From contig NZ_CP059692.1 of NCBI RefSeq assembly GCF_014058705.1, positions 248,001-312,000 of the forward strand: a stretch of DNA of 64,000 bases. Direction: 5' to 3'. Below, piece after piece: positions 1 through 64,000 of this stretch; positions within the stretch are counted from its first letter, which is position 1; each line of letters begins with the position of its first letter. Source of the stretch: Aureimonas mangrovi. GTDB lineage: Bacteria; Pseudomonadota; Alphaproteobacteria; Rhizobiales; Rhizobiaceae. Position numbers and translations under genes: made by a program. Under the pieces are notes generated by a model. It saw only the letters and a program-made list of their open reading frames with translations. It was not told the origin of the DNA and searched no databases.

Positions 1-480
1 GAGGAAGCCGCGCGCGATGGCGGCGCGGTCGGGATGCTCGACGAGGCTGCCATCGGCCTGCCGGCGCGCGAAGGCGAAGCCCTCCGGCAATCTTCCGGGG
101 GTTTCCCCGCGCACCGGCACAAGATCGGGCGGCGGACGGTGAAGCGGTACAGTGAAGCGCGCGGTGCGCTCGGCGGACGCCTCGATCACCGGCTCGTAGT
201 AGCCCGTCACGAACCCCCGGCGGCCGCCTTCCGGCACGACCAGGGCCGGTGAGAAGAAGCGCTCGAAAAATTCACGTGAATCATCGACGGGCCTGAGGGC
301 CGCATGCGCCGCCGGCCGCAGGGAAGCGGCGGAGACGCCGAGCGCGCCGCTCTTCGGCGGCGCATCCGAGAGGATGCGTGCCGCGGAACGCCGAAACGCG
401 TCGAGCGCCGGCGCGAAATCCGCCGCACGCCAGCCGGGAAGCTGCTCGAAGGCGAGGGGGCGAAAGGCCGCGTCGTTCAT
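1..480 (-). CDS. mltA: MltA, membrane-bound lytic murein transglycosylase A (3' end outside window)
   Basis: The first 160 codons are visible; the rest runs off the left edge. The translation starts MNDAAFRPLAFEQLPGW and carries the MltA signature GFVTGYYEP at about residues 89-97. MltA cleaves the MurNAc-GlcNAc bond of peptidoglycan with formation of 1,6-anhydro-MurNAc. No signal peptide is seen at this N-terminus, as is common for alphaproteobacterial MltA entries, so its route to the periplasm is unclear from here. The ATG lies 18 bases past the stop of the Tim44-like gene on the same strand, so the two are probably co-transcribed. A weak parS-like 16-mer lies inside the gene at 268-283, read here as Asp-Ser-Arg-Glu. 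Confidence 0.88.
   Translation of the reverse strand, partial: MNDAAFRPLAFEQLPGWRAADFAPALDAFRRSAARILSDAPPKSGALGVSAASLRPAAHAALRPVDDSREFFERFFSPALVVPEGGRRGFVTGYYEPVIEASAERTARFTVPLHRPPPDLVPVRGETPGRLPEGFAFARRQADGSLVEHPDRAAIARGFL
268..283. other. Weak parS-like site (12 of 16) inside mltA
   Basis: The 16-mer AAATTCACGTGAATCA keeps the 10-bp palindromic core TTCACGTGAA of the ParB site TGTTTCACGTGAAACA but has four mismatches in the flanks. It is the outermost and weakest of eight such sites in the window, so binding by ParB is doubtful. Confidence 0.35.
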
Positions 481-498
481 GGCGCGCGGGCCTTCAGC

Positions 499-1194
499 CT
501 ATTCGTCTTCGGATTCGGTCTCGACGAGCTTCCAGTTCGGATCGCGGGCGCGCGTGTCGCGCGCGAAGGTCCACACGTCGCGGACCTCGACCACGGTCTC
601 CGGGTCGCCCTCGATCACCTCGCCGCTCGGCTTGACCACCGCCGAGATGAGCTGAGAGACGATGCGCACCGTCACCAGCGCCTCGCGGTCCTTCAGCTCG
701 GCGCCGACGATCTTGGCCTCGTCGATGCCGACGAAGGAGGACTGCATGCGCTCGCCGCGCTCCTCGCGGCCGGCGATCGCCGCCTCGAAGCCCTGGTAGA
801 CCTCCGGCGACAGAAGATTGCGCAGGAGCGCGCGGTCACCGTCCGCGAACGCGGTGACGACCATCTCGTAAGCGGCCTTGGCGCCTTCCATGAAGGCCGG
901 CACGTCGAAATCGGGATCGGCATCGCGGATGCGGCGCAGTTCGCTGTTCAGAGGCGTGCCGACTTCGGCGACCGCGTCGATCGTCTCGTAGCTGGCGCGC
1001 GGCGCCGCGCCCGCCTGGCCGGCACGCCGGTTCGGCAGCGTCACCACGTTGCCGGGCTGGGCGCTCGGCTGCTCGTTGCGCGAGTATGGATCATAGGGCG
1101 GACGCTCGTTGCCGGTGCGCCGGCCGAGCACGGAGCGCAGCTGGTAGAGCACGATCACCGTGACAACAATGAAGAAGATCGTGCCAAAACCCAT
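499..1194 (-). CDS. Tim44/TimA-family membrane-anchored protein
   Basis: A 231-residue protein. The start MGFGTIFFIVVTVIVLYQL is one N-terminal membrane helix (residues about 4-19). A polar, proline-rich linker follows, then a C-terminal domain of the Tim44-like type (NTF2 fold) from about residue 75. The mitochondrial homologue links the TIM23 channel to Hsp70. The bacterial role is less settled and this is a family assignment only. The reading frame is open further upstream, but the extra residues overlap the divergent fxsA and look like antisense; the ATG at 1194 gives the usual family N-terminus. It is followed closely by mltA, a common alphaproteobacterial pairing. Confidence 0.85.
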   Translation of the reverse strand: MGFGTIFFIVVTVIVLYQLRSVLGRRTGNERPPYDPYSRNEQPSAQPGNVVTLPNRRAGQAGAAPRASYETIDAVAEVGTPLNSELRRIRDADPDFDVPAFMEGAKAAYEMVVTAFADGDRALLRNLLSPEVYQGFEAAIAGREERGERMQSSFVGIDEAKIVGAELKDREALVTVRIVSQLISAVVKPSGEVIEGDPETVVEVRDVWTFARDTRARDPNWKLVETESEDE

Positions 1195-1372
1195 CCTGCC
1201 GTCTTTCGCCCGTATCGTGGAAAGAAGTTCGCAGGATATAGTCGTCCCACGTCGCGCATTCAAATTCGCGCCGATCCATCCTATCTCGGAGTTCCGTGGC
1301 CGCGACAAGGCATTCCAGCTTCGCCGGCGATCAAAACCTCGTCGCAGCGCGAACGACCAGCGAGATCCTTCC

Positions 1373-1924
1373 ATGCCTCTCCTTCTGGCCCTTCTCTCCC
1401 TTCTGGCGCTGCCGCTGGCCGAGATCGCCGTGTTCATCGCCGTCGGATCCGAGATCGGTGTCGGCTGGACGCTGCTCCTGATCGTCGCCTCCATGCTGGT
1501 CGGCATCCTTCTCGTGCGCCGCCAGAGTTTCTCGACGCTGCAGGCCGCCCGCGCCCAGGCGCGCGCCGGCAATGTCCCCGCCCGCGAGATGGCGCACGGG
1601 GCGATGATCGTCTTCGCCGGCATCCTCCTGATCCTGCCGGGCTTCATCACCGACGTCCTCGGCCTTCTCCTCATGGTGCCGCCGATCCGTGACCTCGTCT
1701 GGGGTTGGCTCTCGCGCCGCGTCGTCGTCACCAGCGTCCGCGGCGGGCCGGCAACGGCCTCTCGCGGTTCCCCGCGCGGCCCTTCGCGAGGCGGCGTGGT
1801 CGATCTCGACGAGGGCGAGTTCACGCGCCGTCCCGACCTCGACGGCGGCGAACCGGATCCGGACAGCCCCTGGCGCGACGAGCCCCGCACGATCGGGGAC
1901 GATACGCCGCGCGAGGGTCGCTAG
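1373..1924 (+). CDS. fxsA: FxsA family cytoplasmic membrane protein
   Basis: 183 residues starting MPLLLALLSLLALPLAEIAVF. Hydrophobic segments at about 1-20, 26-45 and 75-100, including LILPGFITDVLGLLLMVPP, match the FxsA family; E. coli FxsA relieves exclusion of phage T7 by the F plasmid. The C-terminal third (from about residue 125) is a charged tail rich in Arg, Asp and Pro that is longer than in E. coli. The gene is divergent from the Tim44-like gene and about 200 bases upstream of secB. The normal cellular function of the family is not known. The start was chosen because the frame upstream of 1373 has no family similarity. Confidence 0.85.
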   Translation: MPLLLALLSLLALPLAEIAVFIAVGSEIGVGWTLLLIVASMLVGILLVRRQSFSTLQAARAQARAGNVPAREMAHGAMIVFAGILLILPGFITDVLGLLLMVPPIRDLVWGWLSRRVVVTSVRGGPATASRGSPRGPSRGGVVDLDEGEFTRRPDLDGGEPDPDSPWRDEPRTIGDDTPREGR

Positions 1925-1931
1925 GCCGATC

Positions 1932-1968
1932 GTCCTTTCGGCCGCGCAGAGGTCTCTGACCTATCGAA
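1932..1968 (+). repeat. Degenerate intergenic repeat, copy A
   Basis: The blocks GTCCTTTCG, CGCGCA and TATCGAA occur in this order with gaps of 2 and 13 bases. The same three blocks recur between rho and the YbaK-like gene at 12392-12425 with gaps of 2 and 10. A small hairpin GGTC-tct-GACC sits between the last two blocks here. Origin and function are unknown. Confidence 0.35.
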
Positions 1969-1987
1969 CCGACGCTTCAGGCTTTGC

Positions 1988-2007
1988 GAAAACCGTGTTC
2001 GGTTTTC
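1988..2007. other. Perfect 8-bp inverted repeat between fxsA and secB
   Basis: GAAAACCG, loop TGTT, CGGTTTTC. This is a perfect 8-bp stem, but no T-run follows, so it is not a typical intrinsic terminator. It may be a transcription end point that relies on Rho, or an operator upstream of secB. Confidence 0.4.
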
Positions 2008-2132
2008 GGGCCGATGCCGTAGCGGGTTCTGAAACCTTGTAAGGTCACGCGCGCGCGTGCTAGCAGCCCGCGCGAGGAGGCCCGGCGGCCCCTCGAGGCG
2101 CGACAAGCGCGAAACCCGTAGAGGAAGACCCG

Positions 2133-2666
2133 ATGTCCGACACCGCGAACACGCCGAACGGCGCGCAGGCCAACGGCGGGGCTCCGGCGTCCGCCACGCC
2201 GGCCAAGGCGCCCTCCGTCAACATCCTCGCGCAGTACATCAAGGATTTGTCCTTCGAGAGCCCGAAGGCGCCCGCCGCCCTGCGCACGCAGACGAAGTCT
2301 CCCGCGATCAACATCGGCGTCAACGTCGCCGCCAATCCGGTCGCAGGCACCGAGAACGAATACGACGTCAAGCTCACGCTGAACGCGCGGGCGGGCGAGG
2401 GCGACGACACGCTCTTCCACGCCGAGCTCGTCTATGGCGGCGTCTTCCGCCTGACCAACCTGTCGAAGGAGCACGTGCTGCCGGTGCTCTTCATCGAGTG
2501 CCCGCGCCTGCTCTTCCCCTTCGCGCGCCAGATCATCGCCGACGTTTCGCGCAATGGCGGCTTCCCGCCGCTGATGATCGACCCGATCGACTTCACGGCA
2601 CTGTTCCAGCAGCGGCTGGCAGAGGAGCGCGCCAAGGCGCAGGTCCAGCCGAGCGCCAACGCCTGA
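2133..2666 (+). CDS. secB: SecB protein-export chaperone
   Basis: 177 residues. SecB is a cytosolic tetramer that keeps preproteins unfolded and hands them to SecA. The core from about residue 25 ([16 protein letters not shown]) to about 165 covers the whole family fold, including [26 protein letters not shown] near the C-terminal half, the part of the family alignment that is best conserved (given here in two stretches: [12 protein letters not shown] and [14 protein letters not shown]). The first 25 residues are a low-complexity Asn/Ala/Pro leader seen in alphaproteobacterial SecB. A clear intrinsic terminator follows at 2692-2720. It neighbours dnaQ and coaE as in many Rhizobiales. Confidence 0.95.
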
Positions 2667-2691
2667 GGGCGGACGATCTTCGAGACTTCGG

Positions 2692-2720
2692 CGGCGCCCT
2701 TCGGGGCGCCGTTTTCGTTT
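2692..2720 (+). terminator. Intrinsic terminator of secB
   Basis: Stem CGGCGCCC, loop TTCG, GGGCGCCG, then TTTTCGTTT. It lies 25 bases after the secB stop and just before the convergent end of dnaQ. Confidence 0.85.
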
Positions 2721-2726
2721 CGGCGC

Positions 2727-3449
2727 TTATTCGGCCGCGACGGCTTCAGGCGCGGCCCAGAAGCGTGGCCAGGCCGGCTCGTCGCCGAGCGTTGCGACGA
2801 AGGCGCGGTGCGCGGCGTCCTCCTGCGCGGTGACGCGCGAGGGCAGGGGCACGGGGCGCGGTTTGGCCCGGCGCCAGTTGCGCGCGTGCCCGCCGCCCAC
2901 ACCGCCGCGCTCGTCGTCGGACAGGAGCAGCGCGGCCTGCCGGCCGCCGATCAGCTCGATATAGACCTGCGCCAGAAGGTGCGAATCGATCAGCGCGCCG
3001 TGCTTGTCGCGCCGCGTCGTGTCCACCGAGAAGCGCGAGCAGAGCGCGTCGAGCGTCGCCGGGGCCATCGGAAACTTGCGCCGTGCCATCGGCAAAGTGT
3101 CGATGATCCGCGTTTCGGGAATCGGCGGACGTCCGAGGCGCTCGAGCTCGGCGTTGAGGAAGCGCATGTCGAAGGTGGCGTTGTGCGCGATCAGGACGGC
3201 GTCGTCGAAGAAGTCGCTGAACTCCTCGACGATCTCTGAGAACAGCGGCTTGTCGGCCAGGAATTCGTCGGAGAGGCCGTGGACGTCGAAGGCGCCGGGA
3301 TCGACCTTGCGGCCTGCGGGCCGCACGAAGCAGTGGAACTCGCGGCCCGTCGGGATGTGGTTCCACAGTTCCACGCCGCCGATCTCGATCACGCGGTCGG
3401 CCTCGAAGTCGAGGCCGGTGGTCTCGGTGTCGAAGACGATTTCACGCAT
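2727..3449 (-). CDS. dnaQ: DNA polymerase III epsilon subunit (3'-5' proofreading exonuclease)
   Basis: 240 residues. It is a DEDDh exonuclease that removes mismatched bases as part of the Pol III core. Exo I is FDTETTGL at residues 6-13 (metal ligands D7 and E9), Exo II is AHNATFDMRFL, and Exo III is HGALIDS with the catalytic His and last Asp. The start MREIVFDTETTG is the family N-terminus; the frame is open 17 codons further but that part is not conserved. Same strand as coaE and aroE, in an order (coaE-dnaQ-secB) typical of Rhizobiales. Confidence 0.95.
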   Translation of the reverse strand: MREIVFDTETTGLDFEADRVIEIGGVELWNHIPTGREFHCFVRPAGRKVDPGAFDVHGLSDEFLADKPLFSEIVEEFSDFFDDAVLIAHNATFDMRFLNAELERLGRPPIPETRIIDTLPMARRKFPMAPATLDALCSRFSVDTTRRDKHGALIDSHLLAQVYIELIGGRQAALLLSDDERGGVGGGHARNWRRAKPRPVPLPSRVTAQEDAAHRAFVATLGDEPAWPRFWAAPEAVAAE

Positions 3450-3554
3450 GGAGCACTCCCGGTCTTCGCCCGGTGTGCCGCAGCGAGCCGCCGCGCGCAA
3501 GAACGCGGCGCGCTTATCAAACGGCTTAAACCGATGTTCCTGCTTTGTTTTCGA

Positions 3555-4142
3555 TCACGGGACCGTGAGGATCGCCTGATGCACCGCTTCGATCTGGAGG
3601 CGCGTCTCTTCGACAGGCCCGGAGGTGTCGATCACATAGTCGGCGCGCGCGCGCTTCTCGGCGTCGGGCATCTGCTTCTCCAGGATCGCCTCGAACTTCT
3701 GCGCGCTCATGCCGGGGCGCGACAGGACGCGCTCGCGCTGGATGTCGGCCGGCGCCGAGACGACCACGATCTTGTCGAGCGCCTTCTCGCGCCCGGTCTC
3801 GAAGAGAAGCGGGATGTCGAGGAGGATGGCGGGCGTTCCCTTCGCGCGCTCTGCCGCGATGAAGGCGGCTTCCTCCTCGCGCACCATCGGGTGTACCAGC
3901 GCCTCGAGCGCCGCGAGCGCTTCGCCGTCGCCGAGAACGCGGGTACCGAGCGCGGCGCGGTCGACGACACCGTCCCGGACCGTGCCGGGAAACAGGGACT
4001 CCACCTTCGGCGCCGCGCGTCCGGCATAGAGCGCATGCACCGCGTCGTCGGCCGAATGGACGGGCATGCCGAGCGCGGCGAAGGCTTTGGCCGCCGTGGT
4101 CTTTCCCATGCCGATGGAGCCTGTGAGGCCGACGAGGATCAT
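3555..4142 (-). CDS. coaE: Dephospho-CoA kinase
   Basis: 195 residues. It phosphorylates the 3'-hydroxyl of dephospho-CoA, the last step of CoA synthesis. The P-loop GSIGMGKT is at residues 8-15 of [16 protein letters not shown], followed by the family stretch [11 protein letters not shown] and the lid-side motif [11 protein letters not shown]. The frame is open far upstream, but the ATG at 4142 gives the standard N-terminus and sits 8 bases past the stop of the upstream NTF2-like gene. Part of a tight same-strand run maf-aroE-(NTF2-like)-coaE-dnaQ. Confidence 0.95.
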
Positions 4143-4150
4143 CCGGGCCC

Positions 4151-4573
4151 TCAATCGTTGACGACGGTGACGATGCGCCAGTCGTCCCCTTCGGTGAGGA
4201 CGAGCGTGTAGTGGCACCGGAAGGACAGCGCCTCCTCCCCGTCCTCGCGCTCCTGTCGCCAGTCGAGGACGGCAAAGGCGCAGGTGCCTTCCACCACGAT
4301 GTCGACGATATCGAAATCCGAGCGCACGATTTCCTCGCGCTCCAGAACGGAGAGAAGCGCCTCGACATTCTCCATCAGCTCGTCGCGGTCGGCGAAGACG
4401 TTGCCGCGGCCGAACTGCCAGATCGTCGCCGGATAGAGGAAGCAATCGGCGATCGCCTCGCCATCGAAATCGTCGAAGCCGTCGCGATAACCGATGAAGA
4501 CGTCCTCGACCCCCGCCTCCTGCGTGTCCACGCCGTCCAGATCGCCTTCGGCGTCCATCACCCTGTCGTCCAT
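4151..4573 (-). CDS. Small NTF2/SnoaL-like protein of unknown function
   Basis: 140 residues, strongly acidic. The pattern of an N-terminal helix ([19 protein letters not shown]), the [15 protein letters not shown] helix and C-terminal strands ending [20 protein letters not shown] fits the NTF2/SnoaL/DUF4440 cone fold. No catalytic residues can be assigned. A strong ribosome site (GGAGGCGGAG) precedes the ATG. It is wedged between aroE and coaE with gaps of about 10 bases on both sides, so it is surely co-transcribed with them; a link to shikimate or CoA metabolism is not shown. Confidence 0.75.
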
Positions 4574-4583
4574 CTCCGCCTCC

Positions 4584-5432
4584 TCAGGCGCCTGCGTCCT
4601 TCGTCACCAGCGCGCGCAACGCCTCGCTGACCTCGGGGCGGACCCCGAACCAGCGCTCGAAACCCGGCACGGCCTGGTGCAGCAGCATGCCGAGCCCGCC
4701 GGCCGTGCGCAAACCCCGCGCGGCGGCCGCCGCCAGAAGCGGCGTCACCGCCGGCACGTAGACGATGTCGGTGACGAGCGCATGGCCGGGCAGGGCGTCG
4801 AGCTCAGGCAGCGCGCCGTCGCCGTCCAGACCCGCACCGGTCTTCGGCGAGGGCCGCGTGTTGACGAGGAGATCGCAGGCGCGAAGACACTCGGCCTCGC
4901 GATCGAGGCCATGCGCTTCGACGGCCGGGCCGAAGGCGCTCGCCAGCGCTTCGGCCCGCGCCGCATTGCGGTTCACGACGCGCACGCGCCCGATCCCGGC
5001 TGCGATCAGCGCGTGGACGACGGCGCGCGCGGCGCCCCCCGCCCCCAGCACCACCGCCTCGCCGGCATCGCGCCAGCCGGGCAGGAGTTCGTCGAGATTG
5101 GCCGAAAAGCCGTAGGAATCGGTGTTGCCGCCGATCAGAACCCCGTCCTCGAACCAGAGCGTGTTCACCGCGCCGATCGCTTGCGCCGCGCCGTCGCGGC
5201 GCGCGACCGCGGCGACCGCGGCCTCCTTGTGCGGAATGGTGACGTTGCCGCCGGCATAACCCGCCTGCCGCAGCCCGCCGAGGAAATCTGCGAAGTTCTG
5301 CGGCTCCACCGCCAGCGCCTCGTAGCGCCCTGCAATGCCGTATCGCTCGAGCCAGTGCCCGTGGATCAGCGGCGAGCGCGAATGGGCGATCGGCCACCCG
5401 GTGACGAAGGCGCGCGCACCGCTTTCAGACAT
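4584..5432 (-). CDS. aroE: Shikimate dehydrogenase
   Basis: 282 residues. It reduces 3-dehydroshikimate to shikimate with NADPH in aromatic amino acid synthesis. Visible features are the shikimate-binding SRSPLIH at 18-24, the catalytic Lys in TIPHKE (K69), the NTD triad at 103-105 (catalytic Asp), and the dinucleotide-binding loop LGAGGAARA at about 129-136. The ATG at 5432 overlaps the last bases of maf (ATGTCTGA), a translational-coupling arrangement. A GTG three codons further upstream is a less likely start. Confidence 0.94.
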
Positions 5433-6027
5433 CGAGGGCACCGAGTTCGCGCAATTTGCCCAGGAGCGGCAGGAGCGGCAGGCCGACGATGGTGAAGTGG
5501 TCGCCCTCGATGCGCTCCATCAACGTGATGCCTGGCCCCTCCACCTGATACGCCCCGACGCAGGACAGCGCCGCCTCTCCGGCTTTGGCCAGATAACGCC
5601 CGATCTCCGGCGGCGTCAGCTTTCGAAAAGTGATATCGGCGCTGTCGGCGAGACGCCACAGGACCTCGCCGTCCCGCGCGATGACGACGGCGCTCGTCAG
5701 GCGGTGCGTGCGACCGGACAGCGAGAGGAGCTGGCGGCGCGCCTCCTCCATGTCGGCCGGCTTGTGCAGCGCCGCGCCGCCGAGGTCCAGCGTCTGGTCC
5801 GCACCGATGACGAGGGCACCCGGAGAACGCTCGGACACGTCGACCGCCTTCGCTTCCGCCAGCACCTCCGCGATATCCGCCGGGCTCGCGCCGCTGCGCT
5901 CCAGCGGAGCCTCCAGTTCACGCTCGTCCAGCGTGGACGGGCTGACGGTGAAGGCAAGCCCGGCATTCCTCAAGAGCGCCGCGCGGTGTGTGCTGCCCGA
6001 AGCCAGCACGATCTTTTGGCTGCTCAA
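5425..6027 (-). CDS. maf: Maf-like nucleoside triphosphate pyrophosphatase
   Basis: About 200 residues. Maf proteins hydrolyse modified or canonical pyrimidine NTPs to NMPs and restrict cell division or misincorporation. The N-terminus [14 protein letters not shown] and the central IGADQTL (general base Asp) are family motifs. Start choice: TTG at 6027 is preceded by GGAGGAG with a 6-base gap and gives the normal Maf N-terminus; a TTG seven codons upstream (6048) is possible. In many relatives a PPDK-regulatory (DUF299) gene lies between maf and hemE; here there is only the origin-like gap. Confidence 0.9.
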
Positions 6028-6225
6028 AACGGTCTCCTCCGGTGTCAACGCACCCCTTCCGGGGTCCTTAAGTTTTTATTCAAACTTCCCGGCCTAGTTT
6101 TAGGAGTGCCGATGGAACGATTCCATCGCTCGTGGATTCGATTTGAGCGCCGCGCGCAAGGGACGTCGTGCGAACGGCCCCATGATTCTGCGGTGCATGT
6201 GGGAATCGGTGGGCGACGGCCCCAA

Positions 6226-6245
6226 GCGAAATCGATCGATTTCGC
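6226..6245. repeat. Perfect 20-bp palindrome in the candidate origin
   Basis: GCGAAATCGATCGATTTCGC reads the same on both strands. It ends three bases before the first DnaA-box-like site. It could be a binding site for a dimeric regulator or a DNA-bending protein; no family assignment is possible. Confidence 0.7.
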
Positions 6246-6525
6246 GCCTGCGGATAAGCCGGTCTGTCATCCACAGGTCACATGCAGGCGCGGCTTGTGC
6301 CGGGCGCTTCTGTGGATCGTGGACGAATCGCCCGCCGGGTTCGCCCAGCCGAGACACTCTTCCACGACTGTCCCCGCAGCCTCTCCCGGCAGATCGCCTT
6401 GAATCTGCTAGCAACTGGCCTGTTTTCCGCAGCGCGTGTCCGCACGGCGCAGCGCCGGCCCGACGGCCCCTGCGTCAGAGGGGACAGCCTCGCTCGCGGC
6501 TGTGAATTCCCGTGATCCACCGAGT

Positions 6526-6568
6526 CATAGAATCAGAAATCTCTCTCTTTAAGAATTTCTTTTCTATG
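6526..6568. other. AT-rich interrupted inverted repeat upstream of hemE (possible unwinding element)
   Basis: Outer arms CATAGA (6526-6531) and TCTATG (6563-6568) and inner arms AGAAAT (6535-6540) and ATTTCT (6555-6560) flank CTCTCTCTTTAAGA. GC content is far below the surroundings. It suits a DNA unwinding element or the hemE promoter region; the hemE start is 62 bases downstream. Confidence 0.4.
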
Positions 6569-6630
6569 GGAGCCTGTGCGAGACACGCTGGCGTCCGGCA
6601 TCCCTCAGCCGGGAAACGAGCAGGACCTTC

Positions 6631-7650
6631 ATGACCAGCCGCAAGCTTCTTCGCGTCCTCGAGGGCGAGAGCCTTCTCCCGCCTCCGGTCTGGCTGATGC
6701 GCCAGGCGGGGCGCTACCTTCCCGAATACCGGGCGACGCGTGAGAAGGCCGGCGGCTTCCTTGAACTGTGCTACAATCCCGATCTCGCGAGCGAGGTGAC
6801 GCTCCAGCCGATCCGCCGCTTCGGCTTCGATGCCGCGATCCTCTTCTCCGACATTCTCGTCATCCCCGATGCGCTCTCGCGCAACGTGCGCTTCGTGCAA
6901 GGGGAGGGGCCGCGCATGGACCCGATCGCCGCGCACGAGATCGCCGCGCTCGATCCCTCGCGGGCTGAGGCGCATCTCGCCCCGGTCATCGAGACCGTCG
7001 GCCGCCTGCGCGCCGAACTTCCGGACGAGACGGCGCTGATCGGCTTCTGCGGCGCGCCCTGGACGGTCGCGACCTACATGATCGCGGGGCGCGGGACACC
7101 GGACCAGGCGCCCGCGAGGCTCTTCGCCTATCGCGAGCCCGAGGCGATGGAAAAGCTCCTCTCCCTCCTGGCCGAGATGAGCGCGGACTATCTGATCCGC
7201 CAGTTGAAGGCTGGCGCGGACTGCGTGCAGATCTTCGATTCCTGGGCGGGCGTCCTCGACGAGATTTCCTTCCAGCGCTTCTCCGTCGCGCCGACGCGCG
7301 CGATCGTGGAGCGCGTGCGCGCCGCCGTGCCGGGTGCGAAGATCATCGGCTTTGCCAAGGGCGCCGGGCCGCTTCTTTCGGCCTATCGCGAGGGCACGGG
7401 CGTCACGGCGATCGGGCTCGACTGGTCGGTGCCCTTCAGCCACGCGGCCGAACTCCAGAGGCAGGGCCCCGTGCAGGGCAATCTCGATCCGCTCCGCCTC
7501 ATCGCCGGCGGGCGGGCGCTGGAGGAAGGCGTCGATGCCATCCTGGAGGCGCTCGGCGGCGGCCCCCTGATCTTCAATCTCGGCCACGGCATCACGCCTG
7601 ACGCACCGATCGCCCATGTCGAGGCGCTCTTGAAGCGCCTGCGCGGATAG
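6631..7650 (+). CDS. hemE: Uroporphyrinogen decarboxylase
   Basis: 339 residues. It decarboxylates the four acetate side chains of uroporphyrinogen III to give coproporphyrinogen III in heme synthesis. The active-site loop [16 protein letters not shown] is at about residues 19-34, and [14 protein letters not shown] and QIFDSWAG are also standard. Length is normal for the family. It is followed by hemJ, the last-but-one heme step, so the pair forms a heme unit. Its position beside the origin-like gap is the classical alphaproteobacterial arrangement. Confidence 0.97.
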
Positions 7651-7747
7651 CGCTGCGGGACTGGCGTCGGGCAAAACGCCCCGTTGGATTCCCGCCGGCG
7701 GCGCGTTACTCAGTCTCGAACCGTTCCAGGATATTCGCGAGACATCG

Positions 7748-8296
7748 ATGACCGCCGCCCATGACACAGACCGTCCGGCCCCTGATCGTCCCGCGAGGGA
7801 TCGCTCGGGCATGATCGCCGGCATTGGCGGGCTCGTCCTCGCCGTCGTCCTGTTCGGCTTCGTGCCGCTCTCGGCCTCGCTCTGGGTCACCGCGCTGCAT
7901 GTCGTGGCGGTGATCTCCTGGATGGCGGGGATGCTCTATCTGCCGCGCCTGTTCGTCTACCACGCCGAGGCCGGCCCCGGTTCGCCGCTGTCCGCGACCT
8001 TCAAGGTCATGGAGCGGCGCCTGATGAACGGCATCATCAACCCCGCCATGATCGTCACCTGGATCGCCGGTCTCTGGCTCGCCTGGAACGTCTTCGCCTT
8101 TCAGGGGGGCTGGCTGCACGCCAAGATCGCGCTCGTCGTCGTGCTCTCGGGCATCCACGGCTATCTCTCGGCCTCGCGCAAGCGCTTCGCGCGCGACCGC
8201 AACGTCAAGTCGGCTAGACACTGGCGCATCCTGAACGAGGTGCCGGCGGTCTTGATGGTCGCGATCGTCATTCTCGTCATCGTCAAGCCGTTCTGA
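7748..8296 (+). CDS. hemJ: Protoporphyrinogen oxidase HemJ
   Basis: 182 residues, an integral membrane protein (former UPF0093) that oxidises protoporphyrinogen IX to protoporphyrin IX. About four hydrophobic segments are seen. The family stretch LHVVAVISWMAGMLYLPRLF with a conserved His, and the second core RLMNGIINPAMIVTWIAG, are present; the C-terminus ends KPF. The first 20 residues are a polar, Pro/Arg/Asp-rich extension. It lies 97 bases after hemE on the same strand and a terminator follows at 8431. Confidence 0.93.
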   Translation: MTAAHDTDRPAPDRPARDRSGMIAGIGGLVLAVVLFGFVPLSASLWVTALHVVAVISWMAGMLYLPRLFVYHAEAGPGSPLSATFKVMERRLMNGIINPAMIVTWIAGLWLAWNVFAFQGGWLHAKIALVVVLSGIHGYLSASRKRFARDRNVKSARHWRILNEVPAVLMVAIVILVIVKPF

Positions 8297-8430
8297 GGCT
8301 TTCGCCTCGCACCACAGCGGCTCTGGCTGCTGCTCGGCCAGGCCTCCGAAGCCGGGAAGCCGAAGATCGTTGGTGCCGAACGATCTCGATGGCTCCGTGG
8401 ACTTCTTCGACGAGGCGTAGGATGGAGGGG

Positions 8431-8461
8431 GGGCCCGGCGTCGACCGGGCCCTCTCCTTTT
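8431..8461 (+). terminator. Intrinsic terminator between hemJ and the DUF486 gene
   Basis: GGGCCCGG, loop CGTCGA, CCGGGCCC, followed by TCTCCTTTT. It ends just before the next start codon region, so the hem genes and the following genes are probably separate units. The DNA between the hemJ stop and the stem shows no recognisable gene. Confidence 0.75.
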
Positions 8462-8474
8462 GTGAGCCTCCGCG

Positions 8475-8825
8475 ATGATCTCCTGGCCCGCGCTCGCGCC
8501 GATCCTGCTTCTCCTCGCCTCCAACGTTTTCATGACCTTCGCCTGGTACGGGCACCTGAGGTTCGAGAACAAGCCGCTGATGCTCGTCATCGCTGCGAGC
8601 TGGGGCATCGCCTTCTTCGAATACTGCCTGGCCGTGCCCGCCAACCGCATCGGCCATCAGGTCTATTCGGCGGCCGAACTGAAGACGATCCAGGAGGTGA
8701 TCACCCTCCTCGTCTTCGCGATCTTTTCGGTGTGGTTTCTCGGCGAGCGCTTGACGTTGAACCATTTCGTCGGCTTTGGCTTGATTTTTGCCGGTGCCGT
8801 CTTCGTTTTTCGCGGACCGCTCTGA
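8475..8825 (+). CDS. DMT-superfamily membrane protein (DUF486)
   Basis: 116 residues with four predicted membrane helices. The sequence MISWPALAPILLLLASNVF, the motif FAWYGHL and the C-terminal LGERLTLNHFVGFGLIFAGA match the DUF486 family of small drug/metabolite-transporter-like proteins. Family function is unknown. It lies 16 bases upstream of gntK on the same strand, so it is likely co-transcribed with the gluconate genes, but no functional link can be claimed. Confidence 0.85.
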   Translation: MISWPALAPILLLLASNVFMTFAWYGHLRFENKPLMLVIAASWGIAFFEYCLAVPANRIGHQVYSAAELKTIQEVITLLVFAIFSVWFLGERLTLNHFVGFGLIFAGAVFVFRGPL

Positions 8826-8841
8826 GCGGGAAGGGAGAGAC

Positions 8842-9372
8842 ATGGCGGACAGCAGACCCGAACGCTTCTCGATCATCGTGATGGGGCCGTCCGGCGTCGG
8901 CAAGACGACGACGGCCGAAGGCATCGCGAACCACCTCGGGCTCGCCTTCGCCGAGGCGGACGAATTCCATCCGCCGGCAAATATCGAGAAGATGTCGAAC
9001 GGCATTCCCCTCGACGACGACGACCGCGCGCCCTGGCTCGAGACGCTCCGGGACTGGATCAGCGAGAAGGCGCGCGGCGGCGAGGATACGGTGCTGACGT
9101 GCTCGGCGCTCAAGCGCCGCTATCGCGACGTTCTGCGCGAGGCGGACGCGCGCGTGCGCTTCCTGGAGCTCGTGATCGATCAGGAAACGGTGGCGGGCCG
9201 GCTTGCCAAGCGCAAGGGCCACTACATGCCCGCCTCGCTTCTCGCCTCGCAGTTCTCCGCGCTGGAGGAACTCGGCGCGGACGAGGACGGCGTGAAGGTG
9301 ACGGTCGATGCCGCGCCCGAAATCGTCATCGAGCGCGCCATCGAGGCCATGGGCCTTGCCGGCAAGGACTGA
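8842..9372 (+). CDS. gntK: Gluconokinase
   Basis: 176 residues. It phosphorylates D-gluconate to 6-phosphogluconate with ATP, feeding the Entner-Doudoroff or pentose phosphate pathway. P-loop GPSGVGKT is at residues 15-22; EADEFHPPANIEKMSNGIPL is the usual substrate-side stretch, and CSALKRRYRD and KGHYMPASLL are also typical of GntK. The ATG at 8842 has AAGGGAGAG just upstream. Followed by a GntP-family permease, so the two form an uptake-and-phosphorylation pair. Confidence 0.94.
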   Translation: MADSRPERFSIIVMGPSGVGKTTTAEGIANHLGLAFAEADEFHPPANIEKMSNGIPLDDDDRAPWLETLRDWISEKARGGEDTVLTCSALKRRYRDVLREADARVRFLELVIDQETVAGRLAKRKGHYMPASLLASQFSALEELGADEDGVKVTVDAAPEIVIERAIEAMGLAGKD

Positions 9373-9431
9373 CACTCTCGCCTTCGGGTGCAACATTCCG
9401 GCCCGCTAGAGGCCTTTCGGAGGGATATGCC

Positions 9432-10811
9432 GTGAACGGCTTCGAACAGACCATGGGCGCGGGGCCCCTTCTGGGGATCGCCGCGGGGGCGATCGCCCTG
9501 ATCCTCGTCCTCATCATCTATTTCCGCATCCACGCCTTCATCACGCTGATCCTCGTCAGCCTCCTGACGGCGCTCGCGGCTGGCATTCCGGGCAGCCAGA
9601 TCATCTCGACGCTGACGACGGCCTTCGGATCGACGCTCGGCGGCGTGGCCCTGCTCGTGGCGCTGGGCGCCATGCTCGGCCGGCTTCTCGAGGTTTCGGG
9701 CGGCGCGCAGGCGCTGGCCGACGGGCTGATCGCGCGCTTCGGAGACAAGCGCGCTCCCCTCGCGCTCGGCATAGCCTCGCTGATCTTCGGCTTCCCGATC
9801 TTCTTCGACGCGGGCCTCGTCGTGATGCTGCCGATCGTCTTCACCGTCGCGCGGCGCCTCGGTGGGGGTCTCCTGCGCTACGGTATTCCCGTCGCGACGG
9901 CCTTCTCGGTCATGCACGTCTTCGTGCCGCCGCATCCCGGCCCCGTCGCCGCCTCCGAGCTTCTGGGCGCCGATGCCGGCCTCCTGATCCTCGTGGGCCT
10001 CCTCGTCGCTATCCCGACCTGGATCGTTGCCGGTCAGCTCTTCGGCCTGTGGATCGGCAAGCGCATCGTCCTGCCCGTGCCCGACATCCTGTCCGGCGGC
10101 CCGCAGGTCGAGGATCGCACCGATCCGCCAAGCCCGGCGACGGTGGTCGGCCTGCTGCTGCTGCCCTTGGCCCTCATCTTCCTCAACACTGGCCTCGACT
10201 TCGCCCGCGCGCAGGGCTGGGTGAACGCCGACGCCGAATGGTTCGGCATCGCACGCGCCGTCGGCTCGACGCCGGTCGCGCTGCTCGTCGCGGTGCTGGT
10301 AGCGTCCTACGTCATCGGCGTGCGGCGCGGGCGCAGCGCCAACGAGGTCGAGTCGAGCCTTGATTCGGCGCTCGGCCCGGTCTGTTCCATCATCCTCATC
10401 ACCGGCGCGGGGGGCATGTTCGGCGGTGTCCTGCGCGCTTCCGGCATCGGTGACGCGCTGGCCTCCGCGCTGGATGGCGTCGGCCTGCCGGTCTTCGTCG
10501 CGGGCTTCGTCATCGCCACTGCGCTGCGTGTTGCACAGGGCTCGGCAACCGTTGCTCTCATCACGGCGGCCGGCCTCGTCCAGCCGGCGATCGCGGCCTC
10601 CGGCTACGAGGGCGTGCAACTCGCCGCGATCGTCCTGTCTCTCGCGGCGGGATCCGTGATGCTCTCCCATGTGAACGATTCGGGCTTCTGGCTTGTCGGC
10701 CGCTTCTTCCAGATGGACGTGAAGACGACCTTCAAGACCTGGACGGTGATGCAGACCCTCGTCGGGCTCATGGGCTTTGCCCTCTCCGGCCTGATCTTCT
10801 TTCTCGCCTGA
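9432..10811 (+). CDS. GntP-family gluconate:H+ symporter
   Basis: 459 residues with about 12-14 hydrophobic segments spread over the whole length. FGFPIFFDAGLVVMLPI, VPPHPGPVAASELLGAD and the C-terminal SVMLSHVNDSGFWLVG are GntP family signatures. The GTG at 9432 is preceded by CGGAGGG with a 7-base gap, which decides the start; an ATG at 9453 is possible. Substrate is inferred as gluconate from the gntK neighbour 59 bases upstream. No GntR-type regulator is next to the pair, so how it is controlled is not visible. Confidence 0.9.
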   Translation: MNGFEQTMGAGPLLGIAAGAIALILVLIIYFRIHAFITLILVSLLTALAAGIPGSQIISTLTTAFGSTLGGVALLVALGAMLGRLLEVSGGAQALADGLIARFGDKRAPLALGIASLIFGFPIFFDAGLVVMLPIVFTVARRLGGGLLRYGIPVATAFSVMHVFVPPHPGPVAASELLGADAGLLILVGLLVAIPTWIVAGQLFGLWIGKRIVLPVPDILSGGPQVEDRTDPPSPATVVGLLLLPLALIFLNTGLDFARAQGWVNADAEWFGIARAVGSTPVALLVAVLVASYVIGVRRGRSANEVESSLDSALGPVCSIILITGAGGMFGGVLRASGIGDALASALDGVGLPVFVAGFVIATALRVAQGSATVALITAAGLVQPAIAASGYEGVQLAAIVLSLAAGSVMLSHVNDSGFWLVGRFFQMDVKTTFKTWTVMQTLVGLMGFALSGLIFFLA

Positions 10812-10837
10812 GACGAGCTCGCCGGCACCGCTCCGGC

Positions 10838-10853
10838 TGATTCACGTGAAACG
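10838..10853. other. parS-like site (14 of 16) upstream of rho
   Basis: TGATTCACGTGAAACG differs from TGTTTCACGTGAAACA at two positions. It is one of only two intergenic sites in the set and lies between the gluconate permease and rho. Confidence 0.7.
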
Positions 10854-10884
10854 ACGCCGGCTTGCGCATGCGCATGGCCGGCGT
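10854..10884. other. Long inverted repeat upstream of rho
   Basis: Arms ACGCCGGC (10854-10861) and GCCGGCGT (10877-10884) enclose a second palindrome GCGCATGCGC. It overlaps a promoter-like element and lies directly beside a parS-like site. It could be an operator or a leader hairpin. Confidence 0.4.
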
Positions 10885-10890
10885 TATATC
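10862..10890 (+). promoter_or_regulatory. Candidate promoter for rho
   Basis: TTGCGC (10862-10867) and TATATC (10885-10890) are spaced 17 bases apart, close to a housekeeping sigma-70-type promoter. The start of rho is about 165 bases downstream, leaving room for a leader; rho leaders are often autoregulated. The -35 lies within the inverted repeat. Confidence 0.4.
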
Positions 10891-11054
10891 ATGGGCTCCC
10901 GCCTTTCGAACGCGTCGGGCCGGCATCCATGCCCCCGATCTTCGCGTTCACTTTGCATCGCCGACAGTCGCTTACGCTTTCAGGCCTGCAATCCATTCCC
11001 CGCGATCACTTGTCCCCCGATCCGACGGATCGCCGGGACGGAGCCTAGACGAAC

Positions 11055-12320
<1,266 letters not shown>

Positions 12321-12356
12321 TCGCGTAGAGCGCCGTGCGTCCCATCGGGCGCACAA

Positions 12357-12368
12357 AGGTCGCTCGAC
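12357..12368. other. Small hairpin downstream of rho
   Basis: GGTCG-CT-CGACC, flanked by AAA and ACTTT, lies between the rho stop and the intrinsic terminator. Two GCGCCGTGCGTCC segments flank it (about 12330 and 12383). No function can be assigned. Confidence 0.25.
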
Positions 12369-12391
12369 CACTTTGCATCCATGCGCCGTGC

Positions 12392-12425
12392 GTCCTTTCG
12401 AACGCGCAACGCTTGGTCTATCGAA
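12392..12425 (+). repeat. Degenerate intergenic repeat, copy B
   Basis: GTCCTTTCG, CGCGCA and TATCGAA in order, as in copy A at 1932-1968. A partial relative, CCTTTCGAACGCG, appears about 10.91 kb upstream of rho. Confidence 0.35.
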
Positions 12426-12428
12426 GGG

Positions 12429-12455
12429 CGCCCGCTTTCGAGCGGGCGTCCTTTT
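12429..12455 (+). terminator. Intrinsic terminator downstream of rho
   Basis: Stem CGCCCGCT, loop TTCG, AGCGGGCG, then TCCTTTTT. It ends 19 bases before the YbaK-like start and separates rho from the mnm genes. Confidence 0.85.
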
Positions 12456-12473
12456 TCGTTCAAGGAGCCTGCG

Positions 12474-12956
12474 ATGAGCGACCCGACCGACCTGCCGGAC
12501 GCCGTGCGCCGTGTCGAGATGGCGGCGATGCAAAAGGGCCTGCCGATCCGCGTGGTGAAGACGGCGACGAGCGCCCGCACCGCACAGGAGGCGGCGGACG
12601 CCGTCGGCACCTCGCCCGCGCAGATCGTGAAGAGCCTCGTCTTTCGTGGCGCTTCCAGCGGCCGGGCGGTGATGATCCTCGTGTCGGGCGCCAATCGCGT
12701 CGACGAGGCCCGCGCCGCCGGCTGGCTGGGCGAGGCCGTAGAGCGCCCGGATGCGGCTTTCGTCCGCGAGGCGACGGGCTTTGCCATCGGCGGTGTCTCG
12801 CCGCTCGGCGCCTCGGGCGCGCTGCCTATCTATATGGACCGCACGCTTCTCGGCTTCCCAGCCGTCTGGGCCGCGGCGGGAACGCCGTTCCATGTGTTCG
12901 AGGCCGTGCCCGACAGCCTGCGATCCGTCCTGGACGCGACAATTGTCGATCTCTGA
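12474..12956 (+). CDS. YbaK/ProX-type aminoacyl-tRNA deacylase
   Basis: 160 residues. The family hydrolyses mischarged aminoacyl-tRNAs such as Cys-tRNAPro or Ala-tRNAPro in trans. AAQEAADAVGTSPAQIVKSLVF-type spacing is present (here TAQEAADAVGTSP then AQIVKSLVFR, with the conserved Lys), then FAIGGVSPLGASGALPIYMD and the C-terminal VWAAAGTPFHVFEA. The ATG at 12474 was chosen because it follows AAGGAG and gives the family N-terminus. It overlaps the likely TTG start of mnmE by 14 bases. Exact tRNA substrate is not evident. Confidence 0.88.
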   Translation: MSDPTDLPDAVRRVEMAAMQKGLPIRVVKTATSARTAQEAADAVGTSPAQIVKSLVFRGASSGRAVMILVSGANRVDEARAAGWLGEAVERPDAAFVREATGFAIGGVSPLGASGALPIYMDRTLLGFPAVWAAAGTPFHVFEAVPDSLRSVLDATIVDL

Positions 12957-14295
12957 AGCCTTCAACTCCGGCGCTGGATTCGCCGGCGAAACGATCGTCG
13001 CCTTGTCCAGCGGCGCCCTTCCCTCGGGCGTCGCCGTCCTGCGGGCCAGCGGCCCCGGTGCGCGCGATCTCCTCGTGAACCTTGCCGGAGGCGTCCCGGA
13101 AGCGCGCCGCGCCAGCCTGCGCACGATCCGCGACAGCGACGGCCAGACCGTTGATCGCGGCCTCGTGCTGTTCTTTCCAGGGCCGAATTCGGTGACAGGC
13201 GAAGACCTCGCCGAATTCCATCTCCACGGCAGCCGCGCGACCGTTTCGGCCTTCATAACGGCGGCCTGTGCGGTGCCGGGCGTCCGCCTCGCCGAAGCCG
13301 GCGAGTTCACCCGGCGCGCCTTCGTCAACGGCCGCATCGACCTGACGGAGGCGGAAGGTCTCGCCGATCTTCTGGCCGCTGAAACGGACGGTCAACGCCG
13401 CCGTGCGCTGACGCAGACCGGTGGACGGTTGCGCGCGCTCTACGAGGGCTGGGGCAGCCAACTTCTCGAAGCCCGCGCGCTTCTCGAGGCCGACTTCGAT
13501 TTCGCCGACGAAGGCGAGGTCTCGGACGAGGTCGCGGAGGGTGTCGCCCAGGCGGTGGAAACGCTCGCTTCCGAGATCGAAGCTCACCTTGCGGGTGCCG
13601 GCCGCGGCGAACTGATGCGCGAGGGTTTTCGCGTTGCGCTCGCCGGTTCACCCAATGCCGGCAAGTCCAGCCTTCTCAACGCGCTGGCGGGGCGGGAAGC
13701 CGCCATTGTCACGGACATTCCCGGCACCACCCGCGATCTGGTGGAGGTGACGCTCGACCTCGGCGGCGTCCTGGTGCGGCTGACCGACACGGCGGGCCTT
13801 CGCGACACTTCCGACGCGGTCGAGGCTATCGGGGTCGCGCGGGCACGCGATGCGATGGCGCGGGCCGACCTCGTTCTGCTGCTGGTGCCGCCGGGAGAGC
13901 CGCTCGCCGAGGCGCAGATTCACGTGAAACAGATCGAGCCGGACCGCCTCGCGATCCTGCGGTCCAAGGCTGACCTTGACGGTGAGGAGTTGTCCGGGCT
14001 GGCGATCTCGGTCAGGACCGGTAGCGGCCTCGGCCAACTCGAGCGTCTGATCGCGGCGCGCGCCCAAGAGGCCGCCGGCGATCCCGACCTGCTGGTGCCG
14101 ACCCGCGCGCGCCACCGCGCGGCCCTGGAGGCGGCGCTGGCGATCCTGCGCGAAGCCCCGCCGGCTTCGCTTCCCCCGGAAATTCTCGCCGAAAACCTGC
14201 GCCGCGCCGCCGGCGCGTTGGAGGCGCTCACCGGCCGCCAGGGCGTGGAAGACCTTCTCGACGTGATCTTCTCGCAGTTCTGTATCGGCAAGTGA
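12943..14295 (+). CDS. mnmE: tRNA modification GTPase MnmE
   Basis: 450 residues. With MnmG it makes 5-carboxymethylaminomethyl-uridine at the wobble base of several tRNAs. N-terminal tetrahydrofolate-binding domain beginning [19 protein letters not shown], helical domain, G domain with P-loop GSPNAGKSS at about 235-243 and DIPGTTRDL (G2), DTAGLRDT (G3), and the invariant C-terminal CIGK. The only in-frame start near the family N-terminus is TTG at 12943, overlapping the end of the upstream gene. The G domain contains a parS-like site at 13916-13931, read as His-Val-Lys-Gln. Confidence 0.95.
13916..13931. other. parS-like site (14 of 16) inside mnmE
   Basis: AGATTCACGTGAAACA; mismatches to TGTTTCACGTGAAACA at positions 1 and 3. 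It lies about 3 kb left of parA. Confidence 0.7.
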
Positions 14296-14344
14296 TGCGT
14301 CGCCATCGTTGACAAGGCGGGGCGCGCGCGGCTTCTACGCGGGC

Positions 14345-16213
14345 ATGGCTCAGGATCACCACTTCGACGTCGTCGTCATCGGCGGCGGACATGCCGGCTG
14401 CGAGGCGGCGGACGCCGCCGCGCGCGCCGGTGCGCGCACCGCGCTTCTGACACATCGCTTCGAGACGGTGGGTGCGATGAGCTGCAATCCGGCAATCGGC
14501 GGCATCGGCAAAGGGCATCTGGTCCGCGAGATCGACGCGCTGGGTGGTCTCATGGGCCGCGCGGCCGATGCGGGGGGCATCCAGTTCCGCATCCTCAACC
14601 GGCGCAAGGGCCCGGCCGTTCACGGCCCTCGCACGCAGGCCGACCGCAAGCTCTATCGCTCGGCGGTCCAGCACATGATTCGCGCCCGGAACAATCTGGC
14701 CGTGGTCGAGGGCGATGCGGTGTCATTGGCGCATCGTGACGGTCGCTGGACGCTCGGCCTGCGCGATGGCGGGGAGCTCGGCTGCGCCGCCGTCGTGCTG
14801 ACGAGCGGGACGTTCCTGAACGGCCTGATCCATATCGGCGAGACGCAGATCCCGGCGGGGCGGATGGGCGAGGCTCCTGCGACCGGGCTTTCCGACGCGC
14901 TGCGCGGTTTCGGCGTTTCGCTTGGGCGTCTCAAGACGGGCACGCCCGCACGGCTCGACGGCCGGACGATCGATTGGGCCGGTCTCGATCGCCAGCCGCC
15001 CGACGACGAGCCGGTGCCATTCTCCTATCTCACGCAGAAGATCACCAATCCACAGATCGATTGCGGCATCACGCGCACCACGGAACGCACCCACGCGATC
15101 ATTCGCGACAACCTGCACCGCTCGGCAATGTATGGCGGGCGGATCGCGGGTACCGGGCCGCGCTACTGCCCGTCGATCGAAGACAAGATCGTGCGGTTCG
15201 GCGACCGCGAAGGCCATCAGATCTTCCTGGAGCCGGAAGGACTGGACGATGATACGGTCTACCCGAACGGTCTTTCGACATCGCTTCCCGAGGACGTGCA
15301 GGATGCGTTCCTGCGCTCCATTCCGGGGCTGGAACGGGTGCGCATCCTGAAGCCCGGCTATGCCATCGAATACGACCATGTCGATCCGCGCGAACTCTCG
15401 CGCTCGCTCGAGGTGAGGAAGGCACCGCAGGGGCTGTTCCTTGCCGGGCAGATCAACGGCACGACGGGCTATGAGGAGGCCGCTGCACAGGGTCTCGTCG
15501 CCGGCCTGAACGCCGCGCGACGCGCGAGTGGGCAGGAGCCCGCCGTTTTCGGCCGCGAGGAGGCCTATATCGGCGTGATGATCGACGATCTCACGCGGAC
15601 CGGTGTCACCGAGCCCTATCGCATGTTCACCTCGCGCGCCGAGTTCCGCCTTTCCCTGCGGGCCGACAATGCCGATCGCCGCCTCACGCCGCGCGGGAGC
15701 GCGCTCGGTTTGGTCGAAGCAGAGCGGGAACGCGCTTTCGAGGCAAGCGAAAGGCGGCTCGCGGAAGCGCGCGCCACGCTCGAAGGGTTGACCCTGACGC
15801 CTAGCGAGGCGGAAAGGAACGGTCTTTCCATCAACCAGGACGGCCGTCGTCGCAACGCCTTCCAGCTTCTGTCGCATGGCGATGTCGACCTCGATCGGCT
15901 GCAACGCATCTGGCCGGAGCTGAGCGGGATCGAGGGCCGGACACGAGAACGCATCGCCATCGAGGCGACCTACGACGTCTATCTCGATCGTCAACGCAAC
16001 GAACAGCTCCGTCTCAAGCGCGACGAGCAGCGGGTGATCCCGCAGGATTTCAATTTCGCGGCGCTCAAGGGCCTGTCTCACGAACTGCGTGAAAAGCTCT
16101 CCCGCCGGCGGCCATCGAGCTTGGCCGAGGCGGAGCGGATCGACGGAATGACGCCGGCTGCGTTGGCGATCCTGCTGATGGCTCTCCGTACACCGAAGCG
16201 CGTGGCGGCATGA
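14345..16213 (+). CDS. mnmG: tRNA uridine 5-carboxymethylaminomethyl modification enzyme MnmG
   Basis: 622 residues, the FAD-dependent partner of MnmE. FAD-binding [12 protein letters not shown] is at about residues 11-22, [13 protein letters not shown] at about 46-58, and the C-terminal helical domain includes [21 protein letters not shown]-type sequence ([11 protein letters not shown] and [15 protein letters not shown]). The ATG at 14345 gives the usual N-terminus; 12 codons upstream are open but not conserved. The stop overlaps the rsmG start (ATGA), so the two are translationally coupled. Confidence 0.97.
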
Positions 16214-16857
16214 CGACAGGCCTGGCACAGGACCGCGCGGCAGTTCTCTCCCGCAACGGCGTTTCACGTGAAACGCTGGAAAGGCTGGATCACTACGCTG
16301 ATCGTCTGAGAGCTTGGCAGAAGACGACGAATCTGGTCGCGCCATCGACACTGGATGCGCTGTGGTCGCGGCATCTGGAGGAAGGGTTGCGGCTCTATCC
16401 GCTGGTCGGAGCGGCGCCGAAGATCGTCGATCTCGGCTCGGGCGGCGGGCTGCCGGGTCTTGTCCTCGCGATCAAAGCGAAAGACGCACAGCCCGGCCAG
16501 AGCGTCACGCTGGTGGAGAGCAACAGCAAGAAGGCGGCCTTCCTGCGCACGGTGATTCGCGAGCTGGCCCTCCCGGCGGACGTTCGTGCCGAGCGGATCG
16601 AGCAGGCGGGAGCGGCATTGGCCACGGCCGATGTAGTGACCGCGCGCGCTCTCGCGTCGCTGGATGTCCTGCTCGGCTTCGTTTCAGGCCATATCGGCGA
16701 CCACACGCGGTGCCTTTTCCCCAAGGGGCGCCAACATGAGGCCGAAATCGCAGAGGCCTCTGCCCATTGGCGTTTCGACATGGTAAAGCATCCGTCAACG
16801 GGCGAAGAGGGCTCGGTCGTCCTGGAGCTGCGCTCCATTCGACCCATCGGCGCCTGA
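16210..16857 (+). CDS. rsmG: 16S rRNA (guanine527-N7)-methyltransferase RsmG
   Basis: 215 residues. It methylates G527 of 16S rRNA with S-adenosylmethionine; loss gives low-level streptomycin resistance in other bacteria. The SAM-binding loop [16 protein letters not shown] is at about residues 72-87, and the N-terminal helix [22 protein letters not shown]-type (here [12 protein letters not shown]) precedes [12 protein letters not shown]. Codons for VSRET at about residues 18-22 are formed by a palindromic parS-like site at 16260-16275. The start overlaps the mnmG stop by 4 bases. Confidence 0.95.
16260..16275. other. parS-like site (14 of 16, perfect 14-bp palindrome core) inside rsmG
   Basis: CGTTTCACGTGAAACG. 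The whole 16-mer is palindromic; only the outermost pair differs from TGTTTCACGTGAAACA. It is 650 bases upstream of parA and identical to the site at 39286-39301. Confidence 0.85.
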
Positions 16858-16911
16858 GGGCCGCCAGACGGCGCTCGAACCGCCTGCGGTTCGATCATCG
16901 GGAAACGTGAA

Positions 16912-17721
16912 GTGGACATTCCGACACGGCCTGCGATGCGCGTCATTACCATCGCCAACCAGAAGGGTGGCGTCGGCAAGACGACCACGGCCATCAATCT
17001 CGCGACGGCGCTCGCCGCGATCGGCAAGCGTACGCTGCTGATCGACCTTGACCCGCAGGGTAACGCCTCGACGGGCCTCGGGATCGACAAGGACGACCGC
17101 GCGACCTCTTCCTACGACGTTCTCGTGGAGCGCGCCTCGATCACGCAGGCGGCGATGGCGACCGCGGTGCCCGATCTCTCCGTCGTCCCATCGACGCTCG
17201 ACCTTCTGGGCGTCGAGATGGAGATCGCTGGTGCCGGCGGTCGTGCCTACCGGCTGCGCGATGCCCTGCACTTCCACGGGATGGAGGATGCGGCCTTCGA
17301 TTTCGTCTTGATCGATTGCCCCCCCTCGCTGAACCTCTTGACGATCAACGCGATGGCCGCCGCGGACGCGATCCTCGTGCCGCTGCAGTGCGAGTTCTTC
17401 GCGCTGGAAGGTCTGAGCCAGCTTCTGGAAACCGTGGAGCAGGTGCGTGACACGCTGAACCCCACGCTCGGCCTGCATGGCATCGTCCTCACCATGTATG
17501 ACGGCCGCAACAATCTCGCCGCACAGGTGGTCAAGGACGTCCGCGCCTATATGGGCCGGCATGTCTACGAGACGGTGATCCCGCGCAATGTGCGCGTTTC
17601 GGAAGCGCCGTCCTTCGGCAAGCCGGCGATCCTCTACGACATGAAGTGCACTGGCAGTCAGGCCTATATTCGACTCGCCTCCGAAATCATTCAGCGCGAA
17701 CGCGAGCAGGTCGCCGCATGA
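16912..17721 (+). CDS. parA: Chromosome partitioning ATPase ParA
   Basis: 269 residues from GTG, or 261 from the ATG at 16936. It is a Walker-type ATPase that binds DNA non-specifically and moves ParB-parS complexes. Deviant Walker A KGGVGKTTT is at about residues 18-26, LLIDLDPQGNASTGLG is the A' motif, and LIDCPPSLNLLTINA is Walker B. GTG is preferred because a weak GGGAAA precedes it and relatives carry a short extension before RVITIANQKGG. It is followed by parB after 58 bases. Together with the parS-like sites and origin-like gap in this window it forms the chromosome segregation system. Confidence 0.95.
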   Translation: MDIPTRPAMRVITIANQKGGVGKTTTAINLATALAAIGKRTLLIDLDPQGNASTGLGIDKDDRATSSYDVLVERASITQAAMATAVPDLSVVPSTLDLLGVEMEIAGAGGRAYRLRDALHFHGMEDAAFDFVLIDCPPSLNLLTINAMAAADAILVPLQCEFFALEGLSQLLETVEQVRDTLNPTLGLHGIVLTMYDGRNNLAAQVVKDVRAYMGRHVYETVIPRNVRVSEAPSFGKPAILYDMKCTGSQAYIRLASEIIQREREQVAA

Positions 17722-17779
17722 GATTTCGATTCACGTCCGTTTCGATCCAGTTCCACAAAGTTTCACGGAGGTCCGGCCG

Positions 17780-18775
17780 ATGAGCGAGGACACGTCGCGC
17801 GCGCGCCTCGGGCGCGGTCTGGCTTCGCTGATCGGAGCGGGCGGCACTGCGGGCGCGGGGCCCAGGACGCCCCTGCCCTTCGCGGGACCGGGAGGCGCGG
17901 GCGAGCGCAAGGTCGAGATCGGCCGCCTTTCGCCGAACCCGAAGAATCCGCGTCGGCAGTTCACGCAGGCCGACCTCGATGACCTTACGGCGTCGATCAA
18001 GGTTCACGGCGTCGTGCAGCCGATCCTCGTGCGCCAGCTTTCGGGCGGCGAGACCGGCTATGAGATCGTGGCGGGTGAGCGTCGCTGGCGTGCCGCCAAG
18101 GCGGCGGGGCTCTCCGAGGTTCCCGTGGTGGTGCGCGCCATCGGCGACCGCGAGTCGCTCGAGATCGCGATCATCGAGAACGTCCAGCGTGCCGACCTCA
18201 ACGCCATCGAGGAGGCGCGCGGCTACCAGATGCTCGTGGACGAGCACGCCTACACGCAGGCCGATCTCGCGGAAGTGCTGGGAAAGAGCCGAAGCCATGT
18301 CGCCAACACGCTGCGCCTGCTGAAACTGCCGGAAGCCGTCCTGACGATGGTCGAGCGCGGCGAGCTCTCTGCGGGCGCCGCGCGCACGGCGGTCTCGATG
18401 GACGACCCGGAAGCCTTCGCACGCCGCATCGCCGATGGCGGGCTCAGCGTGCGCGAGGCCGAGGAGGCGGCACGCACCGAGACGGCCGCTCCGCCCAAGG
18501 CGCGCCCACGCGGCGCGAAGGCGAAAACACCGCAGCCGGTGGCGCCGGTGGGCGTGATGCCCGCGCCGCAAGCGCCGGCCGTCGTGAAGGACGCCGATAC
18601 GCTGGCACTGGAGGCGCTTCTGACGGAAGCGCTGTCGATGCCGGTTTCGATCGATCTCGCCGGACGTGGCGGGCGGCTGTCGCTGAGCTTCGCCGATCTC
18701 GACCAGCTCGACGACATCTGCCGGCTTCTGCAGGCGCGCCGCACCGCGTCGGAACCGCGCATCCGCGAACTCTGA
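17780..18775 (+). CDS. parB: Chromosome partitioning protein ParB (CTPase, parS binding)
   Basis: 331 residues. ParB binds parS, closes into a CTP-dependent clamp and spreads along DNA. The N-terminal ParA-interaction segment ARLGRGLASLIG is at about residues 8-19, the CTP-binding GERRWRAAK at about 99-107, box II ENVQRADLNAIEEA at about 134-147, and then the helix-turn-helix around LAEVLGKSRSHVANTLRLL. A variable Ala/Pro linker and a C-terminal dimerisation domain (LALEALLTEALSMPVSI onward) follow. The gene ends 3 bases before the convergent holA end. Confidence 0.96.
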   Translation: MSEDTSRARLGRGLASLIGAGGTAGAGPRTPLPFAGPGGAGERKVEIGRLSPNPKNPRRQFTQADLDDLTASIKVHGVVQPILVRQLSGGETGYEIVAGERRWRAAKAAGLSEVPVVVRAIGDRESLEIAIIENVQRADLNAIEEARGYQMLVDEHAYTQADLAEVLGKSRSHVANTLRLLKLPEAVLTMVERGELSAGAARTAVSMDDPEAFARRIADGGLSVREAEEAARTETAAPPKARPRGAKAKTPQPVAPVGVMPAPQAPAVVKDADTLALEALLTEALSMPVSIDLAGRGGRLSLSFADLDQLDDICRLLQARRTASEPRIREL

Positions 18776-18778
18776 CGA

Positions 18779-19822
18779 TCAGCGTCGCCGCGTGCGGTTG
18801 CGCGCGGCGCCGACCCCGATATCGACGAGCGTGCGCCGCATGATCGTCGTCGACAAGGCGGCCTCCTTGCGGCTGACGAGAATGTCGGCCTCGATCCGCG
18901 ACAGGACATCGGCGATCTCGTCCTCGCTCCAGGCGCCGAGCGCCGTCTCCATCGCCTGACGACGGCGGAAATGCGGGCGTCGGCGCTCGACGACGGAGGA
19001 GAGCGTCGCGCCCGAGCGCTCGACCTCCTGGCGCATCGAGAGGAGCCCGTGGAAATAGCGCATCAGCCCCTGATGGAGCTGGAAGCTCGCCGTCCCCGAG
19101 GAAATCAGCCGGTCGACCAGCTCGGGGATCTTGCGCACGTCGCCGCAGGCCGCCGCGTCGATCGCCTCGTCCACCGTATCGAGCGAAACGTCGCCGACCA
19201 CGGCGATGACGTCCGCCTCGGTGATCCCGGCCTGGCCGCGCGCATAAAGGCACAGTTTGCGGACCTCGCCGCGCGAAGCGAGGCGGTCCGCGCCGAGGCG
19301 CTGGCGCAGCGCCTCCCGGGCGGCGCGCTCGATCACGAGACCGGACAGGTCCAGCTCCTCGTCGATCATGCGGTCCAGAGCGCGGGCCTCGTCAGGAAAA
19401 CACGGCAAGGCGATCGAAGCGCGGCCGCGCTCGGCGTTGACGCGCAGCGCTGAATTCTTCTTCAGATCGCCCGCCTCGATGACGATCGTGGTCTCGGCCG
19501 GCGGCGCGGCGGCGAGATCGGACACCGCATCGGCGAGGTTCTTGCCGTTGCCGGCGTGGCGCACGCGGATAAGCCGCCGCCCGCCGAACATCGAAACGGT
19601 GCGGGCCTCGTCGAAAAGGCGGCCGATGTCGCGCTCCAGTTCGTCCGCGTTCATCGAGACGGCGGCGAAAGCGTCGGAAAGGTCGGTGCCGGACAGCCGC
19701 GCGACGGTGTCCGCGCGCTCGGAAACGAGACCGGGATCGGGGCCGTAGAGGAGGACGATCGGGAAGCTGGTGTCGGGGCGGGAGAGGAAACCGTCGACCT
19801 CGCCCGCCTTTTTCTGCGCCAT
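18779..19822 (-). CDS. holA: DNA polymerase III delta subunit
   Basis: 347 residues. Delta opens the beta sliding clamp within the clamp loader. The N-terminal stretch VLLYGPDPGLVSERADTV, the clamp-binding region SMFGGRRLIRVR at about 84-95, and C-terminal helices RLISSGTASFQLHQGLMRYF fit the HolA family. It lies 3 bases downstream of lptE on the same strand, forming the widely conserved leuS-lptE-holA order. Confidence 0.93.
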   Translation of the reverse strand: MAQKKAGEVDGFLSRPDTSFPIVLLYGPDPGLVSERADTVARLSGTDLSDAFAAVSMNADELERDIGRLFDEARTVSMFGGRRLIRVRHAGNGKNLADAVSDLAAAPPAETTIVIEAGDLKKNSALRVNAERGRASIALPCFPDEARALDRMIDEELDLSGLVIERAAREALRQRLGADRLASRGEVRKLCLYARGQAGITEADVIAVVGDVSLDTVDEAIDAAACGDVRKIPELVDRLISSGTASFQLHQGLMRYFHGLLSMRQEVERSGATLSSVVERRRPHFRRRQAMETALGAWSEDEIADVLSRIEADILVSRKEAALSTTIMRRTLVDIGVGAARNRTRRR

Positions 19823-19825
19823 TGA

Positions 19826-20404
19826 TCAGCTCGGCGGCGCGGCGAAGGCCTCGCGCTGCAGGATGGGTAGAACGGCGGCCGCCACGCGGTCGGCGAGATC
19901 GCGGCCGGCATTGTCGCGCGCGTCGAGAAGCGCGCGGCGGGCGGCGTAGAGCTGGTCGGAACGGTCGAAGGGCGCCGTCGTCGTGCGCGACCCGGTGCCG
20001 AGCACCACGCGGTCGGAGACGCGTCGCACCGTATAGGTGGCGCGCATGGAATAGATGCTGGCCGTCGGCACGCCCGAACCGCCGCCCTGCACCGACACGC
20101 CCTGTTCGGTGCCGGACACGGCGAGGTCGACGACGTAGAGCGGGTCGCGCACGCCTTCGGCGCCGTTCAGGCGGAAGAGCAGCGAATTGCGCACGATCTG
20201 CGCGGTGCGGGTCGTGGCGAGCTGCACGTCGATGCGCCCGGCGAGCTGGTCGAGAACGCTCTGCCCCTGCCCGGTCACCGGATCGACGCTGGTCGGCCCG
20301 TAGAGCGGCCCGGCCGTGCAGGCCGACAGCGCGAGCGCAAGACCGAGCGCCGCGAGGCGCAGGCCGGACGACGAGGGGCCGGGGTGCGACCTAGAGAACG
20401 ACAT
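19826..20404 (-). CDS. lptE: LPS-assembly lipoprotein LptE
   Basis: 192 residues. LptE plugs the LptD barrel that inserts lipopolysaccharide in the outer membrane. A signal peptide with lipobox ALSAC ends at Cys29, followed by the family start of the mature protein, TAGPLYGP. The rest alternates strands with a C-terminal helix [27 protein letters not shown]-type (seen as [15 protein letters not shown]). The ATG at 20404 overlaps the last 14 bases of leuS. Identification rests on lipobox, size and position between leuS and holA, since LptE diverges fast. Confidence 0.85.
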
Positions 20405-23012
20405 TGACGATCCTTCCCGGAACGACGACCACACGCTTGGGTGTCGCACCATCCAACAGGTTCTTCACCGCGTCGAGAGCCAGCGCGGCACGCTCCACGT
20501 CTTCGCGCGCCGCATCGGCCGAAACCCGCAGGTCCGCGCGTTTCTTGCCGTTGACCTGGACGGGCAGGACGATCTCGTCATCGACGAGGAGCGCTGGATC
20601 GACCGTCGGCCATGGCGCCTGCGCCGCAAGTCCGCCTTCGCCGAGCACGGCCCAGCATTCCTCGGCCAGATGCGGCATCATCGGCGCGACGAGCCGCGTC
20701 AGGATGGACAGCGCCTCGCGGGCAGCCGTGCGCAGCGCCGGATCGCGCTCCAGCGCTTCGGGCTTGAGGCTCGCGGCCAGAAGGTTCACCAGCTCGTAGA
20801 GCCGCGCCACGGCCTTGTTGAAGGCGAGGCGCTCGATGTCGTCGCCGACGCCGGCGGCCGTGCGATGCGCGGCGCGACGAACCTCGTCGGCCGCCGGGCT
20901 CGCGCCGGTATCGCCGCCGCCGGTATCGCCCAGCGCCTCCGCCGTCTCGGCGACAAGGCGCCAAACGCGCTGTACGAAGCGGTGGGCACCCTCGGCGCCG
21001 GCCTCGGTCCAGATCACGTCCCGCTCGGGCGGGGAGTCCGACAGCATGAACCAGCGCGCCGTGTCCGCGCCGTAGCCGGTGATGATGTCGTCCGGGTCGA
21101 CGACGTTCTTCTTCGACTTCGACATCTTCTCGATGGAGCCGATCTCGACGCGCTCGCCTGTCGAGAGGCGCCGCGCGGTGCGCACGCCGTCCACCTCCTC
21201 GATGGCGATGTCGGCCGGCGCCACCCATTCGCCGCGGCCGTTCTCGCCGACGATCCGATAGGTCTCGTGGACGACCATGCCCTGCGTGAACAGGCCCTTG
21301 AAGGGCTCGTCCAGCGAAAGGTGGCCGGTGGCGCTCATCGCCCTGGTGAAGAAGCGCGAATAGAGGAGGTGCAGGATCGCGTGCTCGATGCCGCCGATAT
21401 ACTGGTCCACCGGCAGCCAGCGATCGGCGATCGCGGGAACGGTGGGCTCGGGCGCACGCGGCGCGGTGAAGCGCGCGTAGTACCACGAGGAGTCCACGAA
21501 GGTGTCCATCGTGTCTGTTTCACGTGAAGCATCGCTGCCGCACTGCGGGCATTTCGCTCGGCGCCAGGTGGGGTGGCGATCCAGCGGATTGCCCGGCTTG
21601 TCGAAGTCGATGTCGTCCGGCAGCCTGACCGGCAGGTTCTCGCGCGCCTCCGGCACGGTGCCGCAGGCTTCGCAATGCAGGACCGGGATCGGGCAGCCCC
21701 AGTAGCGCTGGCGCGAGACGCCCCAGTCGCGCAGGCGGAACTGCGTCTCGCGCTGGCCCCAGCCGGCCTTCTCGAAGATTTCGAGAGAGCGATCCATCGC
21801 CTGCTGGCAGGTCTGCACCGTGCCCGGCTCGCCGACCCAGCGCACGTAGCGCACTTCCTGCGTCTTCGGTGGCACGAAGGCGGTGTCTGTGACGCGCTCA
21901 TCCGAATCCAGCGGCACGAAGACGTCGAGAACCGGAAGGCCGTATTTGCGCGCGAAGTCGAGGTCGCGCTGGTCGTGCGCAGGGCAGCCGATGACGGCGC
22001 CTGTGCCGTAGTCCATCAGCACGAAATTGGCGATGTAAAGCGGCAGCTCCCAGCTTGGGTCGGCCGGATGCGTGACCTTGATGCCGGTGTCGAGGCCGAG
22101 CTTTTCGGCGGTGTCGATCTCGGCCTGCGAGGTGCCATGGCGCCGGCATTCCTCCGCGAAGGCGGCGACCTTGGGGTCGCGTTCGGCGAGCGCCCTGGCC
22201 AGCGGGTGGTCGGCGGCGATCGCCGCGAAGGTCGGCCCGTACATGGTGTCGGCGCGGGTGGTGAAGACCGGCAGCGTCTCGAAGCCCTCGGGCGCACCCT
22301 TCAGGCCGAATGCGAAGGAGAGGCCCTGCGACTTGCCGATCCAGTTCTTCTGCATCACACGCACCTTCTCCGGCCAGCCCGGCAGGTGGTCGAGCGCGGA
22401 GAGGAGATCCTCGGCGAAATCGGTGATGCGGAAGAACCACTGCGTCAGCTCGCGGCTTTCGACGAGCGCGCCCGAGCGCCAGCCGCGCCCGTCGATCACC
22501 TGCTCGTTGGCGAGCACGGTCATGTCGACCGGGTCCCAGTTGACCTTGGACTTCTTGCGGTAGGCAAGGCCCTTCTCCAGCATGTCGAGGAAGAGCATCT
22601 GCTGGCGGTGATAGTATTCGACGTCGCAGGTGGCGAATTCGCGGGACCAGTCGAGCGACAGGCCCATCGACTTCAGCTGCTTGCGCATCGTCGCGATGTT
22701 CTCGTAGGTCCACTTGGCCGGGTGGACCTTGTTCTGCATCGCGGCGTTCTCGGCCGGCATGCCGAAGGCGTCCCAGCCCATCGGATGCAGGACGTTGAAA
22801 CCCTTGGCGCGCTTGTAGCGGGCGACGACGTCGCCCATCGCATAGTTGCGTACATGCCCCATGTGAATGCGCCCGGAGGGATAGGGGAACATCTCAAGGA
22901 CGTAGTAGGTCTCGCCGGGCGCTTCCGCGTCGGTCTCGAAGATGCGTGCCCCGGCCCAGGCCTCCTGCCACTTCGGTTCGGCGCTGCGCGCGTTGTAGCG
23001 TTCGATCGGCAT
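20391..23012 (-). CDS. leuS: Leucyl-tRNA synthetase
   Basis: 873 residues, class I synthetase that charges tRNALeu and edits mischarged products. HIGH-type motif HMGH is at residues 50-53 within [14 protein letters not shown], the KMSKS motif at about 628-632, and the connective-peptide editing domain with [13 protein letters not shown] lies between. The ATG at 23012 gives the family N-terminus [16 protein letters not shown]. It contains a parS-like site at 21516-21531 that encodes Ser-Arg-Glu-Thr in an insertion-prone region. Divergent from yggS, with a 115-base gap. Confidence 0.97.
21516..21531. other. parS-like site (15 of 16) inside leuS
   Basis: TGTTTCACGTGAAGCA, one mismatch (position 14) to TGTTTCACGTGAAACA. 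About 3 kb right of parB; one of the two best matches in the window. Confidence 0.85.
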
Positions 23013-23053
23013 GAGGCGGTCTTGGGTCTCGATATGGGGAAGCGATTGAGGGT

Positions 23054-23068
23054 AGGTAAGCATTACCT
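23054..23068. promoter_or_regulatory. Inverted repeat between leuS and yggS
   Basis: AGGTAA-GCA-TTACCT, a 6-3-6 inverted repeat in the short divergent region. It could be an operator for either gene. No known regulator is suggested by the sequence. Confidence 0.3.
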
Positions 23069-23127
23069 GCGCAGGAGGGCATACGCGCTCCCCGCGTCGA
23101 TTTCCAGACGATACGAACGGCAGCGGC

Positions 23128-23793
23128 ATGACGAACGAATCCACTGAGCGCCTGAAGAACATCCGCGAGCGGGTGGAGCGGGCGACCGAGGCGAGCGGCC
23201 GAGGGGATGGCGCGGTGCTGCTCGTCGCCGTCTCCAAGACCTTCGAGGCTGAAGACATCCGCCCGGTTCTCGCGGCCGGCCAGCGCGTCTTCGGGGAGAA
23301 CAAGGTGCAGGAGGCGAAGGCCAAATGGCCGGGCCTGCGCGAGGAGTTCGACGGGGTCGAACTGCATCTCATCGGGCCGCTGCAGTCCAACAAGGCCGGC
23401 GAGGCTGTGGCGCTGTTCGACGTGATCGAGACGGTGGACCGCGAGAAGATCGCCCGCGAACTCGCCAAGGAGATGACGAAACAAGGGCGGCGCCCGCGCC
23501 TCTACGTGCAGGTCAATATCGGGGAGGAACCGCAGAAGGCCGGCATCGCGCCCGGCGAGGCGGCGGCCTTCGTGGAGCGCTGCCGGACGGTGCATGGGCT
23601 GGAAGTGGAAGGGCTGATGTGCATTCCGCCCCTCGAAGGCGATCCCGCGCCCTTCTTCGACACGCTGGCAAGGCTCGCCACGAAGGCGGGCGTCGAGAAG
23701 CTGTCGATGGGTATGTCCGGCGACTTCGAGACGGCCATCGCTCACGGCGCGACCAGCGTGCGCGTCGGCTCGGCGATTTTTGGCGAGCGGTAG
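23128..23793 (+). CDS. yggS: YggS/PROSC-family pyridoxal-phosphate homeostasis protein
   Basis: 221 residues. It binds PLP without known enzymatic activity and keeps vitamin B6 and amino-acid pools balanced. [16 protein letters not shown] carries the Schiff-base Lys (about residue 36); [28 protein letters not shown] and the C-terminal [20 protein letters not shown]-type phosphate-binding loop ([17 protein letters not shown]) are all present. Divergent from leuS. The module that follows (toxin-antitoxin) is not related in function. Confidence 0.93.
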
Positions 23794-23801
23794 CGAGCTG
23801 T

Positions 23802-23830
23802 TTGGTTTGCAGGCTGCGACACGCTATATT
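23802..23830 (+). promoter_or_regulatory. Candidate promoter of the toxin-antitoxin pair
   Basis: TTGGTT (23802-23807) and TATATT (23825-23830) with a 17-base spacer. The antitoxin ATG is 23 bases downstream of the -10 with AAGGAACGG between. This suggests that the module carries its own promoter. Confidence 0.45.
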
Positions 23831-23852
23831 GTGGTCGAGCAAGGAACGGATC

Positions 23853-24029
23853 ATGACCATCGGCGCAAGACCTATTACGCATCAGGTGGCGAAGCCTCAG
23901 AAGCGAGGTTCGGGCAACGGCAACGTTGGAGACGTTAGCCAAGAGAGCCGGGCCGACGCCGTCGAAAGGGCTCTTTCTGCCACGGTGCGTAAGCATGGTG
24001 AGGCTTTAAAACGTCTCGCCAAGGCGTGA
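23853..24029 (+). CDS. Putative antitoxin of a Doc-type toxin-antitoxin module
   Basis: 58 residues, start MTIGARPITHQVAKPQKRG, end HGEALKRLAKA, basic at both ends. It is not recognisably Phd-like: no clear N-terminal Phd/YefM DNA-binding domain is seen. Role is inferred from its position: its stop overlaps the doc start (GTGA), the normal antitoxin-first order, and the C-terminal helix with alternating charges could bind the toxin. Ribosome site AAGGAACGG. Codon use is visibly less GC-biased (ACG, GTT, TTA-type wobble choices) than in the flanking genes, in keeping with acquisition. Confidence 0.65.
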   Translation: MTIGARPITHQVAKPQKRGSGNGNVGDVSQESRADAVERALSATVRKHGEALKRLAKA

Positions 24030-24430
24030 GCGAGCGCATCTTTCTTTCAGCCGGCGATATCGTTCGCATTCACGACGACATGGTCGAGCGGTACGGCGGA
24101 CTTCGCGGAATCCGTGACGAGAACGCGCTCGGGTCGGCTGTTCAACGCCCAGATGATAAGTCGTATTACGAACCGGACGCATCCCTGCCCGAGCTGGCAG
24201 CATCGCTCGCCTACGGGCTCGCAAAGAACCACGCGTTCAACGATGCCAACAAACGAGCGTCCTTAGCTGCGATGAGCGTTTTCTTGAACCTCAATGGCTT
24301 CGAGCTGGACGCCGAAGCGGATGTCGTCATCGAGACCTGGGTCGCGCTGGCGGCCGGCCGTCTCTCCGAGGCCGAGCTCGCCGCGTGGATCGCGGCGCAT
24401 TTGGCCGCCTTCTCCGACGCGCGGGAATAA
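24026..24430 (+). CDS. doc: Doc-family toxin (Fic fold)
   Basis: 134 residues from a GTG that overlaps the upstream stop. The Doc/Fic motif HAFNDANKR is at residues 69-77 (H, F, N/D, N, K and R all present), preceded by SLAYGLAKN as in Doc. P1 phage Doc phosphorylates EF-Tu Thr382 and stops translation. Length is normal for a free-standing Doc (about 125-135). The module lies between two housekeeping genes on the same strand and has no mobile-element remnant next to it. Confidence 0.88.
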   Translation: MSERIFLSAGDIVRIHDDMVERYGGLRGIRDENALGSAVQRPDDKSYYEPDASLPELAASLAYGLAKNHAFNDANKRASLAAMSVFLNLNGFELDAEADVVIETWVALAAGRLSEAELAAWIAAHLAAFSDARE

Positions 24431-24532
24431 CGCCCTTCGCCTGTACTGCGGCGCAACCGGCGCCCTAACTAGCCTCGCGCCGGCCTGAAGGCGCGCGCCG
24501 CGCGTCGCCGAGCCCCCGCGAAGGTGCGTTCG

Positions 24533-25588
24533 ATGTCCGTAACCCCTACCAAGTCTGAAATCGCGCGCCGCACGGTCGTCGTCACCAGCATTGTCCTCGC
24601 CTTCCTGTTGATCGCGACGGTCATCTACGCGAGTTCGACGGCCTTCTTCCTGCTGTTCGCGGCATTGATTCTCGCGGCGATCTTCGACGGGCTCGCCTCG
24701 CTCCTCGGCCGGCTCGGTGTGCCACGCAAGGTGGGGCTCATCCTCGTCTTCCTCCTGACGCTGGTCGGGCTGGCCGCGTTGTTCTTCTTCGGCGGCGCGA
24801 CTCTCTTCCAGCAGGGCAGCCGGCTGGTGCAGGCGGTCGTCTCGCAGGCCGAGAGCCTGCTGACGCGCGCACAGGAGGCCGGCCTGCCGATCGACTTGGA
24901 AAGCATCAACGCCCAGAGTCTCGGCAACATGCTGCCGGCGCCCGGCGGCATTGTCGCCTCCGCCGGCAACGCGCTGTTCGCGCTCGGCGGCGCGTTCGGC
25001 AACATCTTCGTGATCTTCTTCCTCGCCGCCTTCTCGGTCTGGGAGCCCGGCGTCTACAAGCGCGGTTTCCTCTCGCTCCTGCCCAGGGACAAGCGCCAGA
25101 AGGTCTCGAACGCCATCGACGACGGGGCCCAGAACCTCAAGATGTGGCTGCTTGGCCAGGGGTTCTCGATGCTGACCGTCTTTGTCGTCAGCTGGTTCGG
25201 CCTCTGGCTCATCGGAATGCCCTACGCCTTCCTGCTGGCGCTCCAGGCCGGTCTTCTCGCCTTCGTGCCGACGATCGGCGCGTTCGCGGCCGGTGTGCCG
25301 ATCATCCTCACGGGCCTGTCGGTCAGTCCGTCGATGGCGTTGTGGGGCCTTGGCGTCTACGTCCTCATCCAAGGCGCCGAGAGCAATATCTCGACGCCGA
25401 TCGCCCAGCGCTGGGCGACCTCGCTGCCGCCGGCTCTGACGCTGACGGTGCAGCTCGTCTTCGGCATTCTCTTCGGCCTCGGCGGCTTCATTCTCGCTGT
25501 GCCGCTCATGGCCGTGATCATGGTGATCGTCCAGCGCCTCTACGTCGAGGACACGCTCGGCGGCGGCGTGCCCTCGCCCCGGGACTGA
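24533..25588 (+). CDS. AI-2E family (PerM-like) transporter
   Basis: 351 residues with about 7-8 membrane helices. A pair of N-terminal helices (TSIVLAFLLIATVIYASS and FFLLFAALILAAIFDGL) is followed by a long amphipathic section, then the C-terminal core AFVPTIGAFAAGVPIILTGL and GGFILAVPLMAVIMV typical of the UPF0118/AI-2E exporter family. Family substrates range from autoinducer-2 to sodium/protons, so the substrate here is not assigned. ATG at 24533 is preferred to a GTG three codons upstream. Confidence 0.85.
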   Translation: MSVTPTKSEIARRTVVVTSIVLAFLLIATVIYASSTAFFLLFAALILAAIFDGLASLLGRLGVPRKVGLILVFLLTLVGLAALFFFGGATLFQQGSRLVQAVVSQAESLLTRAQEAGLPIDLESINAQSLGNMLPAPGGIVASAGNALFALGGAFGNIFVIFFLAAFSVWEPGVYKRGFLSLLPRDKRQKVSNAIDDGAQNLKMWLLGQGFSMLTVFVVSWFGLWLIGMPYAFLLALQAGLLAFVPTIGAFAAGVPIILTGLSVSPSMALWGLGVYVLIQGAESNISTPIAQRWATSLPPALTLTVQLVFGILFGLGGFILAVPLMAVIMVIVQRLYVEDTLGGGVPSPRD

Positions 25589-25657
25589 ACGCGCACGCAC
25601 TTCAAAACCGGTCGCGACCTGTTAGAACGGAGACGACACAGCCAAGGGAGGGCGCGT

Positions 25658-27613
<1,956 letters not shown>

Positions 27614-27755
27614 GCTAACCGGGCGGACCCGGGCCGGCGCACCCGCCTCGCCCAGTTGCGCCGGGATGGACGGATCGCCGACCACCCCCTTGCGCAATGC
27701 GGGATGAGGCCCCATCCTTCTTCTCGTGTTCAACGTAATGGAAGGAGGTGATCCG

Positions 27756-27827
27756 ATGTCGAGTGATTTCCCAATGCCGGCCGGGTCTTTCATGTCTCGT
27801 GGTGCGGAAGGGGCAGCCTCCTTCTGA
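27756..27827 (+). CDS. Possible 23-residue leader or small protein with extreme Shine-Dalgarno
   Basis: MSSDFPMPAGSF, then MSRGAEGAASF. The ATG is preceded by AAGGAGGTGATCC (27742-27754), complementary over 13 bases to the usual 3' end of 16S rRNA (GGATCACCTCCTT), with the AGGAGG core at an ideal distance. The last codons, CCTCCTTC at 27817-27824, are the exact reverse complement of GAAGGAGG in the ribosome site, so the mRNA could fold to hide it. I do not recognise the peptide. It may be a small protein, a leader peptide, or no gene at all. Confidence 0.45.
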   Translation: MSSDFPMPAGSFMSRGAEGAASF

Positions 27828-27881
27828 GCTTCGGACTGTCGATCCAGCGGGTCAGCCCGCCGGCATGACAGACATCACGGA

Positions 27882-27918
27882 GGCCGCTTCCCGGGACCGG
27901 GAAGCGGCCTTTTCGTTT
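27882..27918. terminator. Strong intrinsic terminator (13-bp stem)
   Basis: GGCCGCTTCCCGG, loop GA, CCGGGAAGCGGCC, followed by TTTTCGTTT. It ends the transcript from the left. It lies 21 bases past the stop of the convergent YqaA-like gene and may stop both. Confidence 0.9.
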
Positions 27919-27939
27919 GTCACGGCTCCTGCGCGCTCG

Positions 27940-28521
27940 TCAGTGGATGAACCGGATCGCGGCGAAGCCGCCGATCAGGAGCACCAGCCCAAGCGTGAAG
28001 ACGAGGCCGAGGCGGCGCTCGATGAAGTCACGGATCGGCGGGCCGATCCAGCGCAGCAACCCTGCGACGAGGAAGAAGCGCAGGCCGCGTGCCGCGATCG
28101 AGGACAGGACGAAAACGAGGAGGTTGAAACCCGTCGCGCCGCTGGCGATGGTGACGACCTTGAAGGGGAAGGGCGTCAGCCCGCCGATCAAGACGATCCA
28201 CGCGCCCCACTCGTTGTACATGGCGGCGAATTCGGCAAACTTGTCGCCATAACCGTAAAGGGTGAGGATCGGCCGGGCGACGCTCTCGAAGAGCAGCGCG
28301 CCGATGAAATATCCGGCGACCGCTCCCGCGACCGAGGCCGCCGTGCAGACGAAGGCGAGCCACCACGCGCTCTTCGGGCGCGCCAGCACCATCGGCAGGA
28401 GGAGCGCGTCCGGCGGGATCGGGAAGAACGAGCTTTCGGCGAAGGAGACGATGCCGAGCGCGTAGGTCGCGCGCGGGCGCGCGGCGAGCCGCATCGTCCA
28501 GTCGTACAGGGCACGGATCAA
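27940..28521 (-). CDS. YqaA/DedA-like membrane protein
   Basis: 193 residues with about five membrane helices. FAESSFFPIPPDALLLPMVL near the N-terminus, AGYFIGALLFE and the C-terminal half GGLTPFPFKVVTIASGATGF match the SNARE-associated/VTT superfamily, YqaA branch. VTT proteins are tied to lipid scrambling or undecaprenyl-phosphate recycling in other bacteria; the role of the YqaA branch is not known. Start is the ATG at 28521. No clear terminator separates it from the preceding cfa-side intergenic DNA (28522-28639), where I see nothing else. Confidence 0.85.
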   Translation of the reverse strand: MIRALYDWTMRLAARPRATYALGIVSFAESSFFPIPPDALLLPMVLARPKSAWWLAFVCTAASVAGAVAGYFIGALLFESVARPILTLYGYGDKFAEFAAMYNEWGAWIVLIGGLTPFPFKVVTIASGATGFNLLVFVLSSIAARGLRFFLVAGLLRWIGPPIRDFIERRLGLVFTLGLVLLIGGFAAIRFIH

Positions 28522-28639
28522 GGCATTGCTCGCTGAAGCGTTGCATGGGGGCCGAGCCCGTGGCCCTGCCGCGCCCGCTCCTAGCGCAGGATCGCCGTGC
28601 GATGAACCCCTCGAGGCGGGAAGAGCCGGGCGGGCGGCC

Positions 28640-29938
28640 TCAGCTATAGAGGTCGCGGCGCGTGGGCGGCAGGCCCGAGGGGCCGCGCTTGCGCTTGGAG
28701 GCGAGGGTCTGGTTGATCATCGCCGTCGAGGAATCGAAGCCGAGCGAACAGCCTGCGAGATAGACCAGCCACAGCCGTGCCTTCGGCTCGCCGATCTCGG
28801 CGACGGCCGTCTCGAAATTGGCCTGCAGGCGCTCGGCCCAGAGCCGGCAGGTGCGGCCGTAATGCTCGCGCCAGTTCTCGACGTCGTGGACCTCGAACTT
28901 GTGCTCCTCGAGCTTCTGGACGGAATGGCCGATGAAGTCGAGCTCGCCACCGGGGAAGATGTAGCGCGTGAGCGCCTTGTATTCGCGCGAGCGCTTGGTT
29001 CGGAATTCGCGAAGGGTGCGCCGGGCGCTGCGGGTGATGGCGTGGTGGAGATAGAGCCCGCGCGGGCGAAGGAGGCGATGGATCGCCTTGAAGTATTCGT
29101 CGTGGTGCTCGAAGCCGACATGCTCGAACATGCCGATCGAGGCGATCTTGTCGAAGGTGCCGGTCAGTTCCTGGAACGGCTTCAGCTCGATGGTGACGCG
29201 ATCGGACAGGCCGGCGGCCGCCACGCGCTCGGTGGCGAGGTCGAACTGGGCCTGTGAGAGCGTCACGCCATGCGCGGTGATGTCGCGCGTGGAGGCGGCG
29301 TGAATGAGCAGCGCGCCCCAGCCGCAGCCGACATCGAGGAAGCGATCCCCGTCCGCAAGGCGCAGCTTGCGGCAGATCATCTCCAGCTTGTCGGCCTGCG
29401 CCTTGTCGATATCGTCGTGCCAGCCGTCGAAATAGGCACAGGAATAGACCATCCGTTCGTCGAGGAAGGTCTGGTAGAAGCGGTTCGACAGATCGTAGTG
29501 GAACTGGATCGCGGCCTTGGACGAGCCGCTGGCGCGCGCGTCGGCGCCCTCCTCCGGCGCGGCGTAGCGCTCCTGCCTGTGCAGGCGGAAGAGCGAGGGC
29601 AGCGAACGCGCGACCATCCACTTGTCGAGCTTTCGCAAGGTCTCCCGCGTCTTCACCTTCGGACGAAGCTCGGCGATGTCGAAGATCGACCCGTCCTCGA
29701 TGTCGATCGCCTTCTCCATCCAGAGTTCGATCAGCGTGTCGATGCGGGGCCGAAAGGGGAGATGGGCGAGGGCCAGCGGATCGTTCAGCGTCACCACCGG
29801 CCCGTCCGGTGGGCCGAGGCGCTCGCCGGTCCACAGCCGAACGGCGAAACGCGGCTGGAACACCTCCACCGCGTGCCGGACCAAGGCCTCAAGCCGCCGC
29901 AACGGGCCGGACGCCGTCTTCGGGTCGAAATGCTTCAT
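28640..29938 (-). CDS. cfa: Cyclopropane-fatty-acyl-phospholipid synthase
   Basis: 432 residues. It adds a methylene from S-adenosylmethionine to cis double bonds of membrane phospholipids, often in stationary phase or acid stress. SAM site LDVGCGWGALLIHAA lies near residue 195, SIGMFEHVGFEHHDEYF carries active-site residues, and the N-terminal 100 residues form the lipid-binding domain. Start: GGAGG is 8 bases before ATG 29938; an ATG two codons upstream (29944) is possible. The C-terminal tail is rich in Arg/Lys. The gene is monocistronic as far as can be seen. Confidence 0.93.
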   Translation of the reverse strand: MKHFDPKTASGPLRRLEALVRHAVEVFQPRFAVRLWTGERLGPPDGPVVTLNDPLALAHLPFRPRIDTLIELWMEKAIDIEDGSIFDIAELRPKVKTRETLRKLDKWMVARSLPSLFRLHRQERYAAPEEGADARASGSSKAAIQFHYDLSNRFYQTFLDERMVYSCAYFDGWHDDIDKAQADKLEMICRKLRLADGDRFLDVGCGWGALLIHAASTRDITAHGVTLSQAQFDLATERVAAAGLSDRVTIELKPFQELTGTFDKIASIGMFEHVGFEHHDEYFKAIHRLLRPRGLYLHHAITRSARRTLREFRTKRSREYKALTRYIFPGGELDFIGHSVQKLEEHKFEVHDVENWREHYGRTCRLWAERLQANFETAVAEIGEPKARLWLVYLAGCSLGFDSSTAMINQTLASKRKRGPSGLPPTRRDLYS

Positions 29939-30033
29939 CGCCATCACCTCCGCAGAACATGCCAAGGACGCTGGGGAAACCCTTTGCCTCGCTTACGATA
30001 GCGCCGTTCGCGCCGCTCGCCAATCGGGCTCGA

Positions 30034-30354
30034 TCACGATGTGGAGGCGAGCTTCATCAATGCGATGCCGCCGACGATCATCGCGGCTGCCGCAAGGCGC
30101 ATGGGTGAAGCGCTCTCGCCGAAGAACGCGATGCCGACCACGAGCGCGCCGACGGCGCCGATGCCTGTCCATACGGCATAGGCCGTGCCGAGCGGCAGGG
30201 TGCGCATGGCGCCGGCCAGAAGGAAGAAGCTGGCGAACATGAAGACGATCATCGCCGCTGTCGGCACGGGGCGGGTGAAGCCCGCCGAAAGCTTCATCGC
30301 GCTCGCCCAGACGATTTCGAACATGCCGGCCAGAAGAAGAAGGATCCAGGCCAT
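30034..30354 (-). CDS. sugE: Gdx/SugE guanidinium exporter (SMR family)
   Basis: 106 residues, four membrane helices. SMR dimers of the Gdx type export guanidinium in exchange for protons. The central Glu is at residue 13 in AGMFEIVWA, and TLPLGTAYAVWTGIGAVGA is the Gdx-type third-helix signature, which separates it from the EmrE multidrug branch. A double ACGR-loop hairpin (guanidine-II riboswitch type) lies 21-65 bases upstream, which independently supports guanidine as the substrate. GGGAGG ribosome site 5 bases before the ATG. Confidence 0.94.
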   Translation of the reverse strand: MAWILLLLAGMFEIVWASAMKLSAGFTRPVPTAAMIVFMFASFFLLAGAMRTLPLGTAYAVWTGIGAVGALVVGIAFFGESASPMRLAAAAMIVGGIALMKLASTS

Positions 30355-30374
30355 GAGGGCCTCCCTCGCAAAAG

Positions 30375-30419
30375 CGGGCCGTCCCGAAGCGCTGTCCCGA
30401 AATGGGGGAGGTCGTCCTC
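30375..30419 (-). promoter_or_regulatory. Guanidine-II (mini-ykkC) riboswitch upstream of sugE
   Basis: On the coding (minus) strand two hairpins with ACGR tetraloops stand in tandem: GAGG-ACGA-CCTC (30408-30419) and CGGG-ACGG-CCCG (30375-30386), joined by a 21-base linker. The second ends about 9 bases before the GGGAGG ribosome site of sugE. This is the architecture of the guanidine-II class, in which the two loops each bind guanidinium and kiss, exposing the ribosome site. The downstream gene is a guanidinium exporter, as expected. A TTGACC element (30453-30458, minus strand) could be its -35 box, but no good -10 is seen. Confidence 0.85.
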
Positions 30420-30437
30420 TCTGCGATGCGATCTGGC

Positions 30438-30455
30438 ACCGGGCGCGTGCCCGGT
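30438..30455. other. Hairpin at the end of the nuclease gene
   Basis: ACCGGGC-GCGT-GCCCGGT, 7-bp perfect stem, overlapping the stop of the nuclease gene. No T-run follows on the minus strand, so it is at best a weak terminator upstream of the riboswitch. Confidence 0.35.
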
Positions 30456-30901
30456 CAAGAGCCGCGCGTAACGCACCAGTCCCGCCGCCGACCGCCCTCG
30501 TAAGGCGCGACGAGGCCCTCGGCGAGGAGGCGGCGCGCGACGTCGGGCTCGCCGGCACTGGAAATGTCGGCGAGGACGCGGCCGAAATACTTGTCGCCCG
30601 CGATGCGATGGAGATGCACGGGGCCATCGCCGATCAGCGCGACAAGGCGCGCCTTCGCCTTTTCGGCGGCGTCGCTTTCGGCCTCGCAGCGCGCGCGCAG
30701 TTCCGGCGCGTCGATGCCGCGCAGGCGCACGGCGACATGCACGGCCTGCATCGGCCACACATGGGCTGCGACCTCCACCGTGTCGCCGTCGCGCACCCGG
30801 ATCACCTGCGCCTCGACCGGCCCGGCGATCTCGCGCGGCGGCGCCTCATAGGCCGCGCCGGCGGCGAGGAGGGTGACGAGAAGGGTGGAGCGAAGCAGCA
30901 T
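30455..30901 (-). CDS. Secreted thermonuclease (SNase-like) protein
   Basis: 148 residues. A short signal peptide (MLLRSTLLVTLLAAGAAYEA) precedes an SNase domain: VRDGDTVEV at about 36-44, RLRGIDAPEL with the catalytic Arg and Glu at about 60-69, and GDKYFGRVLADI with the second catalytic Arg. Such proteins are Ca-dependent nucleases acting in the periplasm or outside. The C-terminal segment ends RRRDWC followed by five residues, shorter than the staphylococcal enzyme. It is upstream of sugE on the same strand but a riboswitch and hairpin intervene, so separate control is likely. Confidence 0.85.
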   Translation of the reverse strand: MLLRSTLLVTLLAAGAAYEAPPREIAGPVEAQVIRVRDGDTVEVAAHVWPMQAVHVAVRLRGIDAPELRARCEAESDAAEKAKARLVALIGDGPVHLHRIAGDKYFGRVLADISSAGEPDVARRLLAEGLVAPYEGGRRRDWCVTRGS

Positions 30902-31007
30902 CGCGAGCCGACCGTGATAAAGGACAAAAATCCTATATCAGATTCGACGGCGCGATGAAAGCGGGGGAGCACCCGAGGGTCCCGCGCATTAAATCCTACA
31001 GAAGACG

Positions 31008-31247
31008 TCAGAAGTCGGAGATGATGCCGTTCTTCTCCCAGTCGCCGAAGCGCGTCGGCTCGGGGCCGTCGCGACCGTTCACCTCCTCGGGCTTGCCAGG
31101 CCCGGGCGTGGCCTTCGCGCGGCGTTCGTTCGCCTCCTCCAGCGCGCGGCGGGCAGCGGGGGAGAGAGGGCGCGGCGCGGTTCCGTCTGCTTCGCGCGGA
31201 CGGGCGCCGGGCAGGTCCTCGGCAGGGGCGTTGTCGTTGTCGGCCAC
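31008..31247 (-). CDS. DUF1674 / SDHAF4-like protein
   Basis: 79 residues. The conserved C-terminus RFGDWEKNGIISDF matches the DUF1674 pattern (R-[FY]-GDWE...DF). The mitochondrial relative Sdh8/SDHAF4 helps flavinated succinate dehydrogenase subunit A mature. The N-terminal two thirds are disordered-looking, rich in Pro, Ala and Arg. Divergent from htpX across 123 bases, the common order in Rhizobiales. No sdh genes are in this window. Confidence 0.8.
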   Translation of the reverse strand: MADNDNAPAEDLPGARPREADGTAPRPLSPAARRALEEANERRAKATPGPGKPEEVNGRDGPEPTRFGDWEKNGIISDF

Positions 31248-31370
31248 GGTCTGATTTTCCTCTTGCGGCGGAGCGGGCGCTCACGTTGAAGAAGACGCGC
31301 CCGCGCACCAGATCATAGCCGTCAGATCGCTCTTCAGGGCGTCGCACGCAAGCGGAGATGTCCAAGGCCC

Positions 31371-32369
31371 ATGAACACCGTCAAGACTGCGATGCTCATT
31401 GCCTTCATGACAGTCCTTTTCATGGGCGTCGGTTTTCTGATCGGCGGCAGCCAGGGCATGATGATCGCCTTCGTCATTGCCGCCGGCATGAATCTCTTCT
31501 CCTACTGGAACGCCGACAAGATGGTGCTGCGCATGCACCATGCGCACGAAGTGGACGAGCGCACGGCGCCCGACTACTACCGCATGGTGCAGGGGCTGGC
31601 GCAGAACGCAGGCCTGCCGATGCCCAAGGTCTTCATCATCCAGAACGACCAGCCGAACGCCTTCGCGACAGGCCGCAACCCGCAGAACGCGGCGGTGGCC
31701 GCGACGACGGGGCTGCTCCAGCGCCTCACGCCGGAAGAGGTGGCGGGCGTGATGGCGCACGAACTCGCGCATATCCAGAACCGCGACACGCTGATCATGA
31801 CGATCACCGCGACGCTCGCCGGCGCCATCTCGATGCTTGGCAACTTCGCCTTCTTCTTCGGCGGCAACAGCGGCGACAACCGCAACCCGCTCGGCATCAT
31901 CGGCGTGCTTCTGGCGATGATCGTCGCTCCGCTCGCGGCGATGATCGTGCAGATGGCGATCAGCCGCACGCGCGAATATTCCGCCGACCGGCGCGGCGCG
32001 GAGATCTGCGGCAACCCGATATGGCTTGCCTCGGCGCTGGCGAAGATTTCGGCGGCGGCAGGGCGTACGGTGAACGTCGATGCCGAACGCAATCCGGCGA
32101 CGGCGCACATGTTCATCATCAATCCGCTGAACGGGCAGCGGATGGACAATCTCTTCTCCACCCACCCCGACACCGGCAACCGCATTGCCGCGCTGCAGGC
32201 TTTCGCCGCCGAGATGGGCGGCGGGCATGGCGGTCCGTCCGTCGCGCGCGACAGCGCCTTCGGCGCCGGCCTTCGCCACACGAGCGAGCGCGGATCGTGG
32301 ACGGGCGGCCGAGGCGGTCGCGGCAGTGGCGGTCCGTCGTCGCGCGGCGGACGCGGGCCCTGGGGTTGA
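31371..32369 (+). CDS. htpX: Membrane zinc metalloprotease HtpX
   Basis: 332 residues, an inner-membrane quality-control protease. Two N-terminal helices (residues 5-25 and 29-45), zinc motif HELAH at 130-134, two further hydrophobic segments, and the third-ligand region [11 protein letters not shown]. The C-terminal tail after about 285 is Gly/Arg-rich and lacks homology, as in related species. It shares a 4-base TTGA overlap with rsmB. Heat-shock control is usual for htpX but no convincing RpoH promoter was found. Confidence 0.95.
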
Positions 32370-33775
32370 GCGAGACGAGCCCGAAGGGGCCCAGGACCAA
32401 GCGCCCCGCCGGCCGGCGCAGCCAGCCGGCCCCCACCCCGAAGACGGCCGCTCCAAGGGCGCCGGGCGTCGCGGCACGGGCGGTTGCCGCAAGGCTTCTC
32501 TCGGCCGTCACCGATGCGCGCACCTCGCTCGACGGGCTGACCGACCGCACGGGCGGGCACCCCGAATTCCGCAAGCTGGAGGCCCGCGATCAGGCGCTCG
32601 TCAAGGCGATTCTGATGGCGGCGCTGCGCCGCCGCGGCACGATCGAGGCGATTCTTTCCGCCTGCCTTGAGCGCCCGCTGCCGAAGCAGGCCGCCTCGCT
32701 TCGCGCGCTCCTGCATGTGGGCGCGGCGCAGATTCTCTTCCTCGACGTGCCGGATTCGGCTGCCGTCGACACGGCGGTGGAACTGGCCGGCGCGGATCCG
32801 CGCAGCGCCCGCTTTTCGGGACTGACCAACGCGGTCCTGCGGCGCATCGCGCGTGAAAAGGACGCGTTCCTCGCCCGTTTCGACGACCCGATGATCGATC
32901 TGCCGGACTGGCTCGCCGCGCGACTGGCGGCGGCTTATGGCGAGGAAGCGACGCGCCGGATCGCCGCGATCCATCGCACGCCCGCGCCGATCGATATCAC
33001 GATAAGGAGTGACGGAGAGGGCTGGGCCGGGCGCCTGCGCGGCACGCTCGTCCTGCCGCGCACCGTCCGTCTCGAGAACCCCGAAGGCGCGATCGGCGAG
33101 TTGCCGGGCTTTACGGACGGCGAATGGTGGGTGCAGGACGCGGCCGCCGCGATCCCCGCACGGCTGTTCGGCGAGGTTTCGGGCCTTCGCATCGCCGACC
33201 TGTGCGCGGCACCCGGCGGCAAGACGGCGCAGCTCGCGAGCGCCGGGGCGCAGGTGACGGCCTTCGACATCTCCGCCAACCGCATGAAGCGGCTGAACGA
33301 GAATTTCACGCGGCTCAAGCTCGACGTCGAGACACGCGTCGGCGACATCCGCGCACTGGAGCCGGGCGACGGGTTCGACGGAGTCCTTCTCGACGCGCCC
33401 TGCTCCTCCACGGGAACGATCCGTCGCCACCCGGACGTCGCCTACACAAAGGATGCGGCCGAGATCGGCAAGCTCGCCGGCGTACAGGCTGGGCTTCTGG
33501 AAAGCGCCGCTGCCTTCGTGAAGCCGGGCGGGCTCCTCGTCTTCTCCAACTGCTCGCTCGACCCCGAGGAGGGCGAGGCGGTGGTCGGCGCGTTTCTCGA
33601 GGCTCATGCCGATTTCGTCCGCGAGGCGGTGCGCGCCGAAGAGCTGCCGGGGCTGGAGGCGGCATTGACGCCGGCCGGCGACGTGCGCACCACGCCCGCG
33701 ATGAGCCTCGGGGAGGCCGCCATCGCACAGGGCCTCGACGGGTTCTACGCCGCCCGCCTGCGCCGCGCCGGCTGA
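32366..33775 (+). CDS. rsmB: RsmB/NOP-family RNA (cytosine-5) methyltransferase
   Basis: 469 residues from TTG (or somewhat shorter). N-terminal NusB-like domain (about 40-160; [20 protein letters not shown]), then the methyltransferase domain with SAM loop [14 protein letters not shown], catalytic-Cys motif [15 protein letters not shown] and the second Cys in [10 protein letters not shown]. RsmB makes m5C967 of 16S rRNA. There is no ATG or GTG near the expected N-terminus; TTG at 32366 overlaps the htpX stop and is the likely start. The first 35 residues are Pro/Arg/Lys-rich. Confidence 0.92.
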
Positions 33776-33903
33776 CGCGAAACGACGCGCGCCGTCACGC
33801 GATCTTAGCGAAGCGTTTACCTCGATCGTCGAAAGTTCGTCCTCGGGCATGACGCGCGCTCGGGCACCGGCCCGATGCCGCGCGAGGGGCGAAAGGTGTC
33901 GGT

Positions 33904-35595
33904 ATGGCGGCCGAACTCATCGATGATCCGCGGCTTGCGGGACTGATGCTGAAGGAAGCGTGGCGCCGTGCGCGCCACGGCCTGCGCACCCATTCGCTCA
34001 CCGCCCTCCTGCATCGCCGCGCCGGCGAGGCCGATCGCCTCGCCGTCCTGCCGCGCGACCTCGAACGCAGCCGCCCGGCCGGGGCCGAGGCGATCTATTG
34101 CGGCGTCTTCGACTTCGCCGGCCATCGCCTGGAACTCGCCGGTGCATCGCCCTTCGAGCACGTGAACGCGCCCGTCGCCTGGCGCGAGGCGCTGTTCTCC
34201 TTCGAATGGCTGCGCGATCTGTCCGAGGTGGAAGACGCGCTCGCCTGCGAGAACGCCCGCGCGCTCGTCGACGATTATCTCTCGCTGAAGCGCTCGCGCC
34301 GGCCTGCGCTGGCCGCGCGCCCGGAGATCGCCGCGCGCCGGCTGATCGCGTTCCTTTGCCATTCGCCCGTGGTGCTGGCGCGCGCGGAAGGGCCGTTCCG
34401 GCGGCGCTTCCTCGACCACATGGCGCGCGAGGCGCGGCTCCTGCGGCGCGTCGCGCCCGAGACGAGCGACGGCGTGCCGCGCCTTCTGGTGCGCATCGCG
34501 CTCGCCTACGCCGCCCTCTGCCTGCCGGGCGGAGGTGGGCAGATCCGCCTCGCGGGTGGGCATCTTTCGGCCGAGCTCGACCGGCAGATCTTCGCCGATG
34601 GCGGCCATGTCTCGCGCAACCCGCAGGCGATCGCGACGCTGCTGCGCTATCTTCTGCCGCTGCGCCAGCTCTTTGCAGCGCGCAACCAGCCGGTGCCGCG
34701 CGGCCTCTTCGCCGCCGTCGATCGGATGCTGCCCTCCCTGCGCTTCTTCCTGCACGCCGATGGCGGCACCGCGCTCTTCAACGGCGCGGCCTCCGTGCCG
34801 CTGCCGCTTCTGGCCGCGCTCGTGCGCTACGACGAAACGCTGGGCGAGCCGATGGGCCATATGCGCCAGTCCGGCTACCAGCGCCTTTCGCAGGGCAGCA
34901 CCGTGCTGATCGCTGATACCGGCCTAGCGCCGCCGACGCCGGTCTCCGGCGAAGCCCACGCCGGCACGCTGGCCTTCGAGTTCTCCTCCGGGCACCAGCG
35001 CTTCGTCGTCAATTGCGGCGCGCCCCGCGCGCGTTCGGACGCGCTGCGCCGCATGGCGCGCATGACGGCCGCCCATTCGACCCTCACCCTCGCCGACACG
35101 TCCTCCTCGCGCTTTGCCCGATCGCGTGCGCTCGACCGCTTCCTCGGCGGGCCACTCGTGGCGGGACCGACGCGCGTGCCTTCCACGCGCGAGGACACGG
35201 CCGAGGGCCAGCGCCTCTTCGCTGCCCATGACGGCTACCGCGCGAGCTTCGGCCTCGTCCATGAGCGCGAGATTCTCCTTGCGGAAGGCGGCATGGCGAT
35301 CGAGGGCACGGACCGGCTGCACCGGGCCGCGAACCGCAGCCGCTGCCAGGAGCCGAAGGACGGCGCGGTGGTGCGCTTCCACCTCCACCCGGACGTCGTG
35401 GTGGAGCAGGCGGGGCGCGGAATCCGCCTTGCGGGTGGCGGGGAGATCTGGTGGTTCTTCTGCGATCAGCCGGCGCATCTGGAGGATTCGATCCTCTTCT
35501 CCGACCCCTCCGGCCCGCGCGCGACGACGCAGATCGTCGCCGAGATGGCGCCGGGGGTGAGCGAGGCGAACTGGCGCTTCGAGCGCCAGCGTTGA
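33904..35595 (+). CDS. Heparinase II/III-like protein
   Basis: 563 residues. An N-terminal alpha/alpha-toroid-like helical half (about 80-320) is followed by a beta-rich C-terminal half from about 330 (YQRLSQGSTVLIADTG, then AFEFSSGHQRFVVNCG) as in the heparinase II/III family. No signal peptide is seen, so it appears cytoplasmic, and the true substrate of this conserved Rhizobiales branch is unknown. It always tends to sit between rsmB and purH in this order. Ribosome site GAAAGG is 9 bases upstream. Gap 33776-33903 shows nothing else. Confidence 0.85.
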   Translation: MAAELIDDPRLAGLMLKEAWRRARHGLRTHSLTALLHRRAGEADRLAVLPRDLERSRPAGAEAIYCGVFDFAGHRLELAGASPFEHVNAPVAWREALFSFEWLRDLSEVEDALACENARALVDDYLSLKRSRRPALAARPEIAARRLIAFLCHSPVVLARAEGPFRRRFLDHMAREARLLRRVAPETSDGVPRLLVRIALAYAALCLPGGGGQIRLAGGHLSAELDRQIFADGGHVSRNPQAIATLLRYLLPLRQLFAARNQPVPRGLFAAVDRMLPSLRFFLHADGGTALFNGAASVPLPLLAALVRYDETLGEPMGHMRQSGYQRLSQGSTVLIADTGLAPPTPVSGEAHAGTLAFEFSSGHQRFVVNCGAPRARSDALRRMARMTAAHSTLTLADTSSSRFARSRALDRFLGGPLVAGPTRVPSTREDTAEGQRLFAAHDGYRASFGLVHEREILLAEGGMAIEGTDRLHRAANRSRCQEPKDGAVVRFHLHPDVVVEQAGRGIRLAGGGEIWWFFCDQPAHLEDSILFSDPSGPRATTQIVAEMAPGVSEANWRFERQR

Positions 35596-35626
35596 CGGGC
35601 GGGGCTTCGCACCCCACCTCGGCTCC

Positions 35627-35773
35627 ATGCGCATCACGATCCTCTGCCTCGCCGCGCTTCTGGCGCTCTCCGCCTGCGGGATGAACCGGGCCGTCGGCGT
35701 GTTGCCGAATACGCTCGACGATCTCGAACGCCGGACGCAGGGCGAAGAGCCCGCATCCGAACGGGCGCCCTGA
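35627..35773 (+). CDS. Very small putative lipoprotein
   Basis: 48 residues. MRITILCLAALLALSACG is a signal peptide with lipobox LSAC (Cys17), followed by only 31 mature residues ending RTQGEEPASERAP. Such short lipoproteins are common between larger genes in alphaproteobacteria. It lies 31 bases after the heparinase-like gene and 64 bases before purH, on the same strand. No function can be given. Located by its lipobox; it is short enough to be missed by length filters. Confidence 0.7.
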   Translation: MRITILCLAALLALSACGMNRAVGVLPNTLDDLERRTQGEEPASERAP

Positions 35774-35837
35774 CGGGTTCCGGTGACGGCGCCGATGCTC
35801 TATGGAGCGCGCGACGCACCTCCGGAGAGCCCCGCCC

Positions 35838-37418
35838 ATGGCCATTGCCGCCAACACCACCCCCGCCCCCGACCATCGCCCGATGCAGCGCGCGCTCCTG
35901 TCGGTCTTCGACAAGACCGGGCTGGTTGAGCTGGCGCGCGGGCTGGCGGCGGCCGGTGTCGAGCTCCTGTCCACCGGCGGCACGGCCAAGGCGCTGAAGG
36001 CCGAGGGGCTGACCGTCACCGACGTCTCGGACGTGACCGGCTTTCCCGAGATCATGGACGGGCGCGTGAAGACGCTGCACCCGATGGTGCACGGCGGCCT
36101 CCTGTCGATCCGCAACGACCCCGCGCATGACGAGGCGATGAAGACGCACGGCATCGCCGGCATCGACCTCCTCGTCGTCAATCTCTACCCCTTCGCGCAG
36201 ACCGTCGCCTCGGGCGCGGACGCCGCCGCGATCGTCGAGAACATCGATATCGGCGGCCCGGCGATGATCCGCGCCGGCGCCAAGAACCACGCCTATGTGA
36301 CGGTGGCGACGGACCCGGCCGATTACGGGGCCATCCTCGAGGCGGTGAGGGCCTCCTCCGGCACCGATCTCGCGCTGCGCCGGCGCCTCGCCGCCAAGGC
36401 CTTCGCGCTGACGGCCGGATACGATACGGCCGTTGCCGGCTGGTTCGCGGGCGAAACCGCCGGCGCTGAGACGACGCTGCGTTACGGCGAGAACCCGCAC
36501 CAGACGGCGTCCTTCCGCCGCACGGGCGAGGCGCGGCCGGGCGTCTCCACGGCCCGCCAGCTGCAGGGCAAGGAACTCTCCTACAACAACCTCAACGACA
36601 CGGACGCCGCCTACGAGCTCGTCGCCGAGTTCGACCCGGCGCAAGCGGCTGCCGTCGCCATCATCAAGCACGCCAACCCCTGCGGTGTCGCGGTCGGCGG
36701 CAGCATCCTCGAGGCCTATGCGCGGGCGCTCGCCTGCGACCCCGTCTCGGCCTTCGGCGGCATCGTGGCGCTGAACCGCCGGCTGGACGCGGCCTCGGCC
36801 GCCGAGATCGTGAAGGTCTTCACCGAGGTGATCATCGCGCCCGAGGCCGACGAGGAGGCGATCGCCATCGTCGCGGCAAAGAAGAACCTGCGGCTTCTCG
36901 TCGCCGGCGGCCTGCCGGATCCGGCCGCGCCCGGCGAAATGATCAAGTCCGTTGCGGGCGGGCTTCTCGTCCAGTCGCGCGACAACGGCACGCTGAAGGG
37001 ACGCGAGCTGAAGGTCGTGACGAAGCGCGCGCCGAGCGCGGCGGAAATGGCCGACCTTCGCTTCGCCTTCACCGTCGCCAAGCACGTGAAGTCCAACGCC
37101 ATCGTCTATGCGAAGGACGGCGCGACGGTCGGCGTCGGCGCCGGGCAGATGAGCCGCGTCGATTCGGCCCGCATCGCGGCCCGCAAGGCCGAGGACGCGG
37201 CGCGCGCGGCCGGGCTTTCCGAGCCGCTGACGCGCGGCTGCGTGGTGGCGTCGGACGCCTTCTTCCCCTTCGCCGACGGGCTGCTCTCGGCGATCGAGGC
37301 GGGCGCGACGGCGGTGATCCAGCCGGGCGGCTCGATGCGGGACGACGAGGTGATCGCTGCCGCCGACGAGGCGGGCGTCGCCATGGTCATGACCGGGATG
37401 CGTCACTTCCGGCACTGA
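35838..37418 (+). CDS. purH: Bifunctional AICAR formyltransferase / IMP cyclohydrolase
   Basis: 526 residues. It carries out the last two steps of IMP synthesis. The N-terminal MGS-like cyclohydrolase domain (to about 200) has [11 protein letters not shown] and LVVNLYPF; the transformylase domain has [12 protein letters not shown], the active-site KHANPCG, and [10 protein letters not shown]. The ATG at 35838 is preferred over in-frame starts upstream because GGAGAG precedes it. Its last 32 bases overlap, tail to tail, the end of the MFS gene on the other strand. Confidence 0.97.
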
Positions 37419-38865
37419 GCGAGGCGTTGTCCCACTCGCCGCGGCGCGGGTCGCGCGTGGTGAGAAGGACGAGGAAGCCCGCGACCAGGAACACGATCAG
37501 CGCCGCCATGCCGATGCGCGAGGCGGTGGTCGGGCCCGTGAGGCTGGCCGCGATACCGGTGACGACCGCGACCGACAGCGGCGCGAGAAATGACGTGACG
37601 CGGCCGGTGAGCGCGTAGAGCCCGAACCAGCGGCCGGCCTCTTCCACCGCGACCGACTGGGCGAGCCAGGAACGTGACGAGGCCTGGACCGGGCCGAAGG
37701 CGATGCCGATCAGCCCGCCGAAGAGGAGGTACACCTTCTCCGCCGGCCTTGCGAAGAAGCCGCCGGCGCTCTGCATGCCGGTGAAGTCCAGCAGCCCGAA
37801 GAGCGAGGACGTCGTGGTGGTCGAGATGATGCCGACCGTCGCGACGATCAGGCTGACGATCGAAACCATCACCACCGCCTTGGAGCCGCAGTAGCGATCG
37901 AGCACGCCCGCGAAGCCGCAGCCGACGATGGCGGCGAGGACGAGCATGATGCCGAAGACGCCGCTCTCCGTGATCGACCACCCGAAAAGCCCGGCCGCGA
38001 AGGCGCCGCCCAGAAGCAGGACGCCGTTGACGCCGTCCTGGTACAGAAGGCGCGCGATCAGGAAGCGTGCCAGCGCCGGGCGCGCGCGCAGCTCGCGCAG
38101 CGTGCCGGCGAACTCGTCGAAGCCGCGCCGCACGGCGCCCCTCGCAGGCAGGCTCGGGGGCGCGCGGTCCGGCACGAGGAGGAACATCGGCAGCACGAAG
38201 ACGAGATACCACAAGGCCGAAAGCGGCCCGGTGGCCCGTGCGCCTTCACCCGTCGCCGGATCGAGGTCGAAGAGCGGATGCAGACCCGCGACCGTCAGGC
38301 CGGTGCTGGGGGAGGCTGCGAGAAAGAAGAGCGTCGCGAACAGCGCGATCAGCCCGCCGACATAGCCGATGCCCCAGGCGACATTCGAGACGACGCCCAC
38401 GGCCTCCTTCGGCACGAGCTGCGGGATCATCGCGTCGTTGAGGACGATGGACAGCTCGGCCGCGATCGTCGCGAGGATCACTAGGGTCGCGGCTGCGAGG
38501 AGACTGGAGCCGGGCGCGGCCGTCCAAAGGAGGCAAAGCGCGGCGATCTTCACCAGCGCGAAGGCAGCGATGAAAGGCTTGCGCGGCCCGGCGCCGTCGG
38601 CGATGGCGCCGAGGATCGGTGCAAGCACCGCGACGGTGAGCGCCGAGACGGTGCCCGCGCCCGCCCACCAGGTCTGCCCGGTGGCCGGGTCCGGTGCGAG
38701 TTGCGAGACGAAATAGGGTCCGAAGACGAAGGTGATGACGACGGTGAAGAAGGGCTGCGCGGCAAAGTCGAAGCTGATCCAGCCCCAGACGGCCGGTCTG
38801 GCAAGCGCCGCACGCGCCCCGGACGACGGCCTGCCGCCCGGAACGCTCGTCATGGTCGTTGTCAT
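37387..38865 (-). CDS. MFS transporter, UMF1/Atg22-like
   Basis: 492 residues with about 12 membrane helices. [20 protein letters not shown] at the N-terminus and [16 protein letters not shown] in the C-terminal half match the UMF1/Atg22 branch of the major facilitator superfamily. [15 protein letters not shown] is the MFS loop 2-3 motif. Substrate unknown; yeast Atg22 exports amino acids from the vacuole. Convergent with purH with a 32-base overlap of the coding ends. Confidence 0.88.
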
Positions 38866-38928
38866 CTCTGTTCCGCTCGGTTCCGGCGCGGCGGGCCGCG
38901 CCGGGATTTGATCCTCCCGAATCCCGCG

Positions 38929-41900
38929 TCAGGACACTACGCCATTTTCGCGCGACAGGTCGAGGAGCAGGCCGACGGCGAGGCCGAGCCGCGCGACCGA
39001 CGTCTCCCCCGAGCCCGCCATGCGCAGCATCTGGTCGCGCAGGCGCGTCAACGGTTCGCCGCCGGCTTCTGCCCAGGCGTCGGCCGGTGCCGTGCCGCCC
39101 TGCGCGAGAGCCTGCGCCGTCAGCGCCCGGCGTGCGGTGGAGAGCTGCGCGCCGGCTCGCTCCAGCGCCAGCATCTCGTAATAGTCCGCAGGGCGCAGCG
39201 AGCGCAGTGCGCCCTCGACGCGGCCGAGCCGCAGATGCCGCGTGACGCCGAAATAGGCCGAAAGCGCCTGGTCGCGACTGGCCCCCGTTTCACGTGAAAC
39301 GGCGACGATGTCCGGCACGAGGGCGAGGAGCGGCAGGAGCGCGACTTCCTTTGCCACCGCTTCGGGAACGCCGGCGCCGGCATGCTCGGCGAGGCGCGCC
39401 TCGTATTCCTCGCGGGCGCGGTCGCTGGAAAGTTCGAGGACACGCGGCCGGAGCGCTTCGCAGGCCGCGCGAAGCTCGGCGACCGCTTCCGAAAGCGACT
39501 GGCCGGCCGGCAGGTTGCGGACGGCCCAGGCGGTGGTCTGCATCAGGAAGCTGCGGGTGGCGCGATAGAGCGCGAACTGCGCCACACTCGTGATCGTTCC
39601 GTCCAACGCGTCGATCGCGGCATAGAGCGCGCCCGTGCCGAGGCCGTCCGAGGCGGCGACGAAGGCGCGCACGGAGCGTGAGGGCAGCGCGCCCGCCGCA
39701 TCGGCGAAGGTGATCGCGAAGGCGGGACCGAGGCGGTTGACGAAATCGTTGGCGAGCGCCGTGGCCACGATCTCCCGGCGCAGGCGGTGGCCGTCGATCT
39801 CGCCGGCGAACTCCGCCCGCATCGCATCAGGGAAATAGGCGTGCAGCCGATCGCCCAGATACGGATCGTCCGGTAGGTCGCTTTCCAGGATGCGGTCGAA
39901 GAGATCGATCTTGCCGTAGGCGAGGAGGACGGCGAGTTCGGGGCGCGTCAGCCCCCGCCCGGCCGCGCGCAGATCGGCGATGGCCGCGTCGGACGGCAGC
40001 GTCTCCACCTCCCGCGAGAGTTCGCCGCGGTCTTCCAGAACCGTCATCAGCCTGGCCTGGGCGGGCAGGCGCATTGCGCCATTGTCTTCGTCCAGCGAGA
40101 GGGCAAGCGTCTGCTGGTAGTTGTTGGCGAGGACGAGCGCGGCGACGTCCCCGGTCATCTTCGAGAGCAGTGCGTTGCGATCGTCGCGCGGCAGGCGGCC
40201 ATCGCTCATGGGGCCCTTCAGCGCGATCTTGATGTTGACCTCGACGTCCGACGTGTTGACGCCGGCCGAATTGTCGATCGCGTCCGTGTTGATGCGCCCG
40301 CCCGCCCGCGCGAACTCGATGCGGCCGCGCTGCGTGGCGCCGAGATTGGCACCCTCACCCACCACCTTGGCGCGCAGATCGCGGCCGGTGACGCGCACCG
40401 AATCGTTGGCGCGGTCTCCCGCGTCGGCGTTCGATTCGGCGCTGGAACGGATGTAGGTGCCGATGCCGCCGAACCAGAGAAGGTCCACCGGCGCCTTCAG
40501 GATGGCATTGATGATCTCGGCAGGCGTGCCCTCTCGGCGATCCCAGCCGATGGCTTCGGCCGCTTCCGCCGGCAGGCGCACGCGCTTCTCGCGCCGGGAG
40601 ACGATCAGCCCGCCCTTCGAGAGAAGCGCCTTGTCATAGTCGGCCCAGGAGGAGCGCGGCAGGGCGAAGAGCCGCTCGCGCTCGGCGAAGGAGGACGCCG
40701 GGTCCGGATCGGGATCGATGAAGATGTCGCGATGATCGAAGGCGGCGACGAGCTTCGTCTGGCGCGACAGCAGCATGCCGTTGCCGAAGACGTCGCCCGA
40801 CATGTCTCCGCAGCCCGCGACCGTGAAGGGCTCGACCTGAATGTCGCGGTCCATCTCGCGGAAGTGGCGTTTCACCGCCTCCCACGCGCCGCGCGCCGTA
40901 ATGCCCATGCCCTTGTGGTCGTAACCGGCCGACCCGCCGGAGGCAAAGGCGTCGTCGAGCCAGAACTCCTCGGCCTGCGCGATGGCGTTGGCCGTGTCGG
41001 AGAAGGTCGCCGTGCCCTTGTCGGCGGCGACGACGAAATAGGGGTCCGGGCCGTCATGAGCGAGGACGCGGGGCGGCGTGACGGTTTCCTCGCCGACCGC
41101 ATTGTCGGTGATCGACAGGAGCGAAGCGATGAAGACGACATAGGCCGAGCGGCCGGCCTCGAACCAGGCGTCGCGGCGCGATGCGTCCGGCAGGCGCTTC
41201 GGGTAGAAGCCGCCCTTGGCGCCGACCGGCACGATCACCGCGTTCTTGACCTGCTGCGCCTTCACGAGGCCGAGCACTTCGGTGCGATAGTCCTGGCTGC
41301 GGTCCGACCAGCGGAGGCCGCCGCGCGCGACGCGCCCGAAGCGCAGATGGACGCCTTCGACACGCGCGTCGAAGACGAAGATCTCGCGGAAGGGCACAGG
41401 CTGCGGCAGGCCGTCCAGCGCGTGGGGATCGAACTTGAAGGCAAGCGCGGGCGTCACGGCGCCGGGGCGCGACTCGGCCTCGGCCGACGGATCGCCCAGC
41501 GCGTAGAAATTGGTGCGCAGCGTCGCCAGCACGCCTTGCGTGAAACGGCGCAGCACGCGGTCCTCGTCGAGACTGTCCACCTCGTCGAGCGCGGCAAGGA
41601 TCTCCGCCGTCAGGCGATAAGCCTTCGCGCCGCGCTCGCGGGCGCGGGCGGTGAGCGGGTCCTCCTCGCCCTCCTCGGAGCGGGGCGGCGCCGGCTCGCG
41701 CGCCGCGTCCGGGTCGAAGGCGGCGGCGAAGAGATCGAACAGCGCGCGGGCGAGCGCGGGGTGGCGCAGGAGCGTGGCGGCGAGGAAGGCGTCGGTGAAG
41801 GCGAGCCCCGTCTGGCGCAGATAGCGCCCGTAGGCGCGCAGGACATTCGCCTCCTGCCATGTGAGCCCGGCCTGGAGGACGAGCGCGTTGAAGCCGTCGT

Positions 41901-43827
41901 TCTCGATCAGCCCCTCGCCGACCGCCCCGTAAAGCGCTTCCAGAGCCGCCCCGGCGTCCGAAAGAGCGATGTCGCCGCCGCCCTGACGGGCGAGATCCAT
42001 GTCGTGCAGGTGGACGGCGCTGCCGTCCGGCCGGGCGATCTCGAAGGTGCGCTCGGCGCCGACCGAGAAGCCCATGTTCTCCAGGATCGGAACGCGTGTC
42101 GAGAGCGAGAGCGGGGCGCCATAGGCGTAGAGCTTGAGGCGCAGGAGATCGGCTGGATCGCCCTCGCGGCGGTAGAAATCAACCTCCAGCGGCGCGTCCT
42201 TCGACAGAGCGTGGATGCGCCCGCCGTCGATCACCGCCTCCGCGGGGTCCACGGCCTCGCGGTAGCCCTGCGGCAGGCCGGGCGCGAGGGACAGAAGCTC
42301 GTTCGAGCGCCCGGCCCGCGCGACGGCGCGGGCATAGGCGTCCGCCCAGGAGCGGGACAGGGCGACGATGCGCGCCTCGATTTCGGCCGGCTCGGGCGTC
42401 GGCGTCGGCCCGCCCGTGCGCCCGATGATGAAGTGGACCTGTGCGAGCGGACCCTCGGGGAAGGAGGGGTAGTAGGCCGAGACGTGGCCGTCATAGGCCT
42501 GCGTCAGGAGGACGCCGATCTCCTCGCGAAGACGCTGGTCGTAGCGCTCGCGCGGGACGAAGACGAGAACCGAGACGAAACGGTCGAACGGATCGACCCG
42601 CGGCAGGACGCGCACGCGCGGACGCTCGCCGAGTTCGAGGACGATGCCGACGAAACGCTCGAGAAGATCGACGTCGATCTGGAAGAGCTCGTCGCGCGAA
42701 TAGGTCTCGAGGGCGTTGGCGAGCGCCTTGGCCGAATGCGATTTCGGCTGCAGACCGAAGCGCATCGTGACGAGCTGCACCTTCTGGCGCAGATAGGGGA
42801 TCGACAGGACGGGCTGGGTGTAGGCGGCGGCCGTGAACAGGCCAGCGATGCGCAGCTCGCCACAGAGCCGGCCTTCGCGGTCGTATTCCTTGACGCCGAT
42901 GTAATCCATGTAGACGCGCCGGTGGACGCGCGAACGGGCGTTGGCCTTGGCGACGATCAGCGGCGAGGGCGCTTCCAGAAAGGCCTGGCGCTCGGCGCTG
43001 GCGCCCTCGTCCTCCCCCTCGCGGCGCAGGACGCGCACCTCCGGGTCGCGCAGGATCCCGAGCTCGGAGCCCGGCCGGCGGCGCATGATGCGCCCTTCCG
43101 GCTCCTCCTCGTAGGCGAATTCGCGCGTGCCGAGGAAGATGAAATTGTCCGAGGTCAGCCATTCGAGAAAGGCGGCCGCCTCCTCGACCTCGGCGCGGTT
43201 GCCCTGCGTATCGACGCGCTCCGCACGGCGCCGGAGCTGGAAGGCGGCGCGTGCCGTGCGCTCGCGCATCGCGTAGAAATCATCGTTGGCCGCCGCGATC
43301 TGACGCAGGATCGCCTCGATCCGTTCCGCGAGGCGCGCGCCGGCCTGCGGGTCCGCCGGCACGCCGGTGGCGATCTGCATGAGGCTGACGCGATCGTTGG
43401 CGCCGGGCACCGTGTCGTGCGCGGCGGCGAAGCTCTTCACCGCGCCGTCCGCCCCGCGCACGACGTCGAGGATCGGGTGCGAGATGTAATGCACCTCGGG
43501 CATCGTCTCGCCGATCTCGGCGATCACCGAATCGAACAGGAAGGCGCGGTCGTCGGTGACGACGGTCACGAGCTGCAACGTCTCGTCGCCCTTGGCGAAA
43601 CCCACGGGCGTTTCGACCGCGACGACCGCCTCGCCCGGCTTCTGGCGCGACAGCGCCTCGGCAGCACGCCCGGCGGCGATGGCGAGCGCAGCGGGCGTGA
43701 TGGCGGACAGGTCTTCGGCGGGCGGACGGGCGAGCAGCAGCGGCACGAGCGTGGCGCGTGCCTCCCCGGCCGGCACCTCGCGAAGGACCGTCTCGATGAT
43801 CTGCGCTTTGTCCGGTGTCGTCGCCAT
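38929..43827 (-). CDS. NAD-specific glutamate dehydrogenase, large (180-kDa) type
   Basis: 1632 residues, the normal size of the GDH-180 class, which oxidises glutamate to 2-oxoglutarate and ammonia. N-terminal regulatory ACT-like regions (about 1-700) include FIFLGTREFAYEEEPEG-type sequence, then the catalytic core with GGLRWSDRSQDYRTEVLGLV, KNAVIVPVGAKGGF (substrate Lys), and GCGDMSGDVFGNGML (NAD loop). The ATG at 43827 gives the family N-terminus. A palindromic parS-like site at 39286-39301 lies near the 3' end, encoding Val-Ser-Arg-Glu-Thr. Divergent from the small membrane protein at 43989. Confidence 0.96.
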   Translation of the reverse strand: MATTPDKAQIIETVLREVPAGEARATLVPLLLARPPAEDLSAITPAALAIAAGRAAEALSRQKPGEAVVAVETPVGFAKGDETLQLVTVVTDDRAFLFDSVIAEIGETMPEVHYISHPILDVVRGADGAVKSFAAAHDTVPGANDRVSLMQIATGVPADPQAGARLAERIEAILRQIAAANDDFYAMRERTARAAFQLRRRAERVDTQGNRAEVEEAAAFLEWLTSDNFIFLGTREFAYEEEPEGRIMRRRPGSELGILRDPEVRVLRREGEDEGASAERQAFLEAPSPLIVAKANARSRVHRRVYMDYIGVKEYDREGRLCGELRIAGLFTAAAYTQPVLSIPYLRQKVQLVTMRFGLQPKSHSAKALANALETYSRDELFQIDVDLLERFVGIVLELGERPRVRVLPRVDPFDRFVSVLVFVPRERYDQRLREEIGVLLTQAYDGHVSAYYPSFPEGPLAQVHFIIGRTGGPTPTPEPAEIEARIVALSRSWADAYARAVARAGRSNELLSLAPGLPQGYREAVDPAEAVIDGGRIHALSKDAPLEVDFYRREGDPADLLRLKLYAYGAPLSLSTRVPILENMGFSVGAERTFEIARPDGSAVHLHDMDLARQGGGDIALSDAGAALEALYGAVGEGLIENDGFNALVLQAGLTWQEANVLRAYGRYLRQTGLAFTDAFLAATLLRHPALARALFDLFAAAFDPDAAREPAPPRSEEGEEDPLTARARERGAKAYRLTAEILAALDEVDSLDEDRVLRRFTQGVLATLRTNFYALGDPSAEAESRPGAVTPALAFKFDPHALDGLPQPVPFREIFVFDARVEGVHLRFGRVARGGLRWSDRSQDYRTEVLGLVKAQQVKNAVIVPVGAKGGFYPKRLPDASRRDAWFEAGRSAYVVFIASLLSITDNAVGEETVTPPRVLAHDGPDPYFVVAADKGTATFSDTANAIAQAEEFWLDDAFASGGSAGYDHKGMGITARGAWEAVKRHFREMDRDIQVEPFTVAGCGDMSGDVFGNGMLLSRQTKLVAAFDHRDIFIDPDPDPASSFAERERLFALPRSSWADYDKALLSKGGLIVSRREKRVRLPAEAAEAIGWDRREGTPAEIINAILKAPVDLLWFGGIGTYIRSSAESNADAGDRANDSVRVTGRDLRAKVVGEGANLGATQRGRIEFARAGGRINTDAIDNSAGVNTSDVEVNIKIALKGPMSDGRLPRDDRNALLSKMTGDVAALVLANNYQQTLALSLDEDNGAMRLPAQARLMTVLEDRGELSREVETLPSDAAIADLRAAGRGLTRPELAVLLAYGKIDLFDRILESDLPDDPYLGDRLHAYFPDAMRAEFAGEIDGHRLRREIVATALANDFVNRLGPAFAITFADAAGALPSRSVRAFVAASDGLGTGALYAAIDALDGTITSVAQFALYRATRSFLMQTTAWAVRNLPAGQSLSEAVAELRAACEALRPRVLELSSDRAREEYEARLAEHAGAGVPEAVAKEVALLPLLALVPDIVAVSRETGASRDQALSAYFGVTRHLRLGRVEGALRSLRPADYYEMLALERAGAQLSTARRALTAQALAQGGTAPADAWAEAGGEPLTRLRDQMLRMAGSGETSVARLGLAVGLLLDLSRENGVVS
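39286..39301. other. parS-like site (14 of 16) inside the glutamate dehydrogenase gene
   Basis: CGTTTCACGTGAAACG, identical over all 16 bases to the site in rsmG at 16260-16275, 23 kb away, although the genes are unrelated. Confidence 0.8.
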
Positions 43828-43988
43828 CGGTTCTGCCTTCCCCTCTCGGCGCGGCCATCCCCGGCCGCCTGTCTTTTTCCGCATATCGCCTGCCGGCGCG
43901 AAACTGGTGCGACAGCCGGCCGTGTCCACAGCCGGGATGCCCTGCGAGCGGTTGCCCTGCACGGACTTTTCGGTCAGATTTCGGCACC

Positions 43989-44243
43989 ATGAGCCATCGC
44001 GACGACGACGAAAGACAGCGGGAGGCGGACGCCATCCTGCGGCGCCTGCGCCAGGAGACCGATCCGCAGATCGGCGCCGGCACGGCGCAGATGCTGACGG
44101 GCGCGAGGGCGCATTTCTCCGGGGCCGACGCCGACCCGAACGACCGGATCGAGGTTCTGGGAACGCGCATCGGGCGCCTCGCGGGCCTTGCCGCCTGCAT
44201 CGTCCTCGCGGTCATGTTCGTCGTGAATTACCTCCTCCCCTGA
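43989..44243 (+). CDS. Small single-helix membrane protein, unknown
   Basis: 84 residues. A charged N-terminal region (MSHRDDDERQREADAILRRL) with helical, coiled-coil-like character is followed by one C-terminal membrane helix LAACIVLAVMFVVNYLLP. It lies 13 bases before pdxY, so it is probably co-transcribed with it. I do not recognise a named family. Located in the divergent region next to the glutamate dehydrogenase. Confidence 0.7.
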   Translation: MSHRDDDERQREADAILRRLRQETDPQIGAGTAQMLTGARAHFSGADADPNDRIEVLGTRIGRLAGLAACIVLAVMFVVNYLLP

Positions 44244-44256
44244 GAATGGCGCTGCG

Positions 44257-45162
44257 ATGATGGCTCAGGGCTCCGACAGCGCGCCGCCCGACCGCGGGGC
44301 GGTGATCTCGATCTCCAGCCATGTGGCGCGCGGCACGGTGGGCAACCGCGCAGCCGTCTTCGCGCTGGAAACGCTCGGCCATCCGGTCTGGTCGGTGCCG
44401 ACCGTCACCCTGCCTTGGCACCCCGGCCACGGCCCGGCGACGCGCATCGTGCCCGACGATGCGGCCTTTTCGGCCTTTCTCGACGATCTTGCCGGCGCGC
44501 CGTGGCTCGGCGAGGTTTCGGCCGTCCTGACGGGATATTTCGGCTCGCCGCGCCAGATCGAGCCGGCGGCGCGGCTGATCGAGGCGGTGCGCGCGGCGCG
44601 GCCGGACGCGATCTTCATCTGCGATCCGGTGATCGGCGACGGCGCGGAAGCGGGCGGACGGCTCTACCAGCCGGCGGAGACGATGGAGGCGATCCGCGAC
44701 CGGCTCCTGCCGCTCGCCGACATCGCGACGCCCAACCGCTTCGAACTGGAGCTCATCACCGGGCTGGAGCTGTCGTCGAACGCGCATCTGATCGAGGCGG
44801 CGGCCTCTCTGGGCCCGGGCCGGGTGATGATCACCTCGGCCTTCCCGCTCCTGCGCGGGGGCATCGGCAATCTCCTCACCGATGGACAGGAGGCGATTCT
44901 CGCCGAGCACCGGCGCATCGACGGCGCGCCGAACGGTCTCGGAGACCTGACGGCGGCGGTCTTCCTGGCACGCACCCTCGCCGGGCTTCCGGCCGAAAAG
45001 GCACTGCAATCGACGACGGCGGCAGTCTACGAGATCCTGGCGCGCACCACCAAGCGCGGCGCCGACGAACTGACGCTCGAGACCGACGCGGACAGCCTGA
45101 AGACGCCGATGGCGATGGTGCAGATGCGGCGCCTCGCCATGCCGGGCGGCCGGCGCGCTTGA
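44257..45162 (+). CDS. pdxY: Pyridoxal kinase
   Basis: 301 residues, ribokinase-like fold, phosphorylates pyridoxal to pyridoxal 5'-phosphate in vitamin B6 salvage. VISISSHVARGTVGNRAAVF at about 16-35 (seen also in PdxK/PdxY), FICDPVIGDGAEAGGRLY, and the anion-hole/base loop GLGDLTAAVFLARTLAG. Here the usual GTGD is GLGD, as in PdxY. Its stop overlaps the TTG start of the DUF429 gene. The PLP-homeostasis protein YggS is elsewhere in the window. Confidence 0.92.
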   Translation: MMAQGSDSAPPDRGAVISISSHVARGTVGNRAAVFALETLGHPVWSVPTVTLPWHPGHGPATRIVPDDAAFSAFLDDLAGAPWLGEVSAVLTGYFGSPRQIEPAARLIEAVRAARPDAIFICDPVIGDGAEAGGRLYQPAETMEAIRDRLLPLADIATPNRFELELITGLELSSNAHLIEAAASLGPGRVMITSAFPLLRGGIGNLLTDGQEAILAEHRRIDGAPNGLGDLTAAVFLARTLAGLPAEKALQSTTAAVYEILARTTKRGADELTLETDADSLKTPMAMVQMRRLAMPGGRRA

Positions 45163-45923
45163 CGGCCGAGCGGACGCTGGCGGGCGTCGACGGCTGCCGT
45201 GCCGGCTGGCTTGCGGCGATCGAGCATCCCGGCAAGGCGCCCTCCATCGCCGTCTTCACCCGCTTTGCCGATCTTCTGGCAGCCCTGCCGGACGATGCCC
45301 TCATCGCCGTCGACATGCCGATCGGCCTGCCGGAGCGCATCGACGGCCCCGGCAGGGCTGCCGAGAAGGCGGCGCGGCCGCATCTGGCCATGCGCCAGTC
45401 GAGCGTCTTTTCCATCCCGGCGCGCGCCGCCGTCGAGCTCTGGCCCGGCCTCTTCCACGACGAACTGCACCGGCGCGAAAGCCACGCCGCGGCCAGCGCG
45501 CTGGCGCGCACGCTCTCCGACCCGCCGCGCGGTGTCTCGATCCAGGGTTACATGCTGTTCGGCAAGATCCTCGAGATCGACGCGTTGCTGCGCGAAAGCC
45601 CGGCGCTCACGGAGCGGGTGATCGAGAGTCACCCCGAGATGGCCTTCCGGGCGATGAACGGCGGCGTGCCGGCAATGCGGCCGAAGAAGGTGAAGAACCG
45701 GCCGAACCCGGACGGCCTCGACGAGCGCGAGGCGCTGCTGGCGGTGGCGGGCATATCGCGCGCCGCCTTTGCGCACGTTCCGCCCGGCACAGGCCGCGAC
45801 GACCTTCTCGACGCGCTGGCGATGCTGGTGACGGCGCGCCGCCATGCTCAAGGTCTCGCCGTATCCTACCCCGACCCGCCCGACCGCGACGCCCACGGCC
45901 TGCCGATCGCCATCCGGGCGTGA
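45159..45923 (+). CDS. DUF429 family protein (RNase H-like fold)
   Basis: 254 residues from TTG, which overlaps the pdxY stop (TTGA). AGVDGCRAGWLAAI at the N-terminus, AVDMPIGLPE at about 45-54, ESHPEMAFRAM and the C-terminal DDLLDALAMLVTARR contain the conserved Asp/Glu residues of DUF429, a family with an RNase H-like fold and no proven activity. The ATG/GTG codons further downstream would remove the conserved first strand, so TTG is preferred. Confidence 0.82.
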   Translation: MTAERTLAGVDGCRAGWLAAIEHPGKAPSIAVFTRFADLLAALPDDALIAVDMPIGLPERIDGPGRAAEKAARPHLAMRQSSVFSIPARAAVELWPGLFHDELHRRESHAAASALARTLSDPPRGVSIQGYMLFGKILEIDALLRESPALTERVIESHPEMAFRAMNGGVPAMRPKKVKNRPNPDGLDEREALLAVAGISRAAFAHVPPGTGRDDLLDALAMLVTARRHAQGLAVSYPDPPDRDAHGLPIAIRA

Positions 45924-45990
45924 AGCCTTGACTTGCCGAACCTCCGGCGCTTCTTCCGAAAGGCGACACTTGCAAGACGAGAAGGCGCCC

Positions 45991-46647
45991 ATGCTTCTGC
46001 CCGACCATCTCCTCGCCGGCTACAAGAGCTTCATAGAAGGGCGATACCTCGCCGAGACGCAGACGTACCGGGCCCTGGCGCGCGACGGGCAGGCGCCCGA
46101 GACGATGATCGTCGCCTGCTGCGATTCGCGCGCGGCGCCCGAGACGATCTTCGGCTCGGCGCCGGGCGAATTGTTCGTCGTGCGCAACGTCGCCAACCTC
46201 GTGCCGCCCTACGAGCCGGACGGAGACTTCCACGGCACCTCGGCCGCGCTGGAATTCGCGGTCGTGGCGCTGAAGGTGAAGCACATCGTCGTCATGGGAC
46301 ACGGGCGCTGCGGCGGTATTCAGGCGGCGCTGACGCAGGACTTCGAACCATTGTCGCAGAGCGATTTCATCGGCAAGTGGATGAGCCTCGTGCGCCCGGC
46401 CGCCGAGACGGTGGGCGCCAGCGAGTTCATGACCACGAGCGAGCGCCAGACAGCGATGGAGCGCATCTCCATCCGCCACTCGCTCGCCAATCTTCGCGCC
46501 TTCCCCGACATCGCCGAGCGCGAGGCGGCCGGAACGCTGACCCTTCACGGGGCCTGGTTCGACATCTCGTCCGGCGAATTGTGGGCGATGAACCCGGCGA
46601 CGGGCGATTTCGAGCGCCCGCTGATCGAGGGCGCCGACGCGAACTGA
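45991..46647 (+). CDS. can: Beta-class carbonic anhydrase
   Basis: 218 residues. It interconverts CO2 and bicarbonate in the cytoplasm. Zinc ligands Cys43 (CCDSR, with Asp45 and Arg47 as the catalytic dyad), His104 and Cys107 (GHGRCGG) are all present. FVVRNVANLVPPYEPDG and HGTSAALEFAVVALKVKH are typical. Start ATG at 45991 is 9 bases after AGACGAGAAGG. It lies 67 bases after the DUF429 gene on the same strand. Confidence 0.95.
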   Translation: MLLPDHLLAGYKSFIEGRYLAETQTYRALARDGQAPETMIVACCDSRAAPETIFGSAPGELFVVRNVANLVPPYEPDGDFHGTSAALEFAVVALKVKHIVVMGHGRCGGIQAALTQDFEPLSQSDFIGKWMSLVRPAAETVGASEFMTTSERQTAMERISIRHSLANLRAFPDIAEREAAGTLTLHGAWFDISSGELWAMNPATGDFERPLIEGADAN

Positions 46648-46681
46648 GCTCGCACACTTTGCGACGTTCGGGGCTGGACGC

Positions 46682-46710
46682 TTGCGATCGGCGCGAAAGA
46701 TACGTTTAAC
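46682..46710 (+). promoter_or_regulatory. Candidate promoter of the Omp19-like gene
   Basis: TTGCGA (46682-46687), 17-base spacer, TTTAAC (46705-46710). Predicted start of transcription is 60 bases before the chosen ATG at 46777. Confidence 0.4.
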
Positions 46711-46776
46711 GATAAAAGCGACGGATCACCCGTCACAAACATGACCGACAACGGCACGGCTCGAGGAACGGCCCCC

Positions 46777-47331
46777 ATGATGCATTGGACGAAGACCGGC
46801 GCGGCACTCGCCGCGATGATGGCGCTGGCAGGGTGCCAGCAGAGCGTACCGACGCTCGGCGGTGGCAATGTCGGCGGGCCCGCCCCGCTGAGCCCCGCGC
46901 CGCGCGGTCAGGTCTATTCCAACCAGCTTCCGCCCCCGCCCCCGCCGCCGGCCTCCTCGCAGACGATCCAGCCGGTCCTGAACCCCGACGGCACCGCCGT
47001 AAACGGCACGACCACGCCGGGTGCGGCGCCGACGCAGACCGCCTCGGCCGCACCGGTGACGCGCGAAGGGCTCGTGGGCGCCTGGCGCGTCTCCTCGGGC
47101 GGCGGCAACTGCCAGATCTTCATGGCGCTGACCCAGTGGAGCGGCGGCTACCGCGCCGCCTCGCGCGGCTGCCCCGGCCAGGTGGCCGACGTCTCCGCCT
47201 GGGACGTCTCGGGAAGCCAGGTGGTGCTGCGCTCCAACTCGGGCGACACGGTCGCGACCCTCAACAATGCCGGCGGCACCCGCTACGAGGGGACGACGAC
47301 GGGGGGCCAGCCCATCTCCCTCTACCGGTAA
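46777..47331 (+). CDS. omp19: Omp19-like outer-membrane lipoprotein, AprI/Inh protease-inhibitor domain
   Basis: 184 residues. A signal peptide with lipobox ALAGC (MMHWTKTGAALAAMMALAGC) gives a lipidated Cys. A Pro-rich linker (with an eight-Pro run) leads to an Inh domain: NCQIFMALTQWSGGYRAASR, GCPGQVADVSAWDVSGSQVVL and TTTGGQPISLYR, with two Cys that would form one disulfide. This layout and the C-terminal sequence resemble Brucella Omp19, which inhibits host and bacterial proteases. The ATG at 46777 follows GAGGAACGG and directly precedes the signal peptide; an ATG at 46741 lacks a ribosome site. Confidence 0.82.
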   Translation: MMHWTKTGAALAAMMALAGCQQSVPTLGGGNVGGPAPLSPAPRGQVYSNQLPPPPPPPASSQTIQPVLNPDGTAVNGTTTPGAAPTQTASAAPVTREGLVGAWRVSSGGGNCQIFMALTQWSGGYRAASRGCPGQVADVSAWDVSGSQVVLRSNSGDTVATLNNAGGTRYEGTTTGGQPISLYR

Positions 47332-47548
47332 ATCCAAAGGATCGAGCCACGCCGACGGCCGCCTGATGCGGTTTGCTGCGCTTCCGGTGCTCACGGACCC
47401 CAAGTCCGCTGCGCGCCGGTTCTCGCATTCCCGCACCAGGACGTCTCGCCGGACGAGGCTTCTCCTTCGGATTACATCCCTTCCGCCGGCCGGTGGCCGA
47501 TCGGAATGGCTGTAAGGGCAGGGTGACGGGTCGGAAAGGCTGATCGGC

Positions 47549-48760
47549 ATGGCACATGAGAGCTATGGGGCGGCGCGGCCCGAGCGCGGGGCCGTGCGCG
47601 CCGCCATCGAGGCGAAGGTGCACGCCGGTGCCCTCGACCCGGACCCCGTGCAGCAGGCCCTCGCCGACCGGCTCGACGCGCTGGAGCGCGAGCTGCGAAG
47701 CGCCTCCCTCTCCACCAAGAAGAGCGCGCTCGGCTGGCTGTTCGGCAGGCGCGAGAGCGCGCCGGTGCCGCGCGGCGTCTACGTCTACGGCAAGGTCGGG
47801 CGCGGCAAGTCCATGCTGATGGACCTGTTCTTCGAAAAGAGCGCCGAGCCGCGAAAGCGCCGCGTCCACTTCCACGCCTTCATGGGCGAGGTGCAGGAGC
47901 GCATCGCGGCCCATCGCGCCGCCGTGAAGGCGGGCAAGGCGAGCGGCGACGATCCGATCGGCCCCGTCGCCAAAGCCGTGGCCGCCGAGACGCGGCTCCT
48001 GTGCTTCGACGAATTCACCGTCACCGACATCGCCGACGCGATGATCCTCTCGCGCCTGTTCGAGGCCCTGTTCGCCGAGGGGATCGTGCTCGTCGCGACC
48101 TCCAACGTGGCGCCCGACGACCTTTACAAGGACGGTCTCAACCGGCCGCTCTTCCTGCCCTTCGTCGCCGTCCTGAAGGCGCACACGGACGTCTTCGAGG
48201 TCGACGCGCCGACGGACTACCGCCTGCAGACGCTGGGCGGCGACGATCTCTATCTCTCGCCGTTGTCGGAGGCGACGTCGGCTGCCTTCAAGGGGCTTTG
48301 GCGTTCCGTGCTCGGCAGCGCGCACGAGGCGCCCGAGACGCTGTCCATGAAGGGGCGCGGCCTCGCCGTGCCGCGCGCAGGCGCGGGGGCCGCGCGCTTC
48401 GCCGCGCGCGAACTCCTCGAAGAATCGCTCGGCGCGGCCGACTTCCTCGCCATCGCGGCGCGCTTCGACACGGTGTTCGTGGACGACCTGCCTCGCCTGG
48501 AAGGGCGCAACGAGGCCAAGCGATTCATCCTCCTCGTCGACACGCTCTACGATGCCGGCCGGCGGATCGTGATCCGCGCGCAGGCTCCGGCCGACGAGCT
48601 GTTCGCCGGACGCAAGGGCACGACAGAGGCCTTCGAGTTCGACCGGACCGTCTCGCGCCTGATCGAGATGCGCTCGGACGATTACGGCGCGCGCTGGGGG
48701 GCGAGGCGCGGGGCGCCGAGCGCAGGCGCCGACGAAGGGCGCGTCGGCGCCGAGATCTGA
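47549..48760 (+). CDS. zapE: ZapE/AFG1-family ATPase
   Basis: 403 residues. E. coli ZapE is an ATPase that acts on the Z-ring under stress; mitochondrial AFG1 helps turn over respiratory subunits. Walker A YGKVGRGKSMLMD is at about 88-100, RVHFHAFMGEVQ follows, and Walker B LLCFDEFTVTDIADAMIL is at about 150-167. The last 26 codons overlap the 3' end of the diguanylate cyclase gene on the other strand. It stands between the Omp19-like gene and mdh as in other Rhizobiales. Gap 47332-47548 shows no gene or clear signal. Confidence 0.92.
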   Translation: MAHESYGAARPERGAVRAAIEAKVHAGALDPDPVQQALADRLDALERELRSASLSTKKSALGWLFGRRESAPVPRGVYVYGKVGRGKSMLMDLFFEKSAEPRKRRVHFHAFMGEVQERIAAHRAAVKAGKASGDDPIGPVAKAVAAETRLLCFDEFTVTDIADAMILSRLFEALFAEGIVLVATSNVAPDDLYKDGLNRPLFLPFVAVLKAHTDVFEVDAPTDYRLQTLGGDDLYLSPLSEATSAAFKGLWRSVLGSAHEAPETLSMKGRGLAVPRAGAGAARFAARELLEESLGAADFLAIAARFDTVFVDDLPRLEGRNEAKRFILLVDTLYDAGRRIVIRAQAPADELFAGRKGTTEAFEFDRTVSRLIEMRSDDYGARWGARRGAPSAGADEGRVGAEI

Positions 48761-49839
48761 GGCACGGCCTCGATGGCGCGGTCCCGCCCCTCGGCCTTGG
48801 CACGGTAGAGCGCGGCATCGGCGCGCGTCAGCGCCGCGGCGATCGCCTCGCCGTCGCGGGTGTGGGCAATGCCGATGCTCACGGTCATGCCGAACTCGGC
48901 ATCGGGCAGCGCGATGTGGCGGCGGCGCACATTGGTGAGGATGCGCTCCGCGACGCCTCGGCCCTCCTCCAGATGCGTGTCGGGGAGGGCGACCACGAAC
49001 TCCTCACCCCCGAAGCGCGCCACCACGTCGCCGACGCGGGCGCTCGCGCGCAGCGTTTCGGCAAGGACGCACAGCGCCGTATCACCGACATCGTGGCCGT
49101 AGCGGTCGTTGATCGACTTGAAGTGATCGACGTCGACGATCATCAGCGTGAAGCCCTTGCGCCACGACGCCGAGCGCAGGCCCTTCTCGGCCGCGTCGAA
49201 GGCGCGCCGGTTCGGCAGGCGCGTCAGAGGATCGGTCAGTGCGTCGTCGGCCAGCGCCTTCTCGCGCGCGATCAGCTTGTTCTCGCGCGTCATCATCGCG
49301 CCGAGGACCTGCGTGGCGAAGAGCGCCGAGCCTGCGAGGCTGCTCACGACGGTGAGAACGTAGCCGAGTTCGACTGAGCCGAGGAGGACGAGAACGAAGC
49401 CCGCGTTCAGCGACAGGCCGAGGCCGAGATAGAAAAGGCCGAGCGCCGTGACCGAATGGCGCTTGAACCAGAGCTGGCGCCAGACGAGCCCGACGGTCAG
49501 CGACATGAGGAGCGTTCCGAGCGCGATCGGAACGCCCGAGCCGCCGAGCGCGATCCGGTAGGCCGCGGCGATGGTGCCGGTGATCACGGCGGCGACCGGG
49601 CCGACGAAGGCTGCCGCCATGCCGACCATGATGGTGCGCACATCGATGATGACGCCGGGCAGGAGCATGGTCGGCGTCATCATGGCGGCGATGGCGCCGC
49701 CGCCGAAGACGAGCCCGTGCAGGACGGCACGCTGCAGGCGCGTGGCCGGCAGGCGCTGGATGGTGCCGTAGAGAACGGCAACGAGCGCCATGAGGCCGAG
49801 GCCGTTGAAGAAGCTCGCGAGAAGATGCGTGTTCGCCAT
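48682..49839 (-). CDS. Membrane diguanylate cyclase (5TM-LYT plus GGDEF)
   Basis: 385 residues. Six or so N-terminal membrane helices to about residue 185 contain the 5TM-LYT-type PGVIIDVRTIMVGMAAAFVGP; the GGDEF domain (about 195-360) has LTDPLTRLPNRRAF, VDVDHFKSINDRYGHDVGD and active site GGEEF at 277-281. RVGD at 268-271, five residues before GGEEF, is the inhibitory I-site, so product inhibition by c-di-GMP is expected. The C-terminal 22 residues are a Pro/Ala-rich tail encoded antisense to zapE (79-base overlap). ATG at 49839 preferred to a start 11 codons upstream. Confidence 0.93.
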   Translation of the reverse strand: MANTHLLASFFNGLGLMALVAVLYGTIQRLPATRLQRAVLHGLVFGGGAIAAMMTPTMLLPGVIIDVRTIMVGMAAAFVGPVAAVITGTIAAAYRIALGGSGVPIALGTLLMSLTVGLVWRQLWFKRHSVTALGLFYLGLGLSLNAGFVLVLLGSVELGYVLTVVSSLAGSALFATQVLGAMMTRENKLIAREKALADDALTDPLTRLPNRRAFDAAEKGLRSASWRKGFTLMIVDVDHFKSINDRYGHDVGDTALCVLAETLRASARVGDVVARFGGEEFVVALPDTHLEEGRGVAERILTNVRRRHIALPDAEFGMTVSIGIAHTRDGEAIAAALTRADAALYRAKAEGRDRAIEAVPQISAPTRPSSAPALGAPRLAPQRAP

Positions 49840-51221
<1,382 letters not shown>

Positions 51222-51228
51222 CACTCTC

Positions 51229-51257
51229 GGCCGCCCGCGAACCGGGCGGCCTTTTTT
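51229..51257 (+). terminator. Intrinsic terminator or attenuator between mdh and sucC
   Basis: GGCCGCCCG, loop CGAAC, CGGGCGGCC, then TTTTTT. It is a strong hairpin within what is otherwise a single operon and may set the ratio of mdh to suc transcripts. Confidence 0.88.
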
Positions 51258-51291
51258 CTTTTTCGATCCCAGCTGGGGGACTGAGCTTTCC

Positions 51292-52482
51292 ATGAACATC
51301 CACGAATATCAGGCCAAGCAGGTCCTCAAGGGCTTCGGCGCTCCTGTCGCGCAGGGCGTGGCGATCACCTCGGCCGACGAGGCGGAGGCCGCCGCCAAGC
51401 AGCTTCCCGGCCCGCTCTATGTCGTGAAGAGCCAGATCCACGCCGGCGGGCGCGGCAAGGGCAAGTTCAAGGAACTGGGCGAGGGCGCCAAGGGCGGCGT
51501 GCGCCTCGCCAAGTCGGTCGAGGAAGTGGTCGCGCATTCGCGCGAGATGCTCGGCAACACGCTCGTCACCGCCCAGACCGGCGACGCCGGCAAGCAGGTG
51601 AACCGCCTCTACATCGAGGACGGCGCCGATATCGACCGCGAGCTCTACCTCTCGATCCTCGTCGACCGCGCGGTCGGCAAGGTCGCCTTCGTCGTCTCGA
51701 CCGAAGGCGGCATGGACATCGAGGCGGTGGCCCACGACACGCCGGAGAAGATCGTCAATGTCGCGATCGACGCCGAGAAGGGCGTGACGGACGCCGACGT
51801 CGCCAAGATCACCGACGCGCTGAAGCTGGACGGGGCGGCCGCCGAGGACGGCAAGAGCCTGTTCCCGGCGCTGTACAAGGCCTTCGTCGAGAAGGACATG
51901 GCGCTTCTCGAGGTCAACCCGCTGATCGTGATGACCGACGGGCACCTGCGCGTGCTCGACGCCAAGGTCTCCTTCGACGGCAACGCGCTGTTCCGTCATG
52001 ACGACATCCGCGCGCTGCGCGACGAGACCGAAGAGGACGCCAAGGAGATCGAGGCCTCCAAGTGGGACCTCGCCTATGTGGCGCTCGACGGCAATATCGG
52101 CTGCATGGTGAACGGCGCGGGCCTCGCCATGGCGACGATGGACATCATCAAGCTCTACGGCAAGGAACCGGCGAACTTCTGCGACGTCGGCGGCGGCGCG
52201 AGCAAGGAAAAGGTCGCGGCGGCCTTCAAGATCATCACGGCCGATCCGGCGGTGAAGGGCATCCTCGTCAACATCTTCGGCGGCATCATGCGCTGCGATG
52301 TCATCGCCGAGGGCGTGGTCGCGGCCGTCAAGGAAGTCGGCCTTAAGGTGCCGCTGGTCGTGCGCCTCGAGGGCACGAACGTGGAGAAGGGCAAGGCGAT
52401 CCTCAACGAATCGGGCCTTGCCATCACTGCGGCCGACGACCTCGACGACGCCGCCCAGAAGATCGTCGCGGCGATCGGCTGA
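51292..52482 (+). CDS. sucC: Succinyl-CoA synthetase beta subunit
   Basis: 396 residues. With SucD it converts succinyl-CoA to succinate with substrate-level phosphorylation. N-terminal ATP-grasp domain [19 protein letters not shown] and [16 protein letters not shown]; the C-terminal CoA-ligase domain has VDVGGGAS-type [11 protein letters not shown] and [18 protein letters not shown]. Normal length. Follows mdh and precedes sucD, the order found throughout Rhizobiales. Confidence 0.97.
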
Positions 52483-52571
52483 CGTCACAGGCCGGTCGCG
52501 CGTCGACCTGCCCCGTTTCCGCTTTCGAAGCACTTCTGCTGATCGACCCTTTCGGAGTCTCGCAAAAAACC

Positions 52572-53477
52572 ATGTCCATTCTCGTCGACAAGAACACCAA
52601 GGTCATCGTGCAGGGCCTGACCGGCAAGACCGGCACCTTCCACACCGAGCAGGCGCTGGCCTATTACGGCACGCAGATGGTGGGCGGCGTCCACCCCAAG
52701 AAGGGCGGCGAGAGCTGGTCCTCGGGCCTCGACGGCACGAGCTTGCCGATCTTCGCCTCCGTCGCCGAAGCGCGCGAGCGGACCGGTGCCGACGCCTCGG
52801 TCGTCTACGTGCCGCCGGCCGGCGCGGCCGCGGCCATCATCGAGGCGATCGACGCCGAGGTGCCCTTCATCGTCTGCATCACCGAGGGCATCCCGGTGTC
52901 CGACATGGTGAAGGTCAAGGCGCGCCTCGAGCGCTCCAACTCGCGTCTTCTCGGCCCGAACTGCCCCGGCATCCTGACGCCGGAGGAGTGCAAGATCGGC
53001 ATCATGCCCGGCTCGATCTTCAAGAAGGGCAATGTCGGCATTGTCTCGCGCTCCGGCACGCTGACCTACGAGGCCGTGTTCCAGACCTCGAACGAGGGCC
53101 TCGGCCAGACCACGGCCGTCGGCATCGGCGGCGACCCGGTGAAGGGCACCGAGTTCATCGACGTCCTCGAGATGTTCCTCGCCGACGAGGCGACGCAGTC
53201 GATCATCATGATCGGCGAGATCGGCGGTTCCGCCGAGGAAGACGCCGCGCAGTTCCTCATCGACGAGGCGAAGAAGGGCCGAAGCAAGCCGATGGCGGGC
53301 TTCATCGCGGGCCGCACGGCGCCCAAGGGCCGCACGATGGGCCATGCCGGCGCCGTCGTCTCCGGCGGCAAGGGCGACGCGGAATCCAAGATCGCGGCGA
53401 TGGAAGCGGCCGGCATCAGGGTCTCGCCCTCGCCCGCGCGCCTCGGCAAGACGCTGGTCGAGGTGCTGAAGGGCTGA
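52572..53477 (+). CDS. sucD: Succinyl-CoA synthetase alpha subunit
   Basis: 301 residues. N-terminal CoA-binding Rossmann domain [40 protein letters not shown] in the middle, and the phospho-His loop [17 protein letters not shown] near residue 257. The ATG is 89 bases after sucC. The gap to sucA (53478-53666) holds two long hairpins. Confidence 0.97.
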
Positions 53478-53506
53478 AAAAGGCCCGAAGCCGGCAGGGA
53501 GGCACC

Positions 53507-53581
53507 ATGAAAGGGGCATCTTTACTGGTTTTGGGTAAGCCGCGTTATGCCGGCACCGCCGGTGCCCGCATAACGGATTGA
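53507..53581 (+). CDS. Possible 24-residue leader ORF between sucD and sucA
   Basis: MKGASLLVLGKPRYAGTAGA, then RITD. GGGAGG lies 4 bases before the ATG. It uses the Leu codon TTA, rare in such GC-rich DNA, and its second half is formed by the hairpin at 53544-53574. It may be a leader peptide that couples translation to folding, or a chance ORF. Confidence 0.3.
   Translation: MKGASLLVLGKPRYAGTAGARITD
53544..53574. other. Long hairpin upstream of sucA
   Basis: Arms GTTATGC-C-GGCACC and GGTGCC-C-GCATAAC, 13 paired positions with one C-C mismatch, loop GCC. The arms are too long to be chance. It could be an operator (dyad) or an RNA element. Confidence 0.6.
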
Positions 53582-53588
53582 ATGAACC

Positions 53589-53614
53589 GGCAGGTGGGCA
53601 GGGGCCCGCCTGCC
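53589..53614 (+). other. Second hairpin upstream of sucA (attenuator-like)
   Basis: GGCAGGTGGGC, loop AGGG, GCCCGCCTGCC: 11 pairs, one of them G-U, followed by just TTT. It resembles a weak terminator 52 bases before the sucA start. Confidence 0.5.
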
Positions 53615-53666
53615 TTTGAGGCTTCAAGGAGGCGGCGACCGGGATGCCGGCGCCGACGGACGACAG

Positions 53667-56600
53667 ATGGCACGCAACCCCGCGAACGAGACCTTTGCGC
53701 TGACCTCCTTCCTCTACGGCGGCAACGCCGACTATATCGAGGGGCTGCACGCGGCCTACGAGAACGACCCGGCCTCGGTGGCGCCCGAGTGGCAGGACTT
53801 CTTCAAGGAACTGAAGGAGGACAAGGCGACCGTCCAGAAGAACGCCGCCGGCCCCTCCTGGGAGCGTGCCAACTGGCCGATCGCCGCCAATGACGACCTC
53901 GTCTCCGCGCTCGACGGCAACTGGGCCGAGGCGGAAGCCAAGGTCGGCAAGCAGGTCCGTGAGAAGTCCAAGCCGGACGGCGTCGCGCTGAAGGACGGCG
54001 AGGTCGGACAGGCGACGCGCGACACGCTGCGCGCCCTGATGCTGATCCGCGCCTACCGCGTGCGCGGACACCTGCACGCCAAGCTCGACCCACTCGGTCT
54101 CGCGACGCAGCCCGACGAGGACTACAACGAGCTTTCGCCCGAGAATTACGGCTTCACGGCCGCCGACTACGACCGCAAGATCTTCATCGACAACGTGCTC
54201 GGCATGGAGTTCGCCACGATCCGCCAGATCGTGGACATCCTCCAGCGCACCTACTGCTCCACGATCGGCGTGGAGTTCATGCACATGTCGAACCCCTCCG
54301 AGAAGCAGTGGATTCAGGAGCGGATCGAGGGCCCGGACAAGGGCGTCGACTTCACGCCCGAGGGCAAGCGCGCGATCCTGAACAAGCTGATCGAGGCGGA
54401 GGGCTTCGAGAAGTTCCTCGACGTCAAGTACAAGGGCACAAAGCGCTTCGGCCTCGACGGCGGCGAGGCGCTGATCCCCGCGCTCGAGCAGATCATCAAG
54501 CGCGGCGGCCAGCTCGGCCTCAAGGAGATCGTCCTCGGCATGGCCCATCGCGGCCGCCTGAACGTCCTCTCCCAAGTGATGGCCAAGCCCCACCGCGCGA
54601 TCTTCCACGAGTTCAAGGGCGGCTCGTTCAAGCCCGACGACGTGGAAGGCTCGGGCGATGTGAAGTACCATCTGGGTGCCTCGTCCGACCGCGAGTTCGA
54701 CCAGAACAAGGTCCACCTGTCGCTGACGGCGAACCCTTCGCATCTCGAGATCGTCAACCCGGTGGTGCTCGGCAAGGCGCGCGCCAAGCAGGACCAGATC
54801 TACGGGCGCACGCGCACCGACGTCGTGCCGCAGGAAATCCGCAATCAGGTTCTGCCGCTCCTGATCCATGGCGACGCGGCCTTCGCCGGCCAGGGCGTCG
54901 TGGCCGAGTGTTTCGGCCTCTCGGGCCTGCGCGGCCACCGCGTCGGCGGCTCGGTCCACGTCATCATCAACAACCAGATCGGCTTCACGACGAACCCGCG
55001 CTTCTCGCGCTCCTCGCCGTACCCCTCCGACGTCGCCAAGATGGTCGAGGCGCCGATCTTCCACGTCAACGGCGATGATCCGGAGGCGGTCGTCTACGCG
55101 GCGAAGGTGGCGATCGAGTACCGCCAGACCTTCCACAAGCCGGTGGTCATCGACATTTTCTGCTACCGCCGCTTCGGCCACAACGAGGGCGACGAGCCCG
55201 CGTTCACCCAGCCGATCATGTACAAGACCATCCGCAACCACGAGACGACGCTGGAGCTCTACGCCAGGAAGCTGGTGGAGGCAGGCGTCCTCACGCAGGA
55301 CGACGTCGACGCGCGCCGCGCCGAATGGCGCCAGCATCTCGACGCCGAGTTCGAGGCGGGCCAGGCCTATCTGCCGAACAAGGCCGACTGGCTGGACGGC
55401 GCGTGGTCCGGCATGCGCCGCGCCGACGACGAGGACGAGCCGCGCCGCGGCATGACCGGCGTCGACATGAAGCGGCTGAAGGAGATCGGCAGGAAGCTCA
55501 CCGAGATCCCGGAGGGCTTCAACGTCCACCGCACGATCGGGCGCTTCCTCGAGAACCGCGCCAAGGCCATCGAGGCCGGGGAGCCGATCGACTGGGCGAC
55601 AGCCGAGGCGCTGGCCTTCGGCTCGATCATGGCGGAGGGCAACCCGGTGCGCCTGTCCGGCCAGGACTCGGAACGCGGCACTTTCTCGCAGCGCCATTCG
55701 GTGCTCTACGACCAGGAGAACGAGAACCGCTACATCCCGCTCGCCAATATCCAGAAGGGCCAGGCCTCCTTCGAGGTCATCAACTCGATGCTCTCCGAAG
55801 AGGCCGTGCTCGGCTTCGAATACGGCTATTCGCTCGCCGAGCCGAACGCCCTGACGCTGTGGGAAGCGCAGTTCGGAGACTTCGTGAACGGCGCGCAGGT
55901 GGTGATCGACCAGTTCATCTCCTCCGGTGAGGCGAAGTGGCTGCGCATGTCGGGCCTCGTCATGCTCCTGCCGCACGGCTACGAGGGGCAGGGTCCCGAG
56001 CACTCCTCGGCGCGCCTGGAGCGCTTCCTGCAGGCGTGTGCGCAGGACAACATGCAGGTCGCCAACGTCACGACGCCGGCGAACTACTTCCACATCCTGC
56101 GCCGCCAGATGAAGCGCGACTTCCGCAAGCCGCTGATCCTGATGACGCCGAAGTCGCTGCTTCGCCACAAGCGCGCCGTGTCCGAGCTTTCGGACATGGC
56201 CGGCGACACCGCCTTCCACCGCGTTCTCCTCGACGACGCGGAGACGAAGAAGGGCAGCGCGGTGAAGCTTGCCAAGGACGGCAGGATCCGCCGCGTGGTC
56301 CTGTGCACCGGCAAGGTCTATTACGACCTTCTCGACGAGCGCGAGAAGCGCGGGCTGGACGACGTCTATCTCCTGCGCGTCGAGCAGCTCTATCCGTTCC
56401 CGGCCAAGACGCTCATCAACGAGCTCTCGCGCTTCAAGGACGCCGAGATCGTCTGGTGCCAGGAAGAGCCCAAGAACATGGGTGCATGGAGCTTCATCGA
56501 GCCCTATCTTGAGTGGGTGCTCGACCGCACCGGCGCGCCAAAGCGCCGCGCGCGCTATGCGGGGCGCCCGCCGGCCGCATCGCCGGCCGTCGGCACCATG

Positions 56601-56672
56601 TCGAAGCATCTCGCCCAGCTCGAGGCCTTCCTCGAGGAGGCGCTCGGCAACCCCGACGCCGCAAAGTCCTAA
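53667..56672 (+). CDS. sucA: 2-oxoglutarate dehydrogenase E1 component
   Basis: 1001 residues, thiamine diphosphate enzyme that decarboxylates 2-oxoglutarate and passes the succinyl group to SucB. N-terminal FLYGGNADYIEGLHAAYEND is the E2-binding region; MAHRGRLNVLSQVM, HVIINNQIGFTTNP (ThDP region) and CYRRFGHNEGDEPAFTQP are standard; LLPHGYEGQGPEHSSARLER and the C-terminal LYPFPAKTL follow. ATG 53667 gives the family N-terminus. The complex uses SucB and LpdA downstream. Confidence 0.97.
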   Translation: MARNPANETFALTSFLYGGNADYIEGLHAAYENDPASVAPEWQDFFKELKEDKATVQKNAAGPSWERANWPIAANDDLVSALDGNWAEAEAKVGKQVREKSKPDGVALKDGEVGQATRDTLRALMLIRAYRVRGHLHAKLDPLGLATQPDEDYNELSPENYGFTAADYDRKIFIDNVLGMEFATIRQIVDILQRTYCSTIGVEFMHMSNPSEKQWIQERIEGPDKGVDFTPEGKRAILNKLIEAEGFEKFLDVKYKGTKRFGLDGGEALIPALEQIIKRGGQLGLKEIVLGMAHRGRLNVLSQVMAKPHRAIFHEFKGGSFKPDDVEGSGDVKYHLGASSDREFDQNKVHLSLTANPSHLEIVNPVVLGKARAKQDQIYGRTRTDVVPQEIRNQVLPLLIHGDAAFAGQGVVAECFGLSGLRGHRVGGSVHVIINNQIGFTTNPRFSRSSPYPSDVAKMVEAPIFHVNGDDPEAVVYAAKVAIEYRQTFHKPVVIDIFCYRRFGHNEGDEPAFTQPIMYKTIRNHETTLELYARKLVEAGVLTQDDVDARRAEWRQHLDAEFEAGQAYLPNKADWLDGAWSGMRRADDEDEPRRGMTGVDMKRLKEIGRKLTEIPEGFNVHRTIGRFLENRAKAIEAGEPIDWATAEALAFGSIMAEGNPVRLSGQDSERGTFSQRHSVLYDQENENRYIPLANIQKGQASFEVINSMLSEEAVLGFEYGYSLAEPNALTLWEAQFGDFVNGAQVVIDQFISSGEAKWLRMSGLVMLLPHGYEGQGPEHSSARLERFLQACAQDNMQVANVTTPANYFHILRRQMKRDFRKPLILMTPKSLLRHKRAVSELSDMAGDTAFHRVLLDDAETKKGSAVKLAKDGRIRRVVLCTGKVYYDLLDEREKRGLDDVYLLRVEQLYPFPAKTLINELSRFKDAEIVWCQEEPKNMGAWSFIEPYLEWVLDRTGAPKRRARYAGRPPAASPAVGTMSKHLAQLEAFLEEALGNPDAAKS

Positions 56673-56717
56673 CGAACACGCCCGCCCGCGCCCTCAACGA
56701 TCTGGAAAAAGCCCCCG

Positions 56718-57983
56718 ATGAGCATCGAAGTCAAAGTCCCCACCCTCGGCGAAAGCGTCACCGAAGCCACGATCGGCAAGTGGTTCAAGAAGGCGGGCGA
56801 GCGCGTCGAGCAGGACGAGACCGTCGCCGAGCTCGAGACCGACAAGGTCACGGTCGAGGTGCCGGCGCCCGCCGCCGGCGTCCTCGCCGAGATCGTCGTG
56901 CAGGAGGGCGAGACGGTCGAGGTCGGCGCGCTGATCGCGATGATCGGCGAAGGCGAGGGCGCGGCCGCCGGCGGCGCGAAGGCTCCGACCGAGAAGCCGT
57001 CCGAGCCCGCGAAGGCGGAAGCCGCGTCGGGCAAGACCGAGGGCTACGGCAACGCGGCGCCGGCTCCGGCCGATGCGGCCAAAGGCGGCGACATGCCGGC
57101 CGCGCCCTCGGCGCAGAAACTGATGAGCGAGAAGAATCTCTCGGCCTCCGACGTCGAGGGCTCGGGCAAGCGCGGGCAGGTGCTGAAGGGCGACGTTCTC
57201 GACGCCATCTCGAAGGGCGTGACGGGCGGTGCCGAGGCCAAGGCGCCCGCCGCGCCGCGTGCGCCGTCTTCGGGCGACGATGCCTCGCGCGAGGAGCGGG
57301 TGAAGATGACCCGCCTGCGCCAGACGATCGCGCGGCGCCTGAAGGACGCGCAGAACACCGCCGCCATGCTGACGACCTTCAACGAGGTCGACATGACCGC
57401 GGTGATGGAGCTGCGCAAGAAGTACAAGGATCTGTTCGAGAAGAAGCACGGCGTGAAGCTCGGCTTCATGGGCTTCTTCACCAAGGCGATCACCCATGCG
57501 CTGAAGGAGATCCCGGCGGTGAACGCCGAGATCGACGGCACCGACCTCATCTACAAGAACTATGCCCATATCGGCATGGCCGTGGGCACGGATAAGGGCC
57601 TCGTAGTGCCGGTGGTGCGCGACGCGGACCAGATGACGATCGCCGAGATCGAGAAGGAGCTCGGACGCCTTGCCAAGGCGGCCCGCGACGGCACGCTGTC
57701 GATGGCCGACATGCAGGGCGGCACGTTCACCATCACGAACGGCGGCGTCTACGGCTCGCTGATGTCGACGCCGATCCTGAACGCGCCGCAGTCGGGCATC
57801 CTCGGCATGCACAAGATCCAGGAGCGGCCGATGGCGATCGGCGGCAAGGTCGAGATCCGGCCGATGATGTATCTGGCGCTCTCCTACGACCACCGCATCG
57901 TCGACGGCAAGGAGGCCGTCACGTTCCTGGTGCGCGTGAAGGATTCGCTCGAGGATCCGGAGCGTCTCGTCCTCGACCTCTAG
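56718..57983 (+). CDS. sucB: Dihydrolipoyllysine succinyltransferase (2-oxoglutarate dehydrogenase E2)
   Basis: 421 residues. N-terminal lipoyl domain (1-75) with lipoylated Lys43 in [12 protein letters not shown], an Ala/Pro/Lys linker, the E1/E3-binding domain around [20 protein letters not shown] at about 130-150, and the catalytic domain ending [12 protein letters not shown] with His392 and Asp396. It lies 45 bases after sucA. Just one lipoyl domain is present, as usual for SucB. Confidence 0.97.
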
Positions 57984-58051
57984 CGGTGACGATGCCGCTT
58001 CCTCCTCTACCTGTCGGCGGAGGAAGCGGACGATCCAGGGAAGGAGCAGGC

Positions 58052-58552
58052 GTGCCGACCGGTCGAAACACCTTCGCCCTCGCGACGCTTCTCCTCGCGC
58101 TCCACCCGGGCGCGAGCGCTGTGGCGCAGGACGTTCCCGTCTACAAAGATGACCGTTCGGACCCGGGCGCCCTCATCCAATCCCTCTACAACGCCATCGA
58201 GCGGCGGGAATATCTGCGCGCCTGGTCCTATTTCGACGAGGGCGTGGTCGCCGACCCCGAACGCTTCTCGGCCGGCTACGAGCAGACAGCGCATGTGCGC
58301 CTGAAGCTGGGTGAGGTGACCGGCGAGGGCGCGGCCGGCTCCCTCTACGGCTCGGTGCCGGTCGCTGTCGAGGCGACGGCCGAGGACGGGACGGTCAGCG
58401 TCTTCACCGGCTGCTACGAGACGCGCCAGGTGCAGCCCGCCGCGCAGATCGAGCCGCCCTTCAGCCCGATCCGCATCATCGCCGGCAAGCTGGAGGAGAC
58501 GACCGCCTCCCTCGACAGCGCCGTCGGCGACTGCCCGCAGGAGGGGCTGTGA
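58052..58552 (+). CDS. Exported protein of unknown function
   Basis: 166 residues from GTG. AAGGAG lies 5 bases before it, which favours this start over earlier GTG/ATG codons at 57986 and 57992 that would place charged, Pro-rich residues before the signal peptide. Signal peptide about 1-28 (TFALATLLLALHPGASAVAQ). The mature part has SLYNAIERREYLRAWSYFDE, a helical stretch, and two Cys (in GCYETRQVQ and GDCPQEGL) that may pair in the periplasm. It overlaps the start of the MAPEG gene (GTGA). I do not recognise the family. Confidence 0.72.
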   Translation: MPTGRNTFALATLLLALHPGASAVAQDVPVYKDDRSDPGALIQSLYNAIERREYLRAWSYFDEGVVADPERFSAGYEQTAHVRLKLGEVTGEGAAGSLYGSVPVAVEATAEDGTVSVFTGCYETRQVQPAAQIEPPFSPIRIIAGKLEETTASLDSAVGDCPQEGL

Positions 58553-58950
58553 CCGCGATGCCCGCAGAACTCGTCGTCCTCGCACTCTCCATCATCCTTC
58601 TCGTGGTACATATCGCGCTGCAGGGCAATCTTGCCACGCGCGAGCGCGGCATCGACTGGAACGCCGGCCCACGCGACGGGGAGGCCAAGCCGCTCGGGAC
58701 GATGGCGGGCCGGGCCCAGCGCGCGCTCGACAACTTCAAGGAGACCTGGCCTGCCTTCATCGCGCTCGCCCTCGGCCTCTCCGTCATCGACGAGACAGGC
58801 GGCATCGGAGCGCTGGGCGCGTGGCTGTGGCTGATCGCCCGTGTCGCCTACCTGCCGCTCTATCTGTTCGGGGTTCGCTACGTGCGCTCGATCGCCTTCC
58901 TGACGTCGATGTTCGGGCTGGCCCTTATGTTGATCCGCTTCCTTTTCTGA
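58549..58950 (+). CDS. MAPEG-family membrane protein
   Basis: 133 residues (GTG) or 130 (ATG at 58558). Four hydrophobic segments with the MAPEG signature GRAQRALDNFKETWPAFIAL at about 54-73 and the C-terminal YLPLYLFGVRYVRSIAF. MAPEG proteins include glutathione transferases; bacterial members of this short type have unknown substrates. The start overlaps the stop of the preceding exported protein. Both are inserted between sucB and lpdA, an arrangement found in other Rhizobiales. Confidence 0.87.
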   Translation: MTAMPAELVVLALSIILLVVHIALQGNLATRERGIDWNAGPRDGEAKPLGTMAGRAQRALDNFKETWPAFIALALGLSVIDETGGIGALGAWLWLIARVAYLPLYLFGVRYVRSIAFLTSMFGLALMLIRFLF

Positions 58951-58978
58951 CCGCGATAAACGAAAGATTCTCTCGCTC

Positions 58979-60400
58979 ATGTCCGACACCCAAGACAGCG
59001 CCTTCGACCTTGTCGTCATCGGTTCCGGCCCCGGCGGCTACGTCTGCGCCATCAAGGCGGCGCAGCTCGGCCTCAAGGTGGCCGTCGTGGAGAAGCGCAA
59101 GACCTATGGGGGCACCTGCCTGAACGTCGGCTGCATTCCGTCGAAGGCCCTGCTGCACGCTTCCGAAATGTTCGAGGAAGCCGGGCACAATTTCGCCGAG
59201 CTCGGCATCGAGGTCGCGCCGAAGCTCAACCTCGAGACGATGCTGGGGCACAAGGACAAGACGGTGAAGTCGAATGTCGACGGCATCGCCTTCCTGTTCA
59301 AGAAGAACAAGATCGAGGGCATCATCGGCACCGGCCGCATTAAGGCGGCGGGCGAGGTCGAGGTCGCTGGCGAGGACGGTGCCGCGCGCACGCTGAAGAC
59401 CAAGGCGATCGTCATCGCCACGGGCTCCGAGGTTGCCGGCATCCCGGGAATGGACGTCGAGTTCGACGGCGAGACCGTGGTCTCCTCCGACCATGCGATC
59501 GCGCTTTCCCGTGTGCCGGAGACGATGGTGGTCGTCGGCGGCGGCGTGATCGGCCTCGAGCTCGGCTCGGTCTGGGGGCGCCTCGGCGCCAAGGTGACGG
59601 TGGTCGAATATCTCGATAAGGTCCTCGGCCCGATGGACGGCGAGGTCTCCACCGCCTTCCAGAAGCTGCTGGCCAAGCAGGGCATGACCTTCAAGCTCGG
59701 CGCCAAGGTAACGGGCATCGTCTCCGAAGGCGGCAAGGCCTCCGTCACGTTCGAGCCCGCGAAAGGCGGGGAGGCCGAGACCGTCTCGGCCGACGTCGTG
59801 CTGGTCGCGACCGGCCGACGGCCCTTCACAGACGGGCTCGGCCTCGACGAGGTGGGCGTTCAGCGCGACAAGGCCGGGCGCGTCGAGATCGACGCCGGCT
59901 ACAAGACCAATGTCGACGGCATCTACGCCATCGGCGACGTGGTGAAGGGCCCGATGCTCGCCCACAAGGCCGAGGACGAGGGCGTCGCGCTCGCCGAAAT
60001 CCTGGCCGGCCAGCACGGCCATGTGAACTACGGCGTGATCCCCTCTGTCGTCTATACCCAGCCCGAAGTCGCCTCCGTGGGGCGCACCGAAGAGGAGCTG
60101 AAGGCGGACGGCATTGAGTACAAGGTGGGCAAGTTCCCCTTCATGGCGAACGGGCGCGCGCGCGCCATGCTCTCGACCGACGGCTTCGTGAAGATTCTCG
60201 CCGACAAGACGAGCGACCGGGTGCTCGGCGTCCATGTCCTCGGACGCGGCGCGGGCGAGCTGATCGCAGAGGCGGCCGTGCTGATGGAGTTCGGCGGCTC
60301 GTCCGAGGATCTCGCGCGCACCTGCCACGCGCATCCGACCATGTCCGAGGCGATGCGCGAGGCTGCCTTCGCGGCCTTTGCCAAGCCGATCCACATCTGA
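58979..60400 (+). CDS. lpdA: Dihydrolipoyl dehydrogenase (E3)
   Basis: 473 residues, FAD flavoenzyme that reoxidises the lipoyl group of E2 with NAD. FAD loop VIGSGPGGYVCA at 13-24, redox disulfide Cys47-Cys52 in GGTCLNVGCIPSK, NAD loop VVGGGVIGLELGSVW in the middle and the dimer-interface catalytic HAHPTMSEAM near the end. Last gene of the TCA operon; a strong bidirectional terminator follows. Confidence 0.97.
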   Translation: MSDTQDSAFDLVVIGSGPGGYVCAIKAAQLGLKVAVVEKRKTYGGTCLNVGCIPSKALLHASEMFEEAGHNFAELGIEVAPKLNLETMLGHKDKTVKSNVDGIAFLFKKNKIEGIIGTGRIKAAGEVEVAGEDGAARTLKTKAIVIATGSEVAGIPGMDVEFDGETVVSSDHAIALSRVPETMVVVGGGVIGLELGSVWGRLGAKVTVVEYLDKVLGPMDGEVSTAFQKLLAKQGMTFKLGAKVTGIVSEGGKASVTFEPAKGGEAETVSADVVLVATGRRPFTDGLGLDEVGVQRDKAGRVEIDAGYKTNVDGIYAIGDVVKGPMLAHKAEDEGVALAEILAGQHGHVNYGVIPSVVYTQPEVASVGRTEEELKADGIEYKVGKFPFMANGRARAMLSTDGFVKILADKTSDRVLGVHVLGRGAGELIAEAAVLMEFGGSSEDLARTCHAHPTMSEAMREAAFAAFAKPIHI

Positions 60401-60447
60401 GGGGAGAGGCGGCCGGCGGCCTGGCCGCCAGCCTCGGAACCGACAAG

Positions 60448-60487
60448 AAAAAGGCCGCTGCGCGGGACGACGCGCAGCGGCCTTTTT
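60448..60487. terminator. Bidirectional intrinsic terminator between lpdA and ppa
   Basis: AAAAAGGCCGCTGCGCG, loop GGACGA, CGCGCAGCGGCCTTTTT. The 17-bp stem has an A-run on one side and a T-run on the other, so it can stop both lpdA (+) and the pyrophosphatase gene (-). Confidence 0.92.
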
Positions 60488-60527
60488 CGTTTGCCGGCCC
60501 TCCAGTTCGGAGGCGCCGGCAAGCTCG

Positions 60528-61184
60528 TTACTGCGCGGCGCTCTCGCCTTCCGCGCCGGCTTCGGCATTGTCGTTCGCGGCCGAATCCTGCGTGCGGTAG
60601 GCCTCGATCGCTTCATCGACCATCGCGACCGACGTCGCGGCATCCTCATAGCCCGTCAGCTCGACGACCTTGCGGCCCTCGGGGAGCTGCTTGTAGACGC
60701 GGAAGAACGCCTCGAGACGATCGATTTCGGCCGCCGGCATGTCCGACAGTTCCTGGATGGCGTCGTACTGCGGGTCGACGTCCGAGACCGGAACCGCGAT
60801 GATCTTGTCGTCTTCCTCGCCGCCGTCGATCATGTTGAGCGTGCCGATGGCGCGCACACGGATCAGCGCGCCAGGCACGATCGGCTCGCGGGTGTAGACG
60901 ATGGCGTCCAGCGGATCGCCGTCGCCGCCGAGCGAGGACGGGATCGAGCCGTAGTTGGCCGGGTAGACGACCGGCATGACCTGATAGCGGTCGACGAAGA
61001 CGTGACCAGTTTCGGCGTTGATCTCGTACTTGGTGAAGGAGCCCGCCGGAATCTCGATGACAGCGTTGAACTCGCCGCCTTCCTCGGGCTGCGGATAGGC
61101 GTAGGGCGACACGTATTCCTGCGCAAGCGCGGGCGTTGCGAGGACAGACGCGGCCAGAAGGCCCGCCTTGAAAAGCTTGGTCAT
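60528..61184 (-). CDS. ppa: Exported family I inorganic pyrophosphatase
   Basis: 218 residues. Hydrolyses PPi to phosphate. A clear signal peptide (MTKLFKAGLLAASVLATPALA, cut before QEYV) precedes a complete soluble PPase domain: EIPAGSFTKYEI, FVDR, YPANYG, DGDPLD (metal-binding Asp residues), EEDDK and FFRVYKQLPEG. All the catalytic residues I can align with E. coli Ppa are kept. The C-terminal tail is acidic (ending AGAEGESAAQ). Ordinary Ppa is cytosolic, so periplasmic location is unusual. A parS-like site lies upstream at 61276-61291. Confidence 0.9.
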   Translation of the reverse strand: MTKLFKAGLLAASVLATPALAQEYVSPYAYPQPEEGGEFNAVIEIPAGSFTKYEINAETGHVFVDRYQVMPVVYPANYGSIPSSLGGDGDPLDAIVYTREPIVPGALIRVRAIGTLNMIDGGEEDDKIIAVPVSDVDPQYDAIQELSDMPAAEIDRLEAFFRVYKQLPEGRKVVELTGYEDAATSVAMVDEAIEAYRTQDSAANDNAEAGAEGESAAQ

Positions 61185-61275
61185 GAGATGATCACCTTCG
61201 CGTCTGATGGAACGCGACCGCCGATAAAGGCAACCGGCGACGGACGGGTAACGGACAGATGACATTTCGATGACG

Positions 61276-61291
61276 TGTTTCACGTGAATCA
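61276..61291. other. parS-like site (15 of 16) upstream of ppa
   Basis: TGTTTCACGTGAATCA, one mismatch (position 14) to TGTTTCACGTGAAACA. It is intergenic, 43 kb right of parB. Confidence 0.8.
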
Positions 61292-61341
61292 AAGCGGGAC
61301 CTGGACCCGCATCGCCGGACGACGCCGTCGATGAGCCGCGT

Positions 61342-62415
61342 TCAGTCTGCGCGCTCGACCTCACGGCCTTTCGCGCGCAGGAGCTCGACGATGCCCTCCT
61401 CGCCGGGCAGATGCAGCGCGCCGACTGCGACGAAGGCGCCGCCTTCGTCGAGCATCGGTGCCATGCGCTCGGCCATCACGTGGTTGCGCCGTGTGACGAC
61501 GCGGTCCTCGAAGCCGGCGGTGACCGCAAGCGATGCGGCATCGCTGGAGCCGGAGGGCGCCAGATGCTCCACCGTCGGCGTGATCGCCCCGATCCGCCCT
61601 TCGCCGTAGAGCGCGATCATGGTCGCGAAGATGTCCGGCAGGCGGTCGCGGATGGCGAGGGTCGCGACGAGGTTCTCGGCCTGCAGGTCGAGCGGCATCG
61701 AGGCGATGGCCTCGAGTTGTTCGACGGCCGTCTCGAGCCCATGCACGGACTTGCCGTCTTCCTCGGCGCGCCGCAGGAACGCGAGGTCGAGGACGGTTTC
61801 GCCCGCCGCCTGTCGCGCGAGCTCGCAGGGCGGCACGACGAGGCCGGCGGTGAGGAACCAGGGCTGCAGCGTGCCGACCGCATCGGCCGGCATGCCGATC
61901 CCGGCGAGCGCCTGTTCCAGTTCGGCGCGCTCGGGCTCGGCGACGAGGTCGGTCAGGCGCGTGCCCGCAGGCAGCAGCGTCAGGTCGGGCCGGGCGAGGA
62001 CGGCGGCCGCGACGCCCGCCTCATCCGCGATCTCGGTGGTCTCGACGACGAGCTGGCCGGCGGTCTCGAAGGCGGCCTGCGCGGGCGCCGGCAGCGCGAG
62101 GACGGCCGGGTCGGACAGATGCATCGTGCCGAACAGGAACGAATCAGCCGCGCCGTCGCGGCCGGTGATCCGGAACAGCCGACCCTCGCCGTTCGGCACC
62201 GCCGCCGCCTCGTGCTCGATCGCGGCGCGAAGCTCCTGCGGCAGGCCGTCGTAAAGGCTGGTGCCCTCATCGCAGGCCGGGGCTTCCTGCGCGGACGCGA
62301 AGACGGGAGCGAGGACAAGCGCGGCGCACAGCAAGGCGGGCACTGCATTGAGGGCGGCGAAGGCCGCGTCGGCTGCGCGCTCCGTGATGGGGCGGGCGCG
62401 GTGCATCTGGGTCAT
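61342..62415 (-). CDS. TraB/GumN family protein, exported
   Basis: 357 residues. Hydrophobic signal segment 19-42 (ending VFASAQEAP). The family pair of motifs is present: LFGTMHLSDPAV near residue 100 (GTxH) and VGALHLPGEEG near the C-terminus (GxxHLxG). The fold is related to Tiki/EreA-type metalloproteases. The function of bacterial members is mostly unknown. The ATG at 62415 follows CCGGAG; an upstream ATG 11 codons earlier is possible. Ends 157 bases before the ppa start. Confidence 0.87.
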   Translation of the reverse strand: MTQMHRARPITERAADAAFAALNAVPALLCAALVLAPVFASAQEAPACDEGTSLYDGLPQELRAAIEHEAAAVPNGEGRLFRITGRDGAADSFLFGTMHLSDPAVLALPAPAQAAFETAGQLVVETTEIADEAGVAAAVLARPDLTLLPAGTRLTDLVAEPERAELEQALAGIGMPADAVGTLQPWFLTAGLVVPPCELARQAAGETVLDLAFLRRAEEDGKSVHGLETAVEQLEAIASMPLDLQAENLVATLAIRDRLPDIFATMIALYGEGRIGAITPTVEHLAPSGSSDAASLAVTAGFEDRVVTRRNHVMAERMAPMLDEGGAFVAVGALHLPGEEGIVELLRAKGREVERAD

Positions 62416-62479
62416 CGAAGGCTCCGGAGGTGTTCGTCGCACCCTCACACGGCGCGGTGACCAAAGCCTGAAGCTTCCG

Positions 62480-63454
62480 TCAGCCCGTGCGCGTCGATCC
62501 CTCGCGCCGTCGCGCGCGGGGATGGGCCGTCTCGTAGACGTTCATCAGCCGCGCGGCGTCGACGGCGGTGTAGGTCTGCGTGGTGGACAAAGACGCGTGG
62601 CCGAGGAGATCCTGGATGGCGCGCAGATCGCCGCCGGCGGCCAAAAGATGCGTCGCGAAGGAATGGCGCAGCGCATGGGGCGTTGCCGAATCGGGCAGGC
62701 CGAGAAGGCCGCGCAGACGCACCATCGCCCGCTGGACGATCTGCGCGCGCAGCGGCCCGCCCCGCGCGCCGCGGAAGAAGGGCTCGTCGGCCGACAGGAC
62801 GAAGGGGCAGAGGCGGCGGTAGTCCGCGCATGCCTGCAGGACGGCCGGCAGCAGCGGCACCAGCCGCTCCTTGCCGCCCTTGCCGAGGACGCGCATCGAA
62901 CGCGCCTTCGGATCGGCGAAACTGTCGCCCGGCATGGACAGCGCTTCGGAGATGCGCAGCCCGCAGCCGTAGAGGAGGGTCAGCACCGCGACGTCGCGCG
63001 CCGCGATCCACGGCTCGGCCGCCATCGCACCCGCCTCGCTTGCGACGGCCAGGGCGTCGGCGCGCGCCAGCGGCCGCGGCAGGCCGCGCTCTGCCTTCGG
63101 CGCGCGCAATGCGTTGGCGCCTGCGCTCGAGGCGAGGCCCTCGCGCTCCAGATGGCGCAGGAAGGAGCGCAGCCCCGCCAGCCCGCGTCCGAGGCTTCGC
63201 GAGCCCGCGCCTTCGCGCCGGCGGCCGGCCAGAAAGCCGCGAAGACGCTGCGGCGTGATGTCGGCAAGATCGCCCAGTTCGGCCGGGCGGCCGAGATCGG
63301 CGGCCAGAAAGACCAGGAACTGGCGCAGGTCCCGCTCGTAGGCCTCCACGGTGTTCGCGCTCGCCCCACGTTCGCCTGCAAGGCGCGCCAGCCATTCGCG
63401 CTTGCGCTCCATCACGGCAGGCGAGGCGGGAATCAGTGCGTGGGTCGCAGACAT
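62480..63454 (-). CDS. xerC: Tyrosine recombinase XerC
   Basis: 324 residues. It resolves chromosome dimers at dif together with XerD. N-terminal SAM-like domain (TVEAYERDLRQFLVFLAADL), catalytic domain with Arg in YGCGLRISEAL, Lys in GKGGKERLVPL, HALRHSFATHLL (His-x-x-Arg), and GHASLSTTQTYTAVD with the His and the nucleophile Tyr. Start ATG at 63454 has GGGAG upstream. Functionally it fits the chromosome-maintenance theme of the window, but no dif site was identified here. Confidence 0.93.
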   Translation of the reverse strand: MSATHALIPASPAVMERKREWLARLAGERGASANTVEAYERDLRQFLVFLAADLGRPAELGDLADITPQRLRGFLAGRRREGAGSRSLGRGLAGLRSFLRHLEREGLASSAGANALRAPKAERGLPRPLARADALAVASEAGAMAAEPWIAARDVAVLTLLYGCGLRISEALSMPGDSFADPKARSMRVLGKGGKERLVPLLPAVLQACADYRRLCPFVLSADEPFFRGARGGPLRAQIVQRAMVRLRGLLGLPDSATPHALRHSFATHLLAAGGDLRAIQDLLGHASLSTTQTYTAVDAARLMNVYETAHPRARRREGSTRTG

Positions 63455-63677
63455 CGAGATCTCCCGGCAGTTGCGGTTCGGGGCCGAGGGCGAAGATGAC
63501 GGACAAGCCGTAAACGCTTCACCACAACACCGCGAATCGACGCATTACGCTTTCCATGAATGTGCCACGGTTTTCGGGCGGTCCTCTGGACGCGCGGCGA
63601 CCCGTCTCCATCTTCGCACCCGGCATGGCCGCCCCCGCGGCCCCACAAGACTGTCCACGCGGCCAGGGAGATATCTC

Positions 63678-64000
63678 ATGAAACGACACGCAACCGCCAT
63701 CTGGAACGGCGCGCTCGGTGACGGCAAGGGCACGATCACGACCCAGTCGGGCGCGCTCGACAAGCACGGCTACTCCTTCAAGGCTCGCTTCGAGGACGAA
63801 AGCGGCAAGTCGGGCACCAATCCCGAGGAGCTCCTGGCGGCCGCCCATTCGGGCTGCTTCGCCATGCAGCTTTCGCACTTCCTCGCCGAGAACGGCACAC
63901 CAGCTGACGAGCTGAAGGCGCGCGCGGTGGTGACGGTGGAACAGGAAGCCGGCGGCTTCACGGTGAAGTCGAGCGCGATCACGCTGGAGGCCAAGGTCCC
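63678..64000 (+). CDS. OsmC/Ohr-family peroxiredoxin (3' end outside window)
   Basis: The first 107 codons are visible. MKRHATAIWNGALGDGKGT, SGKSGTNPEELLAAAHSGCF (with the first reactive Cys) and AMQLSHFLAENG are standard for OsmC, which reduces organic hydroperoxides. GGGAG is 7 bases before the ATG. The second Cys would lie beyond the window edge. Transcribed away from xerC; the gap 63455-63677 shows no other gene. Confidence 0.92.
   Translation, partial: MKRHATAIWNGALGDGKGTITTQSGALDKHGYSFKARFEDESGKSGTNPEELLAAAHSGCFAMQLSHFLAENGTPADELKARAVVTVEQEAGGFTVKSSAITLEAKV

Follow-up and report, generated by a model that had tools for sequence, protein, structure and literature searches.

Does the 64,000-nucleotide stretch of Aureimonas mangrovi DNA analysed here (the window) belong to the centromere of its chromosome, and how far does that centromere extend? 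We consider it very probable (about 0.93) that the palindromes scattered around its parA and parB genes are parS sites for the ParABS system of the chromosome itself, to which ParB would bind, and that they form a wide centromere of about 150 kb around oriC. On this reading it is a normal chromosomal ParABS centromere with parS-type sites that are ordinary in themselves; the spread over about 150 kb is less ordinary.

Palindromes and partition genes in the window

We searched the window for the exact core TTCACGTGAA and for the 16-mer TGTTTCACGTGAAACA with up to three mismatches, each against 100 shuffles. The core was found seven times (271, 10841, 13919, 16263, 21519, 39289 and 61279; shuffle mean 0.01). 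The 16-mer was also found seven times (10838, 13916, 16260, 21516, 27399, 39286 and 61276; shuffle mean 0.05), always with one or two mismatches, and in neither search did any of the 100 shuffles reach seven. The features of the window are:

268..283, no strand, weak parS-like site AAATTCACGTGAATCA (12 of 16 positions), in the 5' end of mltA or immediately ahead of it
6049..6630, no strand, candidate oriC in the gap between maf and hemE, with DnaA-box-like 9-mers, GANTC sites and a GC-skew signal
10838..10853, no strand, parS-like site TGATTCACGTGAAACG, flanked by a GntP permease gene and rho
13916..13931, no strand, parS-like site AGATTCACGTGAAACA inside trmE
16260..16275, no strand, parS site CGTTTCACGTGAAACG in gidB (rsmG), at the 5' end, translated as V-S-R-E-T
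16912..17721, + strand, parA, Walker-type partition ATPase of 269 aa with ParA/MinD-family NCBIfam matches, directly upstream of parB
17780..18775, + strand, parB, partition protein of 331 aa matching the ParB_N domain, TIGR00180 and Caulobacter ParB 6t1f
21516..21531, no strand, parS site TGTTTCACGTGAAGCA inside leuS
27399..27414, no strand, parS-like site TGTCTCACGTGAGACA inside acs
39286..39301, no strand, parS site CGTTTCACGTGAAACG in gdh (NAD-glutamate dehydrogenase), translated as V-S-R-E-T and found genus-wide
61276..61291, no strand, parS site TGTTTCACGTGAATCA between a pyrophosphatase gene and a TraB/gumN-family gene

The original prediction had described eight palindromes built on one core. 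Their coordinates were correct and seven hold the exact TTCACGTGAA, but the one at 27399 is a relative without the core. Seven sites do match parS at 14 or 15 of 16 positions, as had been claimed. The exception is AAATTCACGTGAATCA at 268, with four mismatches the most doubtful of the eight. The earlier chance expectation of fewer than 0.02 matches in the window was of the right order, and parA and parB lie where they had been placed. None of this genome's sites is a perfect 16-mer; some relatives carry perfect ones.

The gene order is rho-trmE-gidA-gidB-parA-parB, about 10-12 kb from the predicted oriC candidate. The protein encoded by parB is the single match to the ParB_N domain in the genome (116.5 bits; E up to 0.001). 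It matches TIGR00180 with 184 bits and Caulobacter ParB 6t1f with an E value of 2e-59, and it contains the GERRW and ENVQR motifs, which we take to be CTP-binding. In the alignment to 6t1f it keeps the equivalents of R173 and G201. This pair is of the parS type, as opposed to Q173 and R201 of the Noc type, according to PMC7383237. We therefore rejected an identification as the nucleoid occlusion protein Noc, given the R and G at 173/201 and a TIGR04285 match of 206 bits against a cut-off of 315. Among the best 25 of 30 NCBIfam matches of parA, none passed its own cut-off. The MipZ family PF09140 had three matches of 39-43 bits (cut-off 20.7), one of them ParA itself, and this family also matched all 14 control genomes. 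The sequence features of a ParABS system were found: a parA-parB operon near the predicted oriC, a ParB_N protein with parS-type residues, and palindromes mainly in the origin region.

Distribution of the sites over the genome

In the single-contig genome of 3,485 kb (3.49 Mb), all 11 exact TTCACGTGAA cores lie at 192.3-343.7 kb, which is 4.3% of the contig. So short an arc has a chance probability of about 3e-13, assuming a circular chromosome and random site placement. The original prediction of a large origin-proximal partition locus is supported, since the cores occupy one 151-kb arc and are not spread over the chromosome. The array has parAB and the maf-hemE oriC candidate at its centre and reaches from -73 to +78 kb from parB. 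Its extent had been claimed too small; the window cuts the array short. Four exact cores lie beyond the window (genome 192.3, 197.4, 231.4 and 343.7 kb), as does TGTTTCACGTGAGTCA at genome 232.9 kb. The site said to lie 43 kb from parB is that at 61276, 43.5 kb from the parB start, and the claimed fall of site density with distance holds roughly.

Of the window's 50 DnaA-box-like 9-mers (up to two mismatches), 6 fall in the hemE-linked oriC candidate (genome about 254.3 kb), as do 8 of the 84 GANTC sites; no other 600-base bin holds as many of either. Between 160 and 360 kb the cumulative GC skew has its minimum at 261 kb, about 7 kb from the candidate. The 13 origin-region sites lie on both sides of it.

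With up to three mismatches the 16-mer matched 18 places in the whole genome, 12 of them at 190-310 kb. The six outside the array are at 164, 461, 577, 1,687, 1,775 and 3,401 kb; on a circular chromosome the last would be about 350 kb from parB. The 461.7-kb site, CGTTTCACATGAAACC, falls within a PAPS_reduct-family gene or immediately ahead of it, and the relative of that gene in G003 has a perfect site just upstream. We do not claim the two as counterparts, since their centres differ.

An origin of the site set by chance or base composition is next to impossible and is refuted by the shuffles and by the patterns read backwards, which gave one match (10-mer core) and none (16-mer) genome-wide. 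Nothing speaks for it as a cause of the whole set; poor flanks (4 and 5 mismatches) mark two of the 11 exact cores, at window 268 and genome 343.7 kb, which may each be chance occurrences. A short palindrome could also suit other proteins, so the sites might belong to an unrelated regulator with a CACGTG core. We set this aside as very improbable: the 11 exact cores are all grouped around parAB and the oriC candidate, the gidB site near parAB recurs in other Alphaproteobacteria, including many named Hyphomicrobiales loci, and the sequence is close to the consensus TGTTNCACGTGAAACA given in PMC7022226.

The preferred reading, parS sites of the chromosome's own ParABS, suggests the following course by analogy with studied bacteria. 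ParB dimers would load onto each 16-mer, shut as CTP clamps and slide to adjacent DNA. The loaded sites would jointly mark a zone of about 150 kb flanking oriC. ParA would pull the marked zones apart, and SMC condensin would be loaded there. Numerous dispersed sites would make the centromere wide and redundant, not point-like.

Turnover of sites and the gdh codons

We grouped sites at the same aligned position in 18 genus genomes. These groups leave out places with three mismatches and no exact core (here 164430, 190696 and 461677, and several in G005, G012 and G016), the genome G010 and one G002 site (contig C300); G010 and the core of the G002 site were counted in the gdh test below. This gave 59 groups, 20 common to at least two genomes and 39 found in a single genome. 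Since the groups hold only motif-bearing sites, identity within them is partly by construction. In 15 of 18 genomes the coding scores labelled the site in gidB noncoding, though RsmG models cover the gene in the window, and we therefore did not use the coding/noncoding tallies.

The gidB site is present in all 18 genomes whose sites were taken in and is the oldest of the set. One relative, G003, has the trmE site (13916) at the matching alignment position. The leuS site (21516) has no counterpart at the corresponding position in any of four relatives, nor has the acs site (27399) in any of the three that could be aligned. The aligned position of the 268 site in G003 carries no site, and the 10838 site is gapped in that alignment. 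For the 61276 site, a G003 counterpart lies beside homologous genes; the intergenic gap between them did not align. By these alignments the putative sites turn over, with gidB old, gdh genus-wide and leuS and acs without counterpart in the relatives aligned. This suggests that sites come and go, some of them arising inside enzyme genes and changing their protein.

Codon identity within the site groups is circular because the groups are defined by the site. We replaced it with a test on gdh in which orthologues were found by protein, not by site (19 genus genomes and 8 outgroup sequences). The full core was present in 17 of 19 genus genomes and in none of the 8 outgroup gdh sequences, and GTT-TCA-CGT stood at the site in all 19. 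One codon was common to at least 15 genomes in 43 of 313 alignment columns, and it ended in A or T in just four, all columns of the site. The joint usage of these four codons is about 1.1e-5 given the amino acids. This codon pattern indicates that the parS site fixes rare codons in gdh. Where gdh and parB share a contig, the site lies 20-101 kb from parB. It is a far site conserved at codon level across the genus, and in G005, G011, G013, G014 and G016 it lies on the other side of parB.

This conservation bears on the rather unlikely alternative that a few sites near oriC alone act as the centromere and the far ones are weak or idle, with no effect on segregation. The 39 single-genome groups (near and far pooled) are in keeping with it. 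Caulobacter has its five strong sites packed into 5 kb, and of its seven putative sites two show weak binding (PMC5815017). According to PMC7022226, one parS near oriC suffices for origin positioning and segregation. However, chance yields far fewer sites than seen, and the gdh site is kept at codon level genus-wide, even where it is on the opposite side of parB.

It is still less likely that the far sites serve another ParB role, such as local gene regulation, instead of segregation. Five relatives have a site in common in the gap between rpsP and rimM; in G006 its distance from parB is 405 kb. The A. mangrovi genome has a two-mismatch site in dapF, with its rpsP about 5 kb away, and ParB effects on transcription are described in PMC7022226. 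However, the dapF-rpsP coincidence was spotted post hoc, the sites lie in unrelated housekeeping genes (trmE, leuS, acs and gdh) and between genes, and a genome-wide domain search found no second ParB_N protein.

A bolder reading, offered tentatively and at less than even odds, is that the centromere of the genus is now regional. It would consist of sites dispersed over 150 to several hundred kb: a small conserved scaffold (gidB, gdh) and other, fast-turning sites. New sites would arise in enzyme genes, where selection on the DNA site overrules the protein (V-S-R-E-T in glutamate dehydrogenase, a changed stretch in leucyl-tRNA synthetase), and conserved outposts 300-400 kb away would belong to the same structure.

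Array width and known systems

Sites at least 20 kb from parB on its contig were found in 16 of 18 genus genomes vs one of 11 genomes from other families, where genus counts include sites with up to two mismatches, outgroup counts hold exact cores only, and many genomes are drafts. G017 is the compact-looking genome of the genus, and G023 is the wide outgroup exception, reaching 43 kb. G027 was left out of the distance table since its parB is on a short separate contig. The array of the genus is wider than those of most other families in the sample, which are compact (<10 kb). This is most simply read as a gain of new sites, some in coding sequence, with individual sites coming and going.

The expansion of the centromere-like region over time is named an interesting question in PMC5815017. 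The genus appears to preserve in nature the course of such an expansion: relatives carry different individual sites, orthology allows some of these to be dated, and most of the other families in the sample stay compact. The gdh site would be a case of a DNA site dictating enzyme amino acids, and V-S-R-E-T would be a protein-level sign of a buried parS site. Among the matches listed in our literature search, titles and abstract openings reported no parS sites in Aureimonas and nowhere tied V-S-R-E-T to parS.

Many named loci of other Hyphomicrobiales share the gidB-parAB neighbourhood and its site, and in 9 of 11 genomes sampled from this order (G019-G030) parB likewise has a core 1.4-1.65 kb upstream. 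Unlike here, the exact cores on the parB contig lie within 10 kb of parB in 10 of these 11. Bacillus subtilis is a Firmicute with Noc beside Spo0J, whereas one ParB_N protein was found here. Its Spo0J-parS system has ten sites, eight of them in the ori domain, and the four strongest are spaced by about 5, 13 and 39 kb; we count both as likenesses (PMC7022226, PMC5815017). Streptomyces also has many dispersed sites around oriC, but with a mean of 22.8 (range 11-65), a bias to the right of oriC and linear chromosomes, compared with 13 sites on both sides here (PMC8743542). Caulobacter crescentus ParABS has the same ParB family, the same 16-bp site and sites inside genes. Its five strong sites are confined to one arm, about 8 kb from ori, whereas the A. 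mangrovi array spans about 151 kb on both sides, and in Caulobacter a region of about 500 kb surrounding the native cluster tolerates an added second cluster (PMC5815017).

Distribution of the parS-like sites

The genome is one contig of 3,485,124 bases, and the window covers its bases 248,001-312,000. Within the window, the exact 10-mer palindrome TTCACGTGAA occurs seven times (mean in shuffles 0.01) and the parS consensus 16-mer TGTTTCACGTGAAACA with at most three mismatches also seven times (mean in shuffles 0.05). Eight parS-like sites were listed in the original prediction, and the two motif searches combined recover all of them. The site at 27399 (TGTCTCACGTGAGACA) lacks the core it was said to be built on, while the site at 268 contains the core and is a poor parS match with four mismatches.

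The predicted clustering held in the whole-genome scan, where 11 of 11 exact cores fell within 192,283-343,734 and the control, the motif read backwards, occurred once. For 11 points placed at random on a circular chromosome, an arc this short would arise with a probability of about 3e-13. The 16-mer with up to three mismatches was found at 18 places and its control at none; 12 of the places lie at 190-310 kb and the other six at 164, 461, 577, 1,687, 1,775 and 3,401 kb. Allowing one mismatch in the 10-mer gave 47 places compared to 18 in the control, namely the 11 exact cores and 36 places scattered over the chromosome. The origin-region sites span -73.5 to +77.9 kb relative to parB and flank the oriC candidate on either side.

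The sole two-mismatch site outside the origin region is in dapF (genome 577908-577923; fetched stretch L066:5908-5923), +312 kb from parB and about 5 kb from rpsP. A site in the rpsP-rimM interval is common to five relatives; in G006 its distance to parB is 405 kb, and in the other four it sits on a different contig from parB. This proximity was noticed post hoc, and we treat it as a lead only. The relative G003 carries a perfect parS at G003:C1:585733 (fetched stretch L072:5733-5748); it is flanked by two PAPS_reduct-family genes and lies 443 kb from parB. At 461677 (fetched stretch L065:5677-5692) our genome has CGTTTCACATGAAACC, at a relative of the second of these genes.

The oriC candidate and the predicted binder

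The gene order before the maf-hemE gap is Tim44-like, fxsA, secB, an RNase_T-family exonuclease gene, coaE, aroE and maf. It continues after the gap with hemE, the UPF0093 gene, gluconate kinase and permease genes, rho, trmE, gidA, gidB, parA, parB, leuS and acs, and the NAD-glutamate dehydrogenase gene (gdh) lies farther along. The origin gene order that contains the gluconate kinase and permease genes is usually tight.

Features of the window
6049-6630, maf-hemE gap, oriC candidate
8842-10811, genes for a gluconate kinase and a GntP permease, separating the UPF0093 gene from rho
16912-17721 (+), parA
17780-18775 (+), parB
30034-30354 (-), 106-aa gene call directly downstream of the riboswitch, same strand
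30374-30423 (-), Guanidine-II riboswitch (mini-ykkC), scoring 35.5 bits (gathering score 32)
48760-50259, long interval without gene calls; its stretch 50001-50110 and the oriC candidate are the window's most AT-rich DNA
62480-63454 (-), Phage_integrase-family (tyrosine recombinase) gene

The gap has 582 bases. Of the 50 DnaA-box-like 9-mers in the window, 6 fall inside it, as do 8 of the 84 GANTC sites, which makes it the highest 600-base bin for both. Since both peak there and the cumulative GC skew has its minimum at 261 kb (range examined, 160-360 kb), the gap, at about 254.3 kb, is the likely oriC. The dnaA gene lies near base 421 of the record, about 254 kb from this candidate.

The only ParB_N match in the genome is parB itself. 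The closest solved structure to its product is Caulobacter ParB (6t1f, E 2e-59), and the nearest named ParB is that of Aureimonas altamirensis (63% identity, in a search that may omit entries from this genome itself or its closest kin). Counted along the 6t1f alignment in the numbering of PMC7383237, the residues are R at 173, T at 179, K at 184 and G at 201. According to PMC7383237, R173 with G201 is ParB-type, Q173 with R201 is Noc-type, and positions 179 and 184 vary among ParBs. Because residues 173 and 201 are ParB-type, the protein is predicted to prefer parS. From this sequence evidence we infer that ParB would bind the sites and that they would function as a centromere. MipZ-family matches were weak (39-43 bits), one being ParA itself.

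Reading frames and age of the genic sites

The parS 16-mer has TGA in one frame, which leaves two frames for an intact site within a gene, encoding F-H-V-K or V-S-R-E-T.

Reading of the sites inside genes
trmE site, frame of F-H-V-K, reads I-H-V-K
acs site, frame of F-H-V-K, reads S-H-V-R
gidB site, frame of V-S-R-E-T, reads V-S-R-E-T
leuS site, frame of V-S-R-E-T, reads A-S-R-E-T
gdh site, frame of V-S-R-E-T, reads V-S-R-E-T

Protein search located gdh in 27 of the 31 genomes. The site codons GTT-TCA-CGT are present in 19/19 genus genomes and the next codon is GAA in 17; in G001 and G017 it is GAG, which breaks the core. None of the eight outgroup gdh sequences has the site. These codons are uncommon in the window's genes (GTT 4.8% of Val, TCA 1.3% of Ser, CGT 7.1% of Arg, GAA 24.8% of Glu). 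Among 313 aligned gdh columns, 43 have one codon common to at least 15 of the 19 genomes, and the shared codon ends in A/T only in the four site columns. In G005, G011, G013, G014 and G016 the gdh site is on the opposite side of parB, yet it is retained, even 101 kb away in G016.

Many of the 37 named loci are close kin (Rhodopseudomonas, Afipia), and 36 gave a gidB match. A site with at most one mismatch lies inside gidB or at its matched start in 15 of these 36 and no more than about 210 bases upstream in three further ones; two have a three-mismatch site inside gidB, and 16 have none in gidB or just upstream. A core stands 1.4-1.65 kb upstream of parB in 9/11 outgroup genomes, a distance from parB alone that does not imply placement in gidB. 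Judging from its recurrence in gidB of the named loci and from these outgroup cores, the gidB site is older than the genus.

The leuS site is missing at the aligned position in 4/4 relatives, and the acs site in 3/3 relatives alignable there, with 79-85% identity around both. The simplest reading is that each may be a single gain in this genome. The trmE site has a counterpart at the same aligned position in G003 only. Five other genomes form one group with a site 4.2-4.4 kb upstream of parB, and its G005 member lies about 370 bases from the trmE site position, inside the same alignment.

The site array across the genus

Of all the results, those of the genus-wide comparison are the most useful. 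We grouped 149 sites from 18 genus genomes by aligned position, taking exact cores and, in fetched DNA, sites with CACGTG and at most two mismatches; the 16-mer searches covered five of the 18. This gave 59 groups, 20 common to at least two genomes and 39 singletons. The gidB site is present in 18/18 genomes and the gdh site in 15/18, followed by groups of 12, 10, 9 and 6 genomes.

A site at least 20 kb from parB on the same contig was found in 16/18 genus genomes, the exceptions being G017 and G002, whose parB contig is only 15 kb. The corresponding count in genomes of other families was 1/11 (G023). Some of these outgroups have short contigs, so that distances on the parB contig do not prove compactness. 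Exact cores on contigs other than that of parB numbered 10 over these 11 genomes. On this genomic evidence, it is well supported that the A. mangrovi centromere would be of the ordinary chromosomal ParABS kind, with a site array that appears wide compared to most other families sampled in the order.
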